Part shown: piece by piece, positions 1 through 56,576 of the stretch
Layout of the letters: the number at the start of each line of letters is the position of its first letter
Numbering within the stretch: the first letter of the stretch is position 1
From: Anaerolineales bacterium
GTDB taxonomy: Bacteria; Chloroflexota; Anaerolineae; Anaerolineales; Villigracilaceae
Direction of reading: 5' to 3'
Length of the DNA: 56,576 bases
Assembly: GCA_020060625.1 (NCBI GenBank)
Contig: JAGUZU010000059.1
Location: forward strand, 1 to 56,576
Made by a program: the position numbers and the translations under genes
Notes under the pieces: generated by a model
Databases searched by the model: none
What the model was told of the DNA's origin: nothing
Seen by the model: the letters and a program-made list of their open reading frames with translations, nothing else

Positions 1-63
1 AAGGCGATGTTGGCGCAAGCGAGAGCGGTGGCAGAAGAAAGTTTCATGGGAAAATCTCGTTGA
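1..63 (+). CDS. Possible 3' end of a gene cut by the window edge
   Basis: Frame 1 is open from the first base and ends in TGA at 61-63, giving about 20 residues ending FMGKSR. The Ala/Glu-rich helical composition would suit a protein C terminus, but 60 bases is too little to identify a family and chance openness cannot be excluded. Confidence 0.3.
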   Translation, partial: KAMLAQARAVAEESFMGKSR

Positions 64-159
64 AAGGAGTTGTGTAAAAATAACTTCCGTTTTCCATGCG
101 AGGTGAGCGGGGCTAAAACCACCTGCTCAGTTCATGGAAGTCCTGCGGACTGATGTCAC

Positions 160-646
160 GAGTCGGATTTATCCGACTTTCATGAACGGAGGCAGGACTT
201 TAGTCCGACGAACACCTAGCTCAAATAATTGCTTCACTTCGGTTTGCAATTGTTTTTCCAATTCAACCAAGCGACCATAACTCACGGCTTTGCTTTTCGA
301 CGCATCGGCATGGATTTTACCCCCATCCAGGCTCAGGTTGCCCACTTTCAATATCCCGGCAAGTTTTGCCGGCAACAAATCTGCCACAAATTTCACGAAT
401 TGGCACGAAAAATTCGTGAAATTCGCGGCTAAATTTGTTCGGCAGAGAAGACTCCACTCTTTACTGTAGCGCTACCCCTCCGCCACCTGCCTTGTATTTC
501 TGATAAATCGGCATCAGGTCTAACTGGGACACAACATCCACGACAAAGCGCGCCAAGTGATTGGCTGGCAATGCTTCTCCAAGACGAATCGGAGTGTTCG
601 CTGTCGTTTCATAATCCGCTTTGATACTTCCTGAAGCAGGCGGCAT
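160..646 (-). pseudogene. Decayed IS1182-family transposase
   Basis: Two minus-strand fragments resemble one transposase. The N-terminal piece (about 646-461) contains LGEALPANHLARFVVDVVSQ, typical of the start of IS1182-type transposases. The second piece (about 396-169) contains NLSLDGGKIHADASKSKAV followed by an ELEKQL helix, matching the region around the first catalytic Asp (normally SLDGTK). The stretch between them in intact proteins is missing, and no C-terminal catalytic part follows. Frame and order are consistent with internal deletion of an old insertion. No terminal inverted repeats were recognised. Confidence 0.7.
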
Positions 647-890
647 GCCAGCCCACGTCTGCTGCTCCGCCTGCTGATTTGGTCTCTACCAGACAGAACG
701 TCTCCGTGATCCTGACATGCCCCGTTCCGCATTGTATCCTACTTCGATTCCTTCCCGTTTTTCCTGCTGACAACCTTTGAGCCCATCGCTGCCCTTTCGT
801 AGGAGTTTGCTGCGCGCCTGTTCTTGCTCTCCTCGCCCTTCTCTTTCGCATCGCTTCTTCTTTGCGTTGGTTTTCTTCACCGCTGCATTT
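647..890. other. Non-coding stretch left of the liv promoter
   Basis: No convincing gene on either strand. Weak minus-strand ORFs rich in Arg/Lys have no recognisable motif and are probably non-coding, perhaps more remnant sequence from the insertion to the left. Confidence 0.4.
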
Positions 891-909
891 CTGTCAACAG
901 GGTTGACAG
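891..909. promoter_or_regulatory. Inverted repeat overlapping the liv promoter -35 (operator candidate)
   Basis: CTGTCAAC-AGG-GTTGACAG is a perfect 8-bp inverted repeat with a 3-bp spacer. Its right arm contains the TTGACA -35 hexamer, a placement expected for a repressor site. No regulator gene lies next to it, so the cognate factor is unknown. Confidence 0.5.
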
Positions 910-932
910 TGTTTCAACCTATGCTGTATTAT
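903..932 (+). promoter_or_regulatory. Sigma-70-type promoter for the liv/acyl-CoA operon
   Basis: TTGACA at 903-908, an 18-bp spacer, then TATTAT at 927-932. This would start transcription near 940, about 110 bases before the LivG start codon. Confidence 0.6.
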
Positions 933-1049
933 ATAAAACGCCAAAGGAAATGGCGGACCGACGCGAGTTTCCTTTTTTTCCATTTCCTCCTTTTTCACAA
1001 CATTAGAATACCCGGCACATCCGAGTACAAATTCGCAGGCGAAGAACCG

Positions 1050-1829
1050 ATGAGCGATGATAACATTCATTTAAGTGTCGAGGGCGTCACATTGAGTTTC
1101 GGAGGGATCATGGCTTTGAACGATATTGGGTTCAAGGCGGAGCGGGGCGGGATTCTGGCAATCATCGGGCCGAACGGCGCCGGGAAAACTTCGTTGCTTA
1201 ATTGCCTCAATAATTTCTATCATCCGGAGCGGGGGAAAATCCTGTACGACGGACACGACCTGACCAAACTTCCGCCATATCGAATTGCAGAGTTGGGGAT
1301 TGCGCGCACCTTCCAGCACACCGCCCTGTATACCGGACTCAGCACATTGGACAACTTGATGGCGGCGCGTCACATCCACATGCGCGCCGGGCTGCTGGAC
1401 AGCATCCTCTATTATCCCCGCGCCCGCCGCGAAGACATCGCCCACCGCGAGGTCGTGGAGGAGATCATTGACTTCCTCGAAATGGAACACATCCGCAAGA
1501 CCATCGTCGGCGCGCTGCCGCACGGACTCCGCAAGCGCGTAGACCTGGGACGCGCGCTCGCCATGGAACCCAAACTGCTCCTGCTCGACGAGCCGATGAC
1601 CGGCATGAACCTGGAGGAAAAAGAGGACATGGCGCGCTTCATCCTGGACATCCACGACAGGCGCGGACTCACGATCCTGTTGATCGAACACGACATGGGG
1701 CTGGTGATGGACATCGCCGACCGCGTCATCGTGCTGGACTTTGGCACCAAGATTGCCGAAGGTTCCCCACATGAAGTCCAACGGAATGAGGCGGTCATCA
1801 ACGCATACCTGGGGCAGGCGGAGGCTTGA
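1050..1829 (+). CDS. livG: Branched-chain amino-acid-type ABC transporter ATP-binding protein
   Basis: A 259-residue ATPase that would sit on the cytoplasmic face of the LivHM permease. The Walker A motif GPNGAGKTS lies at about residues 40-48, the Q-loop region reads ARTFQ, the signature is the LivG-type variant LPHGLRKRVDLGRAL, Walker B is LLLLDEP, and the H-loop is LLIEHDMGLV. The ATG at 1050 is chosen because the family fold begins at once (HLSVEGVTLSFGG); the frame stays open upstream, but that extension crosses the promoter. Its TGA overlaps the ATG of the next gene by one base, so the two are probably translationally coupled. Confidence 0.92.
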   Translation: MSDDNIHLSVEGVTLSFGGIMALNDIGFKAERGGILAIIGPNGAGKTSLLNCLNNFYHPERGKILYDGHDLTKLPPYRIAELGIARTFQHTALYTGLSTLDNLMAARHIHMRAGLLDSILYYPRARREDIAHREVVEEIIDFLEMEHIRKTIVGALPHGLRKRVDLGRALAMEPKLLLLDEPMTGMNLEEKEDMARFILDIHDRRGLTILLIEHDMGLVMDIADRVIVLDFGTKIAEGSPHEVQRNEAVINAYLGQAEA

Positions 1830-3763
1830 TGAGCCGTCTCGATACGCTTCCCAAGAACCTGGCTGCCGCCTGGCAAAAATACGGCGATAAAAAGATCGCC
1901 ATGCGCCAGAAGGATCACGGCATCTGGCGTTCCTACACCTGGGAGGATTCCTATCGGCAGGTGAGGCAGCTGTCCCTGGGGTTGATGCGGCTCGGACTCG
2001 AACGCGGCGACAAGGTCTGCATCATCGGCGACAACGATCCGCAATATTTCTGGGCGCAGCTGGCAATCCAGGCGGTAGGGGGTGTGGCGGTGGGCATCTT
2101 CACCGACAGCGCGCCGCAGGAACTCCAATACATCGTGGATCACTCGGACGCGGCTTTCGTCTTCGCCAAAGACCAGGAACAGTGCGACAAACTGCTGGAG
2201 ATCCGCGAACAGGTCTCGAAGGTCAAGCGCGTGATCTACTGGGACGAAAAGGGATTGTGGAGTTACCGGGAACCCTGGCTGATCGGCTTCGATGAACTGC
2301 GTTCCCTGGGGCGCTCTTTGGATGAGGAACAGCCGCATCTCTTCGACCAGTCGGTGGATCAGGGACGCGGCGATGACCTGGCGATCTTCTGCTACACCTC
2401 CGGCACCACCGGTTTGCCCAAAGGCGCGATGATCACCCACAGCAGCCTGATCGCCGGCTGCGACAGCGCCCAGCAAGCCGACCCGCGCCTCGAGACGGAC
2501 GAATACCTGTCCTTCCTGCCCCCAGCCTGGATCACCGAAAACGTGCTGGGGCTGACCGTCCACCTGCGGGTCGGGATGGTGGTCAACTTCCCGGAATCGC
2601 CCGAGACCGTGCGCGAAAACATCCGTGAACTGACCCCCCATGCCATGTTATACAGCGCCCGCCTGTGGGAAAACATGATGGGCTTGGTGCAGGTCAAGAT
2701 CGCCGAAACGACCTGGATCAACCGCCTGCTTTACAAACTGTTCATGCCGGTCGGGCACAAGGTCGCCAGCCTGCGGTACGAACAGCGCAAGCCGGTCAGC
2801 CTGTTCTGGCGATTGCTTTACATCCTGGGAGACTTCGCCCTTTTCCACCCGCTGCGCGATAAACTGGGACTGACGCGGGTCAAATCCGCTTATTCGTCGG
2901 GCGCGGCGCTCAACCCGGACGTGATCCGCTTCTTCCGCGCCATCGGGGTGAACATCAAACAACTGTACGGTTCCACTGAGGCGCAGGTGCATACCCTCCA
3001 CGTCAAGGACGATGTGCGCTTCGAGACGGTCGGCGTGCCGCCGCCGGGGCAATTCGTGAAGATCGCCGAGGACAGCGAAATCCTCGTCTGCGGGGGCACT
3101 GTTTTTCAAGGATATTACAAAGACCCCGAGGCGACCAAAAAGGCGATCCGTGTGGATGAAGACGGGCAGCGCTGGTTCTGCACGGGGGACGCCGGTCACC
3201 TGGACGAAGACGGGCATCTCATCTACCTGGATCGCGTCAAAGAGATGATCACCCTGGCAAGCGGGGAAAAGTATTCGCCTCAGTTCCTGGAAGGGCAATT
3301 GAAGTTCAGCCCCTACGTGCGCGACGTGATGACCGTCGGCGGGGAGGAACGCGCCTTTGTCACCGCGCTGATCAACATTGATTTCGAGAACGTGGGACGC
3401 TGGGCGGAAAAACGCGGCGTTCCCTACACCACTTTCGTAGACCTTTCGCAAAAACAGGAAGTGTACAACCTGATCCGCCGCGACGTGGAGCGCGTCAACC
3501 GCGCCCTGCCGCCCGCCGCGCGCGTGCGCAAGTTTGTGCTGCTGCACAAGGAATTCGACGCCGACGAAGGCGAACTGACCCGCACCCGCAAACTGCGCCG
3601 CAGCCTGCTGGTCGAACGCTACCAGGACATGATCGCCGCCATGTACGGGAACGGCAACAGCGTCAGTGTGCGCGCCGCAGTCAAATACCGCGACGGGCGC
3701 GAGGGCATCATCGAGACCACCGTGCGGGTCGCCGACATGGAAACGGAGGATACCGGAGCATGA
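1829..3763 (+). CDS. Long-chain acyl-CoA synthetase (AMP-forming)
   Basis: A 644-residue member of the adenylate-forming superfamily, expected to activate a carboxylic acid to its acyl-AMP and then acyl-CoA. Visible motifs are the phosphate loop YTSGTTGLPKGAMITHSSL, the aromatic-side motif LYGSTE, the ribose-binding WFCTGDAGHLDEDG and the hinge DRVKEMI. Length and the inserted central region fit the large FAA1-like group rather than short ligases. The ATG at 1829 gives a TGATG overlap with livG; a TTG one codon earlier is an alternative. Its position inside a Liv transporter operon suggests that the imported substrate, or a product of it, is a carboxylate converted to a CoA thioester. Substrate chain length cannot be read from sequence. 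Confidence 0.88.
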   Translation: MSRLDTLPKNLAAAWQKYGDKKIAMRQKDHGIWRSYTWEDSYRQVRQLSLGLMRLGLERGDKVCIIGDNDPQYFWAQLAIQAVGGVAVGIFTDSAPQELQYIVDHSDAAFVFAKDQEQCDKLLEIREQVSKVKRVIYWDEKGLWSYREPWLIGFDELRSLGRSLDEEQPHLFDQSVDQGRGDDLAIFCYTSGTTGLPKGAMITHSSLIAGCDSAQQADPRLETDEYLSFLPPAWITENVLGLTVHLRVGMVVNFPESPETVRENIRELTPHAMLYSARLWENMMGLVQVKIAETTWINRLLYKLFMPVGHKVASLRYEQRKPVSLFWRLLYILGDFALFHPLRDKLGLTRVKSAYSSGAALNPDVIRFFRAIGVNIKQLYGSTEAQVHTLHVKDDVRFETVGVPPPGQFVKIAEDSEILVCGGTVFQGYYKDPEATKKAIRVDEDGQRWFCTGDAGHLDEDGHLIYLDRVKEMITLASGEKYSPQFLEGQLKFSPYVRDVMTVGGEERAFVTALINIDFENVGRWAEKRGVPYTTFVDLSQKQEVYNLIRRDVERVNRALPPAARVRKFVLLHKEFDADEGELTRTRKLRRSLLVERYQDMIAAMYGNGNSVSVRAAVKYRDGREGIIETTVRVADMETEDTGA

Positions 3764-4680
3764 ATTGGCAGTTATTACCCCAGTTTGTCGTGACAGGCTT
3801 GCTCGCCGGCGGTCCCCTGGCGTTGACCGCGCTCGGCTTGGTGTTGATCTTCAAATCCACCTACATTTTTAATTTTGCCCAGGGACAACTCCTGCTGCTC
3901 GGCGCGTTGTTTACCTGGTGGTTTGCGGTCGAGGCGGGATTCCCGCTCTGGCTGTCCATCGTTCTCGCGCTCGTATTTTCCGCGCTGCTCGGTTTTGGGA
4001 TCGAACGCTTCGCCCTGCGCCCGATGACCGGTCAGCCGCTATTGTCCATCGTCCTGATGACGCTGGGGCTGAGCCAGGCGCTGCACGGACTGGCGCTGCT
4101 GTTCTTCGGCGGCGCGCAGCGCAACTTCCCGCAGATCTTTTCAGCCGCAAATCCGTACAAGGTCACGACGCCCTTCATCTACAACGACAACCCGATTGTC
4201 ATCATCCTGAAACAGAACCTGGTCTGGTCGTTCGTGATCGCCATCCTGGGCGTGCTGGTCATCGGCGCTTTCTTTCGGTACACCCATGCCGGGCTGGCGA
4301 TGCGCGGCGCGTCTGAGGATCACGAACTGGCGCAAAGCATCGGGCTGCGCATCCACCGCATCTTCGGCGTTTCGTGGGCGCTGGCGGGCGTGGTCGCCAC
4401 GCTGGGCGGCGTGCTGCTGGCAACCTCCAGCGGCTTGGACCTGAGTCTTTCCGTGGTCGTGCTGGCAGCCTTCCCGGTGGTGCTGCTCGGCGGGTTGGAA
4501 TCCATTCCGGGGACGATCGTGGGCGGCTTGCTGATCGGTCTTTCGCAGGGACTCGTATCCGCCTCCAGCCTTTCCATGATCCGCAACACGAGCGAAATCA
4601 TGCCCTACGTCGTGCTGCTGATCGTCCTGCTGATCCGCCCCGAGGGGTTGTTCGGGCAAAAACGCATCGAAAGGATCTGA
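3760..4680 (+). CDS. livH: Branched-chain amino-acid-type ABC transporter permease
   Basis: A 306-residue polytopic membrane protein with LivH features: an N-terminal GLLAGGPLALTALGLVLIF helix, the motif FNFAQGQLLLLGALF in the first cytoplasmic segment, and the C-terminal VVLAAFPVVLLGGLESIPG segment that contacts the ATPase. The start overlaps the stop of the acyl-CoA synthetase gene in an ATGA arrangement, indicating one transcript and coupled translation. It would pair with the LivM-like permease directly downstream. Confidence 0.92.
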   Translation: MNWQLLPQFVVTGLLAGGPLALTALGLVLIFKSTYIFNFAQGQLLLLGALFTWWFAVEAGFPLWLSIVLALVFSALLGFGIERFALRPMTGQPLLSIVLMTLGLSQALHGLALLFFGGAQRNFPQIFSAANPYKVTTPFIYNDNPIVIILKQNLVWSFVIAILGVLVIGAFFRYTHAGLAMRGASEDHELAQSIGLRIHRIFGVSWALAGVVATLGGVLLATSSGLDLSLSVVVLAAFPVVLLGGLESIPGTIVGGLLIGLSQGLVSASSLSMIRNTSEIMPYVVLLIVLLIRPEGLFGQKRIERI

Positions 4681-4681
4681 C

Positions 4682-5743
4682 ATGGGAGTCCCTCGCCCTG
4701 CGGGTGAATTCGACACCACCTACGCCTACGACATGGCGACCATCCGCCGCAACTGGCAATGGTGGCTGCTGATCGCTTTTATCGTTTCGTTGTATGCGCT
4801 GCCGTTCTATGCCAGTCAGAGCATCGTCTCGCTGGTCAACCGCATCGCCATTACGGTCATCGCCATTCAGGGCTTGAACCTGCTCACTGGATACACCGGG
4901 CAGATTTCCCTGGGGCAGGCTGCTTTCATGACCACCGGCGGATACATCTCCGCCCTGCTGGTGAATCTGGCGGGCTGGCATTTCCTCGCGGCGCTGCCCG
5001 CCGCCGCTTTGGGGGCGGGGATCGTCGGTTTGCTCTTCGGACTGCCGTCCCTGCGCGTCAAAGGCTTTTACCTGACCATGTCCACTCTGGCGGCGCAGTT
5101 CATCATCCCCTGGTTCACCCGCAACATCTTCCCGGATATCCTTAACGGCGCGCAGGGAGTGAACGTGCGGGTGCCGTTCATGTTCGGCATCGAATTCAAT
5201 TCGCCCCAAAAATACATCTACCTTTCCCTGACCGCCCTGGTCCTCACCACCATCGCCGCCCACAACATCTCCCGCTCCCGGCTGGGGCGCGCCTTCATCG
5301 CCATCCGCGATCACGACCTGGCGGCGGAACTGCTGGGCATGAACCTGTTCAAATACAAACTTCAGGCGTTCTTCCTGGCGGCGGTCTATGCGGGCATCGC
5401 GGGCGCGCTGGCGGCGCACAACATCCGCCACCTGAATTCGGAAACGTTCAACCTAAACAACTCCGTCATGTATCTTGGGATGCTGGTGATCGGCGGGCTG
5501 GGCTCGAACCTGGGACCGTTCTTCGGCGCGTTCGTGGTGGAGATGCTGATCGAATTCGCCACGCTGTTCGGTCCCTTCTTCATCACGCTGTTTCCCGCCA
5601 CGGCGGCTGGGGCGGTACAGGCGCTCAAGCCGCTGTTCTTTGGCGTCACCCTGATGCTCTTCCTGATCTTCGAACCGCGCGGGCTGGCGCACCGCTGGCA
5701 ATTGCTCAAAACCGCCTGGCGGCTGCGTCCGTTCTCGCATTAG
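4682..5743 (+). CDS. livM: Branched-chain amino-acid-type ABC transporter permease
   Basis: A 353-residue membrane protein with the LivM hallmarks: GLNLLTGYTGQISLGQAAFM near residue 65, a hydrophobic multi-helix body, IAIRDHDLAAELLGMN in the cytoplasmic loop, and YLGMLVIGGLGSNLGPFFGA near the C terminus. The gap to livH is one base. After its stop there are 131 bases with two strong Shine-Dalgarno sequences before the binding-protein gene. Confidence 0.92.
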   Translation: MGVPRPAGEFDTTYAYDMATIRRNWQWWLLIAFIVSLYALPFYASQSIVSLVNRIAITVIAIQGLNLLTGYTGQISLGQAAFMTTGGYISALLVNLAGWHFLAALPAAALGAGIVGLLFGLPSLRVKGFYLTMSTLAAQFIIPWFTRNIFPDILNGAQGVNVRVPFMFGIEFNSPQKYIYLSLTALVLTTIAAHNISRSRLGRAFIAIRDHDLAAELLGMNLFKYKLQAFFLAAVYAGIAGALAAHNIRHLNSETFNLNNSVMYLGMLVIGGLGSNLGPFFGAFVVEMLIEFATLFGPFFITLFPATAAGAVQALKPLFFGVTLMLFLIFEPRGLAHRWQLLKTAWRLRPFSH

Positions 5744-5874
5744 CGCCGCAAACAGGCGTTACAAAACCTTCACCGTGAATTCAAAAGGAGGTGGTGCCAA
5801 GCCCCATGAACTATGCGTCTCCATCGTTTGAAGCAAGTGTCGTTTGTTCCACCATTTCTAAGGAGGAGTCCCCT

Positions 5875-7209
5875 ATGCGTAAGTCCCTGTTCACCCTGAT
5901 GGCAGCGCTGCTGGCTGTTGCGCTGGTTTTGAGCGCCTGTGCCCCGCAGCCCACACCGACCGAACCCCCGCCGCCCACTGCGGCTGCAACCGAGGCGCCC
6001 ACTGAAGAACCGACCCCCTCAGGTCCCCCCGACCTGACCGGTGAGACCATCACTATTTACCACTTCGGCGACCTTTCGGGTCCGCTGGCAGCCATCACCA
6101 CTCCGCTCATTCACGGCGCGGAAGACGCGGTGAAGGCAATCAATGAGTCCGGCGGCATCTACGGCGCCACACTCGAAGTCAAGTTTGCAGATACCGGCGG
6201 AAAAGCGGAAGAGGCGGTTGCGGCGTATGACCGCTTTACCAGCGAAGATCCCAACGCGCTGGTCATGATCACCTACGGGTCCGGCGAAGCGGAGGCGCTC
6301 GCGCAGCGTTTTGCTGAGGATAAGATCGTCAACATCACTGCCGGGCTGAGTTCCAAAGCGTTCTATGGCGCGGGTTCCGGTTACACCTTCGGGCTGGGAC
6401 CGATCTATCCCGATCAGATGGGCGCCACCATGAAATTCCTGTCTGAAAATTGGGATACTTACAAGCCGTCCGACGCAGGCGATGAGATCAAACTGGCGTA
6501 TCTTTCCTGGCCCACCGCTTTCGGACAAGGCGGTTTGACCGCCGAAAGCCGGGCGTACCTCGCAGACCTCGGCATCGAGATCGTCGCGGAGGAGACCTAT
6601 GACGTATCTCCCACCGCCGATACCACCACCGCCATTCTGACCGCCCAGGCAGCCGGCGCCAACGTGATCTGGACCAACACCCTGGCGTTCGGTCCCGCCG
6701 CCATCCTGAACGATTTGAACTCGCTCGGTTTGCGCGACCAGTTCGTGGTGGCGGGCGATAATTGGTCCATGGACCTGGCTACCTATGCATTCCTGGCTGA
6801 ACCCGCCTACGGCGTCGGCTTGATCGCCCCGTTCCCCTACCTGTGGTGGACGGACACCGGTAACACCGGCGTTCAGTACGCCCAGACGCTCTTCACCGCC
6901 AACGAGCGTCCCGCATCCGAACACAACGTCGGTTATCTGCTGCTGGTGGCGGGCGTGGACATGACCGTAAAAGCCCTTACGCACGCCATTGACACGGTAG
7001 GCTACGAGAATCTCAACGGCGAAGCCGTGCATGACGCGCTGGTCGAGATGAGCCCCTTCGACGTGCTGGACGGCGTGCTGAGGATGGACTTTTCGGGAGG
7101 CAGCCGCTCTCCGCACATGTCCCAGATCCGCATGATCCAGGGCGGACCCGACGCCTTCAACGTCCTCCAGGACTGGGCTGAGACCCCGGACCTGCGTCCG
7201 CAAGAGTAA
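5875..7209 (+). CDS. livK: Liv-type substrate-binding lipoprotein
   Basis: A 444-residue extracytoplasmic ligand-binding protein. The N terminus MRKSLFTLMAALLAVALVL ends in the lipobox LSAC, so it is predicted to be membrane-anchored by lipidation, followed by a Pro/Thr-rich linker. The mature part has the periplasmic-binding-protein I fold pattern (IYHFGDLSGPLAAIT, then AVKAINESGGIYGATLEV). The ATG at 5875 follows AAGGAGGAG and places the signal peptide at the N terminus. An in-frame ATG at 5806, also behind a strong AAAAGGAGG, would add 23 residues before the signal. The ligand is unknown; the operon partners point to an organic or aromatic acid or a branched-chain amino acid. Confidence 0.9.
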   Translation: MRKSLFTLMAALLAVALVLSACAPQPTPTEPPPPTAAATEAPTEEPTPSGPPDLTGETITIYHFGDLSGPLAAITTPLIHGAEDAVKAINESGGIYGATLEVKFADTGGKAEEAVAAYDRFTSEDPNALVMITYGSGEAEALAQRFAEDKIVNITAGLSSKAFYGAGSGYTFGLGPIYPDQMGATMKFLSENWDTYKPSDAGDEIKLAYLSWPTAFGQGGLTAESRAYLADLGIEIVAEETYDVSPTADTTTAILTAQAAGANVIWTNTLAFGPAAILNDLNSLGLRDQFVVAGDNWSMDLATYAFLAEPAYGVGLIAPFPYLWWTDTGNTGVQYAQTLFTANERPASEHNVGYLLLVAGVDMTVKALTHAIDTVGYENLNGEAVHDALVEMSPFDVLDGVLRMDFSGGSRSPHMSQIRMIQGGPDAFNVLQDWAETPDLRPQE

Positions 7210-7216
7210 CACGAGC

Positions 7217-7244
7217 GGGGGATGGGAGGCGACTTCCATCCCCC
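7217..7244 (+). terminator. Hairpin after the binding-protein gene
   Basis: A perfect 9-bp stem, GGGGGATGG / CCATCCCCC, with a 10-base loop, eight bases after the livK stop. There is no long T run, so it may act as an mRNA-stabilising or attenuating hairpin between livK and livF rather than a full terminator. Confidence 0.5.
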
Positions 7245-7279
7245 TTACTTCATCGCACGGCATACCGTCGCAGCCAATC

Positions 7280-7350
7280 GTAGGTCACGCTGCAAGCGTG
7301 ACAGTCACGTTACCCTCTTGCGAGGACTTCGCAAACGTGACCTACAGGAT
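7280..7350. repeat. Palindromic repeat, family G (GTAGGTC...GACCTAC)
   Basis: Ends in complementary GTAGGTCACG / CGTGACCTAC and contains an internal CTTGCGAGGACTTCGCAA core. Nearly the same core recurs inside the MBOAT gene at 40696-40740, which ties the two copies to one family. Confidence 0.75.
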
Positions 7351-7400
7351 ACTGAAGAATCTTCACGGTTGCGACAGATTCTCAAGGGCAATACGATACC

Positions 7401-8186
7401 ATGCTTCTTCTCAATAACATCGAGGTCATCTACAGCGACGTGATCCAGGTGCTGCGGGGGGTATCCATGCAGGCGCCGGAGGGAAAGATCGTCGCCCTGC
7501 TCGGTGCGAACGGCGCGGGCAAGACCACCACCCTGCGGGCGATTTCCGGTTTGCTGCGCGCGCAGGAGGGGAAGGTGACGCGCGGCAATATCGAGTTCGG
7601 CGGACAGCGTATTGACAACCTGGACCCGGAGAACATCGTGCGCCTGGGGATCATCCAGGTCTTGGAAGGGCGCAGGCTGTTCCGACACTTGACGGTGGAG
7701 GAAAACCTGCTCCTCGGCGGCATCGCCCGCGGTGGGATTGCCCGCGACCTGGAGCAGGTCTATGAATACTTCCCCCGCCTCAAAGACCTGCGGCGGCGCG
7801 TCAGCGGCTACCTTTCCGGGGGCGAACAGCAGATGCTGGTCATCGGGCGCGGCTTGATGGCGCATCCCAAACTGATGATGCTCGACGAACCGTCGCTGGG
7901 GCTGGCGCCGCTTCTCGTCCAGGAAATATTCGAAGAGATCAAAAAAATGAGCGAGCGGGAGGGGATGGCGATCATTCTCGTCGAGCAGAACGCGCGCCTC
8001 GCCTTGAAGATCGCGGATTACGCCTACGTGATGGAGAACGGGCGCGTCGTGCTGGACGGTCCCGCCGCGCAGTTGGCGGAGAACGAAGACATCAAGGAAT
8101 TCTACCTGGGGCTGACGCAGGTCGGCGAGCGCAAGTCGTACCGCGACGTTAAACATTACAAACGGCGGAAGCGGTGGCTGGGGTGA
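7401..8186 (+). CDS. livF: Branched-chain amino-acid-type ABC transporter ATP-binding protein
   Basis: A 261-residue ATPase of LivF type, the second nucleotide-binding subunit of the transporter. Walker A GANGAGKTT lies at residues 35-43, the Q loop follows in GIIQVLEGRRLF, the signature is YLSGGEQQMLVIGRGLM, Walker B is MMLDEPSLGLAP, and the H-loop is IILVEQNARLALKIADYAYV. About 190 bases containing a hairpin and a palindromic repeat separate it from livK, so its expression may differ from the upstream genes. Its C-terminal tail (about residues 235-261) is basic and longer than the usual LivF end. Confidence 0.92.
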   Translation: MLLLNNIEVIYSDVIQVLRGVSMQAPEGKIVALLGANGAGKTTTLRAISGLLRAQEGKVTRGNIEFGGQRIDNLDPENIVRLGIIQVLEGRRLFRHLTVEENLLLGGIARGGIARDLEQVYEYFPRLKDLRRRVSGYLSGGEQQMLVIGRGLMAHPKLMMLDEPSLGLAPLLVQEIFEEIKKMSEREGMAIILVEQNARLALKIADYAYVMENGRVVLDGPAAQLAENEDIKEFYLGLTQVGERKSYRDVKHYKRRKRWLG

Positions 8187-8200
8187 GGAAGGAAAAAAAC

Positions 8201-9424
8201 ATGACCGACAAACTCAAACATATTCTCGAACATGCCTACGTCAACGCGCCGGCTGTCAGGAAAATCTTCGATCAGGCGGGACTGAAGCCTGCGGATATTC
8301 GCTCCGCCGCCGACCTGGATAAGATTCCGGTCACGAGCAAAGACCGTCTGGTCGAAATGCAGCAAAGCGATCCGCCATTTGGCGGCTTCCTGGCGGTCTC
8401 CCTTGAAAAACTACAGCACGTCTTCTTCTCGCCCGGTCCGCTCTACGAACCTCACGCCGGGGAGAGCGCAGTGATGGACACCATCCGCGAGATGTTCACG
8501 CTTGCGGGGTTTGCGCCCGGCGACGTGGTCATCAATGCCTTTGGCTATCACCTGATTCCCACCGGGATCGCGCTCGACCAGACTTTCACGGAGATGGGCG
8601 CAACCGTCATCCCGGCAGGGGTGGGCAGCGCCGAATTGCAGGTCAGGATGATGCTGGATTTGAAAGTCAGCGGCTACGTCGGCACGCCCTCCTGGTTGAT
8701 GACGCTGATCCAAAAAGCGGAGGAGAGCGGGCTGTGGCGCCATGGCGCCATCCGCAAGGCGTTCGCGCTCAAGAAAGCGCTCCTATCCGCCGAACCGCTG
8801 CCGCCCGCCATGCGCCAGGCGTTCGTCGAAAAATACGGCTTGCAGGTTGCCAACGCCTACGGCACCGCCGAGTTGGGCTTTCTGGCGTACAACCTCGAAG
8901 GCGGCTTGAACATGCGCCTGCTGGAGACCTCCATCGTGCAGGTGGTCAACCCGGAGAACGGGCAAACCGTCGCGGCGGGAGAAAGCGGCGAAGTCGTCGT
9001 CACGACTTTCAACGAGACGTATCCCCTGATCCGCCTCGGCACCGGCGACCTGGCGATGAACGTGGACCCCGCGCCCGGCAAGAGCCGCCAGGGGGAACGC
9101 GCCATCATCCTGGTCGGGCGCGTGGGGGATGCGGTCAAGGTGCGCGGCATGTTCGTGCATCCCAATCAGTTGCGCTTCGCTCTTGGAGGAGCGGCTGGGG
9201 TGCGGGGATTCCAGGCAGTGGTCGCCCGTCCGCAGAATCGCGATTCGCTCACCCTGCGGCTCGCCCTGACGGATGATTCAGTGGATCGTCAGGCGCTGAG
9301 CGATGCGGTCTCTGCCGGGGTGCAATCCGTCTGCCGCGTCAAAGTGGACGCGGTGGAATTCGTCCCCTGGTCTGAGATTGAGGAGAAGCCCGGCGTCATC
9401 CTGGACGAGCGCACTTGGGAATAA
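8201..9424 (+). CDS. PaaK-like adenylate-forming enzyme
   Basis: A 407-residue protein similar to phenylacetate-CoA ligase family enzymes, which convert aryl or short acids to CoA thioesters. It opens with KLKHILEHAYVNAPAVRKIF, the helical start of the family, and carries NAYGTAELGFLAY and LIRLGTGDLA, the adenylation-core motifs. The phosphate-binding loop is unusual: the position normally read as SSGTTG reads SPGPLY here, so catalytic competence is uncertain. The ATG at 8201 follows GAGGAAGG. It lies 14 bases after livF and probably acts on the imported substrate. Confidence 0.75.
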   Translation: MTDKLKHILEHAYVNAPAVRKIFDQAGLKPADIRSAADLDKIPVTSKDRLVEMQQSDPPFGGFLAVSLEKLQHVFFSPGPLYEPHAGESAVMDTIREMFTLAGFAPGDVVINAFGYHLIPTGIALDQTFTEMGATVIPAGVGSAELQVRMMLDLKVSGYVGTPSWLMTLIQKAEESGLWRHGAIRKAFALKKALLSAEPLPPAMRQAFVEKYGLQVANAYGTAELGFLAYNLEGGLNMRLLETSIVQVVNPENGQTVAAGESGEVVVTTFNETYPLIRLGTGDLAMNVDPAPGKSRQGERAIILVGRVGDAVKVRGMFVHPNQLRFALGGAAGVRGFQAVVARPQNRDSLTLRLALTDDSVDRQALSDAVSAGVQSVCRVKVDAVEFVPWSEIEEKPGVILDERTWE

Positions 9425-9457
9425 GGAAAATTTCTCTACCATACATCTTGTTGATCC

Positions 9458-9546
9458 ATGTCGTTGCGAGCCGCCGCTTCTGGTTTTCGGCGGCGAAGCA
9501 ATCTCCCTGTTCCCAGAAATGTCCTTGAAAACGGGAGGTTGTGTCG
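9458..9546. repeat. Palindromic repeat, family B (GTCGTTGCGAGCCGC)
   Basis: Shares ATGTCGTTGCGAGCCGC and GGCGAAGCAATCTCC with the elements at 22064-22152, 26644-26743 and 38725-38844. It occupies most of the gap between the PaaK-like gene and the acyl-CoA dehydrogenase gene. Confidence 0.65.
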
Positions 9547-9637
9547 CACGGCGCCACGGCGACGCTTCGGGGAGACAACCCTCGCACAGCGTCCCCTTTG
9601 GGGAACGACATTTGTACGGTAGTGAAAGGAAAAAAAC

Positions 9638-11086
9638 ATGTCTCTTGAAATCCTGCAATCCCCTGTTGATTTTTTGAAGGCGATGCTTGGGGAGGTTCGC
9701 AACCCGGACGCACTGGCTGAATATCAAACCTGGTGGGAGAACGAAGGGACAGCCGTTTCCAGCGCGGTGGATCATGGCGGCACGCCCTGGCTGCGCATGT
9801 TCGACCGCTTCGGAACGCGCGTGGACGAAATCCTTTTCCCGCCCGAATACTGGAAGATGCTCAGGAAGGGCTACCAGGCGGGGGTGGTCTGGCGCGCCTT
9901 CGAGGAAAAATCCCTGATCCCCGCCTATCTCCTGGGATATGTCACCGCGTTTCACGATACCGGCTTGTATTGCCCATACATCGTATCGCTGTCCACCGCC
10001 GCGCCGTTGGATAAATACGGCGATGAAGCAGTGAAGGCGCGCTTCCTGCCCCCGCTGCTCCGCCGGGATGAAACCGTCTGGCAGGGCGCCACCTGGATGA
10101 CCGAAGCCGGCGGCGGCTCGGACCTCGGCGCATACGTGGAAACCACCGCCCGCCCTGCGGGAGACCGCTGGCTGCTGAACGGTGAGAAGTACTTCGCCAG
10201 CAACGCCGGCGCAGACCTGGCTGTGGTGGCGGCGCGTCCCAAAGGAGCGCAGGAAGGGGTGCGCGGATTGGCGCTCTTTCTCCTCCCGCGCCGGCGCCAG
10301 GACGGCGGCTTGAATTACTTTATCCGCCGCATCAAGGATAAGATTGGCACGCGCTCCGTCCCCACTGGCGAAGTCGAGTTGAAAGACAGTGAAGCCTACC
10401 TGCTTGGTAAACCCGAATGGGGCATTTACCTCATCTTGGAAGTGTTGAACCTCTCGCGTGTCGGAAACAGCATGGCGAGTGTGGCGCTGGCACAGCGAGC
10501 CATGTCCGAGGCGCTGACCTTCGCCCGCGGGCGGATCGCCTTCGGCAAACCCATCCTGGAACATCCGCTGCTCAAACGCCAGTTCGAGGAACGCCTGGCA
10601 AGCCTCAAATCCGCTTTTGCGCTGGCTTGGGAATCCCTGACCCTGCTCGACCAGGTCTGGCGCGAAACCCCGAAATACCCGGACCGCTATCACCTGTTCC
10701 GACTGGTCGCCCACCTCTCCAAATACTGGACCGCCGAACTCGCCGCCCAGACCGCCAAATGGAGCATGGAAGTCCACGGCGGCATGGGCATCCTGGCGGA
10801 ATTCGGCGTGGAGCGTTTGCTGCGCGAGGCGATGATCCTGCCGATCTGGGAAGGCACGCCCCACCGCCAGATATTGGACGGGCTGGAGGTGATGGAGCGC
10901 AAGGGCGCGCACCGCATGTTGTTCGACCACATCGCGCCGTTTGCCCACCCGCAGGAACTGGAGGAAATGGCGGCGCGCGTGGACGGGCTGCTCTCGCTGC
11001 CCGGCGAAGAAAAAGAGGCGCAGGCGGAAAGCCTCTTCCGCGACCTGGCGGTATTCACCGCCGATTCGCTCGCCAAACGCCGCTGA
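9638..11086 (+). CDS. Acyl-CoA dehydrogenase family protein
   Basis: A 482-residue flavoprotein that would oxidise an acyl-CoA to the enoyl-CoA. The FAD-binding strand WQGATWMTEAGGGSDLGAYV, the C-terminal helix motif HGGMGILAEFGVERLLREA and the terminal IWEGTPHRQILDGLEV are all present. Length and the C-terminal extension place it nearer the larger AidB/ACAD11-like branch than short-chain butyryl-CoA dehydrogenases. It is the last gene of the Liv/acyl-CoA operon and is followed by a strong hairpin. Electrons would normally go to an ETF; one is encoded at 21309-23107, though there it appears dedicated to the sulfur locus. Confidence 0.85.
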   Translation: MSLEILQSPVDFLKAMLGEVRNPDALAEYQTWWENEGTAVSSAVDHGGTPWLRMFDRFGTRVDEILFPPEYWKMLRKGYQAGVVWRAFEEKSLIPAYLLGYVTAFHDTGLYCPYIVSLSTAAPLDKYGDEAVKARFLPPLLRRDETVWQGATWMTEAGGGSDLGAYVETTARPAGDRWLLNGEKYFASNAGADLAVVAARPKGAQEGVRGLALFLLPRRRQDGGLNYFIRRIKDKIGTRSVPTGEVELKDSEAYLLGKPEWGIYLILEVLNLSRVGNSMASVALAQRAMSEALTFARGRIAFGKPILEHPLLKRQFEERLASLKSAFALAWESLTLLDQVWRETPKYPDRYHLFRLVAHLSKYWTAELAAQTAKWSMEVHGGMGILAEFGVERLLREAMILPIWEGTPHRQILDGLEVMERKGAHRMLFDHIAPFAHPQELEEMAARVDGLLSLPGEEKEAQAESLFRDLAVFTADSLAKRR

Positions 11087-11203
11087 CGATTATGACCGAT
11101 TGGCGGCAGCGATGGGTTTCCCGCCAACCTAACTGGCTAAACAACGGCGGGATGCGCCCATGCAGTTTCCCCAGGGTTTGCCGCCTGCGCGCTGTGATGT
11201 TAT

Positions 11204-11243
11204 GAAAGCAAGAGGTCGCGCGCCCGCGCGACCTCTTGCTTTC
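11204..11243 (+). terminator. Terminator hairpin of the liv operon
   Basis: GAAAGCAAGAGGTCGCGCG pairs with CGCGCGACCTCTTGCTTTC around a minimal loop. The following sequence is pyrimidine-rich (CCTTTCCTTTTTCCC), which fits an intrinsic terminator at the end of the 1050-11086 transcript. Confidence 0.75.
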
Positions 11244-11663
11244 CGTAATCCTTTCCTTTTTCCCATACTCAGTATTTCACGAAAGCGCGTAATTGGCGTT
11301 CTCTAACGCCGGTTTTGCGCTAGAGAACGCACACTATGCGGTGTTTTCGTCTGATAGAATGCCTATATCAATGCTGCGGCGGGAATGGCAGCGCTTCTTC
11401 ACTCTCGCTTTTCGCGGAAGCGATCCAGCGCAGGGTGAGGACGAAGCGCGTCAAGTCCGCCAAGAAAACCCTTAAAACTTCGCGCAATTCGCGGCTAAAT
11501 CTGTTCGGCAGAGAAGACTCCACTCTTTACTGTGGCGCTACCCGGTAGAGAGTGGCGGGCGGTGCCAGGGGAAACCAAGAGCGGCGGCTCGCAACGACAT
11601 GATTTGACATAGATGTACGGTAGCAAATGCGCAATCATTGTTTGAGTGGACATTTGCGGATTC
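11244..11663. other. Gene-free stretch with a duplicated remnant
   Basis: No supported gene. It contains an inverted repeat near 11297-11330 (GCGTTCTCT / AGAGAACGC) and a segment at about 11485-11542 nearly identical to 421-475 beside the transposase debris (shared GTTCGGCAGAGAAGACTCC and CTTTACTGT). The right part ends in a family-B half-repeat (GCGGCTCGCAACGACATG, about 11586-11602). Confidence 0.6.
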
Positions 11664-12308
11664 TTAATCCCCCAGATCGATCAAGCCCATCTTTACCGCC
11701 GCCAGCACGGCTTGCGCGCGGTTGGGTTGCTTGAGTTTTTCAAGGATGTTCTTGGCGTGGCTTCGCACGGTCTCTTCGCCGATGCTCAGTTTGTTTGCGA
11801 TCTGTTTGTAGGTGTTCGGCGTGGACATGTACTCCAGAATTTCCAGTTCGCGCGGCGTAAGCGAAACCGGCGCGGTCTGCTGCGGCTGGAGCCTGCCGAC
11901 CACCTTCTTCATTACATCCGGATGCAGGTACGCTTCGCCATGCACCACCGCATGAATGCCATGCACCAGTTCGGCGGGTTCGATGTTTTTCAACACATAG
12001 CCTTCGATGCCCGCCGCGATCAGGTCGAAGACCCGGTCATCCACTTCTGTGCCGGTCAGCATCATGATCTTGATCTGTGGATTGGACTTTCGCAGCGCAA
12101 GCGCCATCTCCTGCCCGTCCATCTCCGGCATGACCAGGTCAACGAGGACAATATCCGGCTGGAGGTTTTTTGCCGCCTCCAAACCGACGCGTCCATTTTC
12201 CGCTTCCCCCACGACCTCCAAACCTGATTCCAGACGAAGGACCATTGCCAGCCCCTTGCGGACTACGGCATGGTCGTCCACGATGAGGAGGCGGATGGGG
12301 TCAGGCAT
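11664..12308 (-). CDS. NarL/FixJ-type response regulator
   Basis: A 214-residue two-component regulator. The receiver domain (about 1-125) has acidic residues D11 and D12, phospho-acceptor D57 in VDLVMPEMDG, and LTGTE and YVLKN switch segments. A LuxR-type helix-turn-helix fills the C terminus (LTPRELEILEYMS then TYKQIANKLSIGEETVRSHA). Its start overlaps the end of the kinase gene by 8 bases, so the pair is coupled. Divergence from the tusA/sHdr locus makes that locus a natural target, but no binding site was identified. Confidence 0.93.
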   Translation of the reverse strand: MPDPIRLLIVDDHAVVRKGLAMVLRLESGLEVVGEAENGRVGLEAAKNLQPDIVLVDLVMPEMDGQEMALALRKSNPQIKIMMLTGTEVDDRVFDLIAAGIEGYVLKNIEPAELVHGIHAVVHGEAYLHPDVMKKVVGRLQPQQTAPVSLTPRELEILEYMSTPNTYKQIANKLSIGEETVRSHAKNILEKLKQPNRAQAVLAAVKMGLIDLGD

Positions 12309-14010
12309 GGTGATGCAATCCGTTGGCGGGGAGGTGGATCATGATGCGCGCGCCGGCATTCGGCAGGGAGGCGATCTCACAGTCGCCGCCCATGGCACGA
12401 GCGCGTTCCTGAATTCCGCGCAAGCCGAAATGCTCGCGGTTCACGCTTCGTGAAAGGGCGATTTCGGGGTCGAATCCCTTGCCTTCGTCGGAGACGACGA
12501 GATAGACCTCCTGGTCTGTCACGGTCAGGCACAGCCGCGCGGATCGCGCGCCCGAGTGGCGAGCCGAGTTGGCCAGCGCCTCCTGCGCCATGCGGTAGAC
12601 CGTCCTGCGCATGCCGGAGGAGAGGGAGTTGAAATCGCCGTTGTTGCTGAAAACAATGCTGAAGGAATGCGGACGGCAGCAGCTGTTGACGTAGTTGGTC
12701 AGGTCCGCCATGAATAGCTCGATGGTGAGCGCGGAGGGCCACAGGTCGAAAATGGAGCGGCGGACTTCGTCGTGGGCGCTGTTTGCCAGCGAGCGTAGTT
12801 CGATGAGCTCGTTTTTCACGTCATCCGCTTTTTGTGGAAGCATGTTGATGCAGGCGTCGAGCGAGTAGACGATGCCGAAGAGGGATTGTGCGACGGTGTC
12901 GTGAATATCGCGGGCAATGCGGTTGCGCTCGGTTTCGACGGCGAGGCGTCGGGCGCGGTCGATGCACAGGATTGTCGTACCAAGCGCGAGCGCGGCTTGA
13001 TTCGCCACCGTTATCAGCGTGGATTCGCGTTCCTTTGTGAGTCCGGCTTCATCCACGAGTAAAATGCCGACGGGGTGTTCCCTCAAATAAAGCGGCATCA
13101 TGAACCATTGGGTTTGAAGAAGCCAATCGTTGAGATGAGAATCCTGGATGAGGGTTTGGTTTGTTGTGGAAAAGGCGCTGCGGTTGAGCAGGGCTTTGAC
13201 GATCTCGCCGCTGCCGGATTTGAGCGGGAGCGGCTTTATCTTTGGAAAAGTTTCCTCATGCGGGTAAACGAGCCAGCCGCCAAGTTCTTCATGGGCGGGG
13301 TCCACCATGGCGACAACGGCTTTTGAAAACCCCAAGTCGGTTGTGACTGCGCCGAGTACGCGTTCCTGCACCGAGATGAGGTCGGGCGCGGATTGCAGCA
13401 GAATGGTGAGATCGTGAATGATCTCGAGCTGCCGGTGCGCATGGGCAAGGTTCTCATGCTTTTGAGCCAGTTCGTCGCGGGCATGGGCGAGTTCTTCGCG
13501 GGCGCGGGAAATGTCCCTTAACAGAGTGGATGGGTAAGCAAAGAGAATGGGGAACAGCCAGATGCCTGCCAGTTCGCTTGCGCGCAGAATCAAGTTTTCC
13601 GTTGGCGTGGAGAAATGGTTTGCAAGCAGGTAGAGGGGTGTGAAAACGGCGGCGGCGGTCAGCGCGCCGCGCATCTGGAAGAAGAATGCCCCAGCCAGCA
13701 AGGGGCTGAGCGCATAGAGATAGTAGGGGCTGTTTGTTCCGCCGCTGATGGAAAGGACGAAGGCGGAAAAAAGTATGTCTGCCCCGAGGATGGCGGGATG
13801 TTCAATGACCAGTTTGTTGAGCGGGCGGTTGAACAGGGAAACAATGGAATTTGCCAGCAGGACGATGGCGATCACCCACCAGGGCGATAAACGATAAAGG
13901 GATGCCTGATTCCAGACGAACAGAACCGGGAGCACGGAAGCCCAGCGATAAAAAACCAGAAATAAGAAAATTCGGTTTGCGCGGAAGACCGATTCGAGGG
14001 ATTTGATCAT
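12301..14010 (-). CDS. Membrane sensor histidine kinase (NarX/DesK-like, GAF-containing)
   Basis: A 569-residue kinase. Residues 1-165 hold about six hydrophobic helices, 170-200 a coiled coil rich in Glu/His/Ala, and about 200-350 a GAF-like domain. Next comes a HisKA_3 dimerisation domain with ERNRIARDIHDTVAQSLFG (phospho-acceptor H370) and an HATPase_c domain with NSARHSGA and SDEGKGFDPE. No extracytoplasmic loop domain is evident, so sensing is probably by the membrane helices or the GAF. It pairs with the overlapping NarL-type regulator. Confidence 0.9.
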   Translation of the reverse strand: MIKSLESVFRANRIFLFLVFYRWASVLPVLFVWNQASLYRLSPWWVIAIVLLANSIVSLFNRPLNKLVIEHPAILGADILFSAFVLSISGGTNSPYYLYALSPLLAGAFFFQMRGALTAAAVFTPLYLLANHFSTPTENLILRASELAGIWLFPILFAYPSTLLRDISRAREELAHARDELAQKHENLAHAHRQLEIIHDLTILLQSAPDLISVQERVLGAVTTDLGFSKAVVAMVDPAHEELGGWLVYPHEETFPKIKPLPLKSGSGEIVKALLNRSAFSTTNQTLIQDSHLNDWLLQTQWFMMPLYLREHPVGILLVDEAGLTKERESTLITVANQAALALGTTILCIDRARRLAVETERNRIARDIHDTVAQSLFGIVYSLDACINMLPQKADDVKNELIELRSLANSAHDEVRRSIFDLWPSALTIELFMADLTNYVNSCCRPHSFSIVFSNNGDFNSLSSGMRRTVYRMAQEALANSARHSGARSARLCLTVTDQEVYLVVSDEGKGFDPEIALSRSVNREHFGLRGIQERARAMGGDCEIASLPNAGARIMIHLPANGLHHHA

Positions 14011-14050
14011 GATCCTGCTGCCGGTCAGGGATTATATCCGAATTATCGCG

Positions 14051-14094
14051 CCTCCCCCGCGCGGGGGAGGAAAAAATCCCATCCGCGCGGGATG
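14051..14094. promoter_or_regulatory. Two GC-rich palindromes between divergent kinase and tusA genes
   Basis: CCTCCCCCGC/GCGGGGGAGG is a perfect 20-bp palindrome at 14051-14070, followed by a second dyad CCATCC...GGATGG near 14079-14094. They lie in the 5' region of tusA and could be repeat units, attenuating hairpins or protein sites; the sequence alone does not decide. Confidence 0.4.
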
Positions 14095-14146
14095 GCGATT
14101 CGACCGTCTATTTATTATCATTCCACCCAGTCCGAAGGAGGCTTCT

Positions 14147-14386
14147 ATGACCGATGTAATCAAGGAAGATCAGGTATTGGATTGCTCAGGCATGCTCTGC
14201 CCCATGCCGGTCGTCAAGACCACCAAAGCGATCAAGGAATTGCAGTCGGGGCAGGTATTGAAGATGATCGCCACCGATCCCGGCGCGCCGCCGGACATGG
14301 AGGCATGGAGCAGGCAAACGGGGAACGAAATGCTCCGGTCCATGCAGGAAGACGGAAAATTCATCTTCTATTTGAAGAAAAAATAA
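14147..14386 (+). CDS. tusA: TusA-family sulfur carrier protein
   Basis: A 79-residue single-domain protein that carries persulfide sulfur on a conserved Cys. The motif LDCSGMLCPMPVVKTTKAI contains the CPxP signature with active C18; a second Cys is at 13. The ATG at 14147 follows GAAGGAGG and gives the standard TusA length; the open frame upstream is not needed. It opens the sulfur locus and is followed by two DsrE-like genes, the usual neighbours in sulfur oxidisers, where TusA hands sulfur towards the sHdr complex. Confidence 0.93.
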   Translation: MTDVIKEDQVLDCSGMLCPMPVVKTTKAIKELQSGQVLKMIATDPGAPPDMEAWSRQTGNEMLRSMQEDGKFIFYLKKK

Positions 14387-14421
14387 TCCCCATTGTCCAA
14401 CTTTAATACGGAGAAAGTACC

Positions 14422-14946
14422 ATGTCAAAATCTGACCCGAATGCTCCAAAGCGGCTTGCGCTGATCGCAAGCAAGGGAACTCTCGACTGGGCTTATCCCC
14501 CGTTCATTCTCGCCAGCGCGGCTGGCGCGATGGGATGGGAGGTGGGCATTTTCTTTACCTTTTACGGACTCACGCTTCTTAAACCGGACCTCACGGCTGC
14601 CGTCTCACCATTGGGCAACCCTGCCATGCCGATGAAAATGCCCTTCGGTCCCGAAGGCTTCCAGAACATCAACTGGCCCATGCCCAATTTGTTAATGGCA
14701 AACGCCCCCGGATTCGAGGCGCTGGCAACCAATTTGATGAAGCAGACTTTCAAGAACAAGGGCGTTGCTTCTGTTCCGGAATTACGCGACATGTGTGTTG
14801 ACCTCGATGTGCGCATGATCGGCTGCCAGATGACAATGGACGTCTTCGGCTTCAAGCGCGAAGACTTCATCAAGGAATGCGAGATCGGCGGCGCGGCAAC
14901 CTTCCTCGAATATGCCGCAGACGCAGATGTGCAGTTGTTCATCTAG
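14422..14946 (+). CDS. DsrE3A-like sulfur relay protein
   Basis: A 174-residue protein of the DsrE/DsrF/DrsH-like family, soluble sulfurtransferases that exchange persulfide with TusA. The C-terminal half has MIGCQMTMDVFG, in which C135 is the likely sulfur-binding residue, followed by GGAATFLEYAADADV, typical of the DsrE3A branch. The 35-base gap after tusA contains a Shine-Dalgarno (GGAGAAAG). No membrane segment is seen. Assignment to the 3A subgroup is by remembered motif, not by a tree. Confidence 0.85.
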   Translation: MSKSDPNAPKRLALIASKGTLDWAYPPFILASAAGAMGWEVGIFFTFYGLTLLKPDLTAAVSPLGNPAMPMKMPFGPEGFQNINWPMPNLLMANAPGFEALATNLMKQTFKNKGVASVPELRDMCVDLDVRMIGCQMTMDVFGFKREDFIKECEIGGAATFLEYAADADVQLFI

Positions 14947-14956
14947 GAATTTCCCA

Positions 14957-14985
14957 GGGTCACGCTTAAAGGCGTGACCTACCTT
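14957..14985. repeat. Palindromic repeat, family G
   Basis: GGTCACGC-TTAAAG-GCGTGACC followed by TACC; a short copy of the GTAGGTC...GACCTAC family, just upstream of the ribosome-binding site of the STAS gene. Confidence 0.7.
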
Positions 14986-14999
14986 AAAAGGAGAGAATA

Positions 15000-15338
15000 A
15001 TGGACAAACTTTCCATTCAAACTGAAATGAAAGGGCTTGTTGCGGTGGTCACTGTCAGCGGCAGAGTCGATTCTGAGACTGCGCCAACCTTGGATGCCGA
15101 ATTGACCAAAGCAGTTGGCGGGAGCTCCAAGCTTGTTCTTGAACTCAAAGGCGTGGAATACATGTCATCGGCGGGGATTCGCGCTGTGGTGAAAGCTGCA
15201 CAAGCTGTTGAGCAAAAAGGCGGCGCGGTTAAGATGGCGTCTGCGCCTGAATTGGTGACTTCGATCTTTTACACCGTCGGAATCGTGGACAAAATCAAAT
15301 CCTATGCAACGGTTGACGAAGCCGTCGCAAGTTTCTAA
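15000..15338 (+). CDS. STAS-domain protein (anti-anti-sigma-like)
   Basis: A 112-residue protein with the STAS fold pattern: VAVVTVSGRVDSETAPTLD, then KLVLELKGVEYMSSAGIRAV, where the first Ser of MSSAG is the phosphorylation site in SpoIIAA-like proteins, then a C-terminal helix. Such proteins normally bind an anti-sigma kinase, but none is encoded nearby. It sits between two DsrE-like genes, apparently in the same operon, so a regulatory or scaffolding role in the sulfur locus is inferred. The start codon follows GGAGAG. Confidence 0.88.
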   Translation: MDKLSIQTEMKGLVAVVTVSGRVDSETAPTLDAELTKAVGGSSKLVLELKGVEYMSSAGIRAVVKAAQAVEQKGGAVKMASAPELVTSIFYTVGIVDKIKSYATVDEAVASF

Positions 15339-15363
15339 GTATCAGTAATAAGGAGAGGGCAGT

Positions 15364-15765
15364 ATGAGCGTTTGGAAGACGAACGACCCCGAAGTCAAAA
15401 AGATTTTGTACGTTCAAACTCATGGGGAAAAAGACCCTGAGCGGACAGCAACTCCGTTCTTCCTCGCCACGGCGGGAGCAGCAATGGACAATGAAGTCTG
15501 CATTTATTTCACCATGAACGGTCCACAGTGTGTGGCGAAGGACAACGGCGAGAAGATCATCATTCCACGCAAGGGCGGCGGCGGCAAAGAATTGAAATTC
15601 TTCATCGAACAGGCGCAGGAAATCGGTGTGCGCTTCCTCGTCTGCCAGCCTTCGCTCGACCTGCACGGCTACACCATGGAAGACATGATCGAAGGCGTGG
15701 AGATGATCGGCGGCGCGGCATTCAACGACATGGCGTGTGATGCAGATGCGGTGATTGGTTTTTAG
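15364..15765 (+). CDS. DsrE-family sulfurtransferase (DsrE3B-like)
   Basis: A 133-residue DsrE-like protein. The N terminus KKILYVQTHGEKDPERTATPF is the usual first strand and loop; the second half has FLVCQPSLDLHGYTMEDMI, with C94 as the likely persulfide site, and ends GGAAFNDMACDADAVIGF. Spacing from this Cys to the C terminus equals that in the 174-residue paralogue, so both share the same C-terminal core while the longer protein carries a central insertion. It probably relays sulfur between TusA and the sHdr/LbpA system. Confidence 0.85.
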   Translation: MSVWKTNDPEVKKILYVQTHGEKDPERTATPFFLATAGAAMDNEVCIYFTMNGPQCVAKDNGEKIIIPRKGGGGKELKFFIEQAQEIGVRFLVCQPSLDLHGYTMEDMIEGVEMIGGAAFNDMACDADAVIGF

Positions 15766-15770
15766 TAAAT

Positions 15771-15837
15771 GGAGATTGGTAATTAGTAATTGGGTGCTCG
15801 CATTTCAAAATCTCCAATTACCAGTTACCAATTACTT
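15771..15837. repeat. Palindromic repeat, family I (GGTAATTAGTAATTGG)
   Basis: GGAGATTGGTAATTAGTAAT on the left is answered by ATTACCAGTTACCAATTACT on the right, forming a long imperfect hairpin between the DsrE and sHdrC1 genes. Confidence 0.75.
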
Positions 15838-15852
15838 CTTTTAGGAGGCTCG

Positions 15853-16560
15853 ATGCCTACCACACAAGAAAATTGGAACCCCGGCAAAGCACAGGATCGT
15901 CATCCCGAAGTTTCATACGAAGAGAAGGAGAAACTCTTTCTCGAAGTGAAAAATGATCCGCGCTACGAGGATTTTCTTTACGGATGCTACGAGTGCGGCA
16001 TTTGTGTTTCAACCTGTCCTTCGGCGCGCTTCTATGACTATTCTCCGCGGGTGATCGCGCAAGCGATGGCGCGTGAAGACATCGAGCGCGTGTACGACAT
16101 CATCTCGGAAGATATTTGGAACTGCGCGCAGTGCTTCTCGTGTTTGCGCTGCCCGCGTGGCAACAACCCTGGCGGGCTTGTAACTTTGTTGCGTGAAGTC
16201 GCAGTCAAGAACGGACTTCAAGAAACGAAAGACGTCCTGCAAGGCTACAGCCGCGTGATATACAAGGTGATGCTCAAGGGCAATCAAGTCTCGCCCGATA
16301 TGCTCCAGCCCGACTTCTTCCCCGATTGGGGTCCGTGGGTGGGAGAGTTCTCTAAGAACATGCCCGTGTGGAGAAAAGCTATCCCCGTGGATACCTTGCG
16401 CGGCGTGACCGATGCGGCGTGGAAGACCAATCGCAAGACCCTGCTCGAGTTGTACACCATCTGGTTCGAGACAGGCAACATGGACATCATCAAGGAAATT
16501 GACGAAGGTTTGCACGATTTACTGGCAGATGTGATGCAGGAAGAACTTGAGGAAGGATAG
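15853..16560 (+). CDS. shdrC1: sHdrC1-like iron-sulfur subunit
   Basis: A 235-residue HdrC-like ferredoxin subunit of the sulfur-oxidising heterodisulfide-reductase-like complex. Cluster motif 1 is CYECGICVSTCP from residue 45. Motif 2 is CAQCFSCLRCPRG from residue 91, with only two residues between the third and fourth Cys instead of the usual three. The ATG at 15853 follows TTAGGAGG; the open frame upstream is the preceding repeat. It heads the order C1-B1-A-hyp-B3 seen in lipoate-linked sHdr loci, and no methanogen-type subunits are present. Confidence 0.85.
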   Translation: MPTTQENWNPGKAQDRHPEVSYEEKEKLFLEVKNDPRYEDFLYGCYECGICVSTCPSARFYDYSPRVIAQAMAREDIERVYDIISEDIWNCAQCFSCLRCPRGNNPGGLVTLLREVAVKNGLQETKDVLQGYSRVIYKVMLKGNQVSPDMLQPDFFPDWGPWVGEFSKNMPVWRKAIPVDTLRGVTDAAWKTNRKTLLELYTIWFETGNMDIIKEIDEGLHDLLADVMQEELEEG

Positions 16561-16565
16561 GTTTA

Positions 16566-16662
16566 TGGGTTGCAAGTTGAAGGTTGAAAGTTCTTAACCT
16601 GAAACCTTCAACCTGAAACCTGAAACCTTCAACCTGAAACCTGAAACCTTCAACCTACAAAC
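16566..16662. repeat. Palindromic/tandem repeat, family A (GAAGGTTGAAAGTT)
   Basis: Left GTTGCAAGTTGAAGGTTGAA, right AACCTTCAACCTGAAACC repeated about three times in tandem. It forms a long hairpin in the shdrC1-shdrB1 gap. Confidence 0.8.
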
Positions 16663-16673
16663 TGGAGAACTTT

Positions 16674-17879
16674 ATGACCACCACCGTTGAAGAAATCCTT
16701 GAACGTAAATCCCATGCAGTGATCCGCGATGCGCAAGTTGCGCCGACGCATGACATTCGCGAAGCCTTGTTTGAGTTGGAAGCCAAGGGCGAGATCATCG
16801 TCCAGCGTGTGCCTGAGAATCACGTGGAAGTGACCACCAAGTACGGACGCACTAAGAAGATTCCCATTGACCATACCTGGCATCACAAATCTTGCGGTCA
16901 ATGCGGACACATCCCTGGGTATACCTCGTCCATTTTCTGGCTTCACCGCCAATTCAATTTGGATTATCTCGACCCTACCGACCAGACCTCCTGCACAGGC
17001 TGGAACTACTACGCCTCAGCGACATCGAACGCCGCCGCGCAAGCCGCAGTGATGAGTCGCAACTTCGCCGCCGCCCATGAGACGGGCTATTTTCCGATGA
17101 TCCACTGCGGAACATCCTATGGACATTACAAGGAAATCCGCGAGCAACTTGTCCATCACAAGGAACTGCGCGATGAAGTCCGCCGTATCTTGGACAAGAT
17201 GGGCAAACCGCTGGTCATCCCCGAAGAACTTGTCCACTATAGCGAGTGGGTGCATGTGATGCGCGGCAAGTTTGCAGAGAAACAAACCGTGGACATGAGC
17301 ATGATCACCGCCACCGTCCACCCCGCCTGCCACTATTACAAGATCGTCGCGGAAGATGCAATCTATGATCCTGAAATCTACGGCGGGCAGCGCACTGCGA
17401 CAGTCACCGCCACGCTCGAAGCGCTCGGCATTGACGTTGCCGATTACTCGACCTGGTTCGATTGCTGCGGCTTTGGCTTCCGTCATGTGTTGGTTCAGCG
17501 CGATTTCACCCGTTCGTTCTCCGTTCTGCGCAAGATCGAGACGATGAAGAATGAAGTCAACCCAGACCTGACCGTGACGCACGATACAGGTTGTGTGACC
17601 ACGCTGGATAAGAGTCAATTCGCCGCGAAGGCGCATGACCGCAAAGTGGGAATTCCCGTTTTATCTGATGCGCAGGTTGCCGCGTTGGCGATGGGAGCGC
17701 ATCCATTCCGCGTGGTGCAGTTCCACTGGCATTCCACCGATTGGCGTCCGTTCCTGGATAAACTCGGAATCAACTGGCAGAAATATTGGGACGAATTCCA
17801 GGGCGATCTCGACGCGATCCGCGCGGGCACGAAATCTGGCATTACGTGGGAAGACGCGGATAAGCCTGTAGTTTATTAA
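16674..17879 (+). CDS. shdrB1: sHdrB1-like CCG-domain subunit
   Basis: A 401-residue HdrB-like protein. HdrB subunits carry two Cys-rich CCG domains that bind noncubane iron-sulfur clusters at the disulfide site. The second domain is intact: HPACHYYK, then FDCCGFGFRH, then HDTGCVTTLD. The first is altered: it has SCGQCGH near residue 73 and SCTGW where CCG is usual. One altered CCG domain is in line with sHdrB1 proteins differing from methanogenic HdrB. It would form the core with the C1 and A subunits encoded on either side. Confidence 0.83.
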   Translation: MTTTVEEILERKSHAVIRDAQVAPTHDIREALFELEAKGEIIVQRVPENHVEVTTKYGRTKKIPIDHTWHHKSCGQCGHIPGYTSSIFWLHRQFNLDYLDPTDQTSCTGWNYYASATSNAAAQAAVMSRNFAAAHETGYFPMIHCGTSYGHYKEIREQLVHHKELRDEVRRILDKMGKPLVIPEELVHYSEWVHVMRGKFAEKQTVDMSMITATVHPACHYYKIVAEDAIYDPEIYGGQRTATVTATLEALGIDVADYSTWFDCCGFGFRHVLVQRDFTRSFSVLRKIETMKNEVNPDLTVTHDTGCVTTLDKSQFAAKAHDRKVGIPVLSDAQVAALAMGAHPFRVVQFHWHSTDWRPFLDKLGINWQKYWDEFQGDLDAIRAGTKSGITWEDADKPVVY

Positions 17880-17887
17880 GTCAAAAA

Positions 17888-17951
17888 ATGAAGGTTTCAG
17901 GTTTAAAGTTGAAGGTCAATCAACATTTAACCTGAAACCTGATACCTGACA
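17888..17951. repeat. Palindromic repeat, family A
   Basis: GAAGGTTTCAGGTTTAAAGT on the left faces TTTAACCTGAAACCTGATAC on the right, filling the shdrB1-shdrA gap. Confidence 0.8.
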
Positions 17952-17965
17952 CGGGAGAATCACAA

Positions 17966-19021
17966 ATGACATCTGGAAAAATTTTGGTAATCGGCGGCGG
18001 ACCTGCGGGGTTGGAAGCGGCTCGCTCTGCGGCGGAACTCGGCGGGGAAGTCATTCTCATCGAAAAGCGTGAACGCCTCGGCGGCACGCCCGACCGTGAG
18101 GGGTACGCCAAACTCACCCATCACTGGCGCGACGCGTCGGAAGCAATGGGCGAACTCGCGGCGGCTGTTACAAGCAACGCCAATGTGCAAGTGAAGTATC
18201 AAGCCGAAGTGAAGGGAATGTCTGGGAGTGCTGGCAACTTTGAAGTCCAGATCGAAGCGGGCGGCGTAGCCGAGTCCCTCAACGTGGGCGCGGTCATCAT
18301 CGCCACGGGCTTCCAGCATTTTGACCCAGGTCGCGCCACGCAATACTACAACTACTACTCGTTCCCTGATGTCATCACATTGACCGATCTTGAGAAGATG
18401 TTGAAGGAACACAACGTCGTGCGCCCGTCGAACGGACAAGCGCCGAAGAAAATTGCGTTCATTCAATGTGTCGGTTCGCGCGACAGACAAATTGGAAATG
18501 AATATTGTTCGAAGGTTTGCTGCGGCATTGCCAGTAAGCAAGCGATTGAATTGCGCGAGCAACTGCCCGACAGCAAAGTGATGATCTTCTACATCGACAT
18601 GCGCATGTATGGCTATTGGGAAAATGAAATCTACTGGCCCGCGCAGGAAAAATATAAAGTCAATTATGTGAAGGGTGTCATCAGTGAAGTGCTCAAGAAG
18701 GGTGACCAACTTTTGATCCGCGGTGAAGACACAACGATGTCTCGCCCGATGGAAGTGACAATGGATATGGTCGTGCTCTCGGTCGGCATGGAGCCGAGCG
18801 CAGGCACACGCGCCATCGCGCAACTGATGGGCGTTCAACAAAACAAATATGGCTTCATCGAAGCGGGCGGCGCGGGCGGTCTCGATACCGTTGCAACTTC
18901 TGTGCCTGGTATTTTTGTCGCAGGTGCGGCAGCGGGTCCTGCGGATCTCGATGATTCGATTTCGCGTGCTGGTCTCGCTGCCGCGCGTGCTGTTGCGATG
19001 ACTCGCAAGGTCATGGCGTAA
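17966..19021 (+). CDS. shdrA: sHdrA-like FAD subunit
   Basis: A 351-residue flavoprotein, the electron-branching FAD subunit of the sHdr core. The Rossmann motif LVIGGGPAGLEAARSA is at the very N terminus, as in the short sHdrA type (methanogenic HdrA has an N-terminal extension and extra ferredoxin domains). Other family motifs are IATGFQHFD, FIQCVGSRD, YCSKVCCGIASKQAIEL and the C-terminal GIFVAGAAAGPADLDDSI. The paired Cys in SKVCC are the expected cluster ligands. GGAGAATC precedes the ATG. Cytoplasmic. Confidence 0.9.
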   Translation: MTSGKILVIGGGPAGLEAARSAAELGGEVILIEKRERLGGTPDREGYAKLTHHWRDASEAMGELAAAVTSNANVQVKYQAEVKGMSGSAGNFEVQIEAGGVAESLNVGAVIIATGFQHFDPGRATQYYNYYSFPDVITLTDLEKMLKEHNVVRPSNGQAPKKIAFIQCVGSRDRQIGNEYCSKVCCGIASKQAIELREQLPDSKVMIFYIDMRMYGYWENEIYWPAQEKYKVNYVKGVISEVLKKGDQLLIRGEDTTMSRPMEVTMDMVVLSVGMEPSAGTRAIAQLMGVQQNKYGFIEAGGAGGLDTVATSVPGIFVAGAAAGPADLDDSISRAGLAAARAVAMTRKVMA

Positions 19022-19044
19022 GTCGGATTGCCAATCCGACCTAC
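19020..19044. repeat. Palindromic repeat, family G
   Basis: AGTCGGATTG-CCAATCCGACCTAC, nearly identical to the 27-bp copy inside the oxidoreductase gene at 25106-25132. Its first bases overlap the shdrA stop codon. Confidence 0.8.
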
Positions 19045-19052
19045 GAAAGACT

Positions 19053-19829
19053 ATGCTCCCTCAGCGACAGAGTCACATCATCAAGCAAAAGACGGGACCC
19101 GACGACCCCGAACTGCAAACCAATTTGCAGGAAGCGTTGGGACAAGTCGCGCCTGAGGATGTGATCGCGATAGCAGACGAATTGGCGGAACGACACGCCC
19201 GCCTCTTTCTTGGACTTCAAACTGATTCTGCTTCGTTGGCTTCATCCTTCGCTGACATCGCTTCCGCTGTCGCGCACACCAAAGCGAACGCGCGAACAAT
19301 TACTAATTACTTTTCGCAAGGTGACTTCTCTCTCTTCAACCAATTACTTAACGGCGAAGCGCCCGCCTCTGTGCGAGTGGCAACCTTTGTTGAAAAGTTG
19401 AACGCGCTCGATACGCGCCTCGCTCTCGAACTCGCTACTGGACTTTTACACAACACCTTCCCCTCCCAACACTGGCTGTGGACTCGCTGGCTGTGGGATC
19501 CGACCGTCGGCACAGGCATTCTGCCTTTGCTGGTGGGCAGCACGCACAACCTCAACGCCGAAAATCTCGCGGACGGATATGCCCGAGTCGGCGCGGTAAC
19601 AGCGATGAGCGTCAAGTTTGGCGAAGGAACTGGTTTGTTTGTTGACGAGTTAATGAGTAACGAGAAACGAGTGCCGTTTGCAAATAGTGCATTTCTGGCG
19701 TGTGCTTACAGTGTGTATCTGTACGGCACGACGAGTTGGCGATTGAGTAGAGAGTTCAACGGTCTATTGCCCACCCTGCCGAATATGGCGAGACGGTTAC
19801 TTGGATTGAAGAAATCACCCTCACCCTAA
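19053..19829 (+). CDS. Conserved sHdr-locus hypothetical protein
   Basis: A 258-residue protein without recognised catalytic or metal-binding motifs. It is mostly helical, with segments such as VIAIADELAERHARLF and NALDTRLALELATGLL, and has no clear membrane helix. Its place between shdrA and the B3-type gene is the hyp position of C1-B1-A-hyp clusters, so it is probably the same component, perhaps an assembly or structural subunit; that rests on position. The last residues (KSPSP) and the stop codon lie inside a CCTCACCCTAACCC palindromic repeat, so the native C terminus has probably been replaced. Confidence 0.7.
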   Translation: MLPQRQSHIIKQKTGPDDPELQTNLQEALGQVAPEDVIAIADELAERHARLFLGLQTDSASLASSFADIASAVAHTKANARTITNYFSQGDFSLFNQLLNGEAPASVRVATFVEKLNALDTRLALELATGLLHNTFPSQHWLWTRWLWDPTVGTGILPLLVGSTHNLNAENLADGYARVGAVTAMSVKFGEGTGLFVDELMSNEKRVPFANSAFLACAYSVYLYGTTSWRLSREFNGLLPTLPNMARRLLGLKKSPSP

Positions 19830-19886
19830 CCCTCTCCCAAAGGGAGAGGGGACTCCCTTCCCCTTCGGGGGAAGGGTCGGGGATGA
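19816..19886. repeat. Palindromic repeat, family D (CCCTCTCCCAAAGGGAGAGGG)
   Basis: Contains CCCTCTCCC-AAA-GGGAGAGGG and CCCTTCCCC-TTC-GGGGGAAGGG hairpins; it overlaps the last codons of the upstream gene. Confidence 0.85.
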
Positions 19887-19937
19887 GGGCGCGTTACGGC
19901 ACGAAGCAATTTTGAATACAACAGGAGACCATCCTTC

Positions 19938-21218
19938 ATGGCACAGAAATACGAAAAAGCAATTGCAATCGAAAAAGACAACATCGTTGTAGATGGGATT
20001 GATGTTTCTGGTCACTGGAACCGCATGTTCGAACAACGGGTGATTACCGAGTACACGCCCGAACTGATCGAAAAGATCGCGGACATCCCCAACGCGGAAT
20101 CATTTGCGAATTGTTATCAGTGCGCCAAGTGCGTCGCCGTCTGCCCCGTGGATGTGGTCGGGAATTACGGTCCGCGCAAGTTGTATCGCTATGCCCAAAC
20201 AGGCATGGATTTGACCGAAGCGCCCGAGTTGTGGCTTTGTACCACCTGCGCCAACTGTCTACGGGTGTGTCCCAAAGAAGTGAACATGGTCAAGATCATG
20301 CCCGCCGCACGCGAACAGGCGATCTTGGATGGCAAGTTCGTGCCGAATGAATTACAGCAAGCATTCGAGAATACCGCCAAGAGCGGCAACCCGCTCGGTC
20401 AGCCTCAGCGCAAACGTGACGCGTGGATCCAGTCCGCGGGCGTGCCTGTGCCGATCATCAAAGATCTCGGTCGCAAAGTGAACGTGCTTTGGTATGTCGG
20501 CTCGTATCCTTCGTATCATCCACGCGGCATTGACGCGGCGGCTGCGGCGGCGCGGATCTTCAACGCGCTCGGCATTGACTTTGCCATTCTCGGCAAGGAA
20601 GAAAAAGACGACGCCGACTCCCAGCGCCTGGCTGGTGAGAAGGGTCTGTTCGAGATGATGACCGAGCAAAACATCGAGACCTTCAATAAATATGAATGGG
20701 ACGAGATGGTTGTCACAGGTCCGCATGAGTTGAACGCGTTCAAGAACGTGTACCCAAAGTATGGCTTTGAACGTCCCGTTGTTCACTACAGCACCTTCCT
20801 TGCACGTTATCTTGACCAACTCAAGCCGTTGCTCCAGCACTCTGTAGAAAAGAAGATCACCTATCACGATCCGTGCTATCTCGGGCGTCACAACGGCGAA
20901 TATGAAGCCCCACGCAAACTACTCGAAGCCATCCCTGGCGTGGAGTTGGTGGAAATGCAGCGCAACCGCGAGAACGGTTACTGCTGCGGCGGCGGTGGCG
21001 GCGGCATGTGGATGGACTCATTCACCGCCAAGCACACCACCATGCGCCTCTCCGAAAAACGCGCGATGGAAGCCGCGTCCACGGGCGCAAACGTGCTGGC
21101 AGTCGCTTGTCCCTTCGAAGTCTCGCGCTTCACAGACGCGGTCAAGTCCACGGGCAATGAGCATGTGGATGTGTTGGATATTTTGGAATTGTTGGATAAG
21201 TCTATGCGTGGTGAGTAA
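19938..21218 (+). CDS. shdrB3: sHdrB3/HdrD-like iron-sulfur CCG protein
   Basis: A 426-residue fusion of an HdrC-like ferredoxin part and an HdrB-like part, as in HdrD/GlpC proteins. Cluster motifs are CYQCAKCVAVCP (from residue 59) and CTTCANCLRVCP (from residue 101). A C-terminal CCG domain has YHDPCYLGRHNGEYEAPRKL, then NGYCCGGGGGGMW, then VACPFE; the first CCG-like half lacks an obvious Cys set. In sHdr loci a protein of this type accompanied by etfAB, instead of C2-B2, marks the second cluster type. It probably passes electrons from the sHdr core to EtfAB. Confidence 0.85.
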   Translation: MAQKYEKAIAIEKDNIVVDGIDVSGHWNRMFEQRVITEYTPELIEKIADIPNAESFANCYQCAKCVAVCPVDVVGNYGPRKLYRYAQTGMDLTEAPELWLCTTCANCLRVCPKEVNMVKIMPAAREQAILDGKFVPNELQQAFENTAKSGNPLGQPQRKRDAWIQSAGVPVPIIKDLGRKVNVLWYVGSYPSYHPRGIDAAAAAARIFNALGIDFAILGKEEKDDADSQRLAGEKGLFEMMTEQNIETFNKYEWDEMVVTGPHELNAFKNVYPKYGFERPVVHYSTFLARYLDQLKPLLQHSVEKKITYHDPCYLGRHNGEYEAPRKLLEAIPGVELVEMQRNRENGYCCGGGGGGMWMDSFTAKHTTMRLSEKRAMEAASTGANVLAVACPFEVSRFTDAVKSTGNEHVDVLDILELLDKSMRGE

Positions 21219-21227
21219 TTATTGGGT

Positions 21228-21300
21228 TGAAAGTTACAGGTTGAAGGTTGAAAGATGTAACCTGTAACCTTCAACTTGCAACCTGAAACTGATACACAGG
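21228..21300. repeat. Palindromic repeat, family A
   Basis: GTTGAAAGTTACAGGTTGAA pairs with the downstream AACCTGTAACCTTCAACTTG; it lies between shdrB3 and etfB. Confidence 0.8.
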
Positions 21301-21308
21301 AGAACTGA

Positions 21309-22064
21309 ATGAATATCGTAGTAGCCATCAAACATATCCCCAGTATTGCCGATGACCTGCCCGTCAGCGGCAATACTGTGGACTTTGACTCGGTGGATTT
21401 CGTGCTGAACGAATTCGACGAGCAGTCCATCGAGCAGGCTGTGCTGGTGAAGGAAGCCGTCGGTGGGACGGTGACCGTGGTCGGGGTGGACATGATCGGG
21501 GAGTTGGACGCGGTGCTTCATCTGGCGCTTGCCAAGGGCGCGGATAAAGCCGTCAAGATCACGGGTGATGATCCCGCCGCAGATTCGCACACTCAAGCCA
21601 AATGGCTGTCGGAAGCGATCAAAGGTATGTCAGCGGATATTATCTTCGCGGGTGTGCAGGCTTCAAATGACCTCGACGGTCAGATCGGACCGATGCTTGC
21701 AGCGTATCTCGATATGCCGTACATCGGCGGAGTCAGTTCGGTGGAAGTGGCGGGCGACTCAGCCACGGTCAACAAGGAATTTGCGGGCGGGGTCGGCGCA
21801 AAATACGAAGTGTCGCTGCCGATGGTGGTTGGCGTACAGGCATCCGTCAAGCCGCCGCGCTATGCACCTGTGAGCAAAGTCCGCCAGGTGGCGCAAACCG
21901 CGACGATTGAAAAGGTGGCTCCATCTGGCGAAGTAAGTTCAGGATTGACAATGAAGAAGATGGCTCCGCCCGTGGTGACGGGTCATGCCGAGATGATCGA
22001 AGGTTCGTCGAAGGAAGTGGCGGCGAAGATCGTGGAGTTGTTGAAGAGCAAGGGGTTAGCTTGA
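21309..22064 (+). CDS. etfB: Electron transfer flavoprotein subunit beta
   Basis: A 251-residue EtfB. The N terminus MNIVVAIKHIPS and the block LNEFDEQSIEQAVLVKEA are characteristic, and the AMP/FAD-site region reads FAGVQASNDLDGQIGPMLA. With EtfA it would shuttle electrons from the sHdrB3 protein to the membrane oxidoreductase encoded two genes downstream. A nearby acyl-CoA dehydrogenase gene (9638-11086) is another possible donor, but operon position favours the sulfur system. Confidence 0.93.
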   Translation: MNIVVAIKHIPSIADDLPVSGNTVDFDSVDFVLNEFDEQSIEQAVLVKEAVGGTVTVVGVDMIGELDAVLHLALAKGADKAVKITGDDPAADSHTQAKWLSEAIKGMSADIIFAGVQASNDLDGQIGPMLAAYLDMPYIGGVSSVEVAGDSATVNKEFAGGVGAKYEVSLPMVVGVQASVKPPRYAPVSKVRQVAQTATIEKVAPSGEVSSGLTMKKMAPPVVTGHAEMIEGSSKEVAAKIVELLKSKGLA

Positions 22065-22152
22065 TGTCGTTGCGAGGAGGGCGCTCTTCCCGACGAAGCA
22101 ACCTCCTGATTAACGGGAGATTGCTTCGCCAAAGAGCGGCTCGCAATGACAT
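22064..22152. repeat. Palindromic repeat, family B
   Basis: ATGTCGTTGCGAGGAGGGCG at the left faces GCGGCTCGCAATGACAT at the right; the copy fills the etfB-etfA gap and its first base is the last base of the etfB stop. Confidence 0.85.
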
Positions 22153-22168
22153 ATAACAAGGAGAAAAC

Positions 22169-23107
22169 ATGAGCAATGACATTCTCGTAATCACCGAACA
22201 CATGGATGGCAAGTTCTCTGATGTGTCGTTTGAAATGGTAGGAAAAGCCAAGGAGTTGGCAAATGCCTGGGGTGGGCAATCAATTGCCGTCGTAGTCGGA
22301 GGCGGGGTTTCATCCAATGTCTTCGCGTCTGATTCGACGATCCATGTGGATGATGCGGCGCTGTCGAACTTCAATCCCGAAGCGTATGGCAAAGTGATCG
22401 AAGCGTTGGTCAAAGAAAAATCGCCGAAGGTTGTGATGTTCGGCTGGACGGCGACGGGCATGGATCTGGCGGCGTGGCTTTCGGCGAAACTTGGTGTGCC
22501 GTGCGCGGCGTATGTGAAAAATATCGGCGCGGATATGACGATGAGTTGCCAGGCGTATGGCGGCAAGATGAGCGCGGATGTTTCGCCCGAAGGCGACATG
22601 GCAATTGCGGCGTGTCTCGCGGGGTCGTTCCCCGTGGAGGCGGGTCAAGGCTCGACGGCTGCGACAACAATGGCTTCACCTGTTGACCTGGGTTCATTAA
22701 AAGTGAAATTTGTCGAAGCCATCAAGCCCGCTGGCGGTGATGTAGACATTACTTCGCAGGTCAAACTCGTTTCAATTGGGCGCGGTATCGGCGGCAAGGA
22801 AAATGTGGAACTCGCCGAAGAACTCGCGGGAAAGATCGGCGCGACGGTATCCTGCTCCCGCCCCGTGGTAGACGCGGGTTGGCTGCCGCGCACGCGTCAG
22901 GTGGGCAAGTCGGGGTTGAAGGTCAAGCCGAAGTTGTATCTCATGCTCGGTATCTCTGGCGCGCCTGAACATCTCGAAGGCATGAAGAGCGCGGAGTTGA
23001 TTATCGCAGTCAACACCGACAAGAAGGCGCCGATTTTCAACGTGGCGCATTATGGCGCGACTGCGGATCTGTTCGAAGTGGCTGAGGCGATGTTGGAGTT
23101 GCTATAA
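22169..23107 (+). CDS. etfA: Electron transfer flavoprotein subunit alpha
   Basis: A 312-residue EtfA. The C-terminal FAD domain is complete: GRGIGGKENVELAEELA, then SRPVVDAGWLPRTRQVGKSG, then LYLMLGISGAPEHLEGMKSA and APIFNVAHYGATADLFEV. A strong ribosome-binding site (AAGGAG) precedes the ATG. The canonical FAD motif suggests an ordinary ETF; whether it could bifurcate cannot be decided by eye. Confidence 0.93.
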   Translation: MSNDILVITEHMDGKFSDVSFEMVGKAKELANAWGGQSIAVVVGGGVSSNVFASDSTIHVDDAALSNFNPEAYGKVIEALVKEKSPKVVMFGWTATGMDLAAWLSAKLGVPCAAYVKNIGADMTMSCQAYGGKMSADVSPEGDMAIAACLAGSFPVEAGQGSTAATTMASPVDLGSLKVKFVEAIKPAGGDVDITSQVKLVSIGRGIGGKENVELAEELAGKIGATVSCSRPVVDAGWLPRTRQVGKSGLKVKPKLYLMLGISGAPEHLEGMKSAELIIAVNTDKKAPIFNVAHYGATADLFEVAEAMLELL

Positions 23108-23177
23108 ATCTTCGATACTCGATATTCGATATTTGGTTTTCGAATAACCAATATCGAATATCGAATATCGAATATCG
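23108..23177. repeat. Palindromic repeat, family E (CGATATTCGATATT)
   Basis: CGATATTCGATATTTGGTTT on the left faces AACCAATATCGAATATCG on the right, with a further TCGAATATCG unit; a long AT-rich hairpin in the etfA-oxidoreductase gap. Confidence 0.85.
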
Positions 23178-23200
23178 TTTTTCGTTTTCGGGAGGGTACG

Positions 23201-25309
23201 TTGCTCACACTGGTTGAAAAAATCATCTTCATCCTGCTGGCGATCACGGCGGCGGGGTTTACGTTTCACGGGTTCAAGGTCATCATCGACTCGATTCGCA
23301 AGGGGCGACCTGCGCCTGAGTTGAAGGATGTGCCTGGAAGTTTGGTCAAAGCCGCGATTGCGGTTCTGTTTCAGCAGACGATTTTCAAAGCGCGCAAAGT
23401 TCTCAGCGCCATTCACATGGGACTGTTCTTCGGTCTCATCACCTATGCCGTCGTCAACCTTGTGGATGTGCTGGAAGGACTTGTGCCTGGTTTTGAGTTG
23501 GTGTATGGCGGCAAACATTTGCCCAACGCGCCAACGGGACTCATCAATGCCTTCAATCTCATCGCCGATGTGATGAGCGGATTTTTGCTGATTGCCATCA
23601 TCGTATTCCTTGTGCGTCGCTTCATTCTCAAAGACAAGGCGCTGGAGTATCGCGATAATGTGCTGCTGAATCCGAAGGTCAAGGCAGGCGGGCAGGCAAG
23701 AGACTCGCTCACCGTGGGCGTGTTCGTCATCATGCATGTCGGTGCGCGCTTGATGAGTCAGGCATACCGTCTCGACGCTGGCGCTGACCCGTTCATGCCC
23801 ATCGCGAGTTTCCTCAACAGCATGTTCGGCGCGTCGGAAGTCGGCGTGCATGTCGCGTGGTGGATTAGCCTCGGCTGGGTCATGTTCATCATCCCCTACC
23901 TCTCGCGCAGCAAGCACACGCACTTCTTCATGTCGCCCATCAATCTTGGGCTTGCCAAGCAAAATCCGCGCGGACAACTTGACCCCGCGATTCCGCTCAA
24001 GGTCATTGAAGGTCAAAAGTTCGATCCTGGCGCGAAGCAGATTTACGACCTCGCCTGGACGCGCGTGATGGACGCCTACGCCTGCGTGCAATGCAATCGC
24101 TGTCAGGATGTCTGCCCCATGAATTTCGCCGAAGGCGCGCCGCTCTCCCCTTCGGCATTGGAAGTGAACAAGCGTTATCTTCTCAAGGAAGCGACCTTCG
24201 GCTCTCACGCCGACCGACTCCTGCTTCCGCTTACTGAGACAGTTATCTCCCCTGAAGCCGTTTGGTCTTGCACAACCTGTTACGCTTGCGTCCGCGTGTG
24301 TCCTGTCGGCAACGAACCGATGGCAGACATCGTGGACATCCGCCGCCGCATGTTGATCGACGGCTACGAAATTGACAGCGGCGTGCAGAACGCGCTCCAA
24401 TCTCTCGCTACCAACGGCAACTGGATGAGCAAAGGCAAACGTCTGCGCGGACGCTGGGCGAAGGAGATGGAATTCCCCGTCAAGAATGCAACCGAAGAAC
24501 CTGTGGAGTATTTATGGTTCGTCGGTGATACTGCGTCCTTCGATGAGCGCGTCATCCCGAACACCAAGATGGTTGCGCGGCTCTTCAACCAAGGCGGCTT
24601 GGACTTCGGCATTATGTACCAGAACGAATCCAACTCTGGTAACGACGTCCGCCGCGTGGGTGAAGAAGGTCTGTTCGAGCAACTCGTCGAGCAAAATATG
24701 GCGGCGTTTGGCAAAGCGCAATTCAAGCAGATCGTCACCACCGACCCGCACTCGTTCAACACGCTCAAGAACGAGTATCCGCAATTCGGCGGGAAATTTG
24801 AGGTCAAGCATTACACCGTGACTTTGCTCAAGTTAATTGAAGAAGGCAAACTCACGATCAAGAACAAGTTATCGAATTACAAAGTCACCTTCCATGATCC
24901 GTGTTATCTCGGACGCTACAACGGCGGATTCACCGCTCCGCGCAAGTTGCTTGAACTGCTCGGCGTGGAATTTGTCGAAATGCCGCGCAACTGCGAGAAC
25001 TCGTTCTGCTGCGGCGCAGGCGGCGGTCAGATCTGGATGGGCAAGGTTGCGCCTGGTGAACGTCCTGCCGAGAACCGAATCAAAGAAGCGTTGACCACGT
25101 TTGAAGTAGGTCGGATTGCCAATCCGACCTACCAGAAGACCCAGCTCTTCATCGTCACCTGTCCCAAAGACATGATCATGTACTCCGACGCGGTCAAGAC
25201 GACTGGCAACGAAGGCAAGATCGAAGTCCGCGACATCATTCAGTTGGTGGCGGAAGCCGTCGGTGTGGAAGAGCCCAAAGTGGCAGAAGCAGTTCCAAGT
25301 CCAGCATGA
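23201..25309 (+). CDS. Membrane-bound ETF:quinone oxidoreductase (EMO-like)
   Basis: A 702-residue fusion. Residues 1-255 hold about five to six membrane helices of NarI/HdrE type that would bind heme b and quinone. Two cluster motifs follow, CVQCNRCQDVCP (from 295) and CTTCYACVRVCP (from 357), then an HdrD-like CCG region (TFHDPCYLGRYNGG, SFCCGAGGG, VTCPKD). This is the plan of the membrane FeS oxidoreductases that pass ETF electrons to menaquinone. The start is TTG at 23201 behind GGAGGG; no ATG lies near. Residues 636-644 (VGRIANPTY) are encoded entirely by a palindromic repeat inserted in frame. Confidence 0.87.
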   Translation: MLTLVEKIIFILLAITAAGFTFHGFKVIIDSIRKGRPAPELKDVPGSLVKAAIAVLFQQTIFKARKVLSAIHMGLFFGLITYAVVNLVDVLEGLVPGFELVYGGKHLPNAPTGLINAFNLIADVMSGFLLIAIIVFLVRRFILKDKALEYRDNVLLNPKVKAGGQARDSLTVGVFVIMHVGARLMSQAYRLDAGADPFMPIASFLNSMFGASEVGVHVAWWISLGWVMFIIPYLSRSKHTHFFMSPINLGLAKQNPRGQLDPAIPLKVIEGQKFDPGAKQIYDLAWTRVMDAYACVQCNRCQDVCPMNFAEGAPLSPSALEVNKRYLLKEATFGSHADRLLLPLTETVISPEAVWSCTTCYACVRVCPVGNEPMADIVDIRRRMLIDGYEIDSGVQNALQSLATNGNWMSKGKRLRGRWAKEMEFPVKNATEEPVEYLWFVGDTASFDERVIPNTKMVARLFNQGGLDFGIMYQNESNSGNDVRRVGEEGLFEQLVEQNMAAFGKAQFKQIVTTDPHSFNTLKNEYPQFGGKFEVKHYTVTLLKLIEEGKLTIKNKLSNYKVTFHDPCYLGRYNGGFTAPRKLLELLGVEFVEMPRNCENSFCCGAGGGQIWMGKVAPGERPAENRIKEALTTFEVGRIANPTYQKTQLFIVTCPKDMIMYSDAVKTTGNEGKIEVRDIIQLVAEAVGVEEPKVAEAVPSPA
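25106..25132. repeat. Family G palindrome inside a coding sequence
   Basis: A 27-bp copy, GTAGGTCGGATTG-C-CAATCCGACCTAC, in phase within the EMO-like gene; it encodes nine residues just before the conserved VTCPKD motif. Confidence 0.88.
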
Positions 25310-25310
25310 G

Positions 25311-25356
25311 GCGATATTCGATACTCGAACATCGAATACTCGAATAACAAATATCG
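25311..25356. repeat. Palindromic repeat, family E
   Basis: GCGATATTCGATACTCGAAC followed by CGAATAACAAATATCG; the second copy of this AT-rich family, between the oxidoreductase and zinc-finger genes. Confidence 0.75.
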
Positions 25357-25358
25357 TC

Positions 25359-25667
25359 ATGTTCAAATGTCCTTATTGCGAGTTTGAAGGAAAAAGGTCT
25401 GAGGTTCATAATCACCTTGCTGAAAAACACGGTGATACGCTGGGTGTGCGCGTGGATGAATTTACAAAGCACACGTTTTACGTGATCACCTGTCCCGTTT
25501 GCGGCGCGAGTTATGAACAGGTCACAAAAAAGGCTCGCCGCGATCCGAGTTTTGTGTCAGAATATGAATACGAGATTCGGTTGGTTGTTTTCGATCTACT
25601 TCTGTATCACCTGCAAGGTGAACATGATTTACCCTCACCCCTGCCCTCTCCCGAGGGGAGAGGGTGA
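25359..25667 (+). CDS. Small putative zinc-finger protein
   Basis: A 102-residue protein I do not recognise as a named family. It starts FKCPYCEFEGKRSEVHNH and continues to AEKH, a C2H2-like finger, and carries a second half-site CPVCGASYEQVTKKARRDP. The rest is charged. The last dozen residues (LPSPLPSPEGRG) and the stop come from a family-D palindrome, so the original C terminus may be lost. It lies between the EMO-like gene and lbpA in the same direction; the start codon abuts the repeat and has no clear Shine-Dalgarno. A regulatory or assembly role is possible but not shown. Confidence 0.65.
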   Translation: MFKCPYCEFEGKRSEVHNHLAEKHGDTLGVRVDEFTKHTFYVITCPVCGASYEQVTKKARRDPSFVSEYEYEIRLVVFDLLLYHLQGEHDLPSPLPSPEGRG

Positions 25668-25668
25668 A
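25631..25668. repeat. Palindromic repeat, family D
   Basis: ACCCTCACCCCTGCCCTCTC then CCGAGGGGAGAGGGTGA; it encodes the C terminus and stop codon of the zinc-finger gene. Confidence 0.85.
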
Positions 25669-25685
25669 ATAAAGGAGAATAAAAA

Positions 25686-26123
25686 ATGGCAACAGTTCGT
25701 GGATGTAACATTCCTGAAAATCTCTACTACTGGGTGGAGAAGCACGCCTGGGCATTGCCCATGGACGATGACACAGTGAAGATCGGCATCACCGATGTGG
25801 CGCAGAATTTGGCGAAGGGCATTGTCAATGCCACGCCGAAGGAAGCGGGACGAACCGTGCAGAAAGGCAAGTCCGCGGGGACGTTGGAAAGCGGCAAATG
25901 GGTGGGACCTGTCACGTCGCCAATCACAGGCGAGATCGTGGAAGTCAACGAGATAATGAAGGGCAAACCTTCGCTCATCAATTCTGATCCGTACGGCGAT
26001 GGCTGGTTCGTGAAAGTCAAGCCAACCGATTGGGCTGGCGAAAGCGCGTCGCTGTTGACGGGCGAAGCAGCCGTGGCGGCATATCAGAAATTTATGGAAG
26101 AGCAGAATCTCAATTTCGAGTAA
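25686..26123 (+). CDS. lbpA: Lipoate-binding protein of sulfur oxidation
   Basis: A 145-residue GcvH-like protein. The lipoylation site is K71 in GTLESGKWVGPV, within the usual beta-hairpin. The N terminus RGCNIPENLYYWVEKHAW is the LbpA-type signature and differs from glycine-cleavage H protein; no gcvT or gcvP is nearby. In sHdr organisms LbpA carries sulfur as a lipoate adduct that sHdr oxidises. A ribosome-binding site (AAAGGAG) precedes the ATG. First of two paralogues. Confidence 0.9.
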   Translation: MATVRGCNIPENLYYWVEKHAWALPMDDDTVKIGITDVAQNLAKGIVNATPKEAGRTVQKGKSAGTLESGKWVGPVTSPITGEIVEVNEIMKGKPSLINSDPYGDGWFVKVKPTDWAGESASLLTGEAAVAAYQKFMEEQNLNFE

Positions 26124-26127
26124 ATGA

Positions 26128-26192
26128 GTTGAATGGTTGAAGGTTGCAAGTTGAATGTTTGACCTGCGACCTTCAACCTTTGACATTCAACC
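26128..26192. repeat. Palindromic repeat, family A
   Basis: GAATGGTTGAAGGTTGCAAG on the left faces GCGACCTTCAACC and CATTCAACC on the right, in the gap between the two lbpA genes. Confidence 0.8.
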
Positions 26193-26196
26193 ACCC

Positions 26197-26643
26197 ATGA
26201 TCTTCTACGCCTGCGACATCCCCGAAGACCTCTACTACGACATCGAGCGCGATGTGTGGATTCGATTCGATGGCGACCTCGCGACTCTCGGCATGACCGA
26301 TGTTGCCCAAACCCGTTGCGGAAAGTTCGCCGCGCTCAGTTTTCGTGAAGTGGGCAAGAAAGTGGCACAAGGCAAAGCGCTGGCGACCATCGAATCCGCC
26401 AAATGGGTGGGACCGTTCCCCGCGCCGTTCTCGTGTGAGATCGTGGCGACGAATGAAGAAGCGTTTGCAAAGAACATCTTGCTCGCCAACAAAGAACCGT
26501 ACACCGATGGCTGGCTTGTGAAAGTAAGACCGACGAATTTGGAAAACGAGCGCGGTCACCTTGTTACAGGTGATGAAGCGGTTGAGAAATACAAAGAGAG
26601 AATCAAAGAACTGAAAGTTAATTGTTTGAGATGTATTGACTAG
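26197..26643 (+). CDS. lbpA: Second lipoate-binding protein
   Basis: A 148-residue paralogue of the preceding gene, with N terminus YACDIPEDLYYDIERDVW and lipoylation site K69 in ATIESAKWVGPF. It is clearly diverged and has extra Cys at 6, 41 and near the C terminus (NCLRCID). The ATG at 26197 starts exactly at the conserved N terminus and lies four bases after a palindromic repeat; no strong Shine-Dalgarno is visible, so translation may be coupled to the upstream copy. Two LbpAs could serve different steps or partners. Confidence 0.88.
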   Translation: MIFYACDIPEDLYYDIERDVWIRFDGDLATLGMTDVAQTRCGKFAALSFREVGKKVAQGKALATIESAKWVGPFPAPFSCEIVATNEEAFAKNILLANKEPYTDGWLVKVRPTNLENERGHLVTGDEAVEKYKERIKELKVNCLRCID

Positions 26644-26743
26644 CATGTCATTGCGAGCCGCGCTCTTGCTCTTTGCGGCGAAGCAATCCCCTAGCATGTT
26701 TGGAGATTGCTTCGGGCGGAAAGGCACCGCCCTCGCAATGACG
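26644..26743. repeat. Palindromic repeat, family B
   Basis: CATGTCATTGCGAGCCGCGC at the left faces GCCCTCGCAATGACG at the right; full-length copy between lbpA2 and the ligase gene. Confidence 0.88.
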
Positions 26744-26769
26744 TAAAACTAACTTAGAGGAGAATCCCA

Positions 26770-27855
26770 ATGTCCAAGAAAATCCGTTTGCTCTATATGG
26801 AAGGCGTATCCCCGCTCCGCTCGCAGACCGTTTATCACGCGGTTGGGTATGCCATGAAGGAAAGCACGCCGAACACCATCATCATGGTCTCGCCGAATGG
26901 ACCGTATGTGTCCATTGGTTACCATCAGGATATCCAAAAGGAAGTGGACCTGGATTACTGCGAAAAGCATAACCTGCCTGTTTATCGTCGCGAAGTCGGA
27001 GGCGGCGCGGTGTACTTGGATAACGGTCAACTCTTCACGCAGTGGATCTTCCACAAAGAAGATTTGCCTGCCACGCTCGAAGAACGCTTCAAACTTTATA
27101 TCGACCCGCTGGTGGATACTTATAAAGAACTTGGCATTCCTGCCAACCTGCGCCCCATCAACGACGTACATGTCAACGGCAAGAAGATCGGCGGCACAGG
27201 CGCGGCGCAAATGGGCATTGCGGAAATTCTCGTCGGCAGCCTGATGTACACCTTCGACAAGAAAACCATGTCGCAGGTCTTGAAAGTCCCCTCCGAGAAA
27301 ATGCGCGACAAGATTTTTGAATCCCTCGAAGCTTACATGACGACCATGACCGAACAACTCGGCTCCACGCCTGACCGCGCGATGGTGAAAGACTTGTACA
27401 TGAAAAAAGTCTCCGAAGCGTTGGGCATGGAAGTCTACGAAGGCGAGTGGACAGCCGAAGAAGAAGCGATGGCAAAAGAGATCGACGCGCGCTTCACATC
27501 CGACGAATGGCTGTACCAGAAGGGTCAACTCAAGCAGCAGGGCGTGAAAATTCATCAGGACGTCCACATCGTCGAAGCGGCATTCAAGGCACAGGGCGGT
27601 CTGATCCGCGTCATCGCCCGCCTGCATGACGGTCGCATTGACGACGTCACTATCTCTGGCGATTTCACTCTGTTGCCCGTCTTCGCTCTCGGCGCGCTCG
27701 AACAATCCCTGCGCGGTGTCGCTGCCACGCCTGAGAATCTCAAATCGAAAATTGAGGAAGCGTACTACCGCCTCAACATCCAGTCCCCTGGCGTCACACC
27801 CGCCGATTTCACTACGGCGATCATGAATGCCGTAACGCCGCCGCAAGCCGCTTAA
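26770..27855 (+). CDS. lplA: Lipoate-protein ligase (catalytic plus accessory domain)
   Basis: A 361-residue ligase that would attach lipoate to the LbpA proteins. The catalytic domain (about 1-245) has YRREVGGGAVYLDNGQL and the lysine motif NDVHVNGKKIGGTGAAQ. The remaining about 115 residues match the LplB-type accessory domain, so the gene resembles the fused sLpl(AB) form associated with sulfur oxidisers. Co-location with two lbpA genes gives its substrate. Lipoate-synthesis genes (LipS1/LipS2 or LipA) are not in the window, so lipoate or octanoate must be handled elsewhere. Confidence 0.9.
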   Translation: MSKKIRLLYMEGVSPLRSQTVYHAVGYAMKESTPNTIIMVSPNGPYVSIGYHQDIQKEVDLDYCEKHNLPVYRREVGGGAVYLDNGQLFTQWIFHKEDLPATLEERFKLYIDPLVDTYKELGIPANLRPINDVHVNGKKIGGTGAAQMGIAEILVGSLMYTFDKKTMSQVLKVPSEKMRDKIFESLEAYMTTMTEQLGSTPDRAMVKDLYMKKVSEALGMEVYEGEWTAEEEAMAKEIDARFTSDEWLYQKGQLKQQGVKIHQDVHIVEAAFKAQGGLIRVIARLHDGRIDDVTISGDFTLLPVFALGALEQSLRGVAATPENLKSKIEEAYYRLNIQSPGVTPADFTTAIMNAVTPPQAA

Positions 27856-27858
27856 TCA

Positions 27859-27934
27859 TCTCACCACAGAGAACACAGAGCGCACGGAGAATCAAAAAGC
27901 ATCCCTGTGATCTCCGTGAACTCTGTGGTGAAAA
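27859..27934. repeat. Palindromic repeat, family F (CACAGAGAACACAGAG)
   Basis: CACCACAGAGAACACAGAGC at the left faces CCGTGAACTCTGTGGTG at the right. Further copies lie at 50036-50104 and at the right window edge. Confidence 0.85.
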
Positions 27935-27968
27935 CTCATCCTTCATAATTCATCCTTCATTCTTTCAA

Positions 27969-29618
<1,650 letters not shown>

Positions 29619-29620
29619 TC

Positions 29621-29708
29621 GGTTGAAAGTTACAGGTTGAATGTTGAAGGTTTTCAACTTGCGACCTTCAACCTGAAACTTGGAACCTGACACTTGGAAC
29701 CTGACACC
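29621..29708. repeat. Palindromic repeat, family A
   Basis: GTTGAAAGTTACAGGTTGAA at the left, CGACCTTCAACCTGAAAC at the right, then two tandem GGAACCTGACAC units immediately before the molybdoenzyme start codon. Confidence 0.8.
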
Positions 29709-29710
29709 TT

Positions 29711-32689
29711 ATGACCAAAATCCCTCAAACCTCCGCCGGAACCGCCGTCCCGCAGTTTGCCGCGTCCGACCGCAAGCCCATCAAACTGACCGAAGTCGTC
29801 CACCCTGATGGTCGCATCAGCCAGTATCCACCCACCGATGTGTGGGATGAATGGGTGGAATGGGATGGTAAGGAATGGCCCAAGAAAGTCGCGCGGCGAT
29901 ACACGCTCGTGCCTACTGTTTGCTTCAACTGCGAATCCGCTTGTGGACTGCTCGCTTATGTGGACAAAGACACCTATGAGATTCGCAAGTTCGAAGGCAA
30001 CCCTGTCCACCCTGGCAGCCGTGGACGCAACTGCGCCAAGGGACCCGCGACTCATAATCAAGTTTATGATCCCGAACGGATTTTGTATCCTCTTAAGAGG
30101 GTCGGTAAACGCGGCGAAGGCAAATGGGAGCAAATCTCTTGGGAGCAGGCGTTGACCGAAATTGCCGAGAAAATGCGTGAGAGCAAATTGCGCCGCCCGA
30201 ATGGAATCGTCTATCACGTGGGTCGCCCAGGCGAAGACGGATACGCCAACCGCGTCGTGCAGACCTGGGGCATGGACGGTCACAACAGCCACACCAATAT
30301 CTGTTCATCATCAGCACGCGCAGGCTATAACTTCTGGCTCGGGCAGGATCGTCCCAGCCCAGACTTTGCGAATGCGCGAGTGATCCTTCTGATTTCAAGT
30401 CACCTCGAAACGGGACATTACTTCAACCCGCATGCGCAGCGCATCATCGAAGCCAAAACGGATGGCGCGAAACTCATCACCTTCGACCCGCGTTTGAGCA
30501 ACACCGCTTCCATGAGCGATGTCTGGCTGCCGACTTACCCTGGCAGTGAAAATACGATTCTGCTTTCGATTGCGAATCATTTGATTCAAAATAATTTGTA
30601 CAACAAAGACTTCATGCAGAAATGGGTCAACTGGAAGGAAACACTAAAGGCAGTAGCCAGTGGTCAGTTATCAGTAAACAGTGAACAACTGTCGGCGGAG
30701 ATAAAAGAGGCGTTTAACGTTGAACGTTCAACGTTAAACGTTAAACACTTCGACCTGTTTGACCGTCTCCTCAAAGATTTATATTCCGAATACACGTTTG
30801 AACGCGCCGCAAAGGAATCCGAAGTTCCCATCGAACGCATCGAGGAAACGGCGCGGCTGGTTGCCAATTGCGAAGGCAAACTTGCCACGCATGTTTGGCG
30901 TTCTGCAAGCGTTGGCAATTTGGGCGGATGGCAGGTGGCGCGTTGTCTGCTCTTCCTCAATGTGCTGACGGGAAGTGTCGGCAACAAGGGCGGCACCTCG
31001 ATGACGGGTTGGAACAAGTTCGTACCCAAGCCGTTCAAGGGTGCGCCCGCTCCCGAAACTTGGAACGAACTGCACTATCCCATCGAGTATCCGCTTGCGC
31101 ATTACGAGATGTCCATTCTTTTGCCGCACATGCTCGAAGAAGGGCGCGGCGACATCGACGTGTATTTCACGCGCGTTTACAACCCGATGTGGGTCAACCC
31201 TGATGGTTTCATGTGGCTCAAGGCGCTCAAGGATGAAGACTCGAAGATCAAATGTTATGTCGCGCTCACGCCCACGTGGAATGAAACCGCATGGTTCGCA
31301 GATTATGTTTTGCCAACGGGTCATGGACCCGAGCGTCACGACTTGATGAGTCAGGAAACGCACGCGGGGCAGTGGATCGCGTTCCGTCAACCTGTGCGCC
31401 GCGTTGCGATGGAACGCGCGGGCATGAAGGTGGACTTCACCTATCAAGCCAACCCTGGTGAAGTATGGGAGGAGAACGAATTCTGGATTCAACTCTCCGC
31501 GAAGATGGACCCCGATGGTTCGCTTGGCATTCGTCAGTGGTTCGAGAGTCCGTACCGCCCTGGCGAGATCATCACCGTGGATGAATACTATCAGTGGATC
31601 TTTGAGAACTCGGTGCCAGGTCTGCCTGAAGCCGCCGCAAAAGAAGGATTGACTCCGCTGGCGTACATGCGCAAGTATGGCGTGTTTGAAGTGAAAAAAG
31701 AAAATTATGTTCCGTTTGAAAAGGGAATCGGTACATTGGTAAACGGTAAATTGGTACAGGGCAATGACCAATCTACCAAGTCCCAATCTACAGTCATAGT
31801 TGACGAACATGATCGTGTTCTGAAAGATGGCCATGTTGTTGGCGTAAATATAGACGACGAAGTCAAAGCAGGCTTCGATACGCCGTCCAAGAAACTTGAA
31901 TTCTTCAGCGACACGCTCGCCAATTGGGGTTGGAGTGAAAAAGAAAACGTCATTCCGTGGTCAGTGAAGAGTCACGTCCACCCCGATACGATTGACCGCT
32001 CCAAAGGCGAGATGATTCTGTTGCCCAATTTCCGCTTACCAACATTGATTCACACACGAAGCGCAAATGCGAAATGGCTGTATGAGATCTCGCACAAGAA
32101 TCCCATCTGGATGAATCCCGAAGACGCGCTCCGCCTCGGGCTGGACACAGGCGACCTCGCCAAAGTGGAAACCGAGATCGGTCACTTCGTGGATACGGTC
32201 TGGGTCACGGAAGGCATCAAACCTGGCATCATTGCCATCAGTCACCACTTGGGACGTTGGCGCTTGCAGGAAGATAAAGGTGTGAACAAAGGCTCATCCA
32301 ACCTCGTGGAACTGCACGACGATGGCAAAGGTGGCTTCCTCATGCGCGTCGTCCACGGGGCAACTTCGTGGGAATCATCCGACCCCGATACCAGCCGCAT
32401 CTGGTGGAGCAACGTCGGGGTGAACCAGAACCTCGCCCACGCCGTCCACCCTGACCCCATCAGCGGAGTCCACTGCTGGCTGCAAAAAGTGTTCAAGGTC
32501 AGCAAAGCCGGAGCAGGCGAAAAAGCAGGCGACTTGTTTGTGGATACGAACAAGTCCATGCAGAAGTATCGCGAATGGCTGGCGATGACGCGACCTGCTG
32601 ATAAAGTGAGCCCAGACGGGAATCGCCGTCCGTATTGGTTGGCGCGTCCATTAAAGCCAACGAAAGAAGCATATAAATTGCCGAAGTGA
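29711..32689 (+). CDS. Cytoplasmic molybdopterin oxidoreductase, candidate sulfite dehydrogenase catalytic subunit (SoeA-like)
   Basis: A 992-residue complex-iron-sulfur molybdoenzyme. The N-terminal 4Fe-4S site is C71, C74, C78 (CFNCESACG) and C108 (NCAKGPATHNQVYDPER). The likely molybdenum ligand is C198 in NICSSSARAGYNFWLG. There is no twin-arginine signal, which argues for the cytoplasmic SoeA group and against exported PsrA/PhsA. With sHdr upstream, the expected reaction is oxidation of sulfite to sulfate, electrons leaving through the fused FeS/NrfD subunit. Two segments (about residues 314-346 and 674-694) look like palindromic-repeat insertions translated in frame. Substrate is inferred from context; polysulfide or another oxyanion is possible. 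Confidence 0.82.
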   Translation: MTKIPQTSAGTAVPQFAASDRKPIKLTEVVHPDGRISQYPPTDVWDEWVEWDGKEWPKKVARRYTLVPTVCFNCESACGLLAYVDKDTYEIRKFEGNPVHPGSRGRNCAKGPATHNQVYDPERILYPLKRVGKRGEGKWEQISWEQALTEIAEKMRESKLRRPNGIVYHVGRPGEDGYANRVVQTWGMDGHNSHTNICSSSARAGYNFWLGQDRPSPDFANARVILLISSHLETGHYFNPHAQRIIEAKTDGAKLITFDPRLSNTASMSDVWLPTYPGSENTILLSIANHLIQNNLYNKDFMQKWVNWKETLKAVASGQLSVNSEQLSAEIKEAFNVERSTLNVKHFDLFDRLLKDLYSEYTFERAAKESEVPIERIEETARLVANCEGKLATHVWRSASVGNLGGWQVARCLLFLNVLTGSVGNKGGTSMTGWNKFVPKPFKGAPAPETWNELHYPIEYPLAHYEMSILLPHMLEEGRGDIDVYFTRVYNPMWVNPDGFMWLKALKDEDSKIKCYVALTPTWNETAWFADYVLPTGHGPERHDLMSQETHAGQWIAFRQPVRRVAMERAGMKVDFTYQANPGEVWEENEFWIQLSAKMDPDGSLGIRQWFESPYRPGEIITVDEYYQWIFENSVPGLPEAAAKEGLTPLAYMRKYGVFEVKKENYVPFEKGIGTLVNGKLVQGNDQSTKSQSTVIVDEHDRVLKDGHVVGVNIDDEVKAGFDTPSKKLEFFSDTLANWGWSEKENVIPWSVKSHVHPDTIDRSKGEMILLPNFRLPTLIHTRSANAKWLYEISHKNPIWMNPEDALRLGLDTGDLAKVETEIGHFVDTVWVTEGIKPGIIAISHHLGRWRLQEDKGVNKGSSNLVELHDDGKGGFLMRVVHGATSWESSDPDTSRIWWSNVGVNQNLAHAVHPDPISGVHCWLQKVFKVSKAGAGEKAGDLFVDTNKSMQKYREWLAMTRPADKVSPDGNRRPYWLARPLKPTKEAYKLPK
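30651..30748. repeat. In-frame repeat block inside the molybdoenzyme gene (families H and J)
   Basis: CAGTGGTCAGTTATCAGT and ACAGTGAACAACTG match the intergenic element at 41604-41680. They are followed by a second palindrome, GTTTAACGTTGAACGTT / AACGTTAAACGTTAAAC. The block encodes residues of the type SGQLSVNSEQLS and NVERSTLNVKH. Confidence 0.8.
31730..31793. repeat. In-frame repeat inside the molybdoenzyme gene (family I-like)
   Basis: GGTACATTGGTAAACGGTAA and TTGGTA on the left, GACCAATCTACC and CCAATCTACAG on the right, form an imperfect hairpin. It encodes the low-complexity run LVNGKLVQGNDQSTKSQST. Confidence 0.7.
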
Positions 32690-32994
32690 GAGGGTGCGTA
32701 CCCTACGGGCATGATATCGCACTAAACGGGTTGACGAATCTCCGTGAAGAAGATTAATCCAAAGTGGAGATTCGCCTCATCGAGTCTGGTGCGACGCACT
32801 CGCAGTCCGCTTTAGCGGGCTTCGTAGGAATAGCGCGGGGGTTCATCCCCGCGCGGTGTTGAAGTGTAACGAAAGCCTCACGAATCAAAATCCGCTGCGG
32901 GTGTAGACTCACTCACAGCGGAATCAAAACTTCCAGAAGAAGAACCGGCTTCGGCTGAGTCTGAAGCGGTCTTACATCCAGAAAGAAAAATCAA
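32690..32994. other. Gene-free stretch with several short hairpins
   Basis: No gene seen. Hairpins include GTCCGC-TTTA-GCGGGC near 32808 and GCGCGGGG-GTTCAT-CCCCGCGC near 32836-32858. Either could end the sulfur-locus transcript. The right third has CCGCTGCGGGTGTAG and related imperfect repeats. Confidence 0.55.
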
Positions 32995-34071
32995 ATGGCT
33001 GTCAAATCCACGAAAGCAAAAACAAAGTCAAAACAAAAAAAGGAAGCGCCCATCGAAGAGCCGGTTTGGACGTATCGCGGGTATCACCTCAAGACCAGCG
33101 AATTTGTGACGGCAATGGTGCATTTCTTTCGCGCCGAGATTCAGCGCGCCAACGTCTGGCGGCAAAGGCTGGATACGACGACGAATTGGGCGGTTGTTGC
33201 AACCGGCGCAGTGCTGTCCATCGCGTTCAGCCAGTCGTCTGTCCATCACAGCATCATTATCCTGAATACCCTGCTCGTGTTGTGGTTTCTGTTCATCGAA
33301 GCGCGGCGTTATCGGTATTATGAGTTGTGGAGTTACCGCGTGCGGTTGATGGAAACGGACTTTTACGCCGCCATGCTCGTGCCGCCGTTCCATCCCTCGC
33401 CGGAATGGGCGGAGAGTTTGGCGGAAAATTTGCTCACGCCCAGTTTCCCCATTTCGATGTGGGAGGCGTTCGGCAGGCGCCTGCGCCGGAATTATTTCTG
33501 GATATTTTTGATTCTCTATGCCTCATGGGTGGCGAAGATCTGGCTCTTCCCCGATCCCGCCCAAAGCCTGACGGAGTTTGTGGATCGCAGCGCCGTTGGC
33601 GCGATTCCGGGCGAGGTCATGATCACGTTGGGATTGGCGTTCTATTCCGTCCTTGCCATTGTCGCGCTCGCCACCATTACCATGACCCGCGCCACCGGTG
33701 AAATCCTGCCGCGCTTCGGGGATGAAACCGCGCCTGCCGCCCCTTCGGGACAGGGAAAGCATACAGGATTGCGCAGTTTGCTTGTCCCGCATCGCCGCCG
33801 CCGCCAACTGCTTGCGCTCATCATCACCGACAAACCGCAGAAAGTTTCCAACCGTATTCTCACAGACCTGCATCGCGGTGTGACCGCCATGCAGGGCAAG
33901 GGCATGTACACGGGAACGGACAGGTCCATTTTGATGTGCGCGCTCACCATCACCGAAGCGCACAACCTGAAAGCCGCCGTTGCGAAGGAAGATCCGAAAG
34001 CCGTCGTGATCGTTTCGCCCGCGCAGGAAATTCTTGGCGGTGGGTTTGCCCCGCTGGAAGAGGAGAAGTGA
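32995..34071 (+). CDS. DUF2270-DUF2179 membrane protein
   Basis: A 358-residue protein. After a Lys-rich N terminus, residues about 25-240 match DUF2270: MVHFFRAEIQRANVWRQRLD, then about four membrane helices including TNWAVVATGAVLSIAF. The C-terminal about 80 residues read like the DUF2179 nucleotide- or effector-binding domain of YitT proteins (DLHRGVTAMQGKGMYTGTDR, then VVIVSPAQEILGGGF). I know of no established function for DUF2270. It overlaps the FmdE-family gene by GTGA and may be co-expressed with it. A ligand-regulated transporter or sensor is a guess. Confidence 0.75.
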   Translation: MAVKSTKAKTKSKQKKEAPIEEPVWTYRGYHLKTSEFVTAMVHFFRAEIQRANVWRQRLDTTTNWAVVATGAVLSIAFSQSSVHHSIIILNTLLVLWFLFIEARRYRYYELWSYRVRLMETDFYAAMLVPPFHPSPEWAESLAENLLTPSFPISMWEAFGRRLRRNYFWIFLILYASWVAKIWLFPDPAQSLTEFVDRSAVGAIPGEVMITLGLAFYSVLAIVALATITMTRATGEILPRFGDETAPAAPSGQGKHTGLRSLLVPHRRRRQLLALIITDKPQKVSNRILTDLHRGVTAMQGKGMYTGTDRSILMCALTITEAHNLKAAVAKEDPKAVVIVSPAQEILGGGFAPLEEEK

Positions 34072-34670
34072 CTCTCGATGAAATCCTGCGCGAGAGCGCA
34101 AGCCGCCACAGGCATCTTTGCCCGCGCCAAGTGCTGGGCGCGCGCATTGGTCTGGCTGGCATGGACGCGCTCGGCTTCGATGCGCCGCCTGCCAGAAAAC
34201 AGATGCTCATCATTTCCGAAACGGACGGCTGTTTTGTGGACGGCGTGATCGCTGCGACGAATTGCGCGATTGGGCGCCGCACTCTGCGTGTGGAGGATTA
34301 CGGCAAGGTTGCCGCCGCCTTCGTCGACTTGCAAAGCGGACGGACGCTTCGCATCGCGCCTTTGCCGGGCATCCGCGACCGGGCATTTGACTACGCCCAA
34401 GCCGGAACCCGCCGATACTTCGCGCAAATGGCAGCATACCAAACCATGCCTGTGGACGAACTATTGTCCATTCGGGAGGTTGCGCTTGCCACGCCTGTCG
34501 AAGCCATCGTTTCGCGCCCGGGTGTGCGCGTCAATTGCGATGTGTGCGGCGAAGAGATCATGAACGAACGCGAAATCCGGCGCGATGGGCTGACGTTATG
34601 CCGCGCCTGCGCCGGAGATGGCTATTACTTTTCGGTTGTGACAAGCCCTACTGTGAATTCAGTTCCTTGA
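34068..34670 (+). CDS. FmdE-family protein with C-terminal zinc ribbon
   Basis: A 200-residue protein. The N-terminal core ESASRHRHLCPRQVLGARIG resembles the HxHxCPG...LG.R signature of formylmethanofuran-dehydrogenase subunit E homologues, and the last 50 residues hold a zinc ribbon (CDVCGEEIMN, then CRACAGDGYYF). Bacterial FmdE proteins often accompany molybdenum enzymes, which fits the molybdoenzyme gene upstream, but the role is unproven. The start is GTG at 34068, overlapping the stop of the previous gene and preceded by AGGAG; the upstream open frame is antigenic shadow of that gene. Its 3' end overlaps the convergent ligase gene by 23 bases. Confidence 0.75.
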   Translation: MTLDEILRESASRHRHLCPRQVLGARIGLAGMDALGFDAPPARKQMLIISETDGCFVDGVIAATNCAIGRRTLRVEDYGKVAAAFVDLQSGRTLRIAPLPGIRDRAFDYAQAGTRRYFAQMAAYQTMPVDELLSIREVALATPVEAIVSRPGVRVNCDVCGEEIMNEREIRRDGLTLCRACAGDGYYFSVVTSPTVNSVP

Positions 34671-36330
34671 GGAACTTTTCCTTGTTTGCCGATCTGGCAG
34701 TCTTCCCGCTCGATGTTTTGATGATCCATTTGTCGTCCACCACTTTGACGTGGCGCAGGGCGATGGCGGAACTTTTGGTGACGTGTTTGCGGATGGCGTC
34801 GGCGATGGCTTCCTGTTCGGACGGGTCGGTTGAGTCTGCTTCGGCAATGATGACGACTTCCTCGGTGCCTTCCTCTTCGTCGTACATGCCGAAAGCGACG
34901 GTTCTTCCTTTGTGGACTCCCGGCACTTCGCTGGCGAGCGACTCTAAATCCTGGGGATAAACATTTTTTCCGCCAACAATAATCAGGTCCTTCTTGCGCC
35001 CTGAAACGTACAACTCGCCGTCCGCGAGGTAGCCGTAATCGCCGGTCAGATACCAGCCGTCCTTGATGGCGGCTTCGGTGGCGTCGGGGCGGTTGAAGTA
35101 TTCGGTCAACATGCAGTCGCTTTGGACGGCGATCTCGCCTACACTGCGATCCGGCAGGTCGTTGAAGGATTCGTCCACCACGCGGATTTTTACGTTGGGC
35201 AGGGGACGCCCGGACGAGGTCATCTTCATGGAGGGTGAATCAGGCTTGGGCGGAGTCGCGAGGCGCTGGGTCATGAAGGTTTCGCGGTCAATCTCATCCA
35301 CAACCGGCGTTCCATCCAGCGGACTTTGGGTCACGGCGAAGACGTTCTCCGCCATGGCGTAACAGGTTTGCAGCGCGGACTCCTTCAATCCGTAGGCGGA
35401 AAATTTTTCAAAGAAGAGGTCGTGGCTTTCGACATGCACCGGCTCGGAACAGTTGATGATCGCGCGCCACGACGAAAGGTCCGCGCCGTCGAGGTTGCGT
35501 TCGCGGATTTTGTGGGCGCAGAAGTTGTAGGCGAAATTCGGCAGCCAGGTGAGCGTGCCTTTGTATTGCGAAACGGACAGGTGCAGGCGGTAGGGCGCGC
35601 GCACCCAATCGAAGGGCGACATGTTTACGAGCGGGACGCGCAGCAGGACGGGCATGAGGAAGCAAGCGATGAAGCCCATGTCGTGATACAGCGGCAGCCA
35701 CGAGACGATCACGTCGCTGGCGGGGTCGAGGCGGATGGCTTGTCCGTAGGCGTCCATCTGGTTCAGCACCGCGCGATGCGAAAGCGCCACGCCTTTTTGC
35801 AAGCCCGTCGTTCCCGATGAATGTTGCAGCACGACGATGTCTTCGGGCTTGGATTTGAAACCTTGAAGCGATTCAAAGTTTGGCTCCGCCTCCGCTTCGA
35901 TTTGATCTGTGAGAATTACGCGGCGAACCGAATCGCCTTCCACCAGCGCGCCGCGCACTTCCTGCTCGAATTCAGGATACGTGACGATGGTGGTCGGCTT
36001 GGTGATAGAGATGAGCGAGGCGAGGTCGGCGCGGTATTTTTCGGGCGCGAGTTTCTCGGTCAGGAACGGCATGATGGAGGGAATCGCGCCGTGCAGGATC
36101 GCGCCCCAGAAGGAATAGACGAGGTCTTCGCCGTGTTGGAGGATCAGAATGACGACTTCGCCGGGCTGGATGCCTTCGCGGGCGTAGGTGAGGGCGCAGC
36201 GGTTCGCGCCGCGGATGAGGTCGCGGTAGGTCAGCGGCTTATCCGGCTGCCCCGCGTGCTGGAGGATGATGCTGGTTTTGTCGGGGGCTTCCTGGTAGGA
36301 GCGTTGGAGGAGGTTGGGGAGGGTGGTCAT
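34648..36330 (-). CDS. Fatty-acyl-AMP ligase-like enzyme (DltA-position)
   Basis: A 560-residue adenylate-forming enzyme. Core motifs are VLQHSSGTTGLQKGVALSHR, the FAAL-type WLPLYHDMGFIACFLMP, CYAMAENVF in place of YG(S/T)(T/S)E, YLTGDYGYL, GRKKDLIIVGG and the catalytic-Lys region TSSGKTAR. FAALs load an acyl-AMP onto an acyl carrier protein rather than CoA, and a stand-alone carrier gene lies two genes upstream. In operon logic it takes the DltA place. Its ATG overlaps the stop of the upstream lipoprotein gene (ATGA), and it is the last gene of the minus-strand operon. Confidence 0.85.
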   Translation of the reverse strand: MTTLPNLLQRSYQEAPDKTSIILQHAGQPDKPLTYRDLIRGANRCALTYAREGIQPGEVVILILQHGEDLVYSFWGAILHGAIPSIMPFLTEKLAPEKYRADLASLISITKPTTIVTYPEFEQEVRGALVEGDSVRRVILTDQIEAEAEPNFESLQGFKSKPEDIVVLQHSSGTTGLQKGVALSHRAVLNQMDAYGQAIRLDPASDVIVSWLPLYHDMGFIACFLMPVLLRVPLVNMSPFDWVRAPYRLHLSVSQYKGTLTWLPNFAYNFCAHKIRERNLDGADLSSWRAIINCSEPVHVESHDLFFEKFSAYGLKESALQTCYAMAENVFAVTQSPLDGTPVVDEIDRETFMTQRLATPPKPDSPSMKMTSSGRPLPNVKIRVVDESFNDLPDRSVGEIAVQSDCMLTEYFNRPDATEAAIKDGWYLTGDYGYLADGELYVSGRKKDLIIVGGKNVYPQDLESLASEVPGVHKGRTVAFGMYDEEEGTEEVVIIAEADSTDPSEQEAIADAIRKHVTKSSAIALRHVKVVDDKWIIKTSSGKTARSANKEKFLKELNSQ

Positions 36331-37280
36331 GGTTGGATTCTTTGATCTTTCAGCGTTTCATGGATTTTATCTAACATGGCAAGCCAGACGTGATTGCGGC
36401 AACCCCATCCATCCGGCGTTAAATATACCTTTTTCTCTATCCCCCGCCCGGTGAGATCCTGCACGGAGCGCCACACGTTGACAAGGGGCAGATCATAATC
36501 ATAAGCGACCTGGGCGATGGCTTGATTTAGCATCCAATTCTCCTCGACATTATCCGCCTTGGTTGCAAGGATGGGGAGCGCGCCCGTTTCCAGTATCCTG
36601 TCCACCACCGTTCTCAAGTATTTCTCGAAACTGATTTCCGCGTTGGGCATCCAGTTTGTCCCCATGCCGATCAAGACGATAATGGGGCGGCGTGTGCGTA
36701 ATTCGCAATCGAGAGGAGTCTCGTTTTTAAGGCATTGATCGTACCCGGCGGACAATGCAAACATGGGGTTAAGCACGGAACTGATCCCCAAGCCGCCGTC
36801 GGAGGTGGGACCGTCCGTCAACATGCTTTCGGAAAACCACTCGACGGTATCTGTAAAATCCGCTGGAATGGGGTACTTGGCGCTTGCATATCCTCCTAAA
36901 AACGTGCCGGAGGTCATCTGGCAGTCGCCCACTTTGCTGAACGTATGCGGATCGAGATCGGGATTATTCAGCGCGTGACTAAGGATTTGCCGCGCGAGGG
37001 GGGAAAGATCGGGAACAGTGATCCACTCACGCCAATACCGGGCAGTCAGGCGCGTATCGGGGGTGGGTGTAAGCGGCGGAGCAGGCGTGGGCGCGGGGGT
37101 AAAAGCAAAGTCCTGCAATGATGCTGCTGCCTTCGCTGTGGCTGTCGCCGGCAGCGGAAGAGTCGGAGAAAGGGAAAGGTCTTGAATCTGGGTGGGTTGG
37201 ATGGGCTCAATGCCGACGGCGGGTTGGCAGCCCACCGCCCAAAAAACAAGCACGAAGGTATAGGTTAATCCCTGTTTCAT
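36327..37280 (-). CDS. SGNH-like lipoprotein 1 (GDC variant)
   Basis: A 317-residue putative lipoprotein: the signal ends WAVGC (C18) and a Thr/Pro-rich linker follows to about residue 78. The domain has SKVGDCQM, where the usual catalytic Ser of the GDS block is C120, then VLIGMGTNW, PILATKADNVEEN and, near the end, TPDGWGCRNH where SGNH enzymes have DxxH. It is a clear paralogue of the 37759-38712 product (same length, FSK(V/I)GDCQ, PILATK(A/G)DN). Its block-V His is not at the usual spacing, so it may bind rather than hydrolyse or transfer. Located between the carrier protein and ligase genes. Confidence 0.72.
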   Translation of the reverse strand: MKQGLTYTFVLVFWAVGCQPAVGIEPIQPTQIQDLSLSPTLPLPATATAKAAASLQDFAFTPAPTPAPPLTPTPDTRLTARYWREWITVPDLSPLARQILSHALNNPDLDPHTFSKVGDCQMTSGTFLGGYASAKYPIPADFTDTVEWFSESMLTDGPTSDGGLGISSVLNPMFALSAGYDQCLKNETPLDCELRTRRPIIVLIGMGTNWMPNAEISFEKYLRTVVDRILETGALPILATKADNVEENWMLNQAIAQVAYDYDLPLVNVWRSVQDLTGRGIEKKVYLTPDGWGCRNHVWLAMLDKIHETLKDQRIQP

Positions 37281-37379
37281 CAGCGATCCTTGCTGCCGGA
37301 GTTTCGCCTTTTTACAGCGTTATCCTGCGATCACCGCGCGAGCCGCGAAGATTCTTATTCGTGGATGGTTTTCCCCGCG

Positions 37380-37628
37380 CTAGGGCTTTCGTGAGACGAT
37401 CAGCGCGGCGAGTTGATTTAAATTATCGAACGTATCCGCGTTCAATTCGGTATCTTCGATGCGGACGCCGAAGGTGTCTTCGACGAAGAGCGCGATGTCC
37501 ATCAGGCTGAACGAATCGATCATTCCGCTGGAGATCAGGGCTTCGTCCGCGGCGATGGCTTTATTGGGTTGCTTGAGTATCTTTTCGGCAATGAACTTTG
37601 CGAGTGCGGAGATGATTTCAGTTGTCAT
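37380..37628 (-). CDS. Acyl carrier protein
   Basis: An 82-residue carrier protein. The phosphopantetheine site is S39 in SGMIDSFSLMDIALFVED, with DSF in place of the common DSL, and the last helix reads TFDNLNQLAALI. It should receive an acyl group from the ligase encoded downstream and present it to the MBOAT protein, the DltC role. A Shine-Dalgarno (AAAAGGACA) lies before the ATG. Confidence 0.9.
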   Translation of the reverse strand: MTTEIISALAKFIAEKILKQPNKAIAADEALISSGMIDSFSLMDIALFVEDTFGVRIEDTELNADTFDNLNQLAALIVSRKP

Positions 37629-37646
37629 GAGTTGTCCTTTTAGCTT

Positions 37647-37746
37647 GTCACCCTGAGCGATAGCGAAGGGTCTCTGAGATAGTCGTAGAGATGCTCACCG
37701 CACTGCATCCGCAGCGCGGTGCAGTGTCGCTGCGCTCAGCATGACA
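37647..37746. repeat. Palindromic repeat, family C (GTCACCCTGAGCGATAGCGA)
   Basis: GTCACCCTGAGCGATAGCGA at one end, GCGCTCAGCATGACA at the other, with GCACTGCATCCGCAGC inside. The same element, inverted, sits at 43469-43570 in the his leader. Confidence 0.88.
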
Positions 37747-37758
37747 TGGTTTAAAAAA

Positions 37759-38712
37759 TTACTGCTCTTGCAACCCTCTCCTCACCGCATCCAACGCCTG
37801 CAAGGCAGTCAGGTTTCGCCAGGGCCAGCCGCTGAGCATGTTCTTGGGCTGGTCGAAGAAATTGCGCGAGAACGAGAGATGAAAGCCGTCGTTCCATTCG
37901 ATGGAGTGTCCGTTATTTGGCAGGGGCTGGAGCGCCGCCCAGAAATTCCAAAGTGGAATATCATATTCTACGGCAATTTTCGCAATTTCGGCATTAATGC
38001 TGTGATCGCCTTCGAGGTTGTCACCCTTCGTGGCAAGGATGGGAACCACGCCCTGCTCTATGGAATATTCGACGATCTGGCGCATGTATTTGCCGTAGTC
38101 GTCGGCGGGGCGCCCGCTGAAATTGGTTTCGAGGCTGATAACTGCAATGCTTGGGTTGTGCAAACGGAATTCGCAGGCGATTGGCGTTTCGCCTTTTTCA
38201 CACATCTTCGGGTCGGCGCGCAGAGGCGTCAGGATTGCGGCGACATTATACCCGTCACGCATGGCGAGACTGGTGCGTGAGTAGGAGCCTTCGTAGTAAT
38301 CAATCGTATCCTGCAAGTAGGCGTATTCTTCACCGAGGCTGTACCAGCCTTTATGATCAAAGTCCACAAGGTAGAAGCCCGTGTTGGTCTGGCAGTCGCC
38401 GATCTTTGAGAAGGCGTTCGGGTCACGTCCCATCGCCAACCCGCGCGCGTAGATTTCGTGGGTGGTGTCGGTCACTTCGGGGATGACCGGCAGGGTCATC
38501 CATTCATCGGGTCCAAGTGTGGGGCGAGGGGTTGCCGCGAATTCTTCGGTGGCGGCGATTGCCGCTTCAGATTTAGTCGCTTCGGGGCTTGCACTGAGCG
38601 AAGTCGAAGTGGTGGAAGTGGATTCGGTTTCAGGTTGGGGTGTGGCAGTTGGGGCAATTGTGCAAGCGGCAAGCAACATGAGCAATAAAAGAAAAAGGTG
38701 ACGTACTTTCAT
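37759..38712 (-). CDS. SGNH-like lipoprotein 2 (GDC variant)
   Basis: A 317-residue lipoprotein; the signal ends LLAAC (C17), followed by a long Thr/Ser/Glu linker. The domain carries FSKIGDCQTN (C107 where SGNH enzymes have Ser), AVISLETNF, PILATKGDNLEGD and EWNDGFHLSF, the last giving the DxxH block. Unlike its paralogue at 36327-37280 it therefore keeps a candidate Asp-His pair. Both lie in the Dlt-like operon and probably act outside the membrane on the acylated polymer. A Cys nucleophile or a purely binding function are both possible. Confidence 0.75.
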   Translation of the reverse strand: MKVRHLFLLLLMLLAACTIAPTATPQPETESTSTTSTSLSASPEATKSEAAIAATEEFAATPRPTLGPDEWMTLPVIPEVTDTTHEIYARGLAMGRDPNAFSKIGDCQTNTGFYLVDFDHKGWYSLGEEYAYLQDTIDYYEGSYSRTSLAMRDGYNVAAILTPLRADPKMCEKGETPIACEFRLHNPSIAVISLETNFSGRPADDYGKYMRQIVEYSIEQGVVPILATKGDNLEGDHSINAEIAKIAVEYDIPLWNFWAALQPLPNNGHSIEWNDGFHLSFSRNFFDQPKNMLSGWPWRNLTALQALDAVRRGLQEQ

Positions 38713-38724
38713 TTACACTCCTAT

Positions 38725-38844
38725 CATGTCATTGCGAGGAGGGTGCTCTTCCCGACGACCCGTGCCACGAAGTGGTAAGCAATCCCCATATTCCTGGGAG
38801 GTTGCTTCGTCGCGAAGAACAAGAGCGCTCCTCGCAACGACATG
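38725..38844. repeat. Palindromic repeat, family B
   Basis: CATGTCATTGCGAGGAGGGT at one end and GCTCCTCGCAACGACATG at the other; long copy between SGNH lipoprotein 2 and the DltD-like gene. Confidence 0.88.
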
Positions 38845-39945
38845 TTATCTACAATTTTCGAGAATATACGGCGCGAGGGCTTCCGCCAGCATCTTCTCGC
38901 CCGCAGGTGTGAGATGAATTGCGCTGTTGGTAAATTCACTCACAGGCGCGATGTTCCACAAGTCTATATACGTCCAGCCATTGCGTTGGCTCAACGCAGT
39001 CATGATCTCGCGGTAATCGTCATACGCCCAGCGGGGGTAGAAAAAATTATAGCGGATGTCGCTGTTCGCGCCCGAACTTATTAACATTGGCTCATTTACG
39101 AGCAGCATGGGAGTTTCGCCAACAACGCGAAAACCTGTTTCCAAAGCATTGATGGCAAGCTCATCTTCGGTCAACGGTGCGGACAGGTCGTGATAACTTT
39201 CGTCCGCTTCAAAATCGGTTTGGGCTTTTTCGTAATCAGACGGATAGACCTGGTCAATGCCCGTGGCAGCCCACATCACACCGTAAATTTGCAAGCGGAA
39301 AAAGTCCGCCCATGCACGACGATCGCCGACGAAGGTTTTATCCCAGAACGATTTGACTTCGAAATTGGAGTCATCCGCCTCGACTCTTAACTGGTATCTG
39401 GTCGCCAGTTCCCGAGCCTTTTCTTCATTGTTAGCCACCAGCGGCGTGGACGTTTGCTTTTCCAGCGGAAATGCCTCGAGCGTGGTCATCCACAAAACTA
39501 AATCCGGGTCGTATTGCTTTGCATACGAAAGCAACATCACATCTTTAGTCAGTGAGATAGTCGGATACCCCAAGTTATACGCGCGGACATTTTTTCCGCA
39601 GGCGTTGAGGCTTGCCTGGTTGAGTTGTCCCGCCAGCGTCTCTTCCGGCTTGAGCAGCGTGCCCCACACCGATGAATCCCCGATGACGATAACGCGGAAT
39701 TCATCGTCCGCTTTCGGGCTGCCAGCGATGACGTGCGAGGCGAACATCGCGTCGAGGTCGAACAGGCTGAGGTTGTAGGCTTGTTTGGGGTTCTCGCCGA
39801 AAGGCAACCGCTCCCGCCCAGGGTAGAGGACGTTGTAAAGGGAGAATTGTCCAACCCCCGGCTGCCATGCAGCGATGACGAGGTTGAAGAGGATAAAAAG
39901 AAAAATGCCCTTGAGGAGTACGTTTATTGGTTTGATTTCGTTCAC
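38845..39945 (-). CDS. DltD/AlgJ-like SGNH protein
   Basis: A 366-residue protein with one N-terminal membrane helix (about 9-27) and an extracytoplasmic SGNH domain: RVIVIGDSSVWGTLL (catalytic S91), NLGYPTISLTKDVML, then SAIHLTPAGEKMLAEAL supplying the His. In MBOAT systems such a protein finishes acyl transfer to the polymer. It follows the MBOAT gene by about 75 bases holding a family-C repeat, and precedes the lipoprotein and carrier genes. Confidence 0.82.
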   Translation of the reverse strand: MNEIKPINVLLKGIFLFILFNLVIAAWQPGVGQFSLYNVLYPGRERLPFGENPKQAYNLSLFDLDAMFASHVIAGSPKADDEFRVIVIGDSSVWGTLLKPEETLAGQLNQASLNACGKNVRAYNLGYPTISLTKDVMLLSYAKQYDPDLVLWMTTLEAFPLEKQTSTPLVANNEEKARELATRYQLRVEADDSNFEVKSFWDKTFVGDRRAWADFFRLQIYGVMWAATGIDQVYPSDYEKAQTDFEADESYHDLSAPLTEDELAINALETGFRVVGETPMLLVNEPMLISSGANSDIRYNFFYPRWAYDDYREIMTALSQRNGWTYIDLWNIAPVSEFTNSAIHLTPAGEKMLAEALAPYILENCR

Positions 39946-39962
39946 AGCGTCTCACTTGAGAA

Positions 39963-40032
39963 TGTCACCCTGAGCGATAGCGAAAGGTCTCTTAGATTGG
40001 CGTAGAGATTCTTCGCTTCGCTCAGAATGACA
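39963..40032. repeat. Palindromic repeat, family C
   Basis: TGTCACCCTGAGCGATAGCG at one end, TTCGCTCAGAATGACA at the other. The right end overlaps the last codons of the MBOAT gene (minus strand). Confidence 0.85.
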
Positions 40033-41464
40033 AACCTAATAGTTTTTGAATCACCTGCCACGAAGTGACGGGTGAGGATAATGCAAAAAATATCCAGCCG
40101 ATTGCCACGAAATGAAAGGTGAGCAGAATACCGCTGATGTTGAGGATGGCTTGTTTTGTTGATGTGGTCGCCCAAGCGGCGGCTTTGGCTTTGGTCATGT
40201 CGTTCCAGCGGTTGTGGATGAAAAGTCCCAGACCGTGCCATACGCCCCAGAGGGTGAAGTTCCAGATCACGCCGTGCCAGAAGCCGATGAGGAGCATGGT
40301 GGCGACTTGGGTCAGCAGGATCATCATCGGGATGGACATCGGTTTTTGCCAAGACCTGAGCCAGCGGGTGATGGGATTAAAGAAATAGGCGCGAAACCAC
40401 TGGGTAAGAGTCATGTGCCAGTTGTTCCAGAACTGGGTCAGGTTGGGTTTGAGGTAGGGCGAGGCGAAGTTTTCAGGGAGTTTGATTCCGAGCAGTTGCG
40501 CGATGCCGAGAGCAATGTCTGTGTAGCCGCTGAAGTCGAAGTAAATTTGGAAGGCGTAGGCGTAGACGATAACCCACATCCAGAACGTGGACGTGACTTG
40601 GGTTGCGTTCGTGTCATTCAGGGCGATGAGAGCTAATGCGTCGGCGATGACGAATTTTTTGAAGGTGCCGAGAAGCAGACGTTGACTCGCAGTAGGTAGG
40701 TCGGATTGCCCCTCTGCGAGGACTTCGCAATCCGACCTACGCAAGTCTTTGATGAAACGTTCGAGGCGGTCAATCGGTCCGGCAGTGAAGGCGGGGAAGA
40801 AGATGACGTAGGTCAGGTATTCACCGAGGTCAACCGATGGCAGGCGTCCCATTTGGCGGTCACGGATGGTGTGGAGCAGACGGAAGGCGACGTAGGAAAA
40901 GCCAAGCCAGGCGAAGTCCGTGTTGCGTGTTGCGTCGAGGGATTGATAGGTGAGAGTGCGGAGGAAGTAACTCGTCCAATAGGTGAGAGCGGGAACTTTC
41001 AGCGTGAGAAAAAGCCCAATGGTGAGGATCAAACCCGCCGTTAAGAATGAAGCGCTGAAACGTGTCAGACGAGATAAGGCTAACAGCGTCAGTCCTGTCA
41101 CCAAAAAGATGAGGAGAGTCGTTTCGAGTTGGGGCGGGCGCGAGGCAGTGAAGATTTGAAGTTGAGGAACGAAGCGTGCCAGGTTGAGGAGCAGGACGAC
41201 GCCTGCGACGATGAGAAGGACGATGATGTTTTTGCGTCCCTTGCGAGTCTCGTCGTCGGTGGTGATGTACCAGGTGAGGACGACGAGCACGAGGGTGGCG
41301 AGGGGAGCCCAGAAGTCGGCGCCGCGGATGGGGAGGGCGGGTTGCAGCCAGAAGATGACGAGGACGCTGGCGATGAGCATGAACCACGTCCGCCCGCGTT
41401 CGCGCAGGAGCGCCCCCCAGAGGAGCGAGGCGGCGGCGAGAATCAGGATGTTTTCAAGCGCCAT
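40022..41464 (-). CDS. MBOAT O-acyltransferase (DltB-like)
   Basis: A 480-residue polytopic membrane protein that would take an acyl group from the carrier protein and move it across the membrane. It has the family core FWNNWHMTLTQWFRAYFF and FWHGVIWNFTLWGVWHG, with histidines H397 and H410. Residues about 242-257 (RRSDCEVLAEGQSDLP) are a palindromic repeat read in frame. Its C terminus (KLLGLSF) lacks an F-x-Y-x-x-F tail, and a 38-residue gene ending exactly one codon before its ATG encodes that tail on a separate peptide. Confidence 0.88.
   Translation of the reverse strand: MALENILILAAASLLWGALLRERGRTWFMLIASVLVIFWLQPALPIRGADFWAPLATLVLVVLTWYITTDDETRKGRKNIIVLLIVAGVVLLLNLARFVPQLQIFTASRPPQLETTLLIFLVTGLTLLALSRLTRFSASFLTAGLILTIGLFLTLKVPALTYWTSYFLRTLTYQSLDATRNTDFAWLGFSYVAFRLLHTIRDRQMGRLPSVDLGEYLTYVIFFPAFTAGPIDRLERFIKDLRRSDCEVLAEGQSDLPTASQRLLLGTFKKFVIADALALIALNDTNATQVTSTFWMWVIVYAYAFQIYFDFSGYTDIALGIAQLLGIKLPENFASPYLKPNLTQFWNNWHMTLTQWFRAYFFNPITRWLRSWQKPMSIPMMILLTQVATMLLIGFWHGVIWNFTLWGVWHGLGLFIHNRWNDMTKAKAAAWATTSTKQAILNISGILLTFHFVAIGWIFFALSSPVTSWQVIQKLLGLSF
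40696..40740. repeat. Family G palindrome inside the MBOAT gene
   Basis: GTAGGTCGGATTG / CAATCCGACCTAC arms around a CTCTGCGAGGACTTCGCA core. It is 45 bp (15 codons), so reading frame is kept. Confidence 0.88.
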
Positions 41465-41581
41465 TTAGAAGCCTTGATAGATCCACGTCGGGCTGCTGTC
41501 TGCGGTGAAGATGACGAGGGCGATGAGGATGAGGCAGAGGAGGAGGGCGAGGAGGTTTTCGTGAGAGAAGAGACGCTTCAT
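41465..41581 (-). CDS. dltX: DltX-like microprotein
   Basis: A 38-residue peptide: a basic/polar start (MKRLFSHEN), one membrane helix (LLALLLCLILIALVIF) and the C-terminal tail TWIYQGF. DltX proteins are of this size and topology and end in an F-x-Y-x-x-F-type motif (FIYNEF in Firmicutes), whose Tyr is thought to carry the acyl group between MBOAT and DltD. Here the Tyr is Y35. The stop codon abuts the MBOAT ATG with no gap, so the two are almost certainly co-translated. Aromatic Trp replaces the first Phe. The gene is short, but topology, motif and position agree. Confidence 0.8.
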   Translation of the reverse strand: MKRLFSHENLLALLLCLILIALVIFTADSSPTWIYQGF

Positions 41582-41603
41582 TGGATGGTGGAAAGTGGGG
41601 AGT

Positions 41604-41680
41604 AATCAGTTATCAGTTATCAGTTATCAGTGAGATGATTTTACTGATGACTGTTCACTGCCTTACTGTTTACTGCTCTT
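41604..41680. repeat. Palindromic/tandem repeat, family H (CAGTTATCAGTTATCAGT)
   Basis: Tandem CAGTTATCAGTTATCAG followed by complementary ACTGATGACTGTTCACTG and TACTGTTTACTG. A related copy is translated inside the molybdoenzyme gene at 30651-30693. Confidence 0.82.
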
Positions 41681-42077
41681 AACGAACTCCGCAGACGAGC
41701 CAATCGCCGTTTTGCTGGATGACTTCGTAGGTACGGGCGGAGAGATCGAGTTCCTGCGGTTCGCCTCCGTAACTCATCTGGAACTTGCCCTGACAATCCA
41801 CGAGCGTGACCTCGCCATCGGTTCCCGTTTCCGTGCAGGACATGTCATTCACGCTGACTTCAACGAGGGCGAAGGAGTCGAGTTCGATCAGGGCGTCATC
41901 TTCCCAGTCGGCGCAGGAGTTGGAGATGAGGGCGGCTTCATCTTTGGCTGCAAGGGCAGTGATGTAGCCTTCGACGGCGGTCCTCGCGCCGCCACTGGCG
42001 GACGCTCCACAGGCGGAAAGTAGAATGCTCAGGGCGAGCATGAGAATGATTGATTTGGTGCGCACAGGTTCCTCCAT
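41679..42077 (-). CDS. Small lipoprotein
   Basis: A 132-residue lipoprotein; the signal peptide ILMLALSILLSAC gives a lipobox, and the mature part resembles small NTF2-like accumulation-associated lipoproteins (ARTAVEGYITALAAKDEAAL). It has Cys pairs in SNSCADWED, DMSCTETG, DCQGKF and WLVCGVR that could form disulfides. The ATG at 42077 is preferred; the open frame upstream is a family-B repeat. It is the promoter-proximal gene of the minus-strand Dlt-like operon. Function unknown. Confidence 0.75.
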   Translation of the reverse strand: MEEPVRTKSIILMLALSILLSACGASASGGARTAVEGYITALAAKDEAALISNSCADWEDDALIELDSFALVEVSVNDMSCTETGTDGEVTLVDCQGKFQMSYGGEPQELDLSARTYEVIQQNGDWLVCGVR

Positions 42078-42085
42078 GAATATTT

Positions 42086-42130
42086 TGTCATTGCGAGCCG
42101 CGCTCTTGTTCTTCGCGGCGAGCAATCTCA
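42086..42130. repeat. Partial palindromic repeat, family B
   Basis: GTCATTGCGAGCCGCGC TCTTG then GCGGCGAGCAATCTCATGA; a half-length copy inside the 5' leader of the lipoprotein gene. Confidence 0.75.
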
Positions 42131-42146
42131 TGAAACACGATTGCGG

Positions 42147-42155
42147 ATTATAGCA
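42147..42155 (-). promoter_or_regulatory. Extended -10 promoter for the Dlt-like operon
   Basis: On the minus strand the sequence reads TGCTATAAT, a perfect -10 with an extended TGn. No good -35 lies at the expected distance. Transcription would start near 42140, about 60 bases before the lipoprotein ATG. Confidence 0.5.
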
Positions 42156-42254
42156 TGGAGGGATTTGCCATTGATTTCACCAATAGCACCTCCCAAGAAA
42201 CGCTGATTGAATTGGTACAACTGACCGGACATGATTCCAACAACATGCTAACAC

Positions 42255-42283
42255 TTGACAAATTGAATGGTTTATTTTACCAT
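42255..42283 (+). promoter_or_regulatory. arsR promoter
   Basis: TTGACA at 42255-42260 with a 17-bp spacer to TACCAT at 42278-42283. The -10 lies inside the operator palindrome, so a bound regulator would block RNA polymerase. Confidence 0.6.
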
Positions 42284-42308
42284 ATGGTTAATTAACCACA
42301 TGGTAAAA
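42275..42308. promoter_or_regulatory. ArsR operator palindrome
   Basis: TTTTACCATATGGTTAA / TTAACCACATGGTAAAA is a 34-bp dyad with one mismatch and no spacer, 13 bases before the arsR ATG. Position and symmetry fit autoregulation by the winged-helix dimer. Confidence 0.8.
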
Positions 42309-42321
42309 TAAGGATGCGAAA

Positions 42322-42672
42322 ATGACAAGGAGCGCTGATGACAGATTAGACATAACCTTTGCCGCTCTGGCAAACTCGACGCGAAGGGCAATTCTTGCGC
42401 GTTTAGCAGAGGGTGAGGCAACCGTAAATGAGTTGGCAGAACCTTTTAATATGAGCCTGCCTGCCATTTCCAAACACATCAAAGTATTGGAGCGTGCCGG
42501 TCTGATCACACAGGGACAGAAAGCGCAATATCGTCCCTGCACGATTGATGTAAAACCCCTGCAGGAAATTTCCAGTTGGACGGAGCAATACCGGCACATC
42601 TGGGAAGCGCGCTTCGATCAATTGGACAATTATATTGATCAACTCAACCCAAAGGAGAAAAACAATGAGTAA
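42322..42672 (+). CDS. ArsR-family transcriptional regulator
   Basis: A 116-residue winged-helix repressor: LANSTRRAILARLAEGEAT, then VNELAEPFNMSLPAISKHIK VLERAGLI, the recognition helix, then the wing. No metal-binding Cys pair (ELCVCDL) is present, so it is of the non-metal type commonly paired with SRPBCC proteins. It overlaps the next gene by eight bases and has a clear operator upstream. Confidence 0.92.
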   Translation: MTRSADDRLDITFAALANSTRRAILARLAEGEATVNELAEPFNMSLPAISKHIKVLERAGLITQGQKAQYRPCTIDVKPLQEISSWTEQYRHIWEARFDQLDNYIDQLNPKEKNNE

Positions 42673-43165
42673 CACGATCACAGCAAAAGAGGATTCTGTT
42701 GTAATTGAACGTACTTTCAATGCAAGCGTGGAATTCATATGGCAAATGTGGACGGACGCCGAACATTTCAAGAAGTGGTACGGACCCAAAGGCTTCACAG
42801 TGCCTGTTGCAAATATGGATTTGCGTATCGGTGGCAAACGTCTCATATGCATGGCTTCACCTGATGGCAGTATGAAAATGTGGATAGTGGGTGAGTACAA
42901 GGAAATCATCCCTACTACGCGTCTCGTCTACACCGAAAGCCCATCTGATGAAAATGGCAATATGATTTCGCCATCTGCAATGGGAATGCCTGAAGGATAC
43001 CCCGCTGTCACTGAGGTCATCGTATCACTGGAAGATATTGGCGGGCGAACAAAAATGGTGATGAAACACGTCGGCGTACCTGCGGCATCTGGCGCAGGCG
43101 GCGGCTGGGAACAGGCATTCGACAAACTGGCGGACTACGTTCAGGCTGCTCTCAATAACAAATAA
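42665..43165 (+). CDS. SRPBCC (AHSA1-like) domain protein
   Basis: A 166-residue START-like protein with a hydrophobic cavity fold: VIERTFNASVEFIWQMWTD, then FKKWYGPKGFTVPVANMDLR and the C-terminal GWEQAFDKLADYVQ. These motifs are typical of the AHSA1 subgroup that occurs next to ArsR regulators. Ligand and function are unknown. The ATG at 42665 lies within the 3' end of arsR (ATGAGTAA), implying coupling. Confidence 0.9.
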   Translation: MSNTITAKEDSVVIERTFNASVEFIWQMWTDAEHFKKWYGPKGFTVPVANMDLRIGGKRLICMASPDGSMKMWIVGEYKEIIPTTRLVYTESPSDENGNMISPSAMGMPEGYPAVTEVIVSLEDIGGRTKMVMKHVGVPAASGAGGGWEQAFDKLADYVQAALNNK

Positions 43166-43207
43166 TTGGCAGGTCTGTTTAGAAGTATTTACAAGCCGCA
43201 GCAATAA

Positions 43208-43247
43208 TTCAGGGCAATGATGTGATATCTCGTATCATTGCCCTGAA
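43208..43247 (+). terminator. Hairpin after the SRPBCC gene
   Basis: TTCAGGGCAATGAT / ATCATTGCCCTGAA, a perfect 14-bp stem with a 12-base loop, followed by an AT-rich stretch. It separates the arsR transcript from the his promoter. Confidence 0.7.
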
Positions 43248-43276
43248 CATTTAATTTGCAAAATGTACAGTTTCCC

Positions 43277-43305
43277 TTGACTCATTCCCCTCCCCGTCAT
43301 AGAAT
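43277..43305 (+). promoter_or_regulatory. his operon promoter
   Basis: TTGACT at 43277-43282, a 17-bp spacer, TAGAAT at 43300-43305. The predicted start site (about 43312) is only a few bases before the leader-peptide ATG, which implies nearly leaderless translation. Confidence 0.75.
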
Positions 43306-43315
43306 ACCGCCCATC

Positions 43316-43402
43316 ATGAAATACGCGCTCAAGCACCACCATCATCATATTCAGCCCCCGCATGGTCGGGAGGTTTATGTGCGCGTACCTGTGACTAAAT
43401 AG
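43316..43402 (+). CDS. hisL: his operon leader peptide
   Basis: A 28-residue ORF, MKYALK then five consecutive His codons (43334-43348), then IQPPHGREV and on to a TAG at 43400. A sixth His follows at 43361. It stands between a good promoter and a terminator upstream of hisG, exactly where a his attenuator leader belongs. No Shine-Dalgarno is present because the ATG lies at the predicted 5' end of the mRNA. The peptide itself needs no further function. Confidence 0.88.
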   Translation: MKYALKHHHHHIQPPHGREVYVRVPVTK

Positions 43403-43455
43403 CAGATACCCATACTTCACCTCATCAAGCCCCGACCCTGCGTCGGGGCTTTTTT
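43355..43455 (+). promoter_or_regulatory. his transcription attenuator
   Basis: Four alternating strands can be seen: 1, CCCCG (43356-43360); 2, GGTCGGG (43364-43370); 3, CCCGACC (43431-43437); 4, GTCGGGG (43442-43448). Strand 2 pairs with either 1 or 3, and 3 with either 2 or 4. A ribosome stalled on the His codons would cover strand 1, freeing 2 to pair with 3 and preventing the terminator. With ample His-tRNA the ribosome moves on and the 3:4 terminator forms. Confidence 0.85.
43427..43455 (+). terminator. Attenuator terminator of the his operon
   Basis: AAGCCCCGAC-CCTGC-GTCGGGGCTT followed by TTTTT, a textbook intrinsic terminator 130 bases before hisG. Confidence 0.92.
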
Positions 43456-43468
43456 GTTATTTCAATTC

Positions 43469-43570
43469 TGTCATGCTGAGCATAGCGACACATGCACCGC
43501 GCTGCGGATGCAGTGCGGTGAGCATCTCTACGACAATCCTAGAGACCCTTCGCTATCGCTCAGGGTGACA
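43469..43570. repeat. Palindromic repeat, family C
   Basis: TGTCATGCTGAGCATAGCGA at the left, TATCGCTCAGGGTGACA at the right, with the core of the 37647-37746 copy in inverse orientation. It lies between the attenuator and hisG, inside the his mRNA. Confidence 0.88.
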
Positions 43571-43587
43571 AACCAAAAGGAACTTAC

Positions 43588-44595
43588 ATGACCCAACAAC
43601 CCACCCTCCGTCTCTCCCTTCCCTCCAAAGGACGCCTCATGGACGACTCGCTCGATTTCCTCGCCGAGTGCGGACTCTCCGTGCAGAAGCTCAACCCGCG
43701 CCAGTATCAAGCGAAGATGCCCGCCCTGCCCGAGTTGACCATCCTCTTTCAACGCCCAGGCGATATCGTCGTCAGCGTCCGCCAGGGCAGCGTGGACTTT
43801 GGCATCACCGGCATCGACGTGCTAGAAGAAAAGCGCGGCGACAATGGCGAGATCATCGTCCTGCATGACGAACTCGGTTATGGCGGCTGTGCGCTCATGC
43901 TCGCCGTCCCCGAAGCATGGACGGAAGTCACCGACATCCCTTCACTGAAAAAGTACACAGCGAGTCTAAAACGTCCGCTAAGAGTCGCCACAAAATTCCC
44001 CGTCCTCACCGAACGTTTCCTCAACATGCAGAACATTCCGCACGCGCTCATCGCCGCTGAAGGGACGCTCGAAACCGCACCCACCATCGGCTATGCCGAC
44101 ATCATCTCCGATCTCGTTTCATCGGGGCAAACCTTGCAAGACAATCGTCTGCGCGCATTGCCCGATGGAGTCATTCAGGCTTCGCAAGCCGCGCTGATCG
44201 CAAACCGCAAAGCCTTGCAAACGAATCCACAAGCGCTCGAAATGGCGCGTCGCTTGCTCGAGTACATCGAGGCGCATCTTCGGGCGAAGGAAAATCTTCT
44301 GGTCATTGCGAACATGCGCGGGCGGAGTCCCGAGGCGATTGCATCCAAACTTTTCGCGCAAACATCGATCGGTGGTCTGCAAGGTCCCACCATCAGCCCC
44401 ATTGTCACGCGCGAATCAAATCAAGATTGGCACTCCGTCACTGTCGTCGTGTCGCGCAAACGTCTTCCGCAAGCCATCGCCGAATTAAGAAACATTGGCG
44501 GAAGCGGCATCATCGTCTCGCCTGTCACTTATATTTTTGAAGAAGAGCCGCCGCGCTACAATGCCATGCTTGCGGCGCTGAAAGGACAATCATGA
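43588..44595 (+). CDS. hisG: ATP phosphoribosyltransferase
   Basis: A 335-residue enzyme for the first step of histidine synthesis, joining ATP and PRPP. LRLSLPSKGRLMDDSLDFL and SVRQGSVDFGITGIDVLEE match the catalytic domains, and ETAPTIGYADIISDLVSSG the PRPP loop. The length beyond about residue 240 indicates the long form with its own C-terminal regulatory domain, consistent with no hisZ nearby, so feedback inhibition by histidine is expected. First gene after the attenuator; its stop overlaps hisD. Confidence 0.95.
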   Translation: MTQQPTLRLSLPSKGRLMDDSLDFLAECGLSVQKLNPRQYQAKMPALPELTILFQRPGDIVVSVRQGSVDFGITGIDVLEEKRGDNGEIIVLHDELGYGGCALMLAVPEAWTEVTDIPSLKKYTASLKRPLRVATKFPVLTERFLNMQNIPHALIAAEGTLETAPTIGYADIISDLVSSGQTLQDNRLRALPDGVIQASQAALIANRKALQTNPQALEMARRLLEYIEAHLRAKENLLVIANMRGRSPEAIASKLFAQTSIGGLQGPTISPIVTRESNQDWHSVTVVVSRKRLPQAIAELRNIGGSGIIVSPVTYIFEEEPPRYNAMLAALKGQS

Positions 44596-45935
44596 AACAA
44601 TACGACCCGCAAACCGCACGCCAAACCATCCTCAAACGCACCCCGCCCGATGAATTCCCCGTCAGCGCGCGCGTGATGGGGGACATCGAAAAACTTTTTG
44701 GCGAACGCTTGACCGCCGAAGCCGCCGTGACTCGCATTTTAAAAGACGTGCGGACTCGCGGTGACGCTGCCCTTCAAGATTGGACACAGCGCCTCGATTC
44801 AATCGACCTCAAACCTGCTCCCGTTTCGACGGCTTTGATCCAGTCCGCGTTTGATTCGATCTCGCCTGCCCAGCGGGATGCACTTGAAAAAGCCGCCGCC
44901 CGCGTGGAAGGCTTCCACAAAAAACAACCGCTGACCTCATGGTTCACCAACGAACTCGGCGGCGCCGTCGGGCAGATCATCCGTCCGATTCAACGCGTCG
45001 GTTTATACGTCCCTGGCGGTACGGCTCCGCTTCCTTCAACGGTGTTGATGAGCGCCATCCCTGCACGAGTGGCAGGCGTTAAAGAGATCGTCGTCATCAC
45101 ACCGCCCAATCGTGAGTTTGCAAATTCTGAAGTGCCCATCAATCCCATCATCCTTGCCGCCTGCGCCATCGCAGGCGTGGACGAAATCTATGCCATCGGC
45201 GGCGCGCAAGCAATCGCCGCCCTCGCGTATGGGACAGAAACCATCTGCCCCGTAGCCAAAATTTTCGGGCCCGGCAATCTCTTCGTCACATTGGCAAAGC
45301 GACAAGTCTATGGCGTGGTTGGCATTGACGGGCTAGCAGGTCCCACCGAAACCGTGGTCATCGCCGACGACTCTGCCAACCCCGCCTGGGTCGCCGCTGA
45401 CCTGCTCGCCCAAGCCGAACATGACTTGCTGGCTTCTGCCATTCTGCTCACCCCCTCCCAAACCCTCATTCAAAAAGTCCAAGCCGAAGTTGCGACTCAG
45501 ATCGAACAACGCAGCCGCGCAGACATCATCGTCGCTTCGTTGGAGAATCGCGGCGGCGCCGTCCTCACCCGCGACCTCGCCGAAGCCGTTGACCTCGCCA
45601 ATGAGTATGCGCCTGAGCACTTGGCATTATCCGTCAATGAACCGTGGCGCTGGGCGGAAAAGGTCAATAACGCTGGCGGAGTCTTCATGGGTGAACATTC
45701 CTTTGAAGTGCTCGGCGACTATCTTGCAGGTCCCAGCCACGTCATGCCGACAGGCGGCTCCGCCCGCTTCGCCTCCCCGCTCAACGTATGGGACTTTGTC
45801 AAAATCGTCAGCCTCGTTGCACTCAATGATAAAACCGCGCAGACAGTTGGTCCCATCGCCGCGACTCTCGCGCAGTCTGAAGGGCTGGATGCGCACGCGA
45901 ATGCGGCGTTGTTGCGGAGTGATATGTCACTCTGA
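44592..45935 (+). CDS. hisD: Histidinol dehydrogenase
   Basis: A 447-residue zinc enzyme catalysing the last two oxidation steps to histidine. Family motifs include GLYVPGGTAPLPSTVLM, AIGGAQAIAALAYGTE, KIFGPGNLFVTLAKRQV, DGLAGPTETVVIADD and EHSFEVLGDYLAGPSHVMPT. An ATGA overlap with hisG couples translation. The last codons and stop (SL, TGA) fall in a family-C palindromic repeat. Confidence 0.96.
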   Translation: MKQYDPQTARQTILKRTPPDEFPVSARVMGDIEKLFGERLTAEAAVTRILKDVRTRGDAALQDWTQRLDSIDLKPAPVSTALIQSAFDSISPAQRDALEKAAARVEGFHKKQPLTSWFTNELGGAVGQIIRPIQRVGLYVPGGTAPLPSTVLMSAIPARVAGVKEIVVITPPNREFANSEVPINPIILAACAIAGVDEIYAIGGAQAIAALAYGTETICPVAKIFGPGNLFVTLAKRQVYGVVGIDGLAGPTETVVIADDSANPAWVAADLLAQAEHDLLASAILLTPSQTLIQKVQAEVATQIEQRSRADIIVASLENRGGAVLTRDLAEAVDLANEYAPEHLALSVNEPWRWAEKVNNAGGVFMGEHSFEVLGDYLAGPSHVMPTGGSARFASPLNVWDFVKIVSLVALNDKTAQTVGPIAATLAQSEGLDAHANAALLRSDMSL

Positions 45936-46004
45936 GGGAGCGATAGCGTCCGAAGAGTCTCTGGCAATTGGCGTAGAGATTCTTCGCTTCGCTCAGAATG
46001 ACAT
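45925..46004. repeat. Palindromic repeat, family C
   Basis: TGTCACTCTGAGGGAGCGAT at the left, CTTCGCTCAGAATGACA at the right; it fills the hisD-hisC gap and supplies the hisD stop codon. Confidence 0.85.
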
Positions 46005-46017
46005 TATTGGAGTAACA

Positions 46018-47109
46018 ATGCAAATCCGAACCCACCTCGAATCTCTTCCCCCATACACCCCCATCGAACCGTTCGAAATCTTATCGGCAAAGATCGGGCG
46101 CGAACCGTCGCAGATCGTCAAACTCGACGCGAACGAAAACCCCTACGGGGTTCTGCCCGCCGTCCGCAAGGCGCTCGCGGAGATGGATTTTCCGCACATC
46201 TACCCCGACCCTGAGTCGCGTGCCTTGCGCCAGTCGCTGGCACAGTTCACAGGCGTGGACGAAGACTATCTGCTTGCAGGCTCTGGCGCGGATGAATTGC
46301 TCGACCTGCTCATGCGCGTCTTCCTTGAGCCGAACGAGTGCATCCTCTCCTGCCCGCCGACGTTCGGCATGTATCCCTTCGATGCCGAGTTGAACGCTGC
46401 GCGTTGTATCGAAGTCCCGCGCAACCCAGACTTCTCTTTGAACATGGATGGCATACGCAAAGCAGTAGATGAATACAAGCCAAAGTTATTGTTCATCGCT
46501 TCACCCAATAACCCCGACGGCTCTTTGATCCCATCGGATGTGATGGATGAATTGCTCTCGCTTCCGCTGTTGGTGGTTCTCGACGAAGCCTACATTGAAT
46601 TTGCGGGCGAGAATCTCGGCGCAAGCCTCAGCCGAATCCGTGAAGTGCCGCAACGAGAGAATCTCATTGTGTTGCGCACGTTCAGCAAATGGGCGGGGCT
46701 GGCGGGTTTGCGCATCGGCTATGGCGCGTTCCCTAAGTGGCTCATGCCCACCTTGTGGAAGTCCAAGCAGCCATACAATGTCAACGTCGCCGCGAGTGCT
46801 GCCGCGCAAGCGTCACTGGCGAACGTAGACGAGTTGAAGGTGCTGGTCGAAAAACTCAAGGATGAAAGAACCCGCCTCCTCTCCGCACTGACGGAGATTC
46901 CGTACCTCAAGCCGTATTCTACACAATCAAACTTTATCCTCTGCCAGGTGGGCGGACGCGATGCTGCCGAATTGAAAGCCAAGTTGGCGCAGGAATTCGG
47001 AGTCTTCATTCGCTACTTCAACAAACCTGGGCTGCGAGATCACATCCGCATTAGTGTGGGAAGACCGAGTGATACGGATGTTTTGTTGGAAGCGTTGAAA
47101 CGGTTATAA
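46018..47109 (+). CDS. hisC: Histidinol-phosphate aminotransferase
   Basis: A 363-residue PLP-dependent aminotransferase of fold type I, seventh step of the pathway. IVKLDANENPYG, LAGSGADELLDLLMR, FIASPNNPDGSLIP, VLDEAYIEFA and the PLP-Lys motif TFSKWAGLAGLRIGYG are present. The ATG at 46018 (after GGAGTAAC) is chosen; the frame is open upstream but that part is antisense-like overlap with hisD. Confidence 0.95.
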   Translation: MQIRTHLESLPPYTPIEPFEILSAKIGREPSQIVKLDANENPYGVLPAVRKALAEMDFPHIYPDPESRALRQSLAQFTGVDEDYLLAGSGADELLDLLMRVFLEPNECILSCPPTFGMYPFDAELNAARCIEVPRNPDFSLNMDGIRKAVDEYKPKLLFIASPNNPDGSLIPSDVMDELLSLPLLVVLDEAYIEFAGENLGASLSRIREVPQRENLIVLRTFSKWAGLAGLRIGYGAFPKWLMPTLWKSKQPYNVNVAASAAAQASLANVDELKVLVEKLKDERTRLLSALTEIPYLKPYSTQSNFILCQVGGRDAAELKAKLAQEFGVFIRYFNKPGLRDHIRISVGRPSDTDVLLEALKRL

Positions 47110-47111
47110 GG

Positions 47112-47169
47112 TTCAAGGTTGAAAGTTGAAGGTTCTTAACCTGCGACCTTAAACCTTCAACCTGTAACC
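47112..47169. repeat. Palindromic repeat, family A
   Basis: GGTTGAAAGTTGAAGGTTCT at the left, CCTTAAACCTTCAACCTG at the right; between hisC and hisB. Confidence 0.8.
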
Positions 47170-47180
47170 AAAGGAGAACC

Positions 47181-47768
47181 ATGAGAACTTCGGAAGTATC
47201 CCGTCAAACAAACGAAACACAGATTGAAATTAAATTGAACTTGGATGGCACGGGCAAGCATGAGATTTCCACGGGCGTTGGGTTTCTCGACCACATGCTG
47301 ACCCATCTCGCCGTGCATGGTCTTTTTGACCTGACCATCAACGCCCAAGGCGATCTACACATTGACGTCCATCACACGGTGGAGGATGTGGCGCTGGCGT
47401 TGGGTCAAGCCTTTGACAAGGCGTTGGGCGACCGCAAGGGAATTGTCCGCATGGGAGATAGTTTCGCGCCGATGGATGAGACTCTTGCGCACGTGGCAAT
47501 GGATTTGTCGGGGCGTCCGTATGCGGTGGTGCAAGTCGAGTGGCACACGCCCTATGTGGGTAATATCCCTGTGACGTTGTTCCCGCATTTCTTCGAGTCG
47601 TTTGCAGTTCAGGCACGATGTAATTTGCATGCGCGAATCTTGTACGGGCGCGATGACCATCATCGAGCCGAAGCGCTGTTCAAAGCCTGGGCACGCGCGT
47701 TGGATGCGTCCACGCAGTTTGATGCGCGGAGGGGTGGGAGTATCCCATCCACAAAAGGCAGTTTGTAA
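47181..47768 (+). CDS. hisB: Imidazoleglycerol-phosphate dehydratase
   Basis: A 195-residue dehydratase-only HisB. The metal-binding motifs [12 protein letters not shown] and [30 protein letters not shown] and the C-terminal IPSTKGSL are all present. There is no N-terminal phosphatase domain, so histidinol phosphatase must be supplied by another gene. Confidence 0.96.
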
Positions 47769-47769
47769 T

Positions 47770-47845
47770 TCGCCCTTATCCCCAACCCTTCCCCCGAAGG
47801 GGAAGGGAGCCCCCCTCTCCCTTTGGGAGAGGGTTAGGGTGAGGG
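47770..47845. repeat. Palindromic repeat, family D
   Basis: CCCTTCCCC-CGAA-GGGGAAGGG and CCCTCTCCC-TTT-GGGAGAGGG hairpins in tandem, between hisB and hisH. Confidence 0.88.
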
Positions 47846-47860
47846 AGCGAAAGGAAAATT

Positions 47861-48472
47861 ATGAAAGAAATCATACTGATAGACGCAGGCACAGGTAATC
47901 TTCGCTCGGTGCAGAAGGCGCTGGAGAGTGTCGGCGCGAGTGTGGAACGAACTGACGACCCACAGAAGGTCTTAACTGCGCAAAAAGTTGTGCTTCCTGG
48001 CGTGGGCGCGTTCGGTGATTTTATGGCTGGCATGAAATCCAAGGGACTCGATGATGCTGTGAAGCAAGTCGTTGGGCGCGGTGTGCCGATGTTGGGAATT
48101 TGCGTCGGGATGCAAGCCTTGTTCGAGATCGGGGAAGAGATGGGCGAGCATGAAGGCTTGGGTCTGCTGCGCGGCACGGTGGTGAAGTTTGCAGATACGC
48201 TATCGGTGAAGATTCCGCATACGGGTTGGAATCAGGTTCAGGTTAAGAAAGAGGCGGCGCTCTTCGATCAAATCCAAGATGGGGCGTATGTCTATTTCAA
48301 TCACTCGTATTACTGTCAGGCGGGCGATCCATCTGATGTGATCGCGGAAGTGGATTATGGCATTCGCTATGCGTGCGCGGTGCGGCGCGAGAATGTGTTT
48401 GGCGTGCAGTTTCACCCTGAAAAAAGTCAGGCGGTGGGGCTGCGCATTTTGAAAAATTTTGTGGAGGCGTGA
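47861..48472 (+). CDS. hisH: Imidazole glycerol phosphate synthase, glutaminase subunit
   Basis: A 203-residue class I glutamine amidotransferase that supplies ammonia to HisF. The nucleophile motif is LGICVGMQALFEIG, and the His/Glu of the triad are in GVQFHPEKSQ. The opening ILIDAGTGNLRSVQKAL is typical. AAAGGAAAA precedes the ATG. The stop overlaps the hisA start by one base. Confidence 0.95.
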   Translation: MKEIILIDAGTGNLRSVQKALESVGASVERTDDPQKVLTAQKVVLPGVGAFGDFMAGMKSKGLDDAVKQVVGRGVPMLGICVGMQALFEIGEEMGEHEGLGLLRGTVVKFADTLSVKIPHTGWNQVQVKKEAALFDQIQDGAYVYFNHSYYCQAGDPSDVIAEVDYGIRYACAVRRENVFGVQFHPEKSQAVGLRILKNFVEA

Positions 48473-49245
48473 TGTTTACGATCTATCCCGCGATCGATCT
48501 GCGCGGCGGCAAAGTGGTGCGATTGAAAGAGGGCGACCCCGCGCGGATGACGTCGTACAGTGATGACCCCGCCGAGATGGCACAGCGTTGGATCAACGCT
48601 GGCGCGGCTTGGTTGCATGTGGTGAATCTCGATGGCGCGTTCGGTGAAAGCGATGATGCAAATCGCGCGGCGCTTGAATCAATTTTGAAACTCGGTGCGC
48701 GTGTGCAATTTGGCGGTGGGATGCGTTCTTTAGATTCAATTGAAGCGGCATTGTCGTTGGGTGTGAGCCGTGTTGTGTTGGGAACGATTGCGATTGAACA
48801 ACCTGACATCGTGCGTGATGCGTTGACTCGTTTCGGCGCAGAACGAATCGCCGTTGGAATTGATGCGCGCGATGGACTCGTGCGAACTCGCGGATGGAAA
48901 GATAACAGCGGCGTGCCTGCGCTTGACCTCGCGCTTCAAATGTCTTCGTTTGGGCTGGGTACCGTTATCTTTACCGATGTCAGCCGCGACGGTTTGGGCA
49001 GTGGGTTGAACATCCCTGCGACGCGAGAGTTATCTGAGAAGAGCGGACTGGATGTCATCGCTTCGGGCGGCGTACATACGATTGACGATGTAAAGGCGGC
49101 GAAGGATGCGAGGTTGGCAGGCTGTATCATCGGGCGGGCGTTGTATGATGGGACGGTTGATTTGAAAGAGGCGATTGCCCTCATCCCTAACCCTTCTCCC
49201 GACGGAGAAGGGAATCAGTCCCCTCTCCCTTTGGGAGAGGGCTAG
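48472..49245 (+). CDS. hisA: ProFAR isomerase (phosphoribosylformimino-AICAR ribotide isomerase)
   Basis: A 257-residue TIM-barrel isomerase. The opening [14 protein letters not shown] supplies catalytic Asp8-type residue; [18 protein letters not shown] and [12 protein letters not shown] are typical HisA motifs, and [11 protein letters not shown] the phosphate site. ATG at 48472 is preferred over a GTG one codon upstream. About 20 C-terminal residues ([19 protein letters not shown]) are encoded by a family-D palindrome that reads through the natural end. Confidence 0.94.
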
Positions 49246-49254
49246 GGTGAGGGA
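49178..49254. repeat. Palindromic repeat, family D
   Basis: CCCTTCTCCC-GACG-GAGAAGGG and CCCTCTCCC-TTT-GGGAGAGGG; it overlaps and extends the 3' end of hisA and reaches to the hisF Shine-Dalgarno. Confidence 0.88.
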
Positions 49255-49263
49255 GGAGTTCCT

Positions 49264-50037
49264 ATGTTAGCAAAACGAATTATCCCTTGTTTGGATATCA
49301 ACGATGGGCGTGTGGTGAAGGGCGTGAACTTTGTGAACCTGCGCGATGCGGGCGACCCCGTGGAGCAGGCGCGTCTGTACGATGAGCAAGGCGCGGACGA
49401 GTTGGTGTTCCTCGATATTTCCGCCACACACGAAGGACGCAAGACAACCTTGGAGTTGGTGAGCCAAGTCGCAGAGACGGTCTTCATGCCATTGACCGTC
49501 GGCGGCGGAATCCGCGAGGTGGACGATATGCGCAATCTGTTGCTGGCTGGTGCGGACAAGGTCAGCGTCAATTCGGCGGCGGTGAAGCGACCTGAATTGC
49601 TTTCCGAAGGCGCGAGTCGCTTTGGAGCGCAGTGTATTGTGCTGGCAATTGACGCACGTCGCAATGGGTCAAGTTGGGAAGTGTATGTGGCAGGCGGGCG
49701 CACTCCGACGGGCATTGATGCGGTCGAGTGGGCTGCCCGTGGCGTGGAATTGGGCGCGGGCGAGATCCTGCTCACCAGCATGGATGCCGATGGCACGCTC
49801 GCGGGTTATGACTTGGAACTGACGAGTATCATCTCGAACATGGTCTCTGTGCCTGTCATCGCTTCGGGCGGGGCGGGGATGCCAAGTCACTTTGCGGAGG
49901 CGCTCACGAAAGGTATGGCAGATGCGGCATTGGCGGCGTCCCTGTTTCATGATGGGAAGTTGAGAATCCCTGAGTTGAAAGAGGAATTGGCAGGGCGGGG
50001 CGTGCCTGTGAGAATTTCAGAAGAGAAAAAGAATTAA
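49264..50037 (+). CDS. hisF: Imidazole glycerol phosphate synthase, cyclase subunit
   Basis: A 257-residue TIM-barrel cyclase partner of His[21 protein letters not shown] (catalytic Asp11-type), [33 protein letters not shown] and [12 protein letters not shown] are diagnostic. The start follows GGAGGAG, part of which is repeat-derived. The end has a charged tail (ISEEKKN). Confidence 0.96.
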
Positions 50038-50104
50038 CCACAGAGCGCACAGAGTTCACAGAGATTTTCATTGTTTCTCCGTGTTCTCTGTGTGCTAAGT
50101 GGTG
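50036..50104. repeat. Palindromic repeat, family F
   Basis: CCACAGAGCGCACAGAGTTC at the left, TGTTCTCTGTGTGC and AAGTGGTG at the right; between hisF and hisI. Confidence 0.85.
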
Positions 50105-50117
50105 AAAAAGAGGTTCT

Positions 50118-50444
50118 ATGGAAATCAAATATGATGCGAATGGACTTGTCCCTGCGATTGTGCAGGATGTGGCGACAAAAGATGTATTGATGATGGCGTG
50201 GATGAATGCTGAGTCTTTGCGGTTGTCTCTTGAGAAAGGTGAAGCGGTGTTCTGGTCACGCAGCCGCAAGGAGATTTGGCATAAGGGCGCGACATCGGGC
50301 AATGTGCAGAAGGTGGTTGAAGTCCGTGTGGATTGTGATGCGGATACGCTTTTGATTCTGGTTAATCCTGCGGGTCCGGCGTGCCATACGGGCGAGCGGA
50401 CGTGTTTTTATAGATCGGTTGGCAGGTTACAGGTTGAAAGTTGA
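50118..50444 (+). CDS. hisI: Phosphoribosyl-AMP cyclohydrolase
   Basis: A 108-residue stand-alone His[51 protein letters not shown] and [13 protein letters not shown] hold the zinc- and magnesium-binding residues. The last residues (RLQVES) and the stop lie in a family-A repeat. Confidence 0.95.
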
Positions 50445-50483
50445 AAGTAAAACCTGCAACCTTCAACCTGCAACTTGAAACTG
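50423..50483. repeat. Palindromic repeat, family A
   Basis: GCAGGTTACAGGTTGAAAGT at the left, CCTGCAACCTTCAACCTGCA at the right; it supplies the hisI stop. Confidence 0.8.
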
Positions 50484-50491
50484 GAGCAAAA

Positions 50492-50767
50492 ATGAGCATT
50501 CAATGGTTGTTCGATGTCATTCAAGATCGAAAAAATAACCCCAACGAGAAATCGTACACAACGAGTCTGTTCAATGAAGGTTTGCCGAAGATCGCGCAGA
50601 AGGTGGGTGAGGAAGGGACGGAGGTTGTTGTGGCGGCGTTGGCGCAGGAAGACCAGAGATTAATTGAAGAGGTTGTAGACTTGACGTATCACACGCTCGT
50701 TCTGCTTGCCGTGCGCGGATTAACTCCCGCCGATGTGATCGCGGAGTTGGAGAAGCGGCATAAATGA
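50492..50767 (+). CDS. hisE: Phosphoribosyl-ATP pyrophosphatase
   Basis: A 91-residue all-helical pyrophosphohydrolase. SYTTSLFNEGLPKIAQKVGE and EGTEVVVAALAQED carry the metal-binding Glu cluster, then EEVVDLTYHTLVLL. The ATG at 50492 is the family start; the in-frame GTG/ATG at 50441 would add repeat-encoded residues. Its TGA overlaps the next ATG. Confidence 0.94.
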   Translation: MSIQWLFDVIQDRKNNPNEKSYTTSLFNEGLPKIAQKVGEEGTEVVVAALAQEDQRLIEEVVDLTYHTLVLLAVRGLTPADVIAELEKRHK

Positions 50768-51879
50768 AGCGCGTCATTTTGTTGGATATTGATGGCGTCC
50801 TCATCCAGCCGGGTGGGTATCGGGCGGCGCTGCGGGCGACGGTGCGACGGTTCATTGGCGATTATGTCATTGAAGAAGATGTGCCTGTCAGCATGGAGAA
50901 GCGCGGGATTTCGAGCGAGTGGGATATGTCGCCGCTCATCATCGCCGCGTATTGGGAGGATGTGCTTGCTCGTCAGCCAATGGAGAATCTTTCGGATGAT
51001 CCGTTTGTTGCTGGTGAGCAGATTCAACGTCAGCGCATGGTGGAGGAACCGAAGCATTTAATCGTCCCAGAGTTTGAATTAGTGGATGGAATGTACCCTG
51101 TCGTGTCGGCGTATGAGCAGGGATGTTTTCCGTCCATACCGAGCGAGTTGCGAAAAAATTTGATGACTGAGTCGCGGAATGTCTATAAGTCGCATACGTT
51201 TCGCGCGTTTCAGCACTTCACTCTCGGGAGTGAAAAGTTCGGGGAGACGTATCAACTCCCGGCGACGTTCGAGGCGCAGTCCCTTTTGCTGACGGAGGAT
51301 AAGTCCAACATCAACGCAGGGATCCGCGAGAGATTAAGGCATGAGGTGAATTCCCTCGTTGGGTTTACTGCCAGACCTTCCAAGCCGCCGCGGGAATGGG
51401 ACGGTTCGCATGTAGGTTACGCGCCCGAAGCGGAACTGGCTTTGGAACTGGTTGGGATACCCGATATTCCATTGATGTCGTTCGGAAAATTGGAATTCAT
51501 CGCGGCGCAGCACGGCTTGAACCCGGCGGCGTTGCTAAAGCCTTCGCCGTTCCATGCGCTGGCGGGAATCCTTGCGGCGTGGACGGGGGATGAGTTGTCG
51601 GCATTGCAGGCAGCGTATGATTGGCATGGTACGGGAACGGTGAACGGACGATTTACCGAATTACCAAAATCGTTCGAGTTAATCGTGGTGGAAGATACGA
51701 TGGGCGGCATCCGTTCGGCGCGGGCGGCGGGAGAGATATTTCAACAAGCGGGTTATGTTGTGAGCGTTCGTCCGCTTGGTTTAACAAGCGGAAGCCCTGC
51801 CAAAGCGGCGGCGTTCGAGGCGGCGCACGTGCCGTTTTTTGAAAATTGGGAATCTTTGCTGGGGGGCGCGGGGTTATAA
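50764..51879 (+). CDS. HAD-superfamily hydrolase, candidate histidinol-phosphate phosphatase
   Basis: A 371-residue protein with HAD motifs in order: LLDIDGVL (D8, D10), GFTARP in mid-protein, the Lys region LLKPSPFHAL, and VVEDTMGGIRSA. A large insert between motifs I and II (about residues 30-200) would form an unusually big cap. It overlaps hisE by ATGA, and the operon otherwise lacks histidinol-phosphate phosphatase, so that reaction is the natural guess. Known HAD-type enzymes for this step are smaller. Other phosphatase roles remain possible. Confidence 0.7.
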   Translation: MKRVILLDIDGVLIQPGGYRAALRATVRRFIGDYVIEEDVPVSMEKRGISSEWDMSPLIIAAYWEDVLARQPMENLSDDPFVAGEQIQRQRMVEEPKHLIVPEFELVDGMYPVVSAYEQGCFPSIPSELRKNLMTESRNVYKSHTFRAFQHFTLGSEKFGETYQLPATFEAQSLLLTEDKSNINAGIRERLRHEVNSLVGFTARPSKPPREWDGSHVGYAPEAELALELVGIPDIPLMSFGKLEFIAAQHGLNPAALLKPSPFHALAGILAAWTGDELSALQAAYDWHGTGTVNGRFTELPKSFELIVVEDTMGGIRSARAAGEIFQQAGYVVSVRPLGLTSGSPAKAAAFEAAHVPFFENWESLLGGAGL

Positions 51880-51888
51880 AAGCAAATA

Positions 51889-51917
51889 GACTTGTCGGGC
51901 GAAAGCCCGACCTACAG
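51889..51917. repeat. Palindromic repeat, family G
   Basis: GTCGGGC-GAAA-GCCCGACCTAC, followed by AGGAG which serves as Shine-Dalgarno for the next gene. Confidence 0.78.
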
Positions 51918-51926
51918 GAGACTTCC

Positions 51927-52628
51927 GTGAACAACTATATCGCCCTCGCTCTTACCTTTGCCGCATCGCTCGCCTTTCTGCGTCTCATGAACTTCATCGC
52001 CCAGCGCGGCTGGATGGACAGCAGACTCAGCCGCAAGGTCATTCACGTTGGCACGGGTCCGGTGTTCGTGTCCTGCTGGCTTTTATTCAATGATGTCCCG
52101 TCCGCGCGCTGGCTGGCGGCGTTGGTCCCGTTTGCGATCACGGTGCAGTTCGCGTTGGTTGGGCTGGGCGTGATGAAGGATGAAGGGTCCGTGCAAGCCA
52201 TGTCCCGTACGGGCGACCCGAAGGAAATTCTGCGCGGTCCGCTGTATTACGGCATCATGTTTGTTGTGCTGACCCTCGTCTACTGGAAGGATTCCCCGAT
52301 TGGCATTATCGCATTGATGATGATGTGCGGCGGCGACGGGATCGCGGATATTTTCGGTCGGCGCATTGCTTCGGCGAAATTACCGTGGAGCAAGGACAAA
52401 TCCGTGGCGGGGACGGTCAGTGTGTTCATCGGTGGATTCGTGTTCTCCGCGTTGATGATCTTCATTTATGTCCATGCTGGCGTCTTTGCCGGAACAATAA
52501 CCAATTACCTGTTTCCCATTACCGCCATTGCCTTGATTGGCGCGCTGGTCGAGTCACTGCATTACAAGGATATTGACAACATCAGCATGACGCTCGCGTC
52601 CGCGCTGGTGGGGCATTGGTTCTTTTAG
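51927..52628 (+). CDS. Phytol/dolichol kinase-like membrane protein
   Basis: A 233-residue membrane protein with about seven hydrophobic helices. SRKVIHVGTGPVFVSCWLL and MCGGDGIADIFGRRIASAKL, then LPWSKDKSVAGTVSVFIGG, are the conserved motifs of the CTP-dependent phytol/dolichol kinase and CDP-diglyceride synthase superfamily. The start is GTG at 51927 behind CAGGAGA, which is contributed by the adjacent repeat. Substrate is unknown; a polyprenol or isoprenoid alcohol is likely. It converges on the next gene with an 11-base gap. Confidence 0.85.
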   Translation: MNNYIALALTFAASLAFLRLMNFIAQRGWMDSRLSRKVIHVGTGPVFVSCWLLFNDVPSARWLAALVPFAITVQFALVGLGVMKDEGSVQAMSRTGDPKEILRGPLYYGIMFVVLTLVYWKDSPIGIIALMMMCGGDGIADIFGRRIASAKLPWSKDKSVAGTVSVFIGGFVFSALMIFIYVHAGVFAGTITNYLFPITAIALIGALVESLHYKDIDNISMTLASALVGHWFF

Positions 52629-52639
52629 AGAGACCGCCT

Positions 52640-53656
52640 CTATCTTTCTGCGGATATTTCCATCAGCCCCTCTGCGACTATTTGCGTGAACAGTTCCATG
52701 CCCTTTTTGTTGAAGTGGATCGAGTCGCGGAATAGATCGTCCGTGAGGCGCGGGTCGTTGCCAAAGTCCAGGAGGGGGACGCTTCGCTCTTTAAGATAAG
52801 CCTGTAAGCTGACGAGATACCTGTCAAGTTCGGGAGAGTTTTCGACTCCCGATTTGACCTTGATGCGGACAAAAACGAGATTGATGTCGTTCGTCTTTGC
52901 GATCTCGATCATGTCGGGCAGGAGGGAGCGGTCCACCTGCGATTCAAAATCCAGTTGTTCGGATGTGTAGAGCAGCGACTCCGCCGCGCCGACGGCTTCG
53001 ACCAATGCGCCGGGCTCCATATCCGCGCCCTCGAAGAGTTCGCCGAGGGCGTAGTCCGTGCAGTTTTTGTCGCAGCCGAAGAGAGCCGGGGCGAAGTAGC
53101 GGATGCCGGTGTCAATTTCCTTGCGGAGTTCGGAGCGGGAAACGTAGAGCGGGGAATATTTTTCCGCCATGAGTTCGAGCGGATTCATCAAGTTGACGAA
53201 CGATTTTTCGATCAACACTGGCTCGTTGCGTTTTGCGTACTCATCAAGCAGGGCAAAGTAACTGCCGTGGACGCGGTAGCCGGGCGCGGTGAGGATCGTA
53301 TCTCGAAAAACGACCACGACATGATCCGGCTTGAAGGATGCGTCCGCGATGTTGTTCTTGATGAGCAGATACCAGAGCGCGGATGCCGAGCCGGGGATGC
53401 CGATGCTGTACGCGGGTTTGCCGGTCTCTTCGGCAAGCGCGGACGCATCGATGCCCAGGACGAGGGTTGAATCGCCGATGAGAACGATTCGAGGCTGATT
53501 CTCCTCGATGTATTTCAGGTGATTGGTGCGCATCTGACGGTCCAGTGTGGGACCGGGGCTGCGGGGAAACGTCCACCTGTAGGCGGGCGGGAGAATGACC
53601 GATGCGGCGATCAGGATGATGGTGAGAATCAGGCTGAATTTAAGAAAGAGGCGCAT
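52640..53656 (-). CDS. SGNH protein partner of the second MBOAT (AlgJ/DltD-like)
   Basis: A 338-residue protein with an N-terminal membrane anchor (about 3-22) and an SGNH domain: RIVLIGDSTLVLG (catalytic S63), IGIPGSASALWYLL, and FRDSIHFNKKGMELF giving the Asp/His pair. Cys in GCDKNCTDYA may form a disulfide. It lies seven bases after the second MBOAT gene and should carry out the outer transfer step. Confidence 0.8.
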   Translation of the reverse strand: MRLFLKFSLILTIILIAASVILPPAYRWTFPRSPGPTLDRQMRTNHLKYIEENQPRIVLIGDSTLVLGIDASALAEETGKPAYSIGIPGSASALWYLLIKNNIADASFKPDHVVVVFRDTILTAPGYRVHGSYFALLDEYAKRNEPVLIEKSFVNLMNPLELMAEKYSPLYVSRSELRKEIDTGIRYFAPALFGCDKNCTDYALGELFEGADMEPGALVEAVGAAESLLYTSEQLDFESQVDRSLLPDMIEIAKTNDINLVFVRIKVKSGVENSPELDRYLVSLQAYLKERSVPLLDFGNDPRLTDDLFRDSIHFNKKGMELFTQIVAEGLMEISAER

Positions 53657-53663
53657 GGTCGTC

Positions 53664-55061
53664 CTAGAATTGGAAGTAAATAAAGTCGGAACTCGCCGAG
53701 TTGACGTAGATGATCAAAAGCGTCACGGCGGCGGCATGGTAGGCGGCTTGCATCCAGCCTTCGGGCGCGTATCGGTCGAGCAGGTGTTTGGCGGCAAGCG
53801 GAAGCGAGTAAACGAGCGCCATGGTCAGCGTGATGATGCCGAGGATGAATTCGTTGTGAGACGGCGCGAACGGCGAATTGAACATGACATTTACGAACCA
53901 CGCGAGGGAGGGCGCGCGGAACATTCCCCAGCCGAAGGCGATGAGCGAGAACATCAGAAGCCATGCGAAAAATAATTTCAGTTTCGAATTGGGCTTCCAA
54001 TCGCCGCGGATGCCGATGAGTTGGTAGGCGGCGATCAGCACGCCGTAATACAGTCCCCAAACGACAAAGTTGAGACCTGCGCCGTGCCAAACTCCGCTGA
54101 TGAACATGGTGACGAGCGGCGGAATGGATATTGCCAATTTTTCGTTCAGTTTGAAACGAAGCAGGGCGCGGCGGACGGGGAAGAAGACATAATCCCTGAG
54201 CCAGGTGGAAAGGGTGATGTGCCAGCGATTCCAGAAGTCGGTGGGGGTGAGGGAGAGATAGGGTTGGCGGAAATTTTCGGAGGTTTCAAAGCCGAGCAAA
54301 TAGGAAACTCCGCGCGAGAGGTCGGTGTAGGCGGAAAAATCCGCGAGAATTTGCAGGGTGTAACCAAGCGAGGCGCTCAAGACCAAAAAGCCCGAAGGTT
54401 CGGCAAAGCCAAAGGCGCGGTCAACAGTGACCTGGATGCTGTTGGCGATGACCAGTTTTTTGAAGAAGCCCATGACGATCAGGGGCCATGCTTTGTGGAA
54501 GAGGTCTGCTTTCCAGATGCGGGGCGCTTCGATCTGAGGCAGAAGTTTTTGCGGGCGTTCGATCGGTCCGGCGATGAGTTGGGGAAAGAATGAAACGTAG
54601 AGCGCGAAGTCAACGAGAGTGTGAGTCGGTTTGAGCGCGCCGCGCGAGGTGTCCATCATGTATCCCAGTTTTTTCAGGGTGAAGAATGAAAGCCCGGCTG
54701 GTAATGCAATTTGCACAAGCAGGGGATTGGTGTTGAACCCCATGCTGTTCAATAATGAAATTACATCGTCACTGAAGAAGTTGTAGTATTTGAAGAATGC
54801 AAGCACGCCGAGGTTCAGGGCAAGGCTCAACGCCACGAACAGGCGTTTGCGGTTTGGACGCAAGGCGATGCCGCGCGCGAGGAAAAAGTCCGCCAGTGTG
54901 GACGCGCCCAGCATGACCGCGTACCACGCCTGCACCCAGCCGTAGAAATAGTAACTTCCCGCCAGCAAAAGCAAATTCTGCCAGCGGCGTTTGGGGAACG
55001 ACCAATGGAGGGTGAAAATGATTAAAAAGAAAAGCAGAAAATCGTAACTGGTGAATGCCAT
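53664..55061 (-). CDS. MBOAT O-acyltransferase with fused DltX-like tail (AlgI-like)
   Basis: A 465-residue polytopic protein: SYDFLLFFLIIFTLHWSF at the N terminus, DFWNRWHITLSTWLRDYVFF and GVWHGAGLNFVVWGLYYG, with H326; the second HG histidine usual in this motif is Tyr here. The last six residues are FIYFQF, a match to the C-terminal F-x-Y-x-x-F motif of DltX, with Y462 as the candidate acyl-carrying residue. The gene begins four bases after the PIG-L gene and is followed by its SGNH partner. Confidence 0.87.
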   Translation of the reverse strand: MAFTSYDFLLFFLIIFTLHWSFPKRRWQNLLLLAGSYYFYGWVQAWYAVMLGASTLADFFLARGIALRPNRKRLFVALSLALNLGVLAFFKYYNFFSDDVISLLNSMGFNTNPLLVQIALPAGLSFFTLKKLGYMMDTSRGALKPTHTLVDFALYVSFFPQLIAGPIERPQKLLPQIEAPRIWKADLFHKAWPLIVMGFFKKLVIANSIQVTVDRAFGFAEPSGFLVLSASLGYTLQILADFSAYTDLSRGVSYLLGFETSENFRQPYLSLTPTDFWNRWHITLSTWLRDYVFFPVRRALLRFKLNEKLAISIPPLVTMFISGVWHGAGLNFVVWGLYYGVLIAAYQLIGIRGDWKPNSKLKLFFAWLLMFSLIAFGWGMFRAPSLAWFVNVMFNSPFAPSHNEFILGIITLTMALVYSLPLAAKHLLDRYAPEGWMQAAYHAAAVTLLIIYVNSASSDFIYFQF

Positions 55062-55064
55062 GCC

Positions 55065-55799
55065 CTACTGTTCCGATTTTTCCTCAGAAATTTTCATCAC
55101 CCGATACGACTCGGCATACTCGAAGTCTTTATCTTTCGCGTCTTCCCTTGCCCAGTCGCGCATCCACTTGTCCACTTCATCCACGGGGATTTGACTGACA
55201 TGCTGTTGGAGCGCCTTCACTTTGACATTAATCGTCTCGGTGATGTCCACCCAGGTATCGGGATTTTCCACCCCGTGAACGTACAACCGCTTGACGTTGT
55301 GCGGCTCATACCCCGCCTCGAGCAGGTCGGCAAATATGAGCCTCGACCCCGCCGACGGAAAGACCGCCTCACATGCGGCTTGCGCCGCGGCGCGGTGATC
55401 GGGGTGATTGACATATTCGTTGCCGTAAAACCACGCTTCGGGATTGCCCGCTAAAACCACATCCGGCTTGTGCTGGCGGATGAGTTTTGTCAGTTCTTTG
55501 CGCAAGCCAATAGTTGGTTCGAGTTCGCCGTCAGGATAACGCAGAAAAAACGTCTGCGAAACCCCAAGCGCCTTGTTGGCTGCCAGTTGTTCGGTCTCGC
55601 GGAGGCGGGCAAGTTCGGGTTTGTAATCCGCGCCTTTGGCTGGGTCGTTCGAGCCGGAGTCCCCGCTGGTGATGACGACGGAAATAACTTCACAGCCTGC
55701 CTTCGCCCATTTGGCGAGCGTCCCGCCGACGGAAAATTCCTGGTCGTCCGGGTGGGCGTGGAGGCTCATGGCAATGTTGGGGATGTATTCGGTTTCCAT
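55065..55799 (-). CDS. PIG-L/LmbE-type deacetylase
   Basis: A 244-residue zinc-dependent N-deacetylase. The metal motif is SLHAHPDDQEFSVGGTLAKW, followed by VISVVITSGDSG and the third ligand in EYVNHPDHRAAAQA. Family members deacetylate GlcNAc-linked lipids, mycothiol or bacillithiol precursors, or polysaccharide. Beside an MBOAT/SGNH pair it may act on an envelope glycan. ATG at 55799 is chosen; an upstream extension lacks family similarity. Confidence 0.88.
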   Translation of the reverse strand: METEYIPNIAMSLHAHPDDQEFSVGGTLAKWAKAGCEVISVVITSGDSGSNDPAKGADYKPELARLRETEQLAANKALGVSQTFFLRYPDGELEPTIGLRKELTKLIRQHKPDVVLAGNPEAWFYGNEYVNHPDHRAAAQAACEAVFPSAGSRLIFADLLEAGYEPHNVKRLYVHGVENPDTWVDITETINVKVKALQQHVSQIPVDEVDKWMRDWAREDAKDKDFEYAESYRVMKISEEKSEQ

Positions 55800-55943
55800 G
55801 ACGACCGATTGTACTCGAAAGAAAATCTCCGAGGCGGGCGCTTCCCGGAGATTTTGGTAGTGGCTCAAAGCAACTGGTTACGGTCTGGATATTCGCCGCA
55901 GAGGCGCGGAGTTCGCAGGCTGGATCGTTGAAACGCCGGAATG

Positions 55944-56123
55944 TTACGGCAGCAGAATGGACTGATACAGGTAAAAACTCCACGCATAAATTGTGATTAG
56001 GGTGAGGCACAGCCCAAGAATGATGGCTGGGACTGCCCGGTCGAACCGTTTGACCCTGTGCGGCGAATGAGGTTTATGGTGGAACCAAACCGGTTTTAGA
56101 GCGTGGGTTTTGTGATGTGTCAT
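55944..56123 (-). CDS. Small His-rich single-pass membrane protein
   Basis: A 59-residue ORF that is easily missed. It begins MTHHKTHALKPVWFHHKPHS, is strongly basic to residue 29, and has one membrane helix (VPAIILGLCLTLITIYAW) and a short tail FYLYQSILLP. GGAGCAAGTC provides a Shine-Dalgarno, and a TTGAAT-17-TATAAT promoter lies upstream, so it is probably expressed. No family recognised. It stands 145 bases upstream of the PIG-L/MBOAT operon. Confidence 0.7.
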   Translation of the reverse strand: MTHHKTHALKPVWFHHKPHSPHRVKRFDRAVPAIILGLCLTLITIYAWSFYLYQSILLP

Positions 56124-56191
56124 GACTTGCTCCTTTCCATGGTTTTCAGGAGCGCGGCGCTGGCGATGGCGTTATTCCCTGTTCCGCTTTA

Positions 56192-56220
56192 ATTATACGG
56201 CGGGGGCAGGGGGGATTCAA
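56192..56220 (-). promoter_or_regulatory. Promoter of the small membrane protein gene
   Basis: On the minus strand: TTGAAT, a 17-bp C-rich spacer, TATAAT. Transcription would start near 56184, about 60 bases before the ATG. Confidence 0.75.
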
Positions 56221-56265
56221 TTGTTTTCGAGAAAAATGGGGGAAACCCAGTATCGGGTTAAAGTG

Positions 56266-56296
56266 AGAGAGCCGGGAACAATAGTCCCGGCTCTCT
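56266..56296. terminator. Hairpin, possibly bidirectional terminator
   Basis: AGAGAGCCGGGA-ACAATAG-TCCCGGCTCTCT, a perfect 12-bp stem. No T run follows on the plus strand; it may terminate transcription entering from the right or be a repeat. Confidence 0.55.
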
Positions 56297-56512
56297 TGCA
56301 AAGGAGGAGAAGAGAAATCTGGGTCAACTTTATCACGGGGTCTTGAAAGGCGCTTGACGCCTGCCCTGCGGATACCGAACGATTGTCGGACGTATTTTAT
56401 GAGAGTTTTTAATGATGTTTGGGCGGAAGGGCGGTATGTCTTATACCCAGCCTTTGGAGTACAATTTCAACACATTATTTGGCTCTTCAGGATTAAGTGG
56501 GGTAATACCCTA
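56297..56512. other. Gene-free right end
   Basis: Contains GGAGGAGAAGAG and an open stretch of about 65 codons with no recognisable motif; no gene is supported. Confidence 0.45.
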
Positions 56513-56576
56513 TTTACCACAGAGCGCACAGAGGGCACGGAGATTTTTTAAAGGTTTTTCTCTGTGGACTCCGTGA
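56513..56576. repeat. Palindromic repeat, family F (runs off the window)
   Basis: CCACAGAGCGCACAGAGGGC at the left, TTTCTCTGTGGACTCCGTG at the window edge. Confidence 0.82.

What the first reader, a model, noticed from the sequence alone, without database searches (positions are those of the whole stretch)
14147..32689. Complete lipoate-linked sHdr sulfur-oxidation locus with ETF, membrane oxidoreductase and SoeABC-like complex
Seen: tusA, two dsrE-like genes, C1-B1-A-hyp-B3, etfBA, an EMO-like gene, two lbpA, lplA, then fused soeBC-like and soeA-like genes, all on one strand over about 18.5 kb. Known: sHdr with LbpA oxidises sulfur to sulfite in Hyphomicrobium and others, and a cluster type with B3/EtfAB/EMO instead of C2B2 has been described. 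Inference: this organism oxidises reduced sulfur to sulfate and feeds electrons to quinone at two points. The host lineage looks like Chloroflexota, where I do not know of a characterised example.
Basis: partly seen in the sequence, partly recalled or inferred. Interest (0 to 1): 0.85.

Follow-up and report, generated by a model that had tools for sequence, protein, structure and literature searches.

The report
Sulfur-oxidation gene cluster in Chloroflexota
A complete set of genes for oxidising sulfur inside the cell, of a kind already known from other bacteria, sits in a member of the Chloroflexota; it is genuine and well preserved but not new in kind, with a few conserved extra parts for which we found no description.

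Summary
In detail: 14147-32689 carries, on one strand, tusA, dsrE2, dsrE, shdrC1-B1-A-H-B3, etfBA, an EMO-like membrane reductase, two lbpA, lplA, a fused FeS/NrfD (SoeBC-like) gene and a SoeA-like gene. The locus meets the published gene-order definition of a type II sHdr system; its HdrA groups with the solved sHdrA 6TJR, apart from methanogen HdrA and the host's own Hdr/Qmo proteins; motifs are intact. It is a new member of a known kind: Thermomicrobium roseum was reported with such a cluster, up about 45-fold on starvation, and Chloroflexaceae MAGs with Hdr-like and LbpA genes; 25 of 400 Chloroflexota genomes sampled here carry a close sHdrB1. The host is probably a Villigracilaceae (Anaerolineae). 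Added here: the SoeA-like gene and the NarL-type sensor kinase co-occur with sHdrB1 across 150 family genomes; LipS2 was not found in the host, so LbpA is probably lipoylated through LipA and the operon's Lpl(AB); AprA was not found, leaving the SoeABC-like enzyme as sulfite-oxidase candidate. The sulfur source and any sulfur-dependent activity are not shown.

The parts
11664..12308 (-). NarL/LuxR-type response regulator, possible operon regulator
   Evidence: Response_reg + GerE; beside the locus in many family members
12301..14010 (-). Membrane histidine kinase with GAF domain, divergent from tusA
   Evidence: HisKA_3, HATPase_c; found in 30 of 33 sHdrB1+ genomes among 150; Cys349 in 27 of 27
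14147..14386 (+). TusA sulfur carrier
   Evidence: PF01206 82 bits, cut-off 28.6; Cys18 in 68 of 68; ribosome site
14422..14946 (+). DsrE2
   Evidence: NF047629 211.9 bits, cut-off 210
15000..15338 (+). STAS-domain protein, absent from most loci
   Evidence: PF01740; matched in 7 of 80 named loci
15364..15765 (+). DsrE-type sulfurtransferase
   Evidence: PF02635; Cys94 in 70 of 70
15853..16560 (+). sHdrC1, two [4Fe-4S] cluster motifs
   Evidence: Fer4 and HdrC models; cysteines
16674..17879 (+). sHdrB1, proposed catalytic subunit
   Evidence: CCG domain; tree
17966..19021 (+). sHdrA flavoprotein
   Evidence: best PDB match 6TJR 312.9 bits; cluster cysteines in 74 of 74; tree
19053..19829 (+). 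sHdrH, unknown function
   Evidence: no Pfam or NCBIfam family; alignment of 39; model pLDDT 90
19938..21218 (+). sHdrB3 (fused C2-B2 equivalent)
   Evidence: Fer4 models + CCG, two cluster motifs
21309..22064 (+). EtfB
   Evidence: PF01012
22169..23107 (+). EtfA
   Evidence: PF00766 + PF01012
23201..25309 (+). EMO-like membrane ETF:quinone oxidoreductase
   Evidence: hydrophobic segments in the first 232 residues, two cluster motifs, CCG; PDB 9ojn 235.7 bits
25359..25667 (+). Two-finger zinc-binding-like protein, unknown function
   Evidence: C4, R13, H17, H19, H24, C45, C48 in 51 of 51 and C7 in 50 of 51 rows
25686..26123 (+). LbpA (lipoate-binding), lysine 71
   Evidence: GCV_H; K71 and C7 in 61 of 61
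26197..26643 (+). LbpA (lipoate-binding), lysine 69
   Evidence: GCV_H; K69 and C6 in 52 of 52
26770..27855 (+). Lpl(AB) lipoate-protein ligase with small domain
   Evidence: PF21948 + PF10437
27969..29618 (+). Fused SoeB-SoeC-like FeS/NrfD protein
   Evidence: Fer4_11 + NrfD; four cysteine groups
29711..32689 (+). SoeA-like molybdoenzyme
   Evidence: three Mo-enzyme domains; Cys198 ligand-type motif, no hydrophobic segment; co-occurrence

Best explanation
This is a type II sHdr-LbpA operon. Sulfane sulfur is passed in the cytoplasm by TusA/DsrE-type carriers to the sHdr complex and lipoylated LbpA, where it is oxidised to sulfite. Electrons go through sHdrA/B3 to EtfAB and by the EMO-like protein to quinone. 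Sulfite is oxidised to sulfate on the cytoplasmic side by the SoeABC-like complex, a second quinone entry. Shown: genes, order, motifs, descent, co-occurrence. Inferred: substrates, direction, electron path, and regulation by the divergent two-component system.
For: Defining order C1-B1-A-H-B3 plus etfAB present (definition in PMC11582611). HdrA groups with 6TJR, split from methanogen HdrA and the host's own Hdr/Qmo at 99/96. Motifs invariant. SoeA-like gene in 31 of 33 sHdrB1+ genomes of 150 family genomes, Fisher p 2e-25. Fused SoeBC plus SoeA relatives lie beside TusA and DsrE in Rhodococcus jostii pRHL3 and beside a TauE sulfite exporter and rhodanese in two haloarchaea (fusion checked). 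AprA not found in the host. Three matches over the heme-copper oxidase cut-off.
Against: No expression or activity data. No sulfide:quinone reductase was recognised among the proteins classified, and SoxY was not found, though that search's control was silent. No control genome reached the AprA cut-off either. SoeA was not compared with a characterised SoeA. Four of 35 SoeA+ genomes lack a detected sHdrB1, and two of 33 sHdrB1+ lack SoeA. Shared ancestry inflates the Fisher values.
Confidence: 0.82

Rival explanations
1. The sHdr part is real but serves organic thiols or redox balance in starvation rather than inorganic sulfur respiration, as was suggested for T. roseum.
For: T. roseum authors propose oxidation of thiol compounds and saw induction in starvation (passages). 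No sulfide or thiosulfate oxidising entry enzyme was identified here.
Against: TusA, DsrE2, DsrE and a SoeABC-like enzyme in the same operon fit sulfane sulfur to sulfate; SoeA co-occurs with sHdrB1.
Confidence: 0.25
2. The molybdoenzyme is not a sulfite dehydrogenase but a reductase (polysulfide, thiosulfate, tetrathionate) that happens to follow the operon.
For: The best NCBIfam scores are to PhsA (206.8, cut-off 694) and, for the fused protein, TtrB (198.9, cut-off 416) and DsrO (174.2, cut-off 200); the best PDB match, 2vpw, is named thiosulfate reductase.
Against: No hydrophobic export segment on SoeA (its one early RR, at 62, stands directly before the FeS motif); neighbours in distant relatives concern sulfite or sulfane sulfur; linkage to sHdr.
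Confidence: 0.2
3. An anaerobic, methanogen-like HdrABC electron-bifurcating complex.
For: HdrA, HdrB and HdrC homology; the host has such HdrA and HdrB proteins elsewhere, on C33.
Against: HdrA is 351 aa without a ferredoxin domain, groups with 6TJR, and sits with LbpA and TusA.
Confidence: 0.03

Closest known systems
Thermomicrobium roseum trd_0160-0142 sHdr cluster (PMC6776052)
   Same: hdr, etfAB, tusA, two dsrE and lbpA genes in one cluster; Thermomicrobium relatives are near neighbours in the sHdrB1 tree
   Different: Three lbpA there, two here. T. roseum carries a SoeBC-SoeA pair on its megaplasmid; that the trd_0142-0160 cluster is chromosomal is recalled. Here the pair follows lplA. 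The NarL pair was not detected beside the four Thermomicrobiota loci tested
Type II sHdr systems, group III of Cao 2018 (Actinobacteria, Firmicutes; PMC6067878) and Sulfobacillus cluster II (PMC4378227)
   Same: hdr-like genes with etfBA and lbpA
   Different: SoeABC-like pair in the operon here; lipoate assembly by Lpl(AB), LipS2 not found in the genome (how the named strains do it was not checked)
Hyphomicrobium denitrificans type I sHdr-LbpA
   Same: sHdrA (6TJR; organism recalled), LbpA, sulfurtransferases
   Different: B3/EtfAB/EMO in place of C2B2; a NarL pair instead of an ArsR-type sHdrR beside the locus
SoeABC of Allochromatium vinosum and Aquifex aeolicus (PMC8076601)
   Same: Mo subunit + FeS subunit + NrfD membrane part, catalytic part predicted in the cytoplasm
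   Different: B and C are one polypeptide here; not placed in a tree with the characterised enzymes

Membership tests
[quoted passage not shown]
   definition read in passages of PMC11582611
Type II sHdr system | HdrA of the short sulfur-oxidiser type, not methanogen type | tested here: met
Type II sHdr system | LbpA with lipoyl lysine encoded nearby | tested here: met
Type II sHdr system | sulfane-sulfur-dependent sulfite formation | not testable with these tools
   needs a culture or purified proteins
sLpl(AB)-LipS1/S2 lipoate assembly | LipS1 and LipS2 present | tested here: not met
   LipS2 not found in G000 (query identified as LipS2); LipS1 not searched genome-wide; LipA present. About a quarter of sHdr bacteria lack LipS1/S2 in PMC10332631
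SoeABC sulfite dehydrogenase | Mo subunit, FeS subunit and NrfD part | tested here: met
   FeS and NrfD fused
SoeABC sulfite dehydrogenase | catalytic subunit without export signal | tested here: met
   no hydrophobic segment; only RR at 62, before the FeS motif; read by eye, no signal predictor used
SoeABC sulfite dehydrogenase | branches with characterised SoeA | not tested
   no characterised SoeA sequence was obtained
EMO/EtfD-type ETF:menaquinone oxidoreductase | membrane N-terminus, two [4Fe-4S] cluster motifs, CCG domain, beside etfBA | tested here: met
   these features and the name EtfD for 9ojn are recalled, not read

The most novel reading that the evidence does not exclude
In Anaerolineae the type II sHdr operon has become a self-contained sulfane-to-sulfate module with its own parts: a conserved two-finger zinc protein of the sHdr/LbpA machinery, a SoeBC fusion, general LipA-based lipoylation, and a thiol-sensing NarL-type two-component system (invariant linker cysteine 349) in place of the ArsR repressor sHdrR.
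Probability: 0.4. Interest if true: 0.5.

Novelty: new member of a known kind. Interest (0 to 1): 0.35.

Why it matters
It adds a Chloroflexota family found in groundwater and sludge genomes to the likely cytoplasmic sulfur oxidisers, and it gives three testable parts (zinc protein, regulator pair, SoeBC fusion) of a pathway whose regulation and accessory proteins are little known outside Hyphomicrobium.

Tried and rejected
Methanogen-type Hdr: rejected by the HdrA tree, though the program warned that long branches meet and the outgroup order is unsure. Recent transfer from another phylum: not supported, sHdrB1 is nested in an Anaerolineae/Thermomicrobium clade (quick tree, SH-aLRT only; one row, L137, contains a stop), although Chloroflexota as a whole need five changes and are not one clade. 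STAS as a core part: matched in only 7 of 80 loci. Fold of sHdrH: a confident model gave no Foldseek match at E 0.001 or better; the second look put two 8-oxoguanine glycosylases first (Z 7.5 and 6.7) and a third at Z 4.1, too weak for an all-helical protein. Zinc protein: no fold match at E 0.001 or better. SoxY: 0 of 31 genomes, but the control rang nowhere, so inconclusive. PF07992 in the host gave 32 matches; besides the window's HdrA I classified five proteins behind them (C67, C38, C33 and two on C63), none a sulfide:quinone reductase; the rest I judged only by size and opening residues or not at all. Persulfide dioxygenase was not searched. PF04143 importers: in 25 of 31 genomes, with or without sHdr, so not informative. 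The plasmid search for sHdrB1 relatives gave only an orphan Acidithiobacillus gene on three records and a Picosynechococcus homolog. One paper search on EMO gave a single hit, on benzylsuccinate, not read. That the zinc protein is undescribed rests on one search of an open-access library; it may be the protein that PMC11582611 calls sHdrI, whose sequence I did not have.

TusA had first been scanned in a wrong frame and was scanned again.
Full report
What is there. The window is one whole contig (C125) of a 3.67 Mb genome, 98.25% complete. From 14147 to 32689, on the + strand, lie tusA, dsrE2, a STAS gene, dsrE, shdrC1, B1, A, H, B3, etfB, etfA, an EMO-like gene, a small zinc-finger-like gene, two lbpA, lplA, a fused FeS/NrfD gene and a large molybdoenzyme gene. 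The tusA ATG at 14147 is preceded by AAGGAGG.

Are the parts intact? HdrA keeps its four cluster cysteines (74 of 74 aligned), EMO 12 cysteines in 36 of 36, LbpA K71 in 61 of 61 and K69 in 52 of 52, TusA Cys18 in 68 of 68, DsrE Cys94 in 70 of 70 (the window plus named loci with at least 40% identity, weaker or short matches dropped, close relatives included). SoeA shows the N-terminal FeS motif and a cysteine in the Mo-ligand-type motif, conserved in 5 of 6 rows; the sixth, L108, is a wrongly picked short frame.

Host and distribution. The nearest are Chloroflexi and Anaerolineales MAGs, one titled Candidatus Villigracilaceae; the host family is probably that one (inference). Records titled Actinomycetota, Bacteroidota, Calditrichota, Rokuibacteriota and Deltaproteobacteria carry it too. 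Of 400 genomes of the phylum 65 have some match, and 25, the host included, have one at 67% identity or more, the next best being 29%. Of 150 genomes of the family 39 match, 33 of them at 83% or more. In the phylum stretches etfB and etfA follow B3 in 21 of 22 that reach beyond B3 (my count; one etfA is cut by a contig end, and two stretches show etf matches in pieces); the exception is L050. In the 80 named loci, several Bacteroidota loci carry LbpA and Lpl-like genes between B3 and etfBA.

Descent. HdrA best matches 6TJR, sHdrA of Hyphomicrobium (organism recalled), at 312.9 bits; methanogen HdrA reaches 217. In a tree of 35 rows the 30 type II sHdrA and 6TJR stand apart from methanogen HdrA and three Hdr/Qmo proteins of the host (99/96). 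A tree of 55 sHdrB1 rows puts the window among Anaerolineae with Thermomicrobium relatives nearby.

How it most likely works. Sulfurtransferases hand sulfane sulfur to sHdr/LbpA; sHdr forms sulfite; EtfAB and the EMO-like protein carry electrons to quinone; the SoeABC-like complex oxidises sulfite. The EMO-like protein matches PDB 9ojn, named iron-sulfur-binding reductase. AprA was not found in the host (no control genome reached its cut-off), leaving the SoeABC-like enzyme as the candidate for sulfite; SorA- and SUOX-type enzymes were not searched. Of the plasmid-borne SoeA relatives (1052 records with a match, 40 listed) I looked at six: Rhodococcus jostii pRHL3 (54.4%) has DsrE, TusA and metallo-hydrolases alongside, two haloarchaea (49-51%) have TauE and rhodanese, T. 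roseum (56.3%) has the pair on its megaplasmid without other sulfur genes in view, and Sulfurovum and Azoarcus, more distant, have a separate NrfD. In the first four the partner is a fused Fer4_11 + NrfD protein. Three heme-copper oxidase matches over the cut-off make aerobic use possible. The sulfur supply is unknown.

Lipoate. LipA is in 31 of 31 tested family genomes (23 of the 33 sHdrB1+ ones and 8 without), LipS2 in 3 of 31: two sHdrB1+ (G072, G018) and one without (G372) (LipS2 and LipS1 named, both just or well below the curated cut-offs). In the named loci LipS1/S2 (10 of 80) and an LplA of 40% or more after B1 (23 of 80) never coincide; 47 have neither within the stretch held. So lipoylation here should use LipA plus Lpl(AB). 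PMC10332631 already reports LipS1/S2 in 74.3% of sHdr bacteria, hence not in the rest (passages).

Regulation. The kinase is found in 34 of 150 family genomes, 30 of them sHdrB1+; SoeA in 35, 31 of them sHdrB1+ (Fisher 7e-24 and 2e-25, uncorrected for kinship). The regulator was not searched genome-wide. In the four kinase-only genomes the kinase's upstream side lies within 1.3 kb (three) or 1.7 kb (one) of a contig end, so the locus may be broken off (coordinates). Of 43 named loci with tusA and 3.5 kb before it, 22 have kinase and regulator (all Chloroflexota), 1 the kinase only, 7 an ArsR-like gene, 0 both kinds, 13 neither (one member checked as ArsR). The thresholds leave out L131 and L138, which do show both proteins. 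One locus without upstream tusA (L121) has both kinds of regulator. Cys349 is in 27 of 27 kinases; no control set of other kinases was examined.

Zinc protein. A 102-residue protein between EMO and lbpA; C4, R13, H17, H19, H24, C45, C48 in 51 of 51 rows and C7 in 50 of 51 (rows include duplicates of some genomes). Found in 50 of 105 stretches, a number of them cut before it. One literature search gave no description.

Literature, seen as passages only: PMC11582611 (type I/II definition), PMC10332631, PMC6067878 (group III arrangement), PMC4378227 (Sulfobacillus cluster II), PMC6776052 (T. roseum cluster, average 45-fold induction), PMC13384644 (Chloroflexaceae MAGs with Hdr-like and LbpA genes; T. 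roseum named as a Cao 2018 case), PMC8076601, PMC12345210, PMC12740240, PMC12423496.

Verdict. Real, complete, correctly read, and a new member of a known kind in a phylum where it was already known.

Noticed in passing
L180 (G000:C63), 9523-17612, - strand: The host has a second sulfur-type cluster: TusA, an FlpD/MvhD-type protein, QmoA-like, QmoB-like, a 107-residue protein, QmoC-like (below the cut-off) and a TsuA-like thiosulfate transporter (below the cut-off).
   Followed up: partly
L182 (Acidithiobacillus ferrooxidans plasmid NZ_CP040512.1), 6033-10191: An orphan sHdrB1-like gene (52.9%) with a glycine-cleavage-H-like gene and hemerythrins, Hcp further on, but no other sHdr genes in the stretch.
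   Followed up: no
L184 (Rhodococcus jostii pRHL3), 2295-13492: DsrE, TusA, fused SoeBC-like and SoeA-like genes in a row between GloB-like metallo-hydrolases, one of them with a rhodanese-like end, and ArsR regulators: perhaps a plasmid-borne sulfane-to-sulfate module.
   Followed up: partly
window 19053-19829: The sHdrH model is confident and all helical, without a significant Foldseek match; the second-look top two are 8-oxoguanine DNA glycosylases at Z 7.5 and 6.7. Too weak to interpret.
   Followed up: partly
window 2001-12000 versus 14001-34000: G+C falls from 0.60-0.61 to 0.52-0.56 about where the operon starts.
   Followed up: no
L050 and L108 (equal contig length; Chloroflexi bacterium CSP1-4): sHdr locus without etfBA after B3 in the stretch held; HdrA-like genes lie there instead.
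   Followed up: no
window 38845-41464 and 52640-55061, - strand: Two MBOAT acyltransferase genes, each beside a gene with a weak GDSL-lipase match below the cut-off, flank a histidine biosynthesis operon at 43588-50037.
   Followed up: no
window 33936-34670: FmdE-domain protein with a zinc finger, overlapping the end of a DUF2270 gene just downstream of the operon.
   Followed up: no
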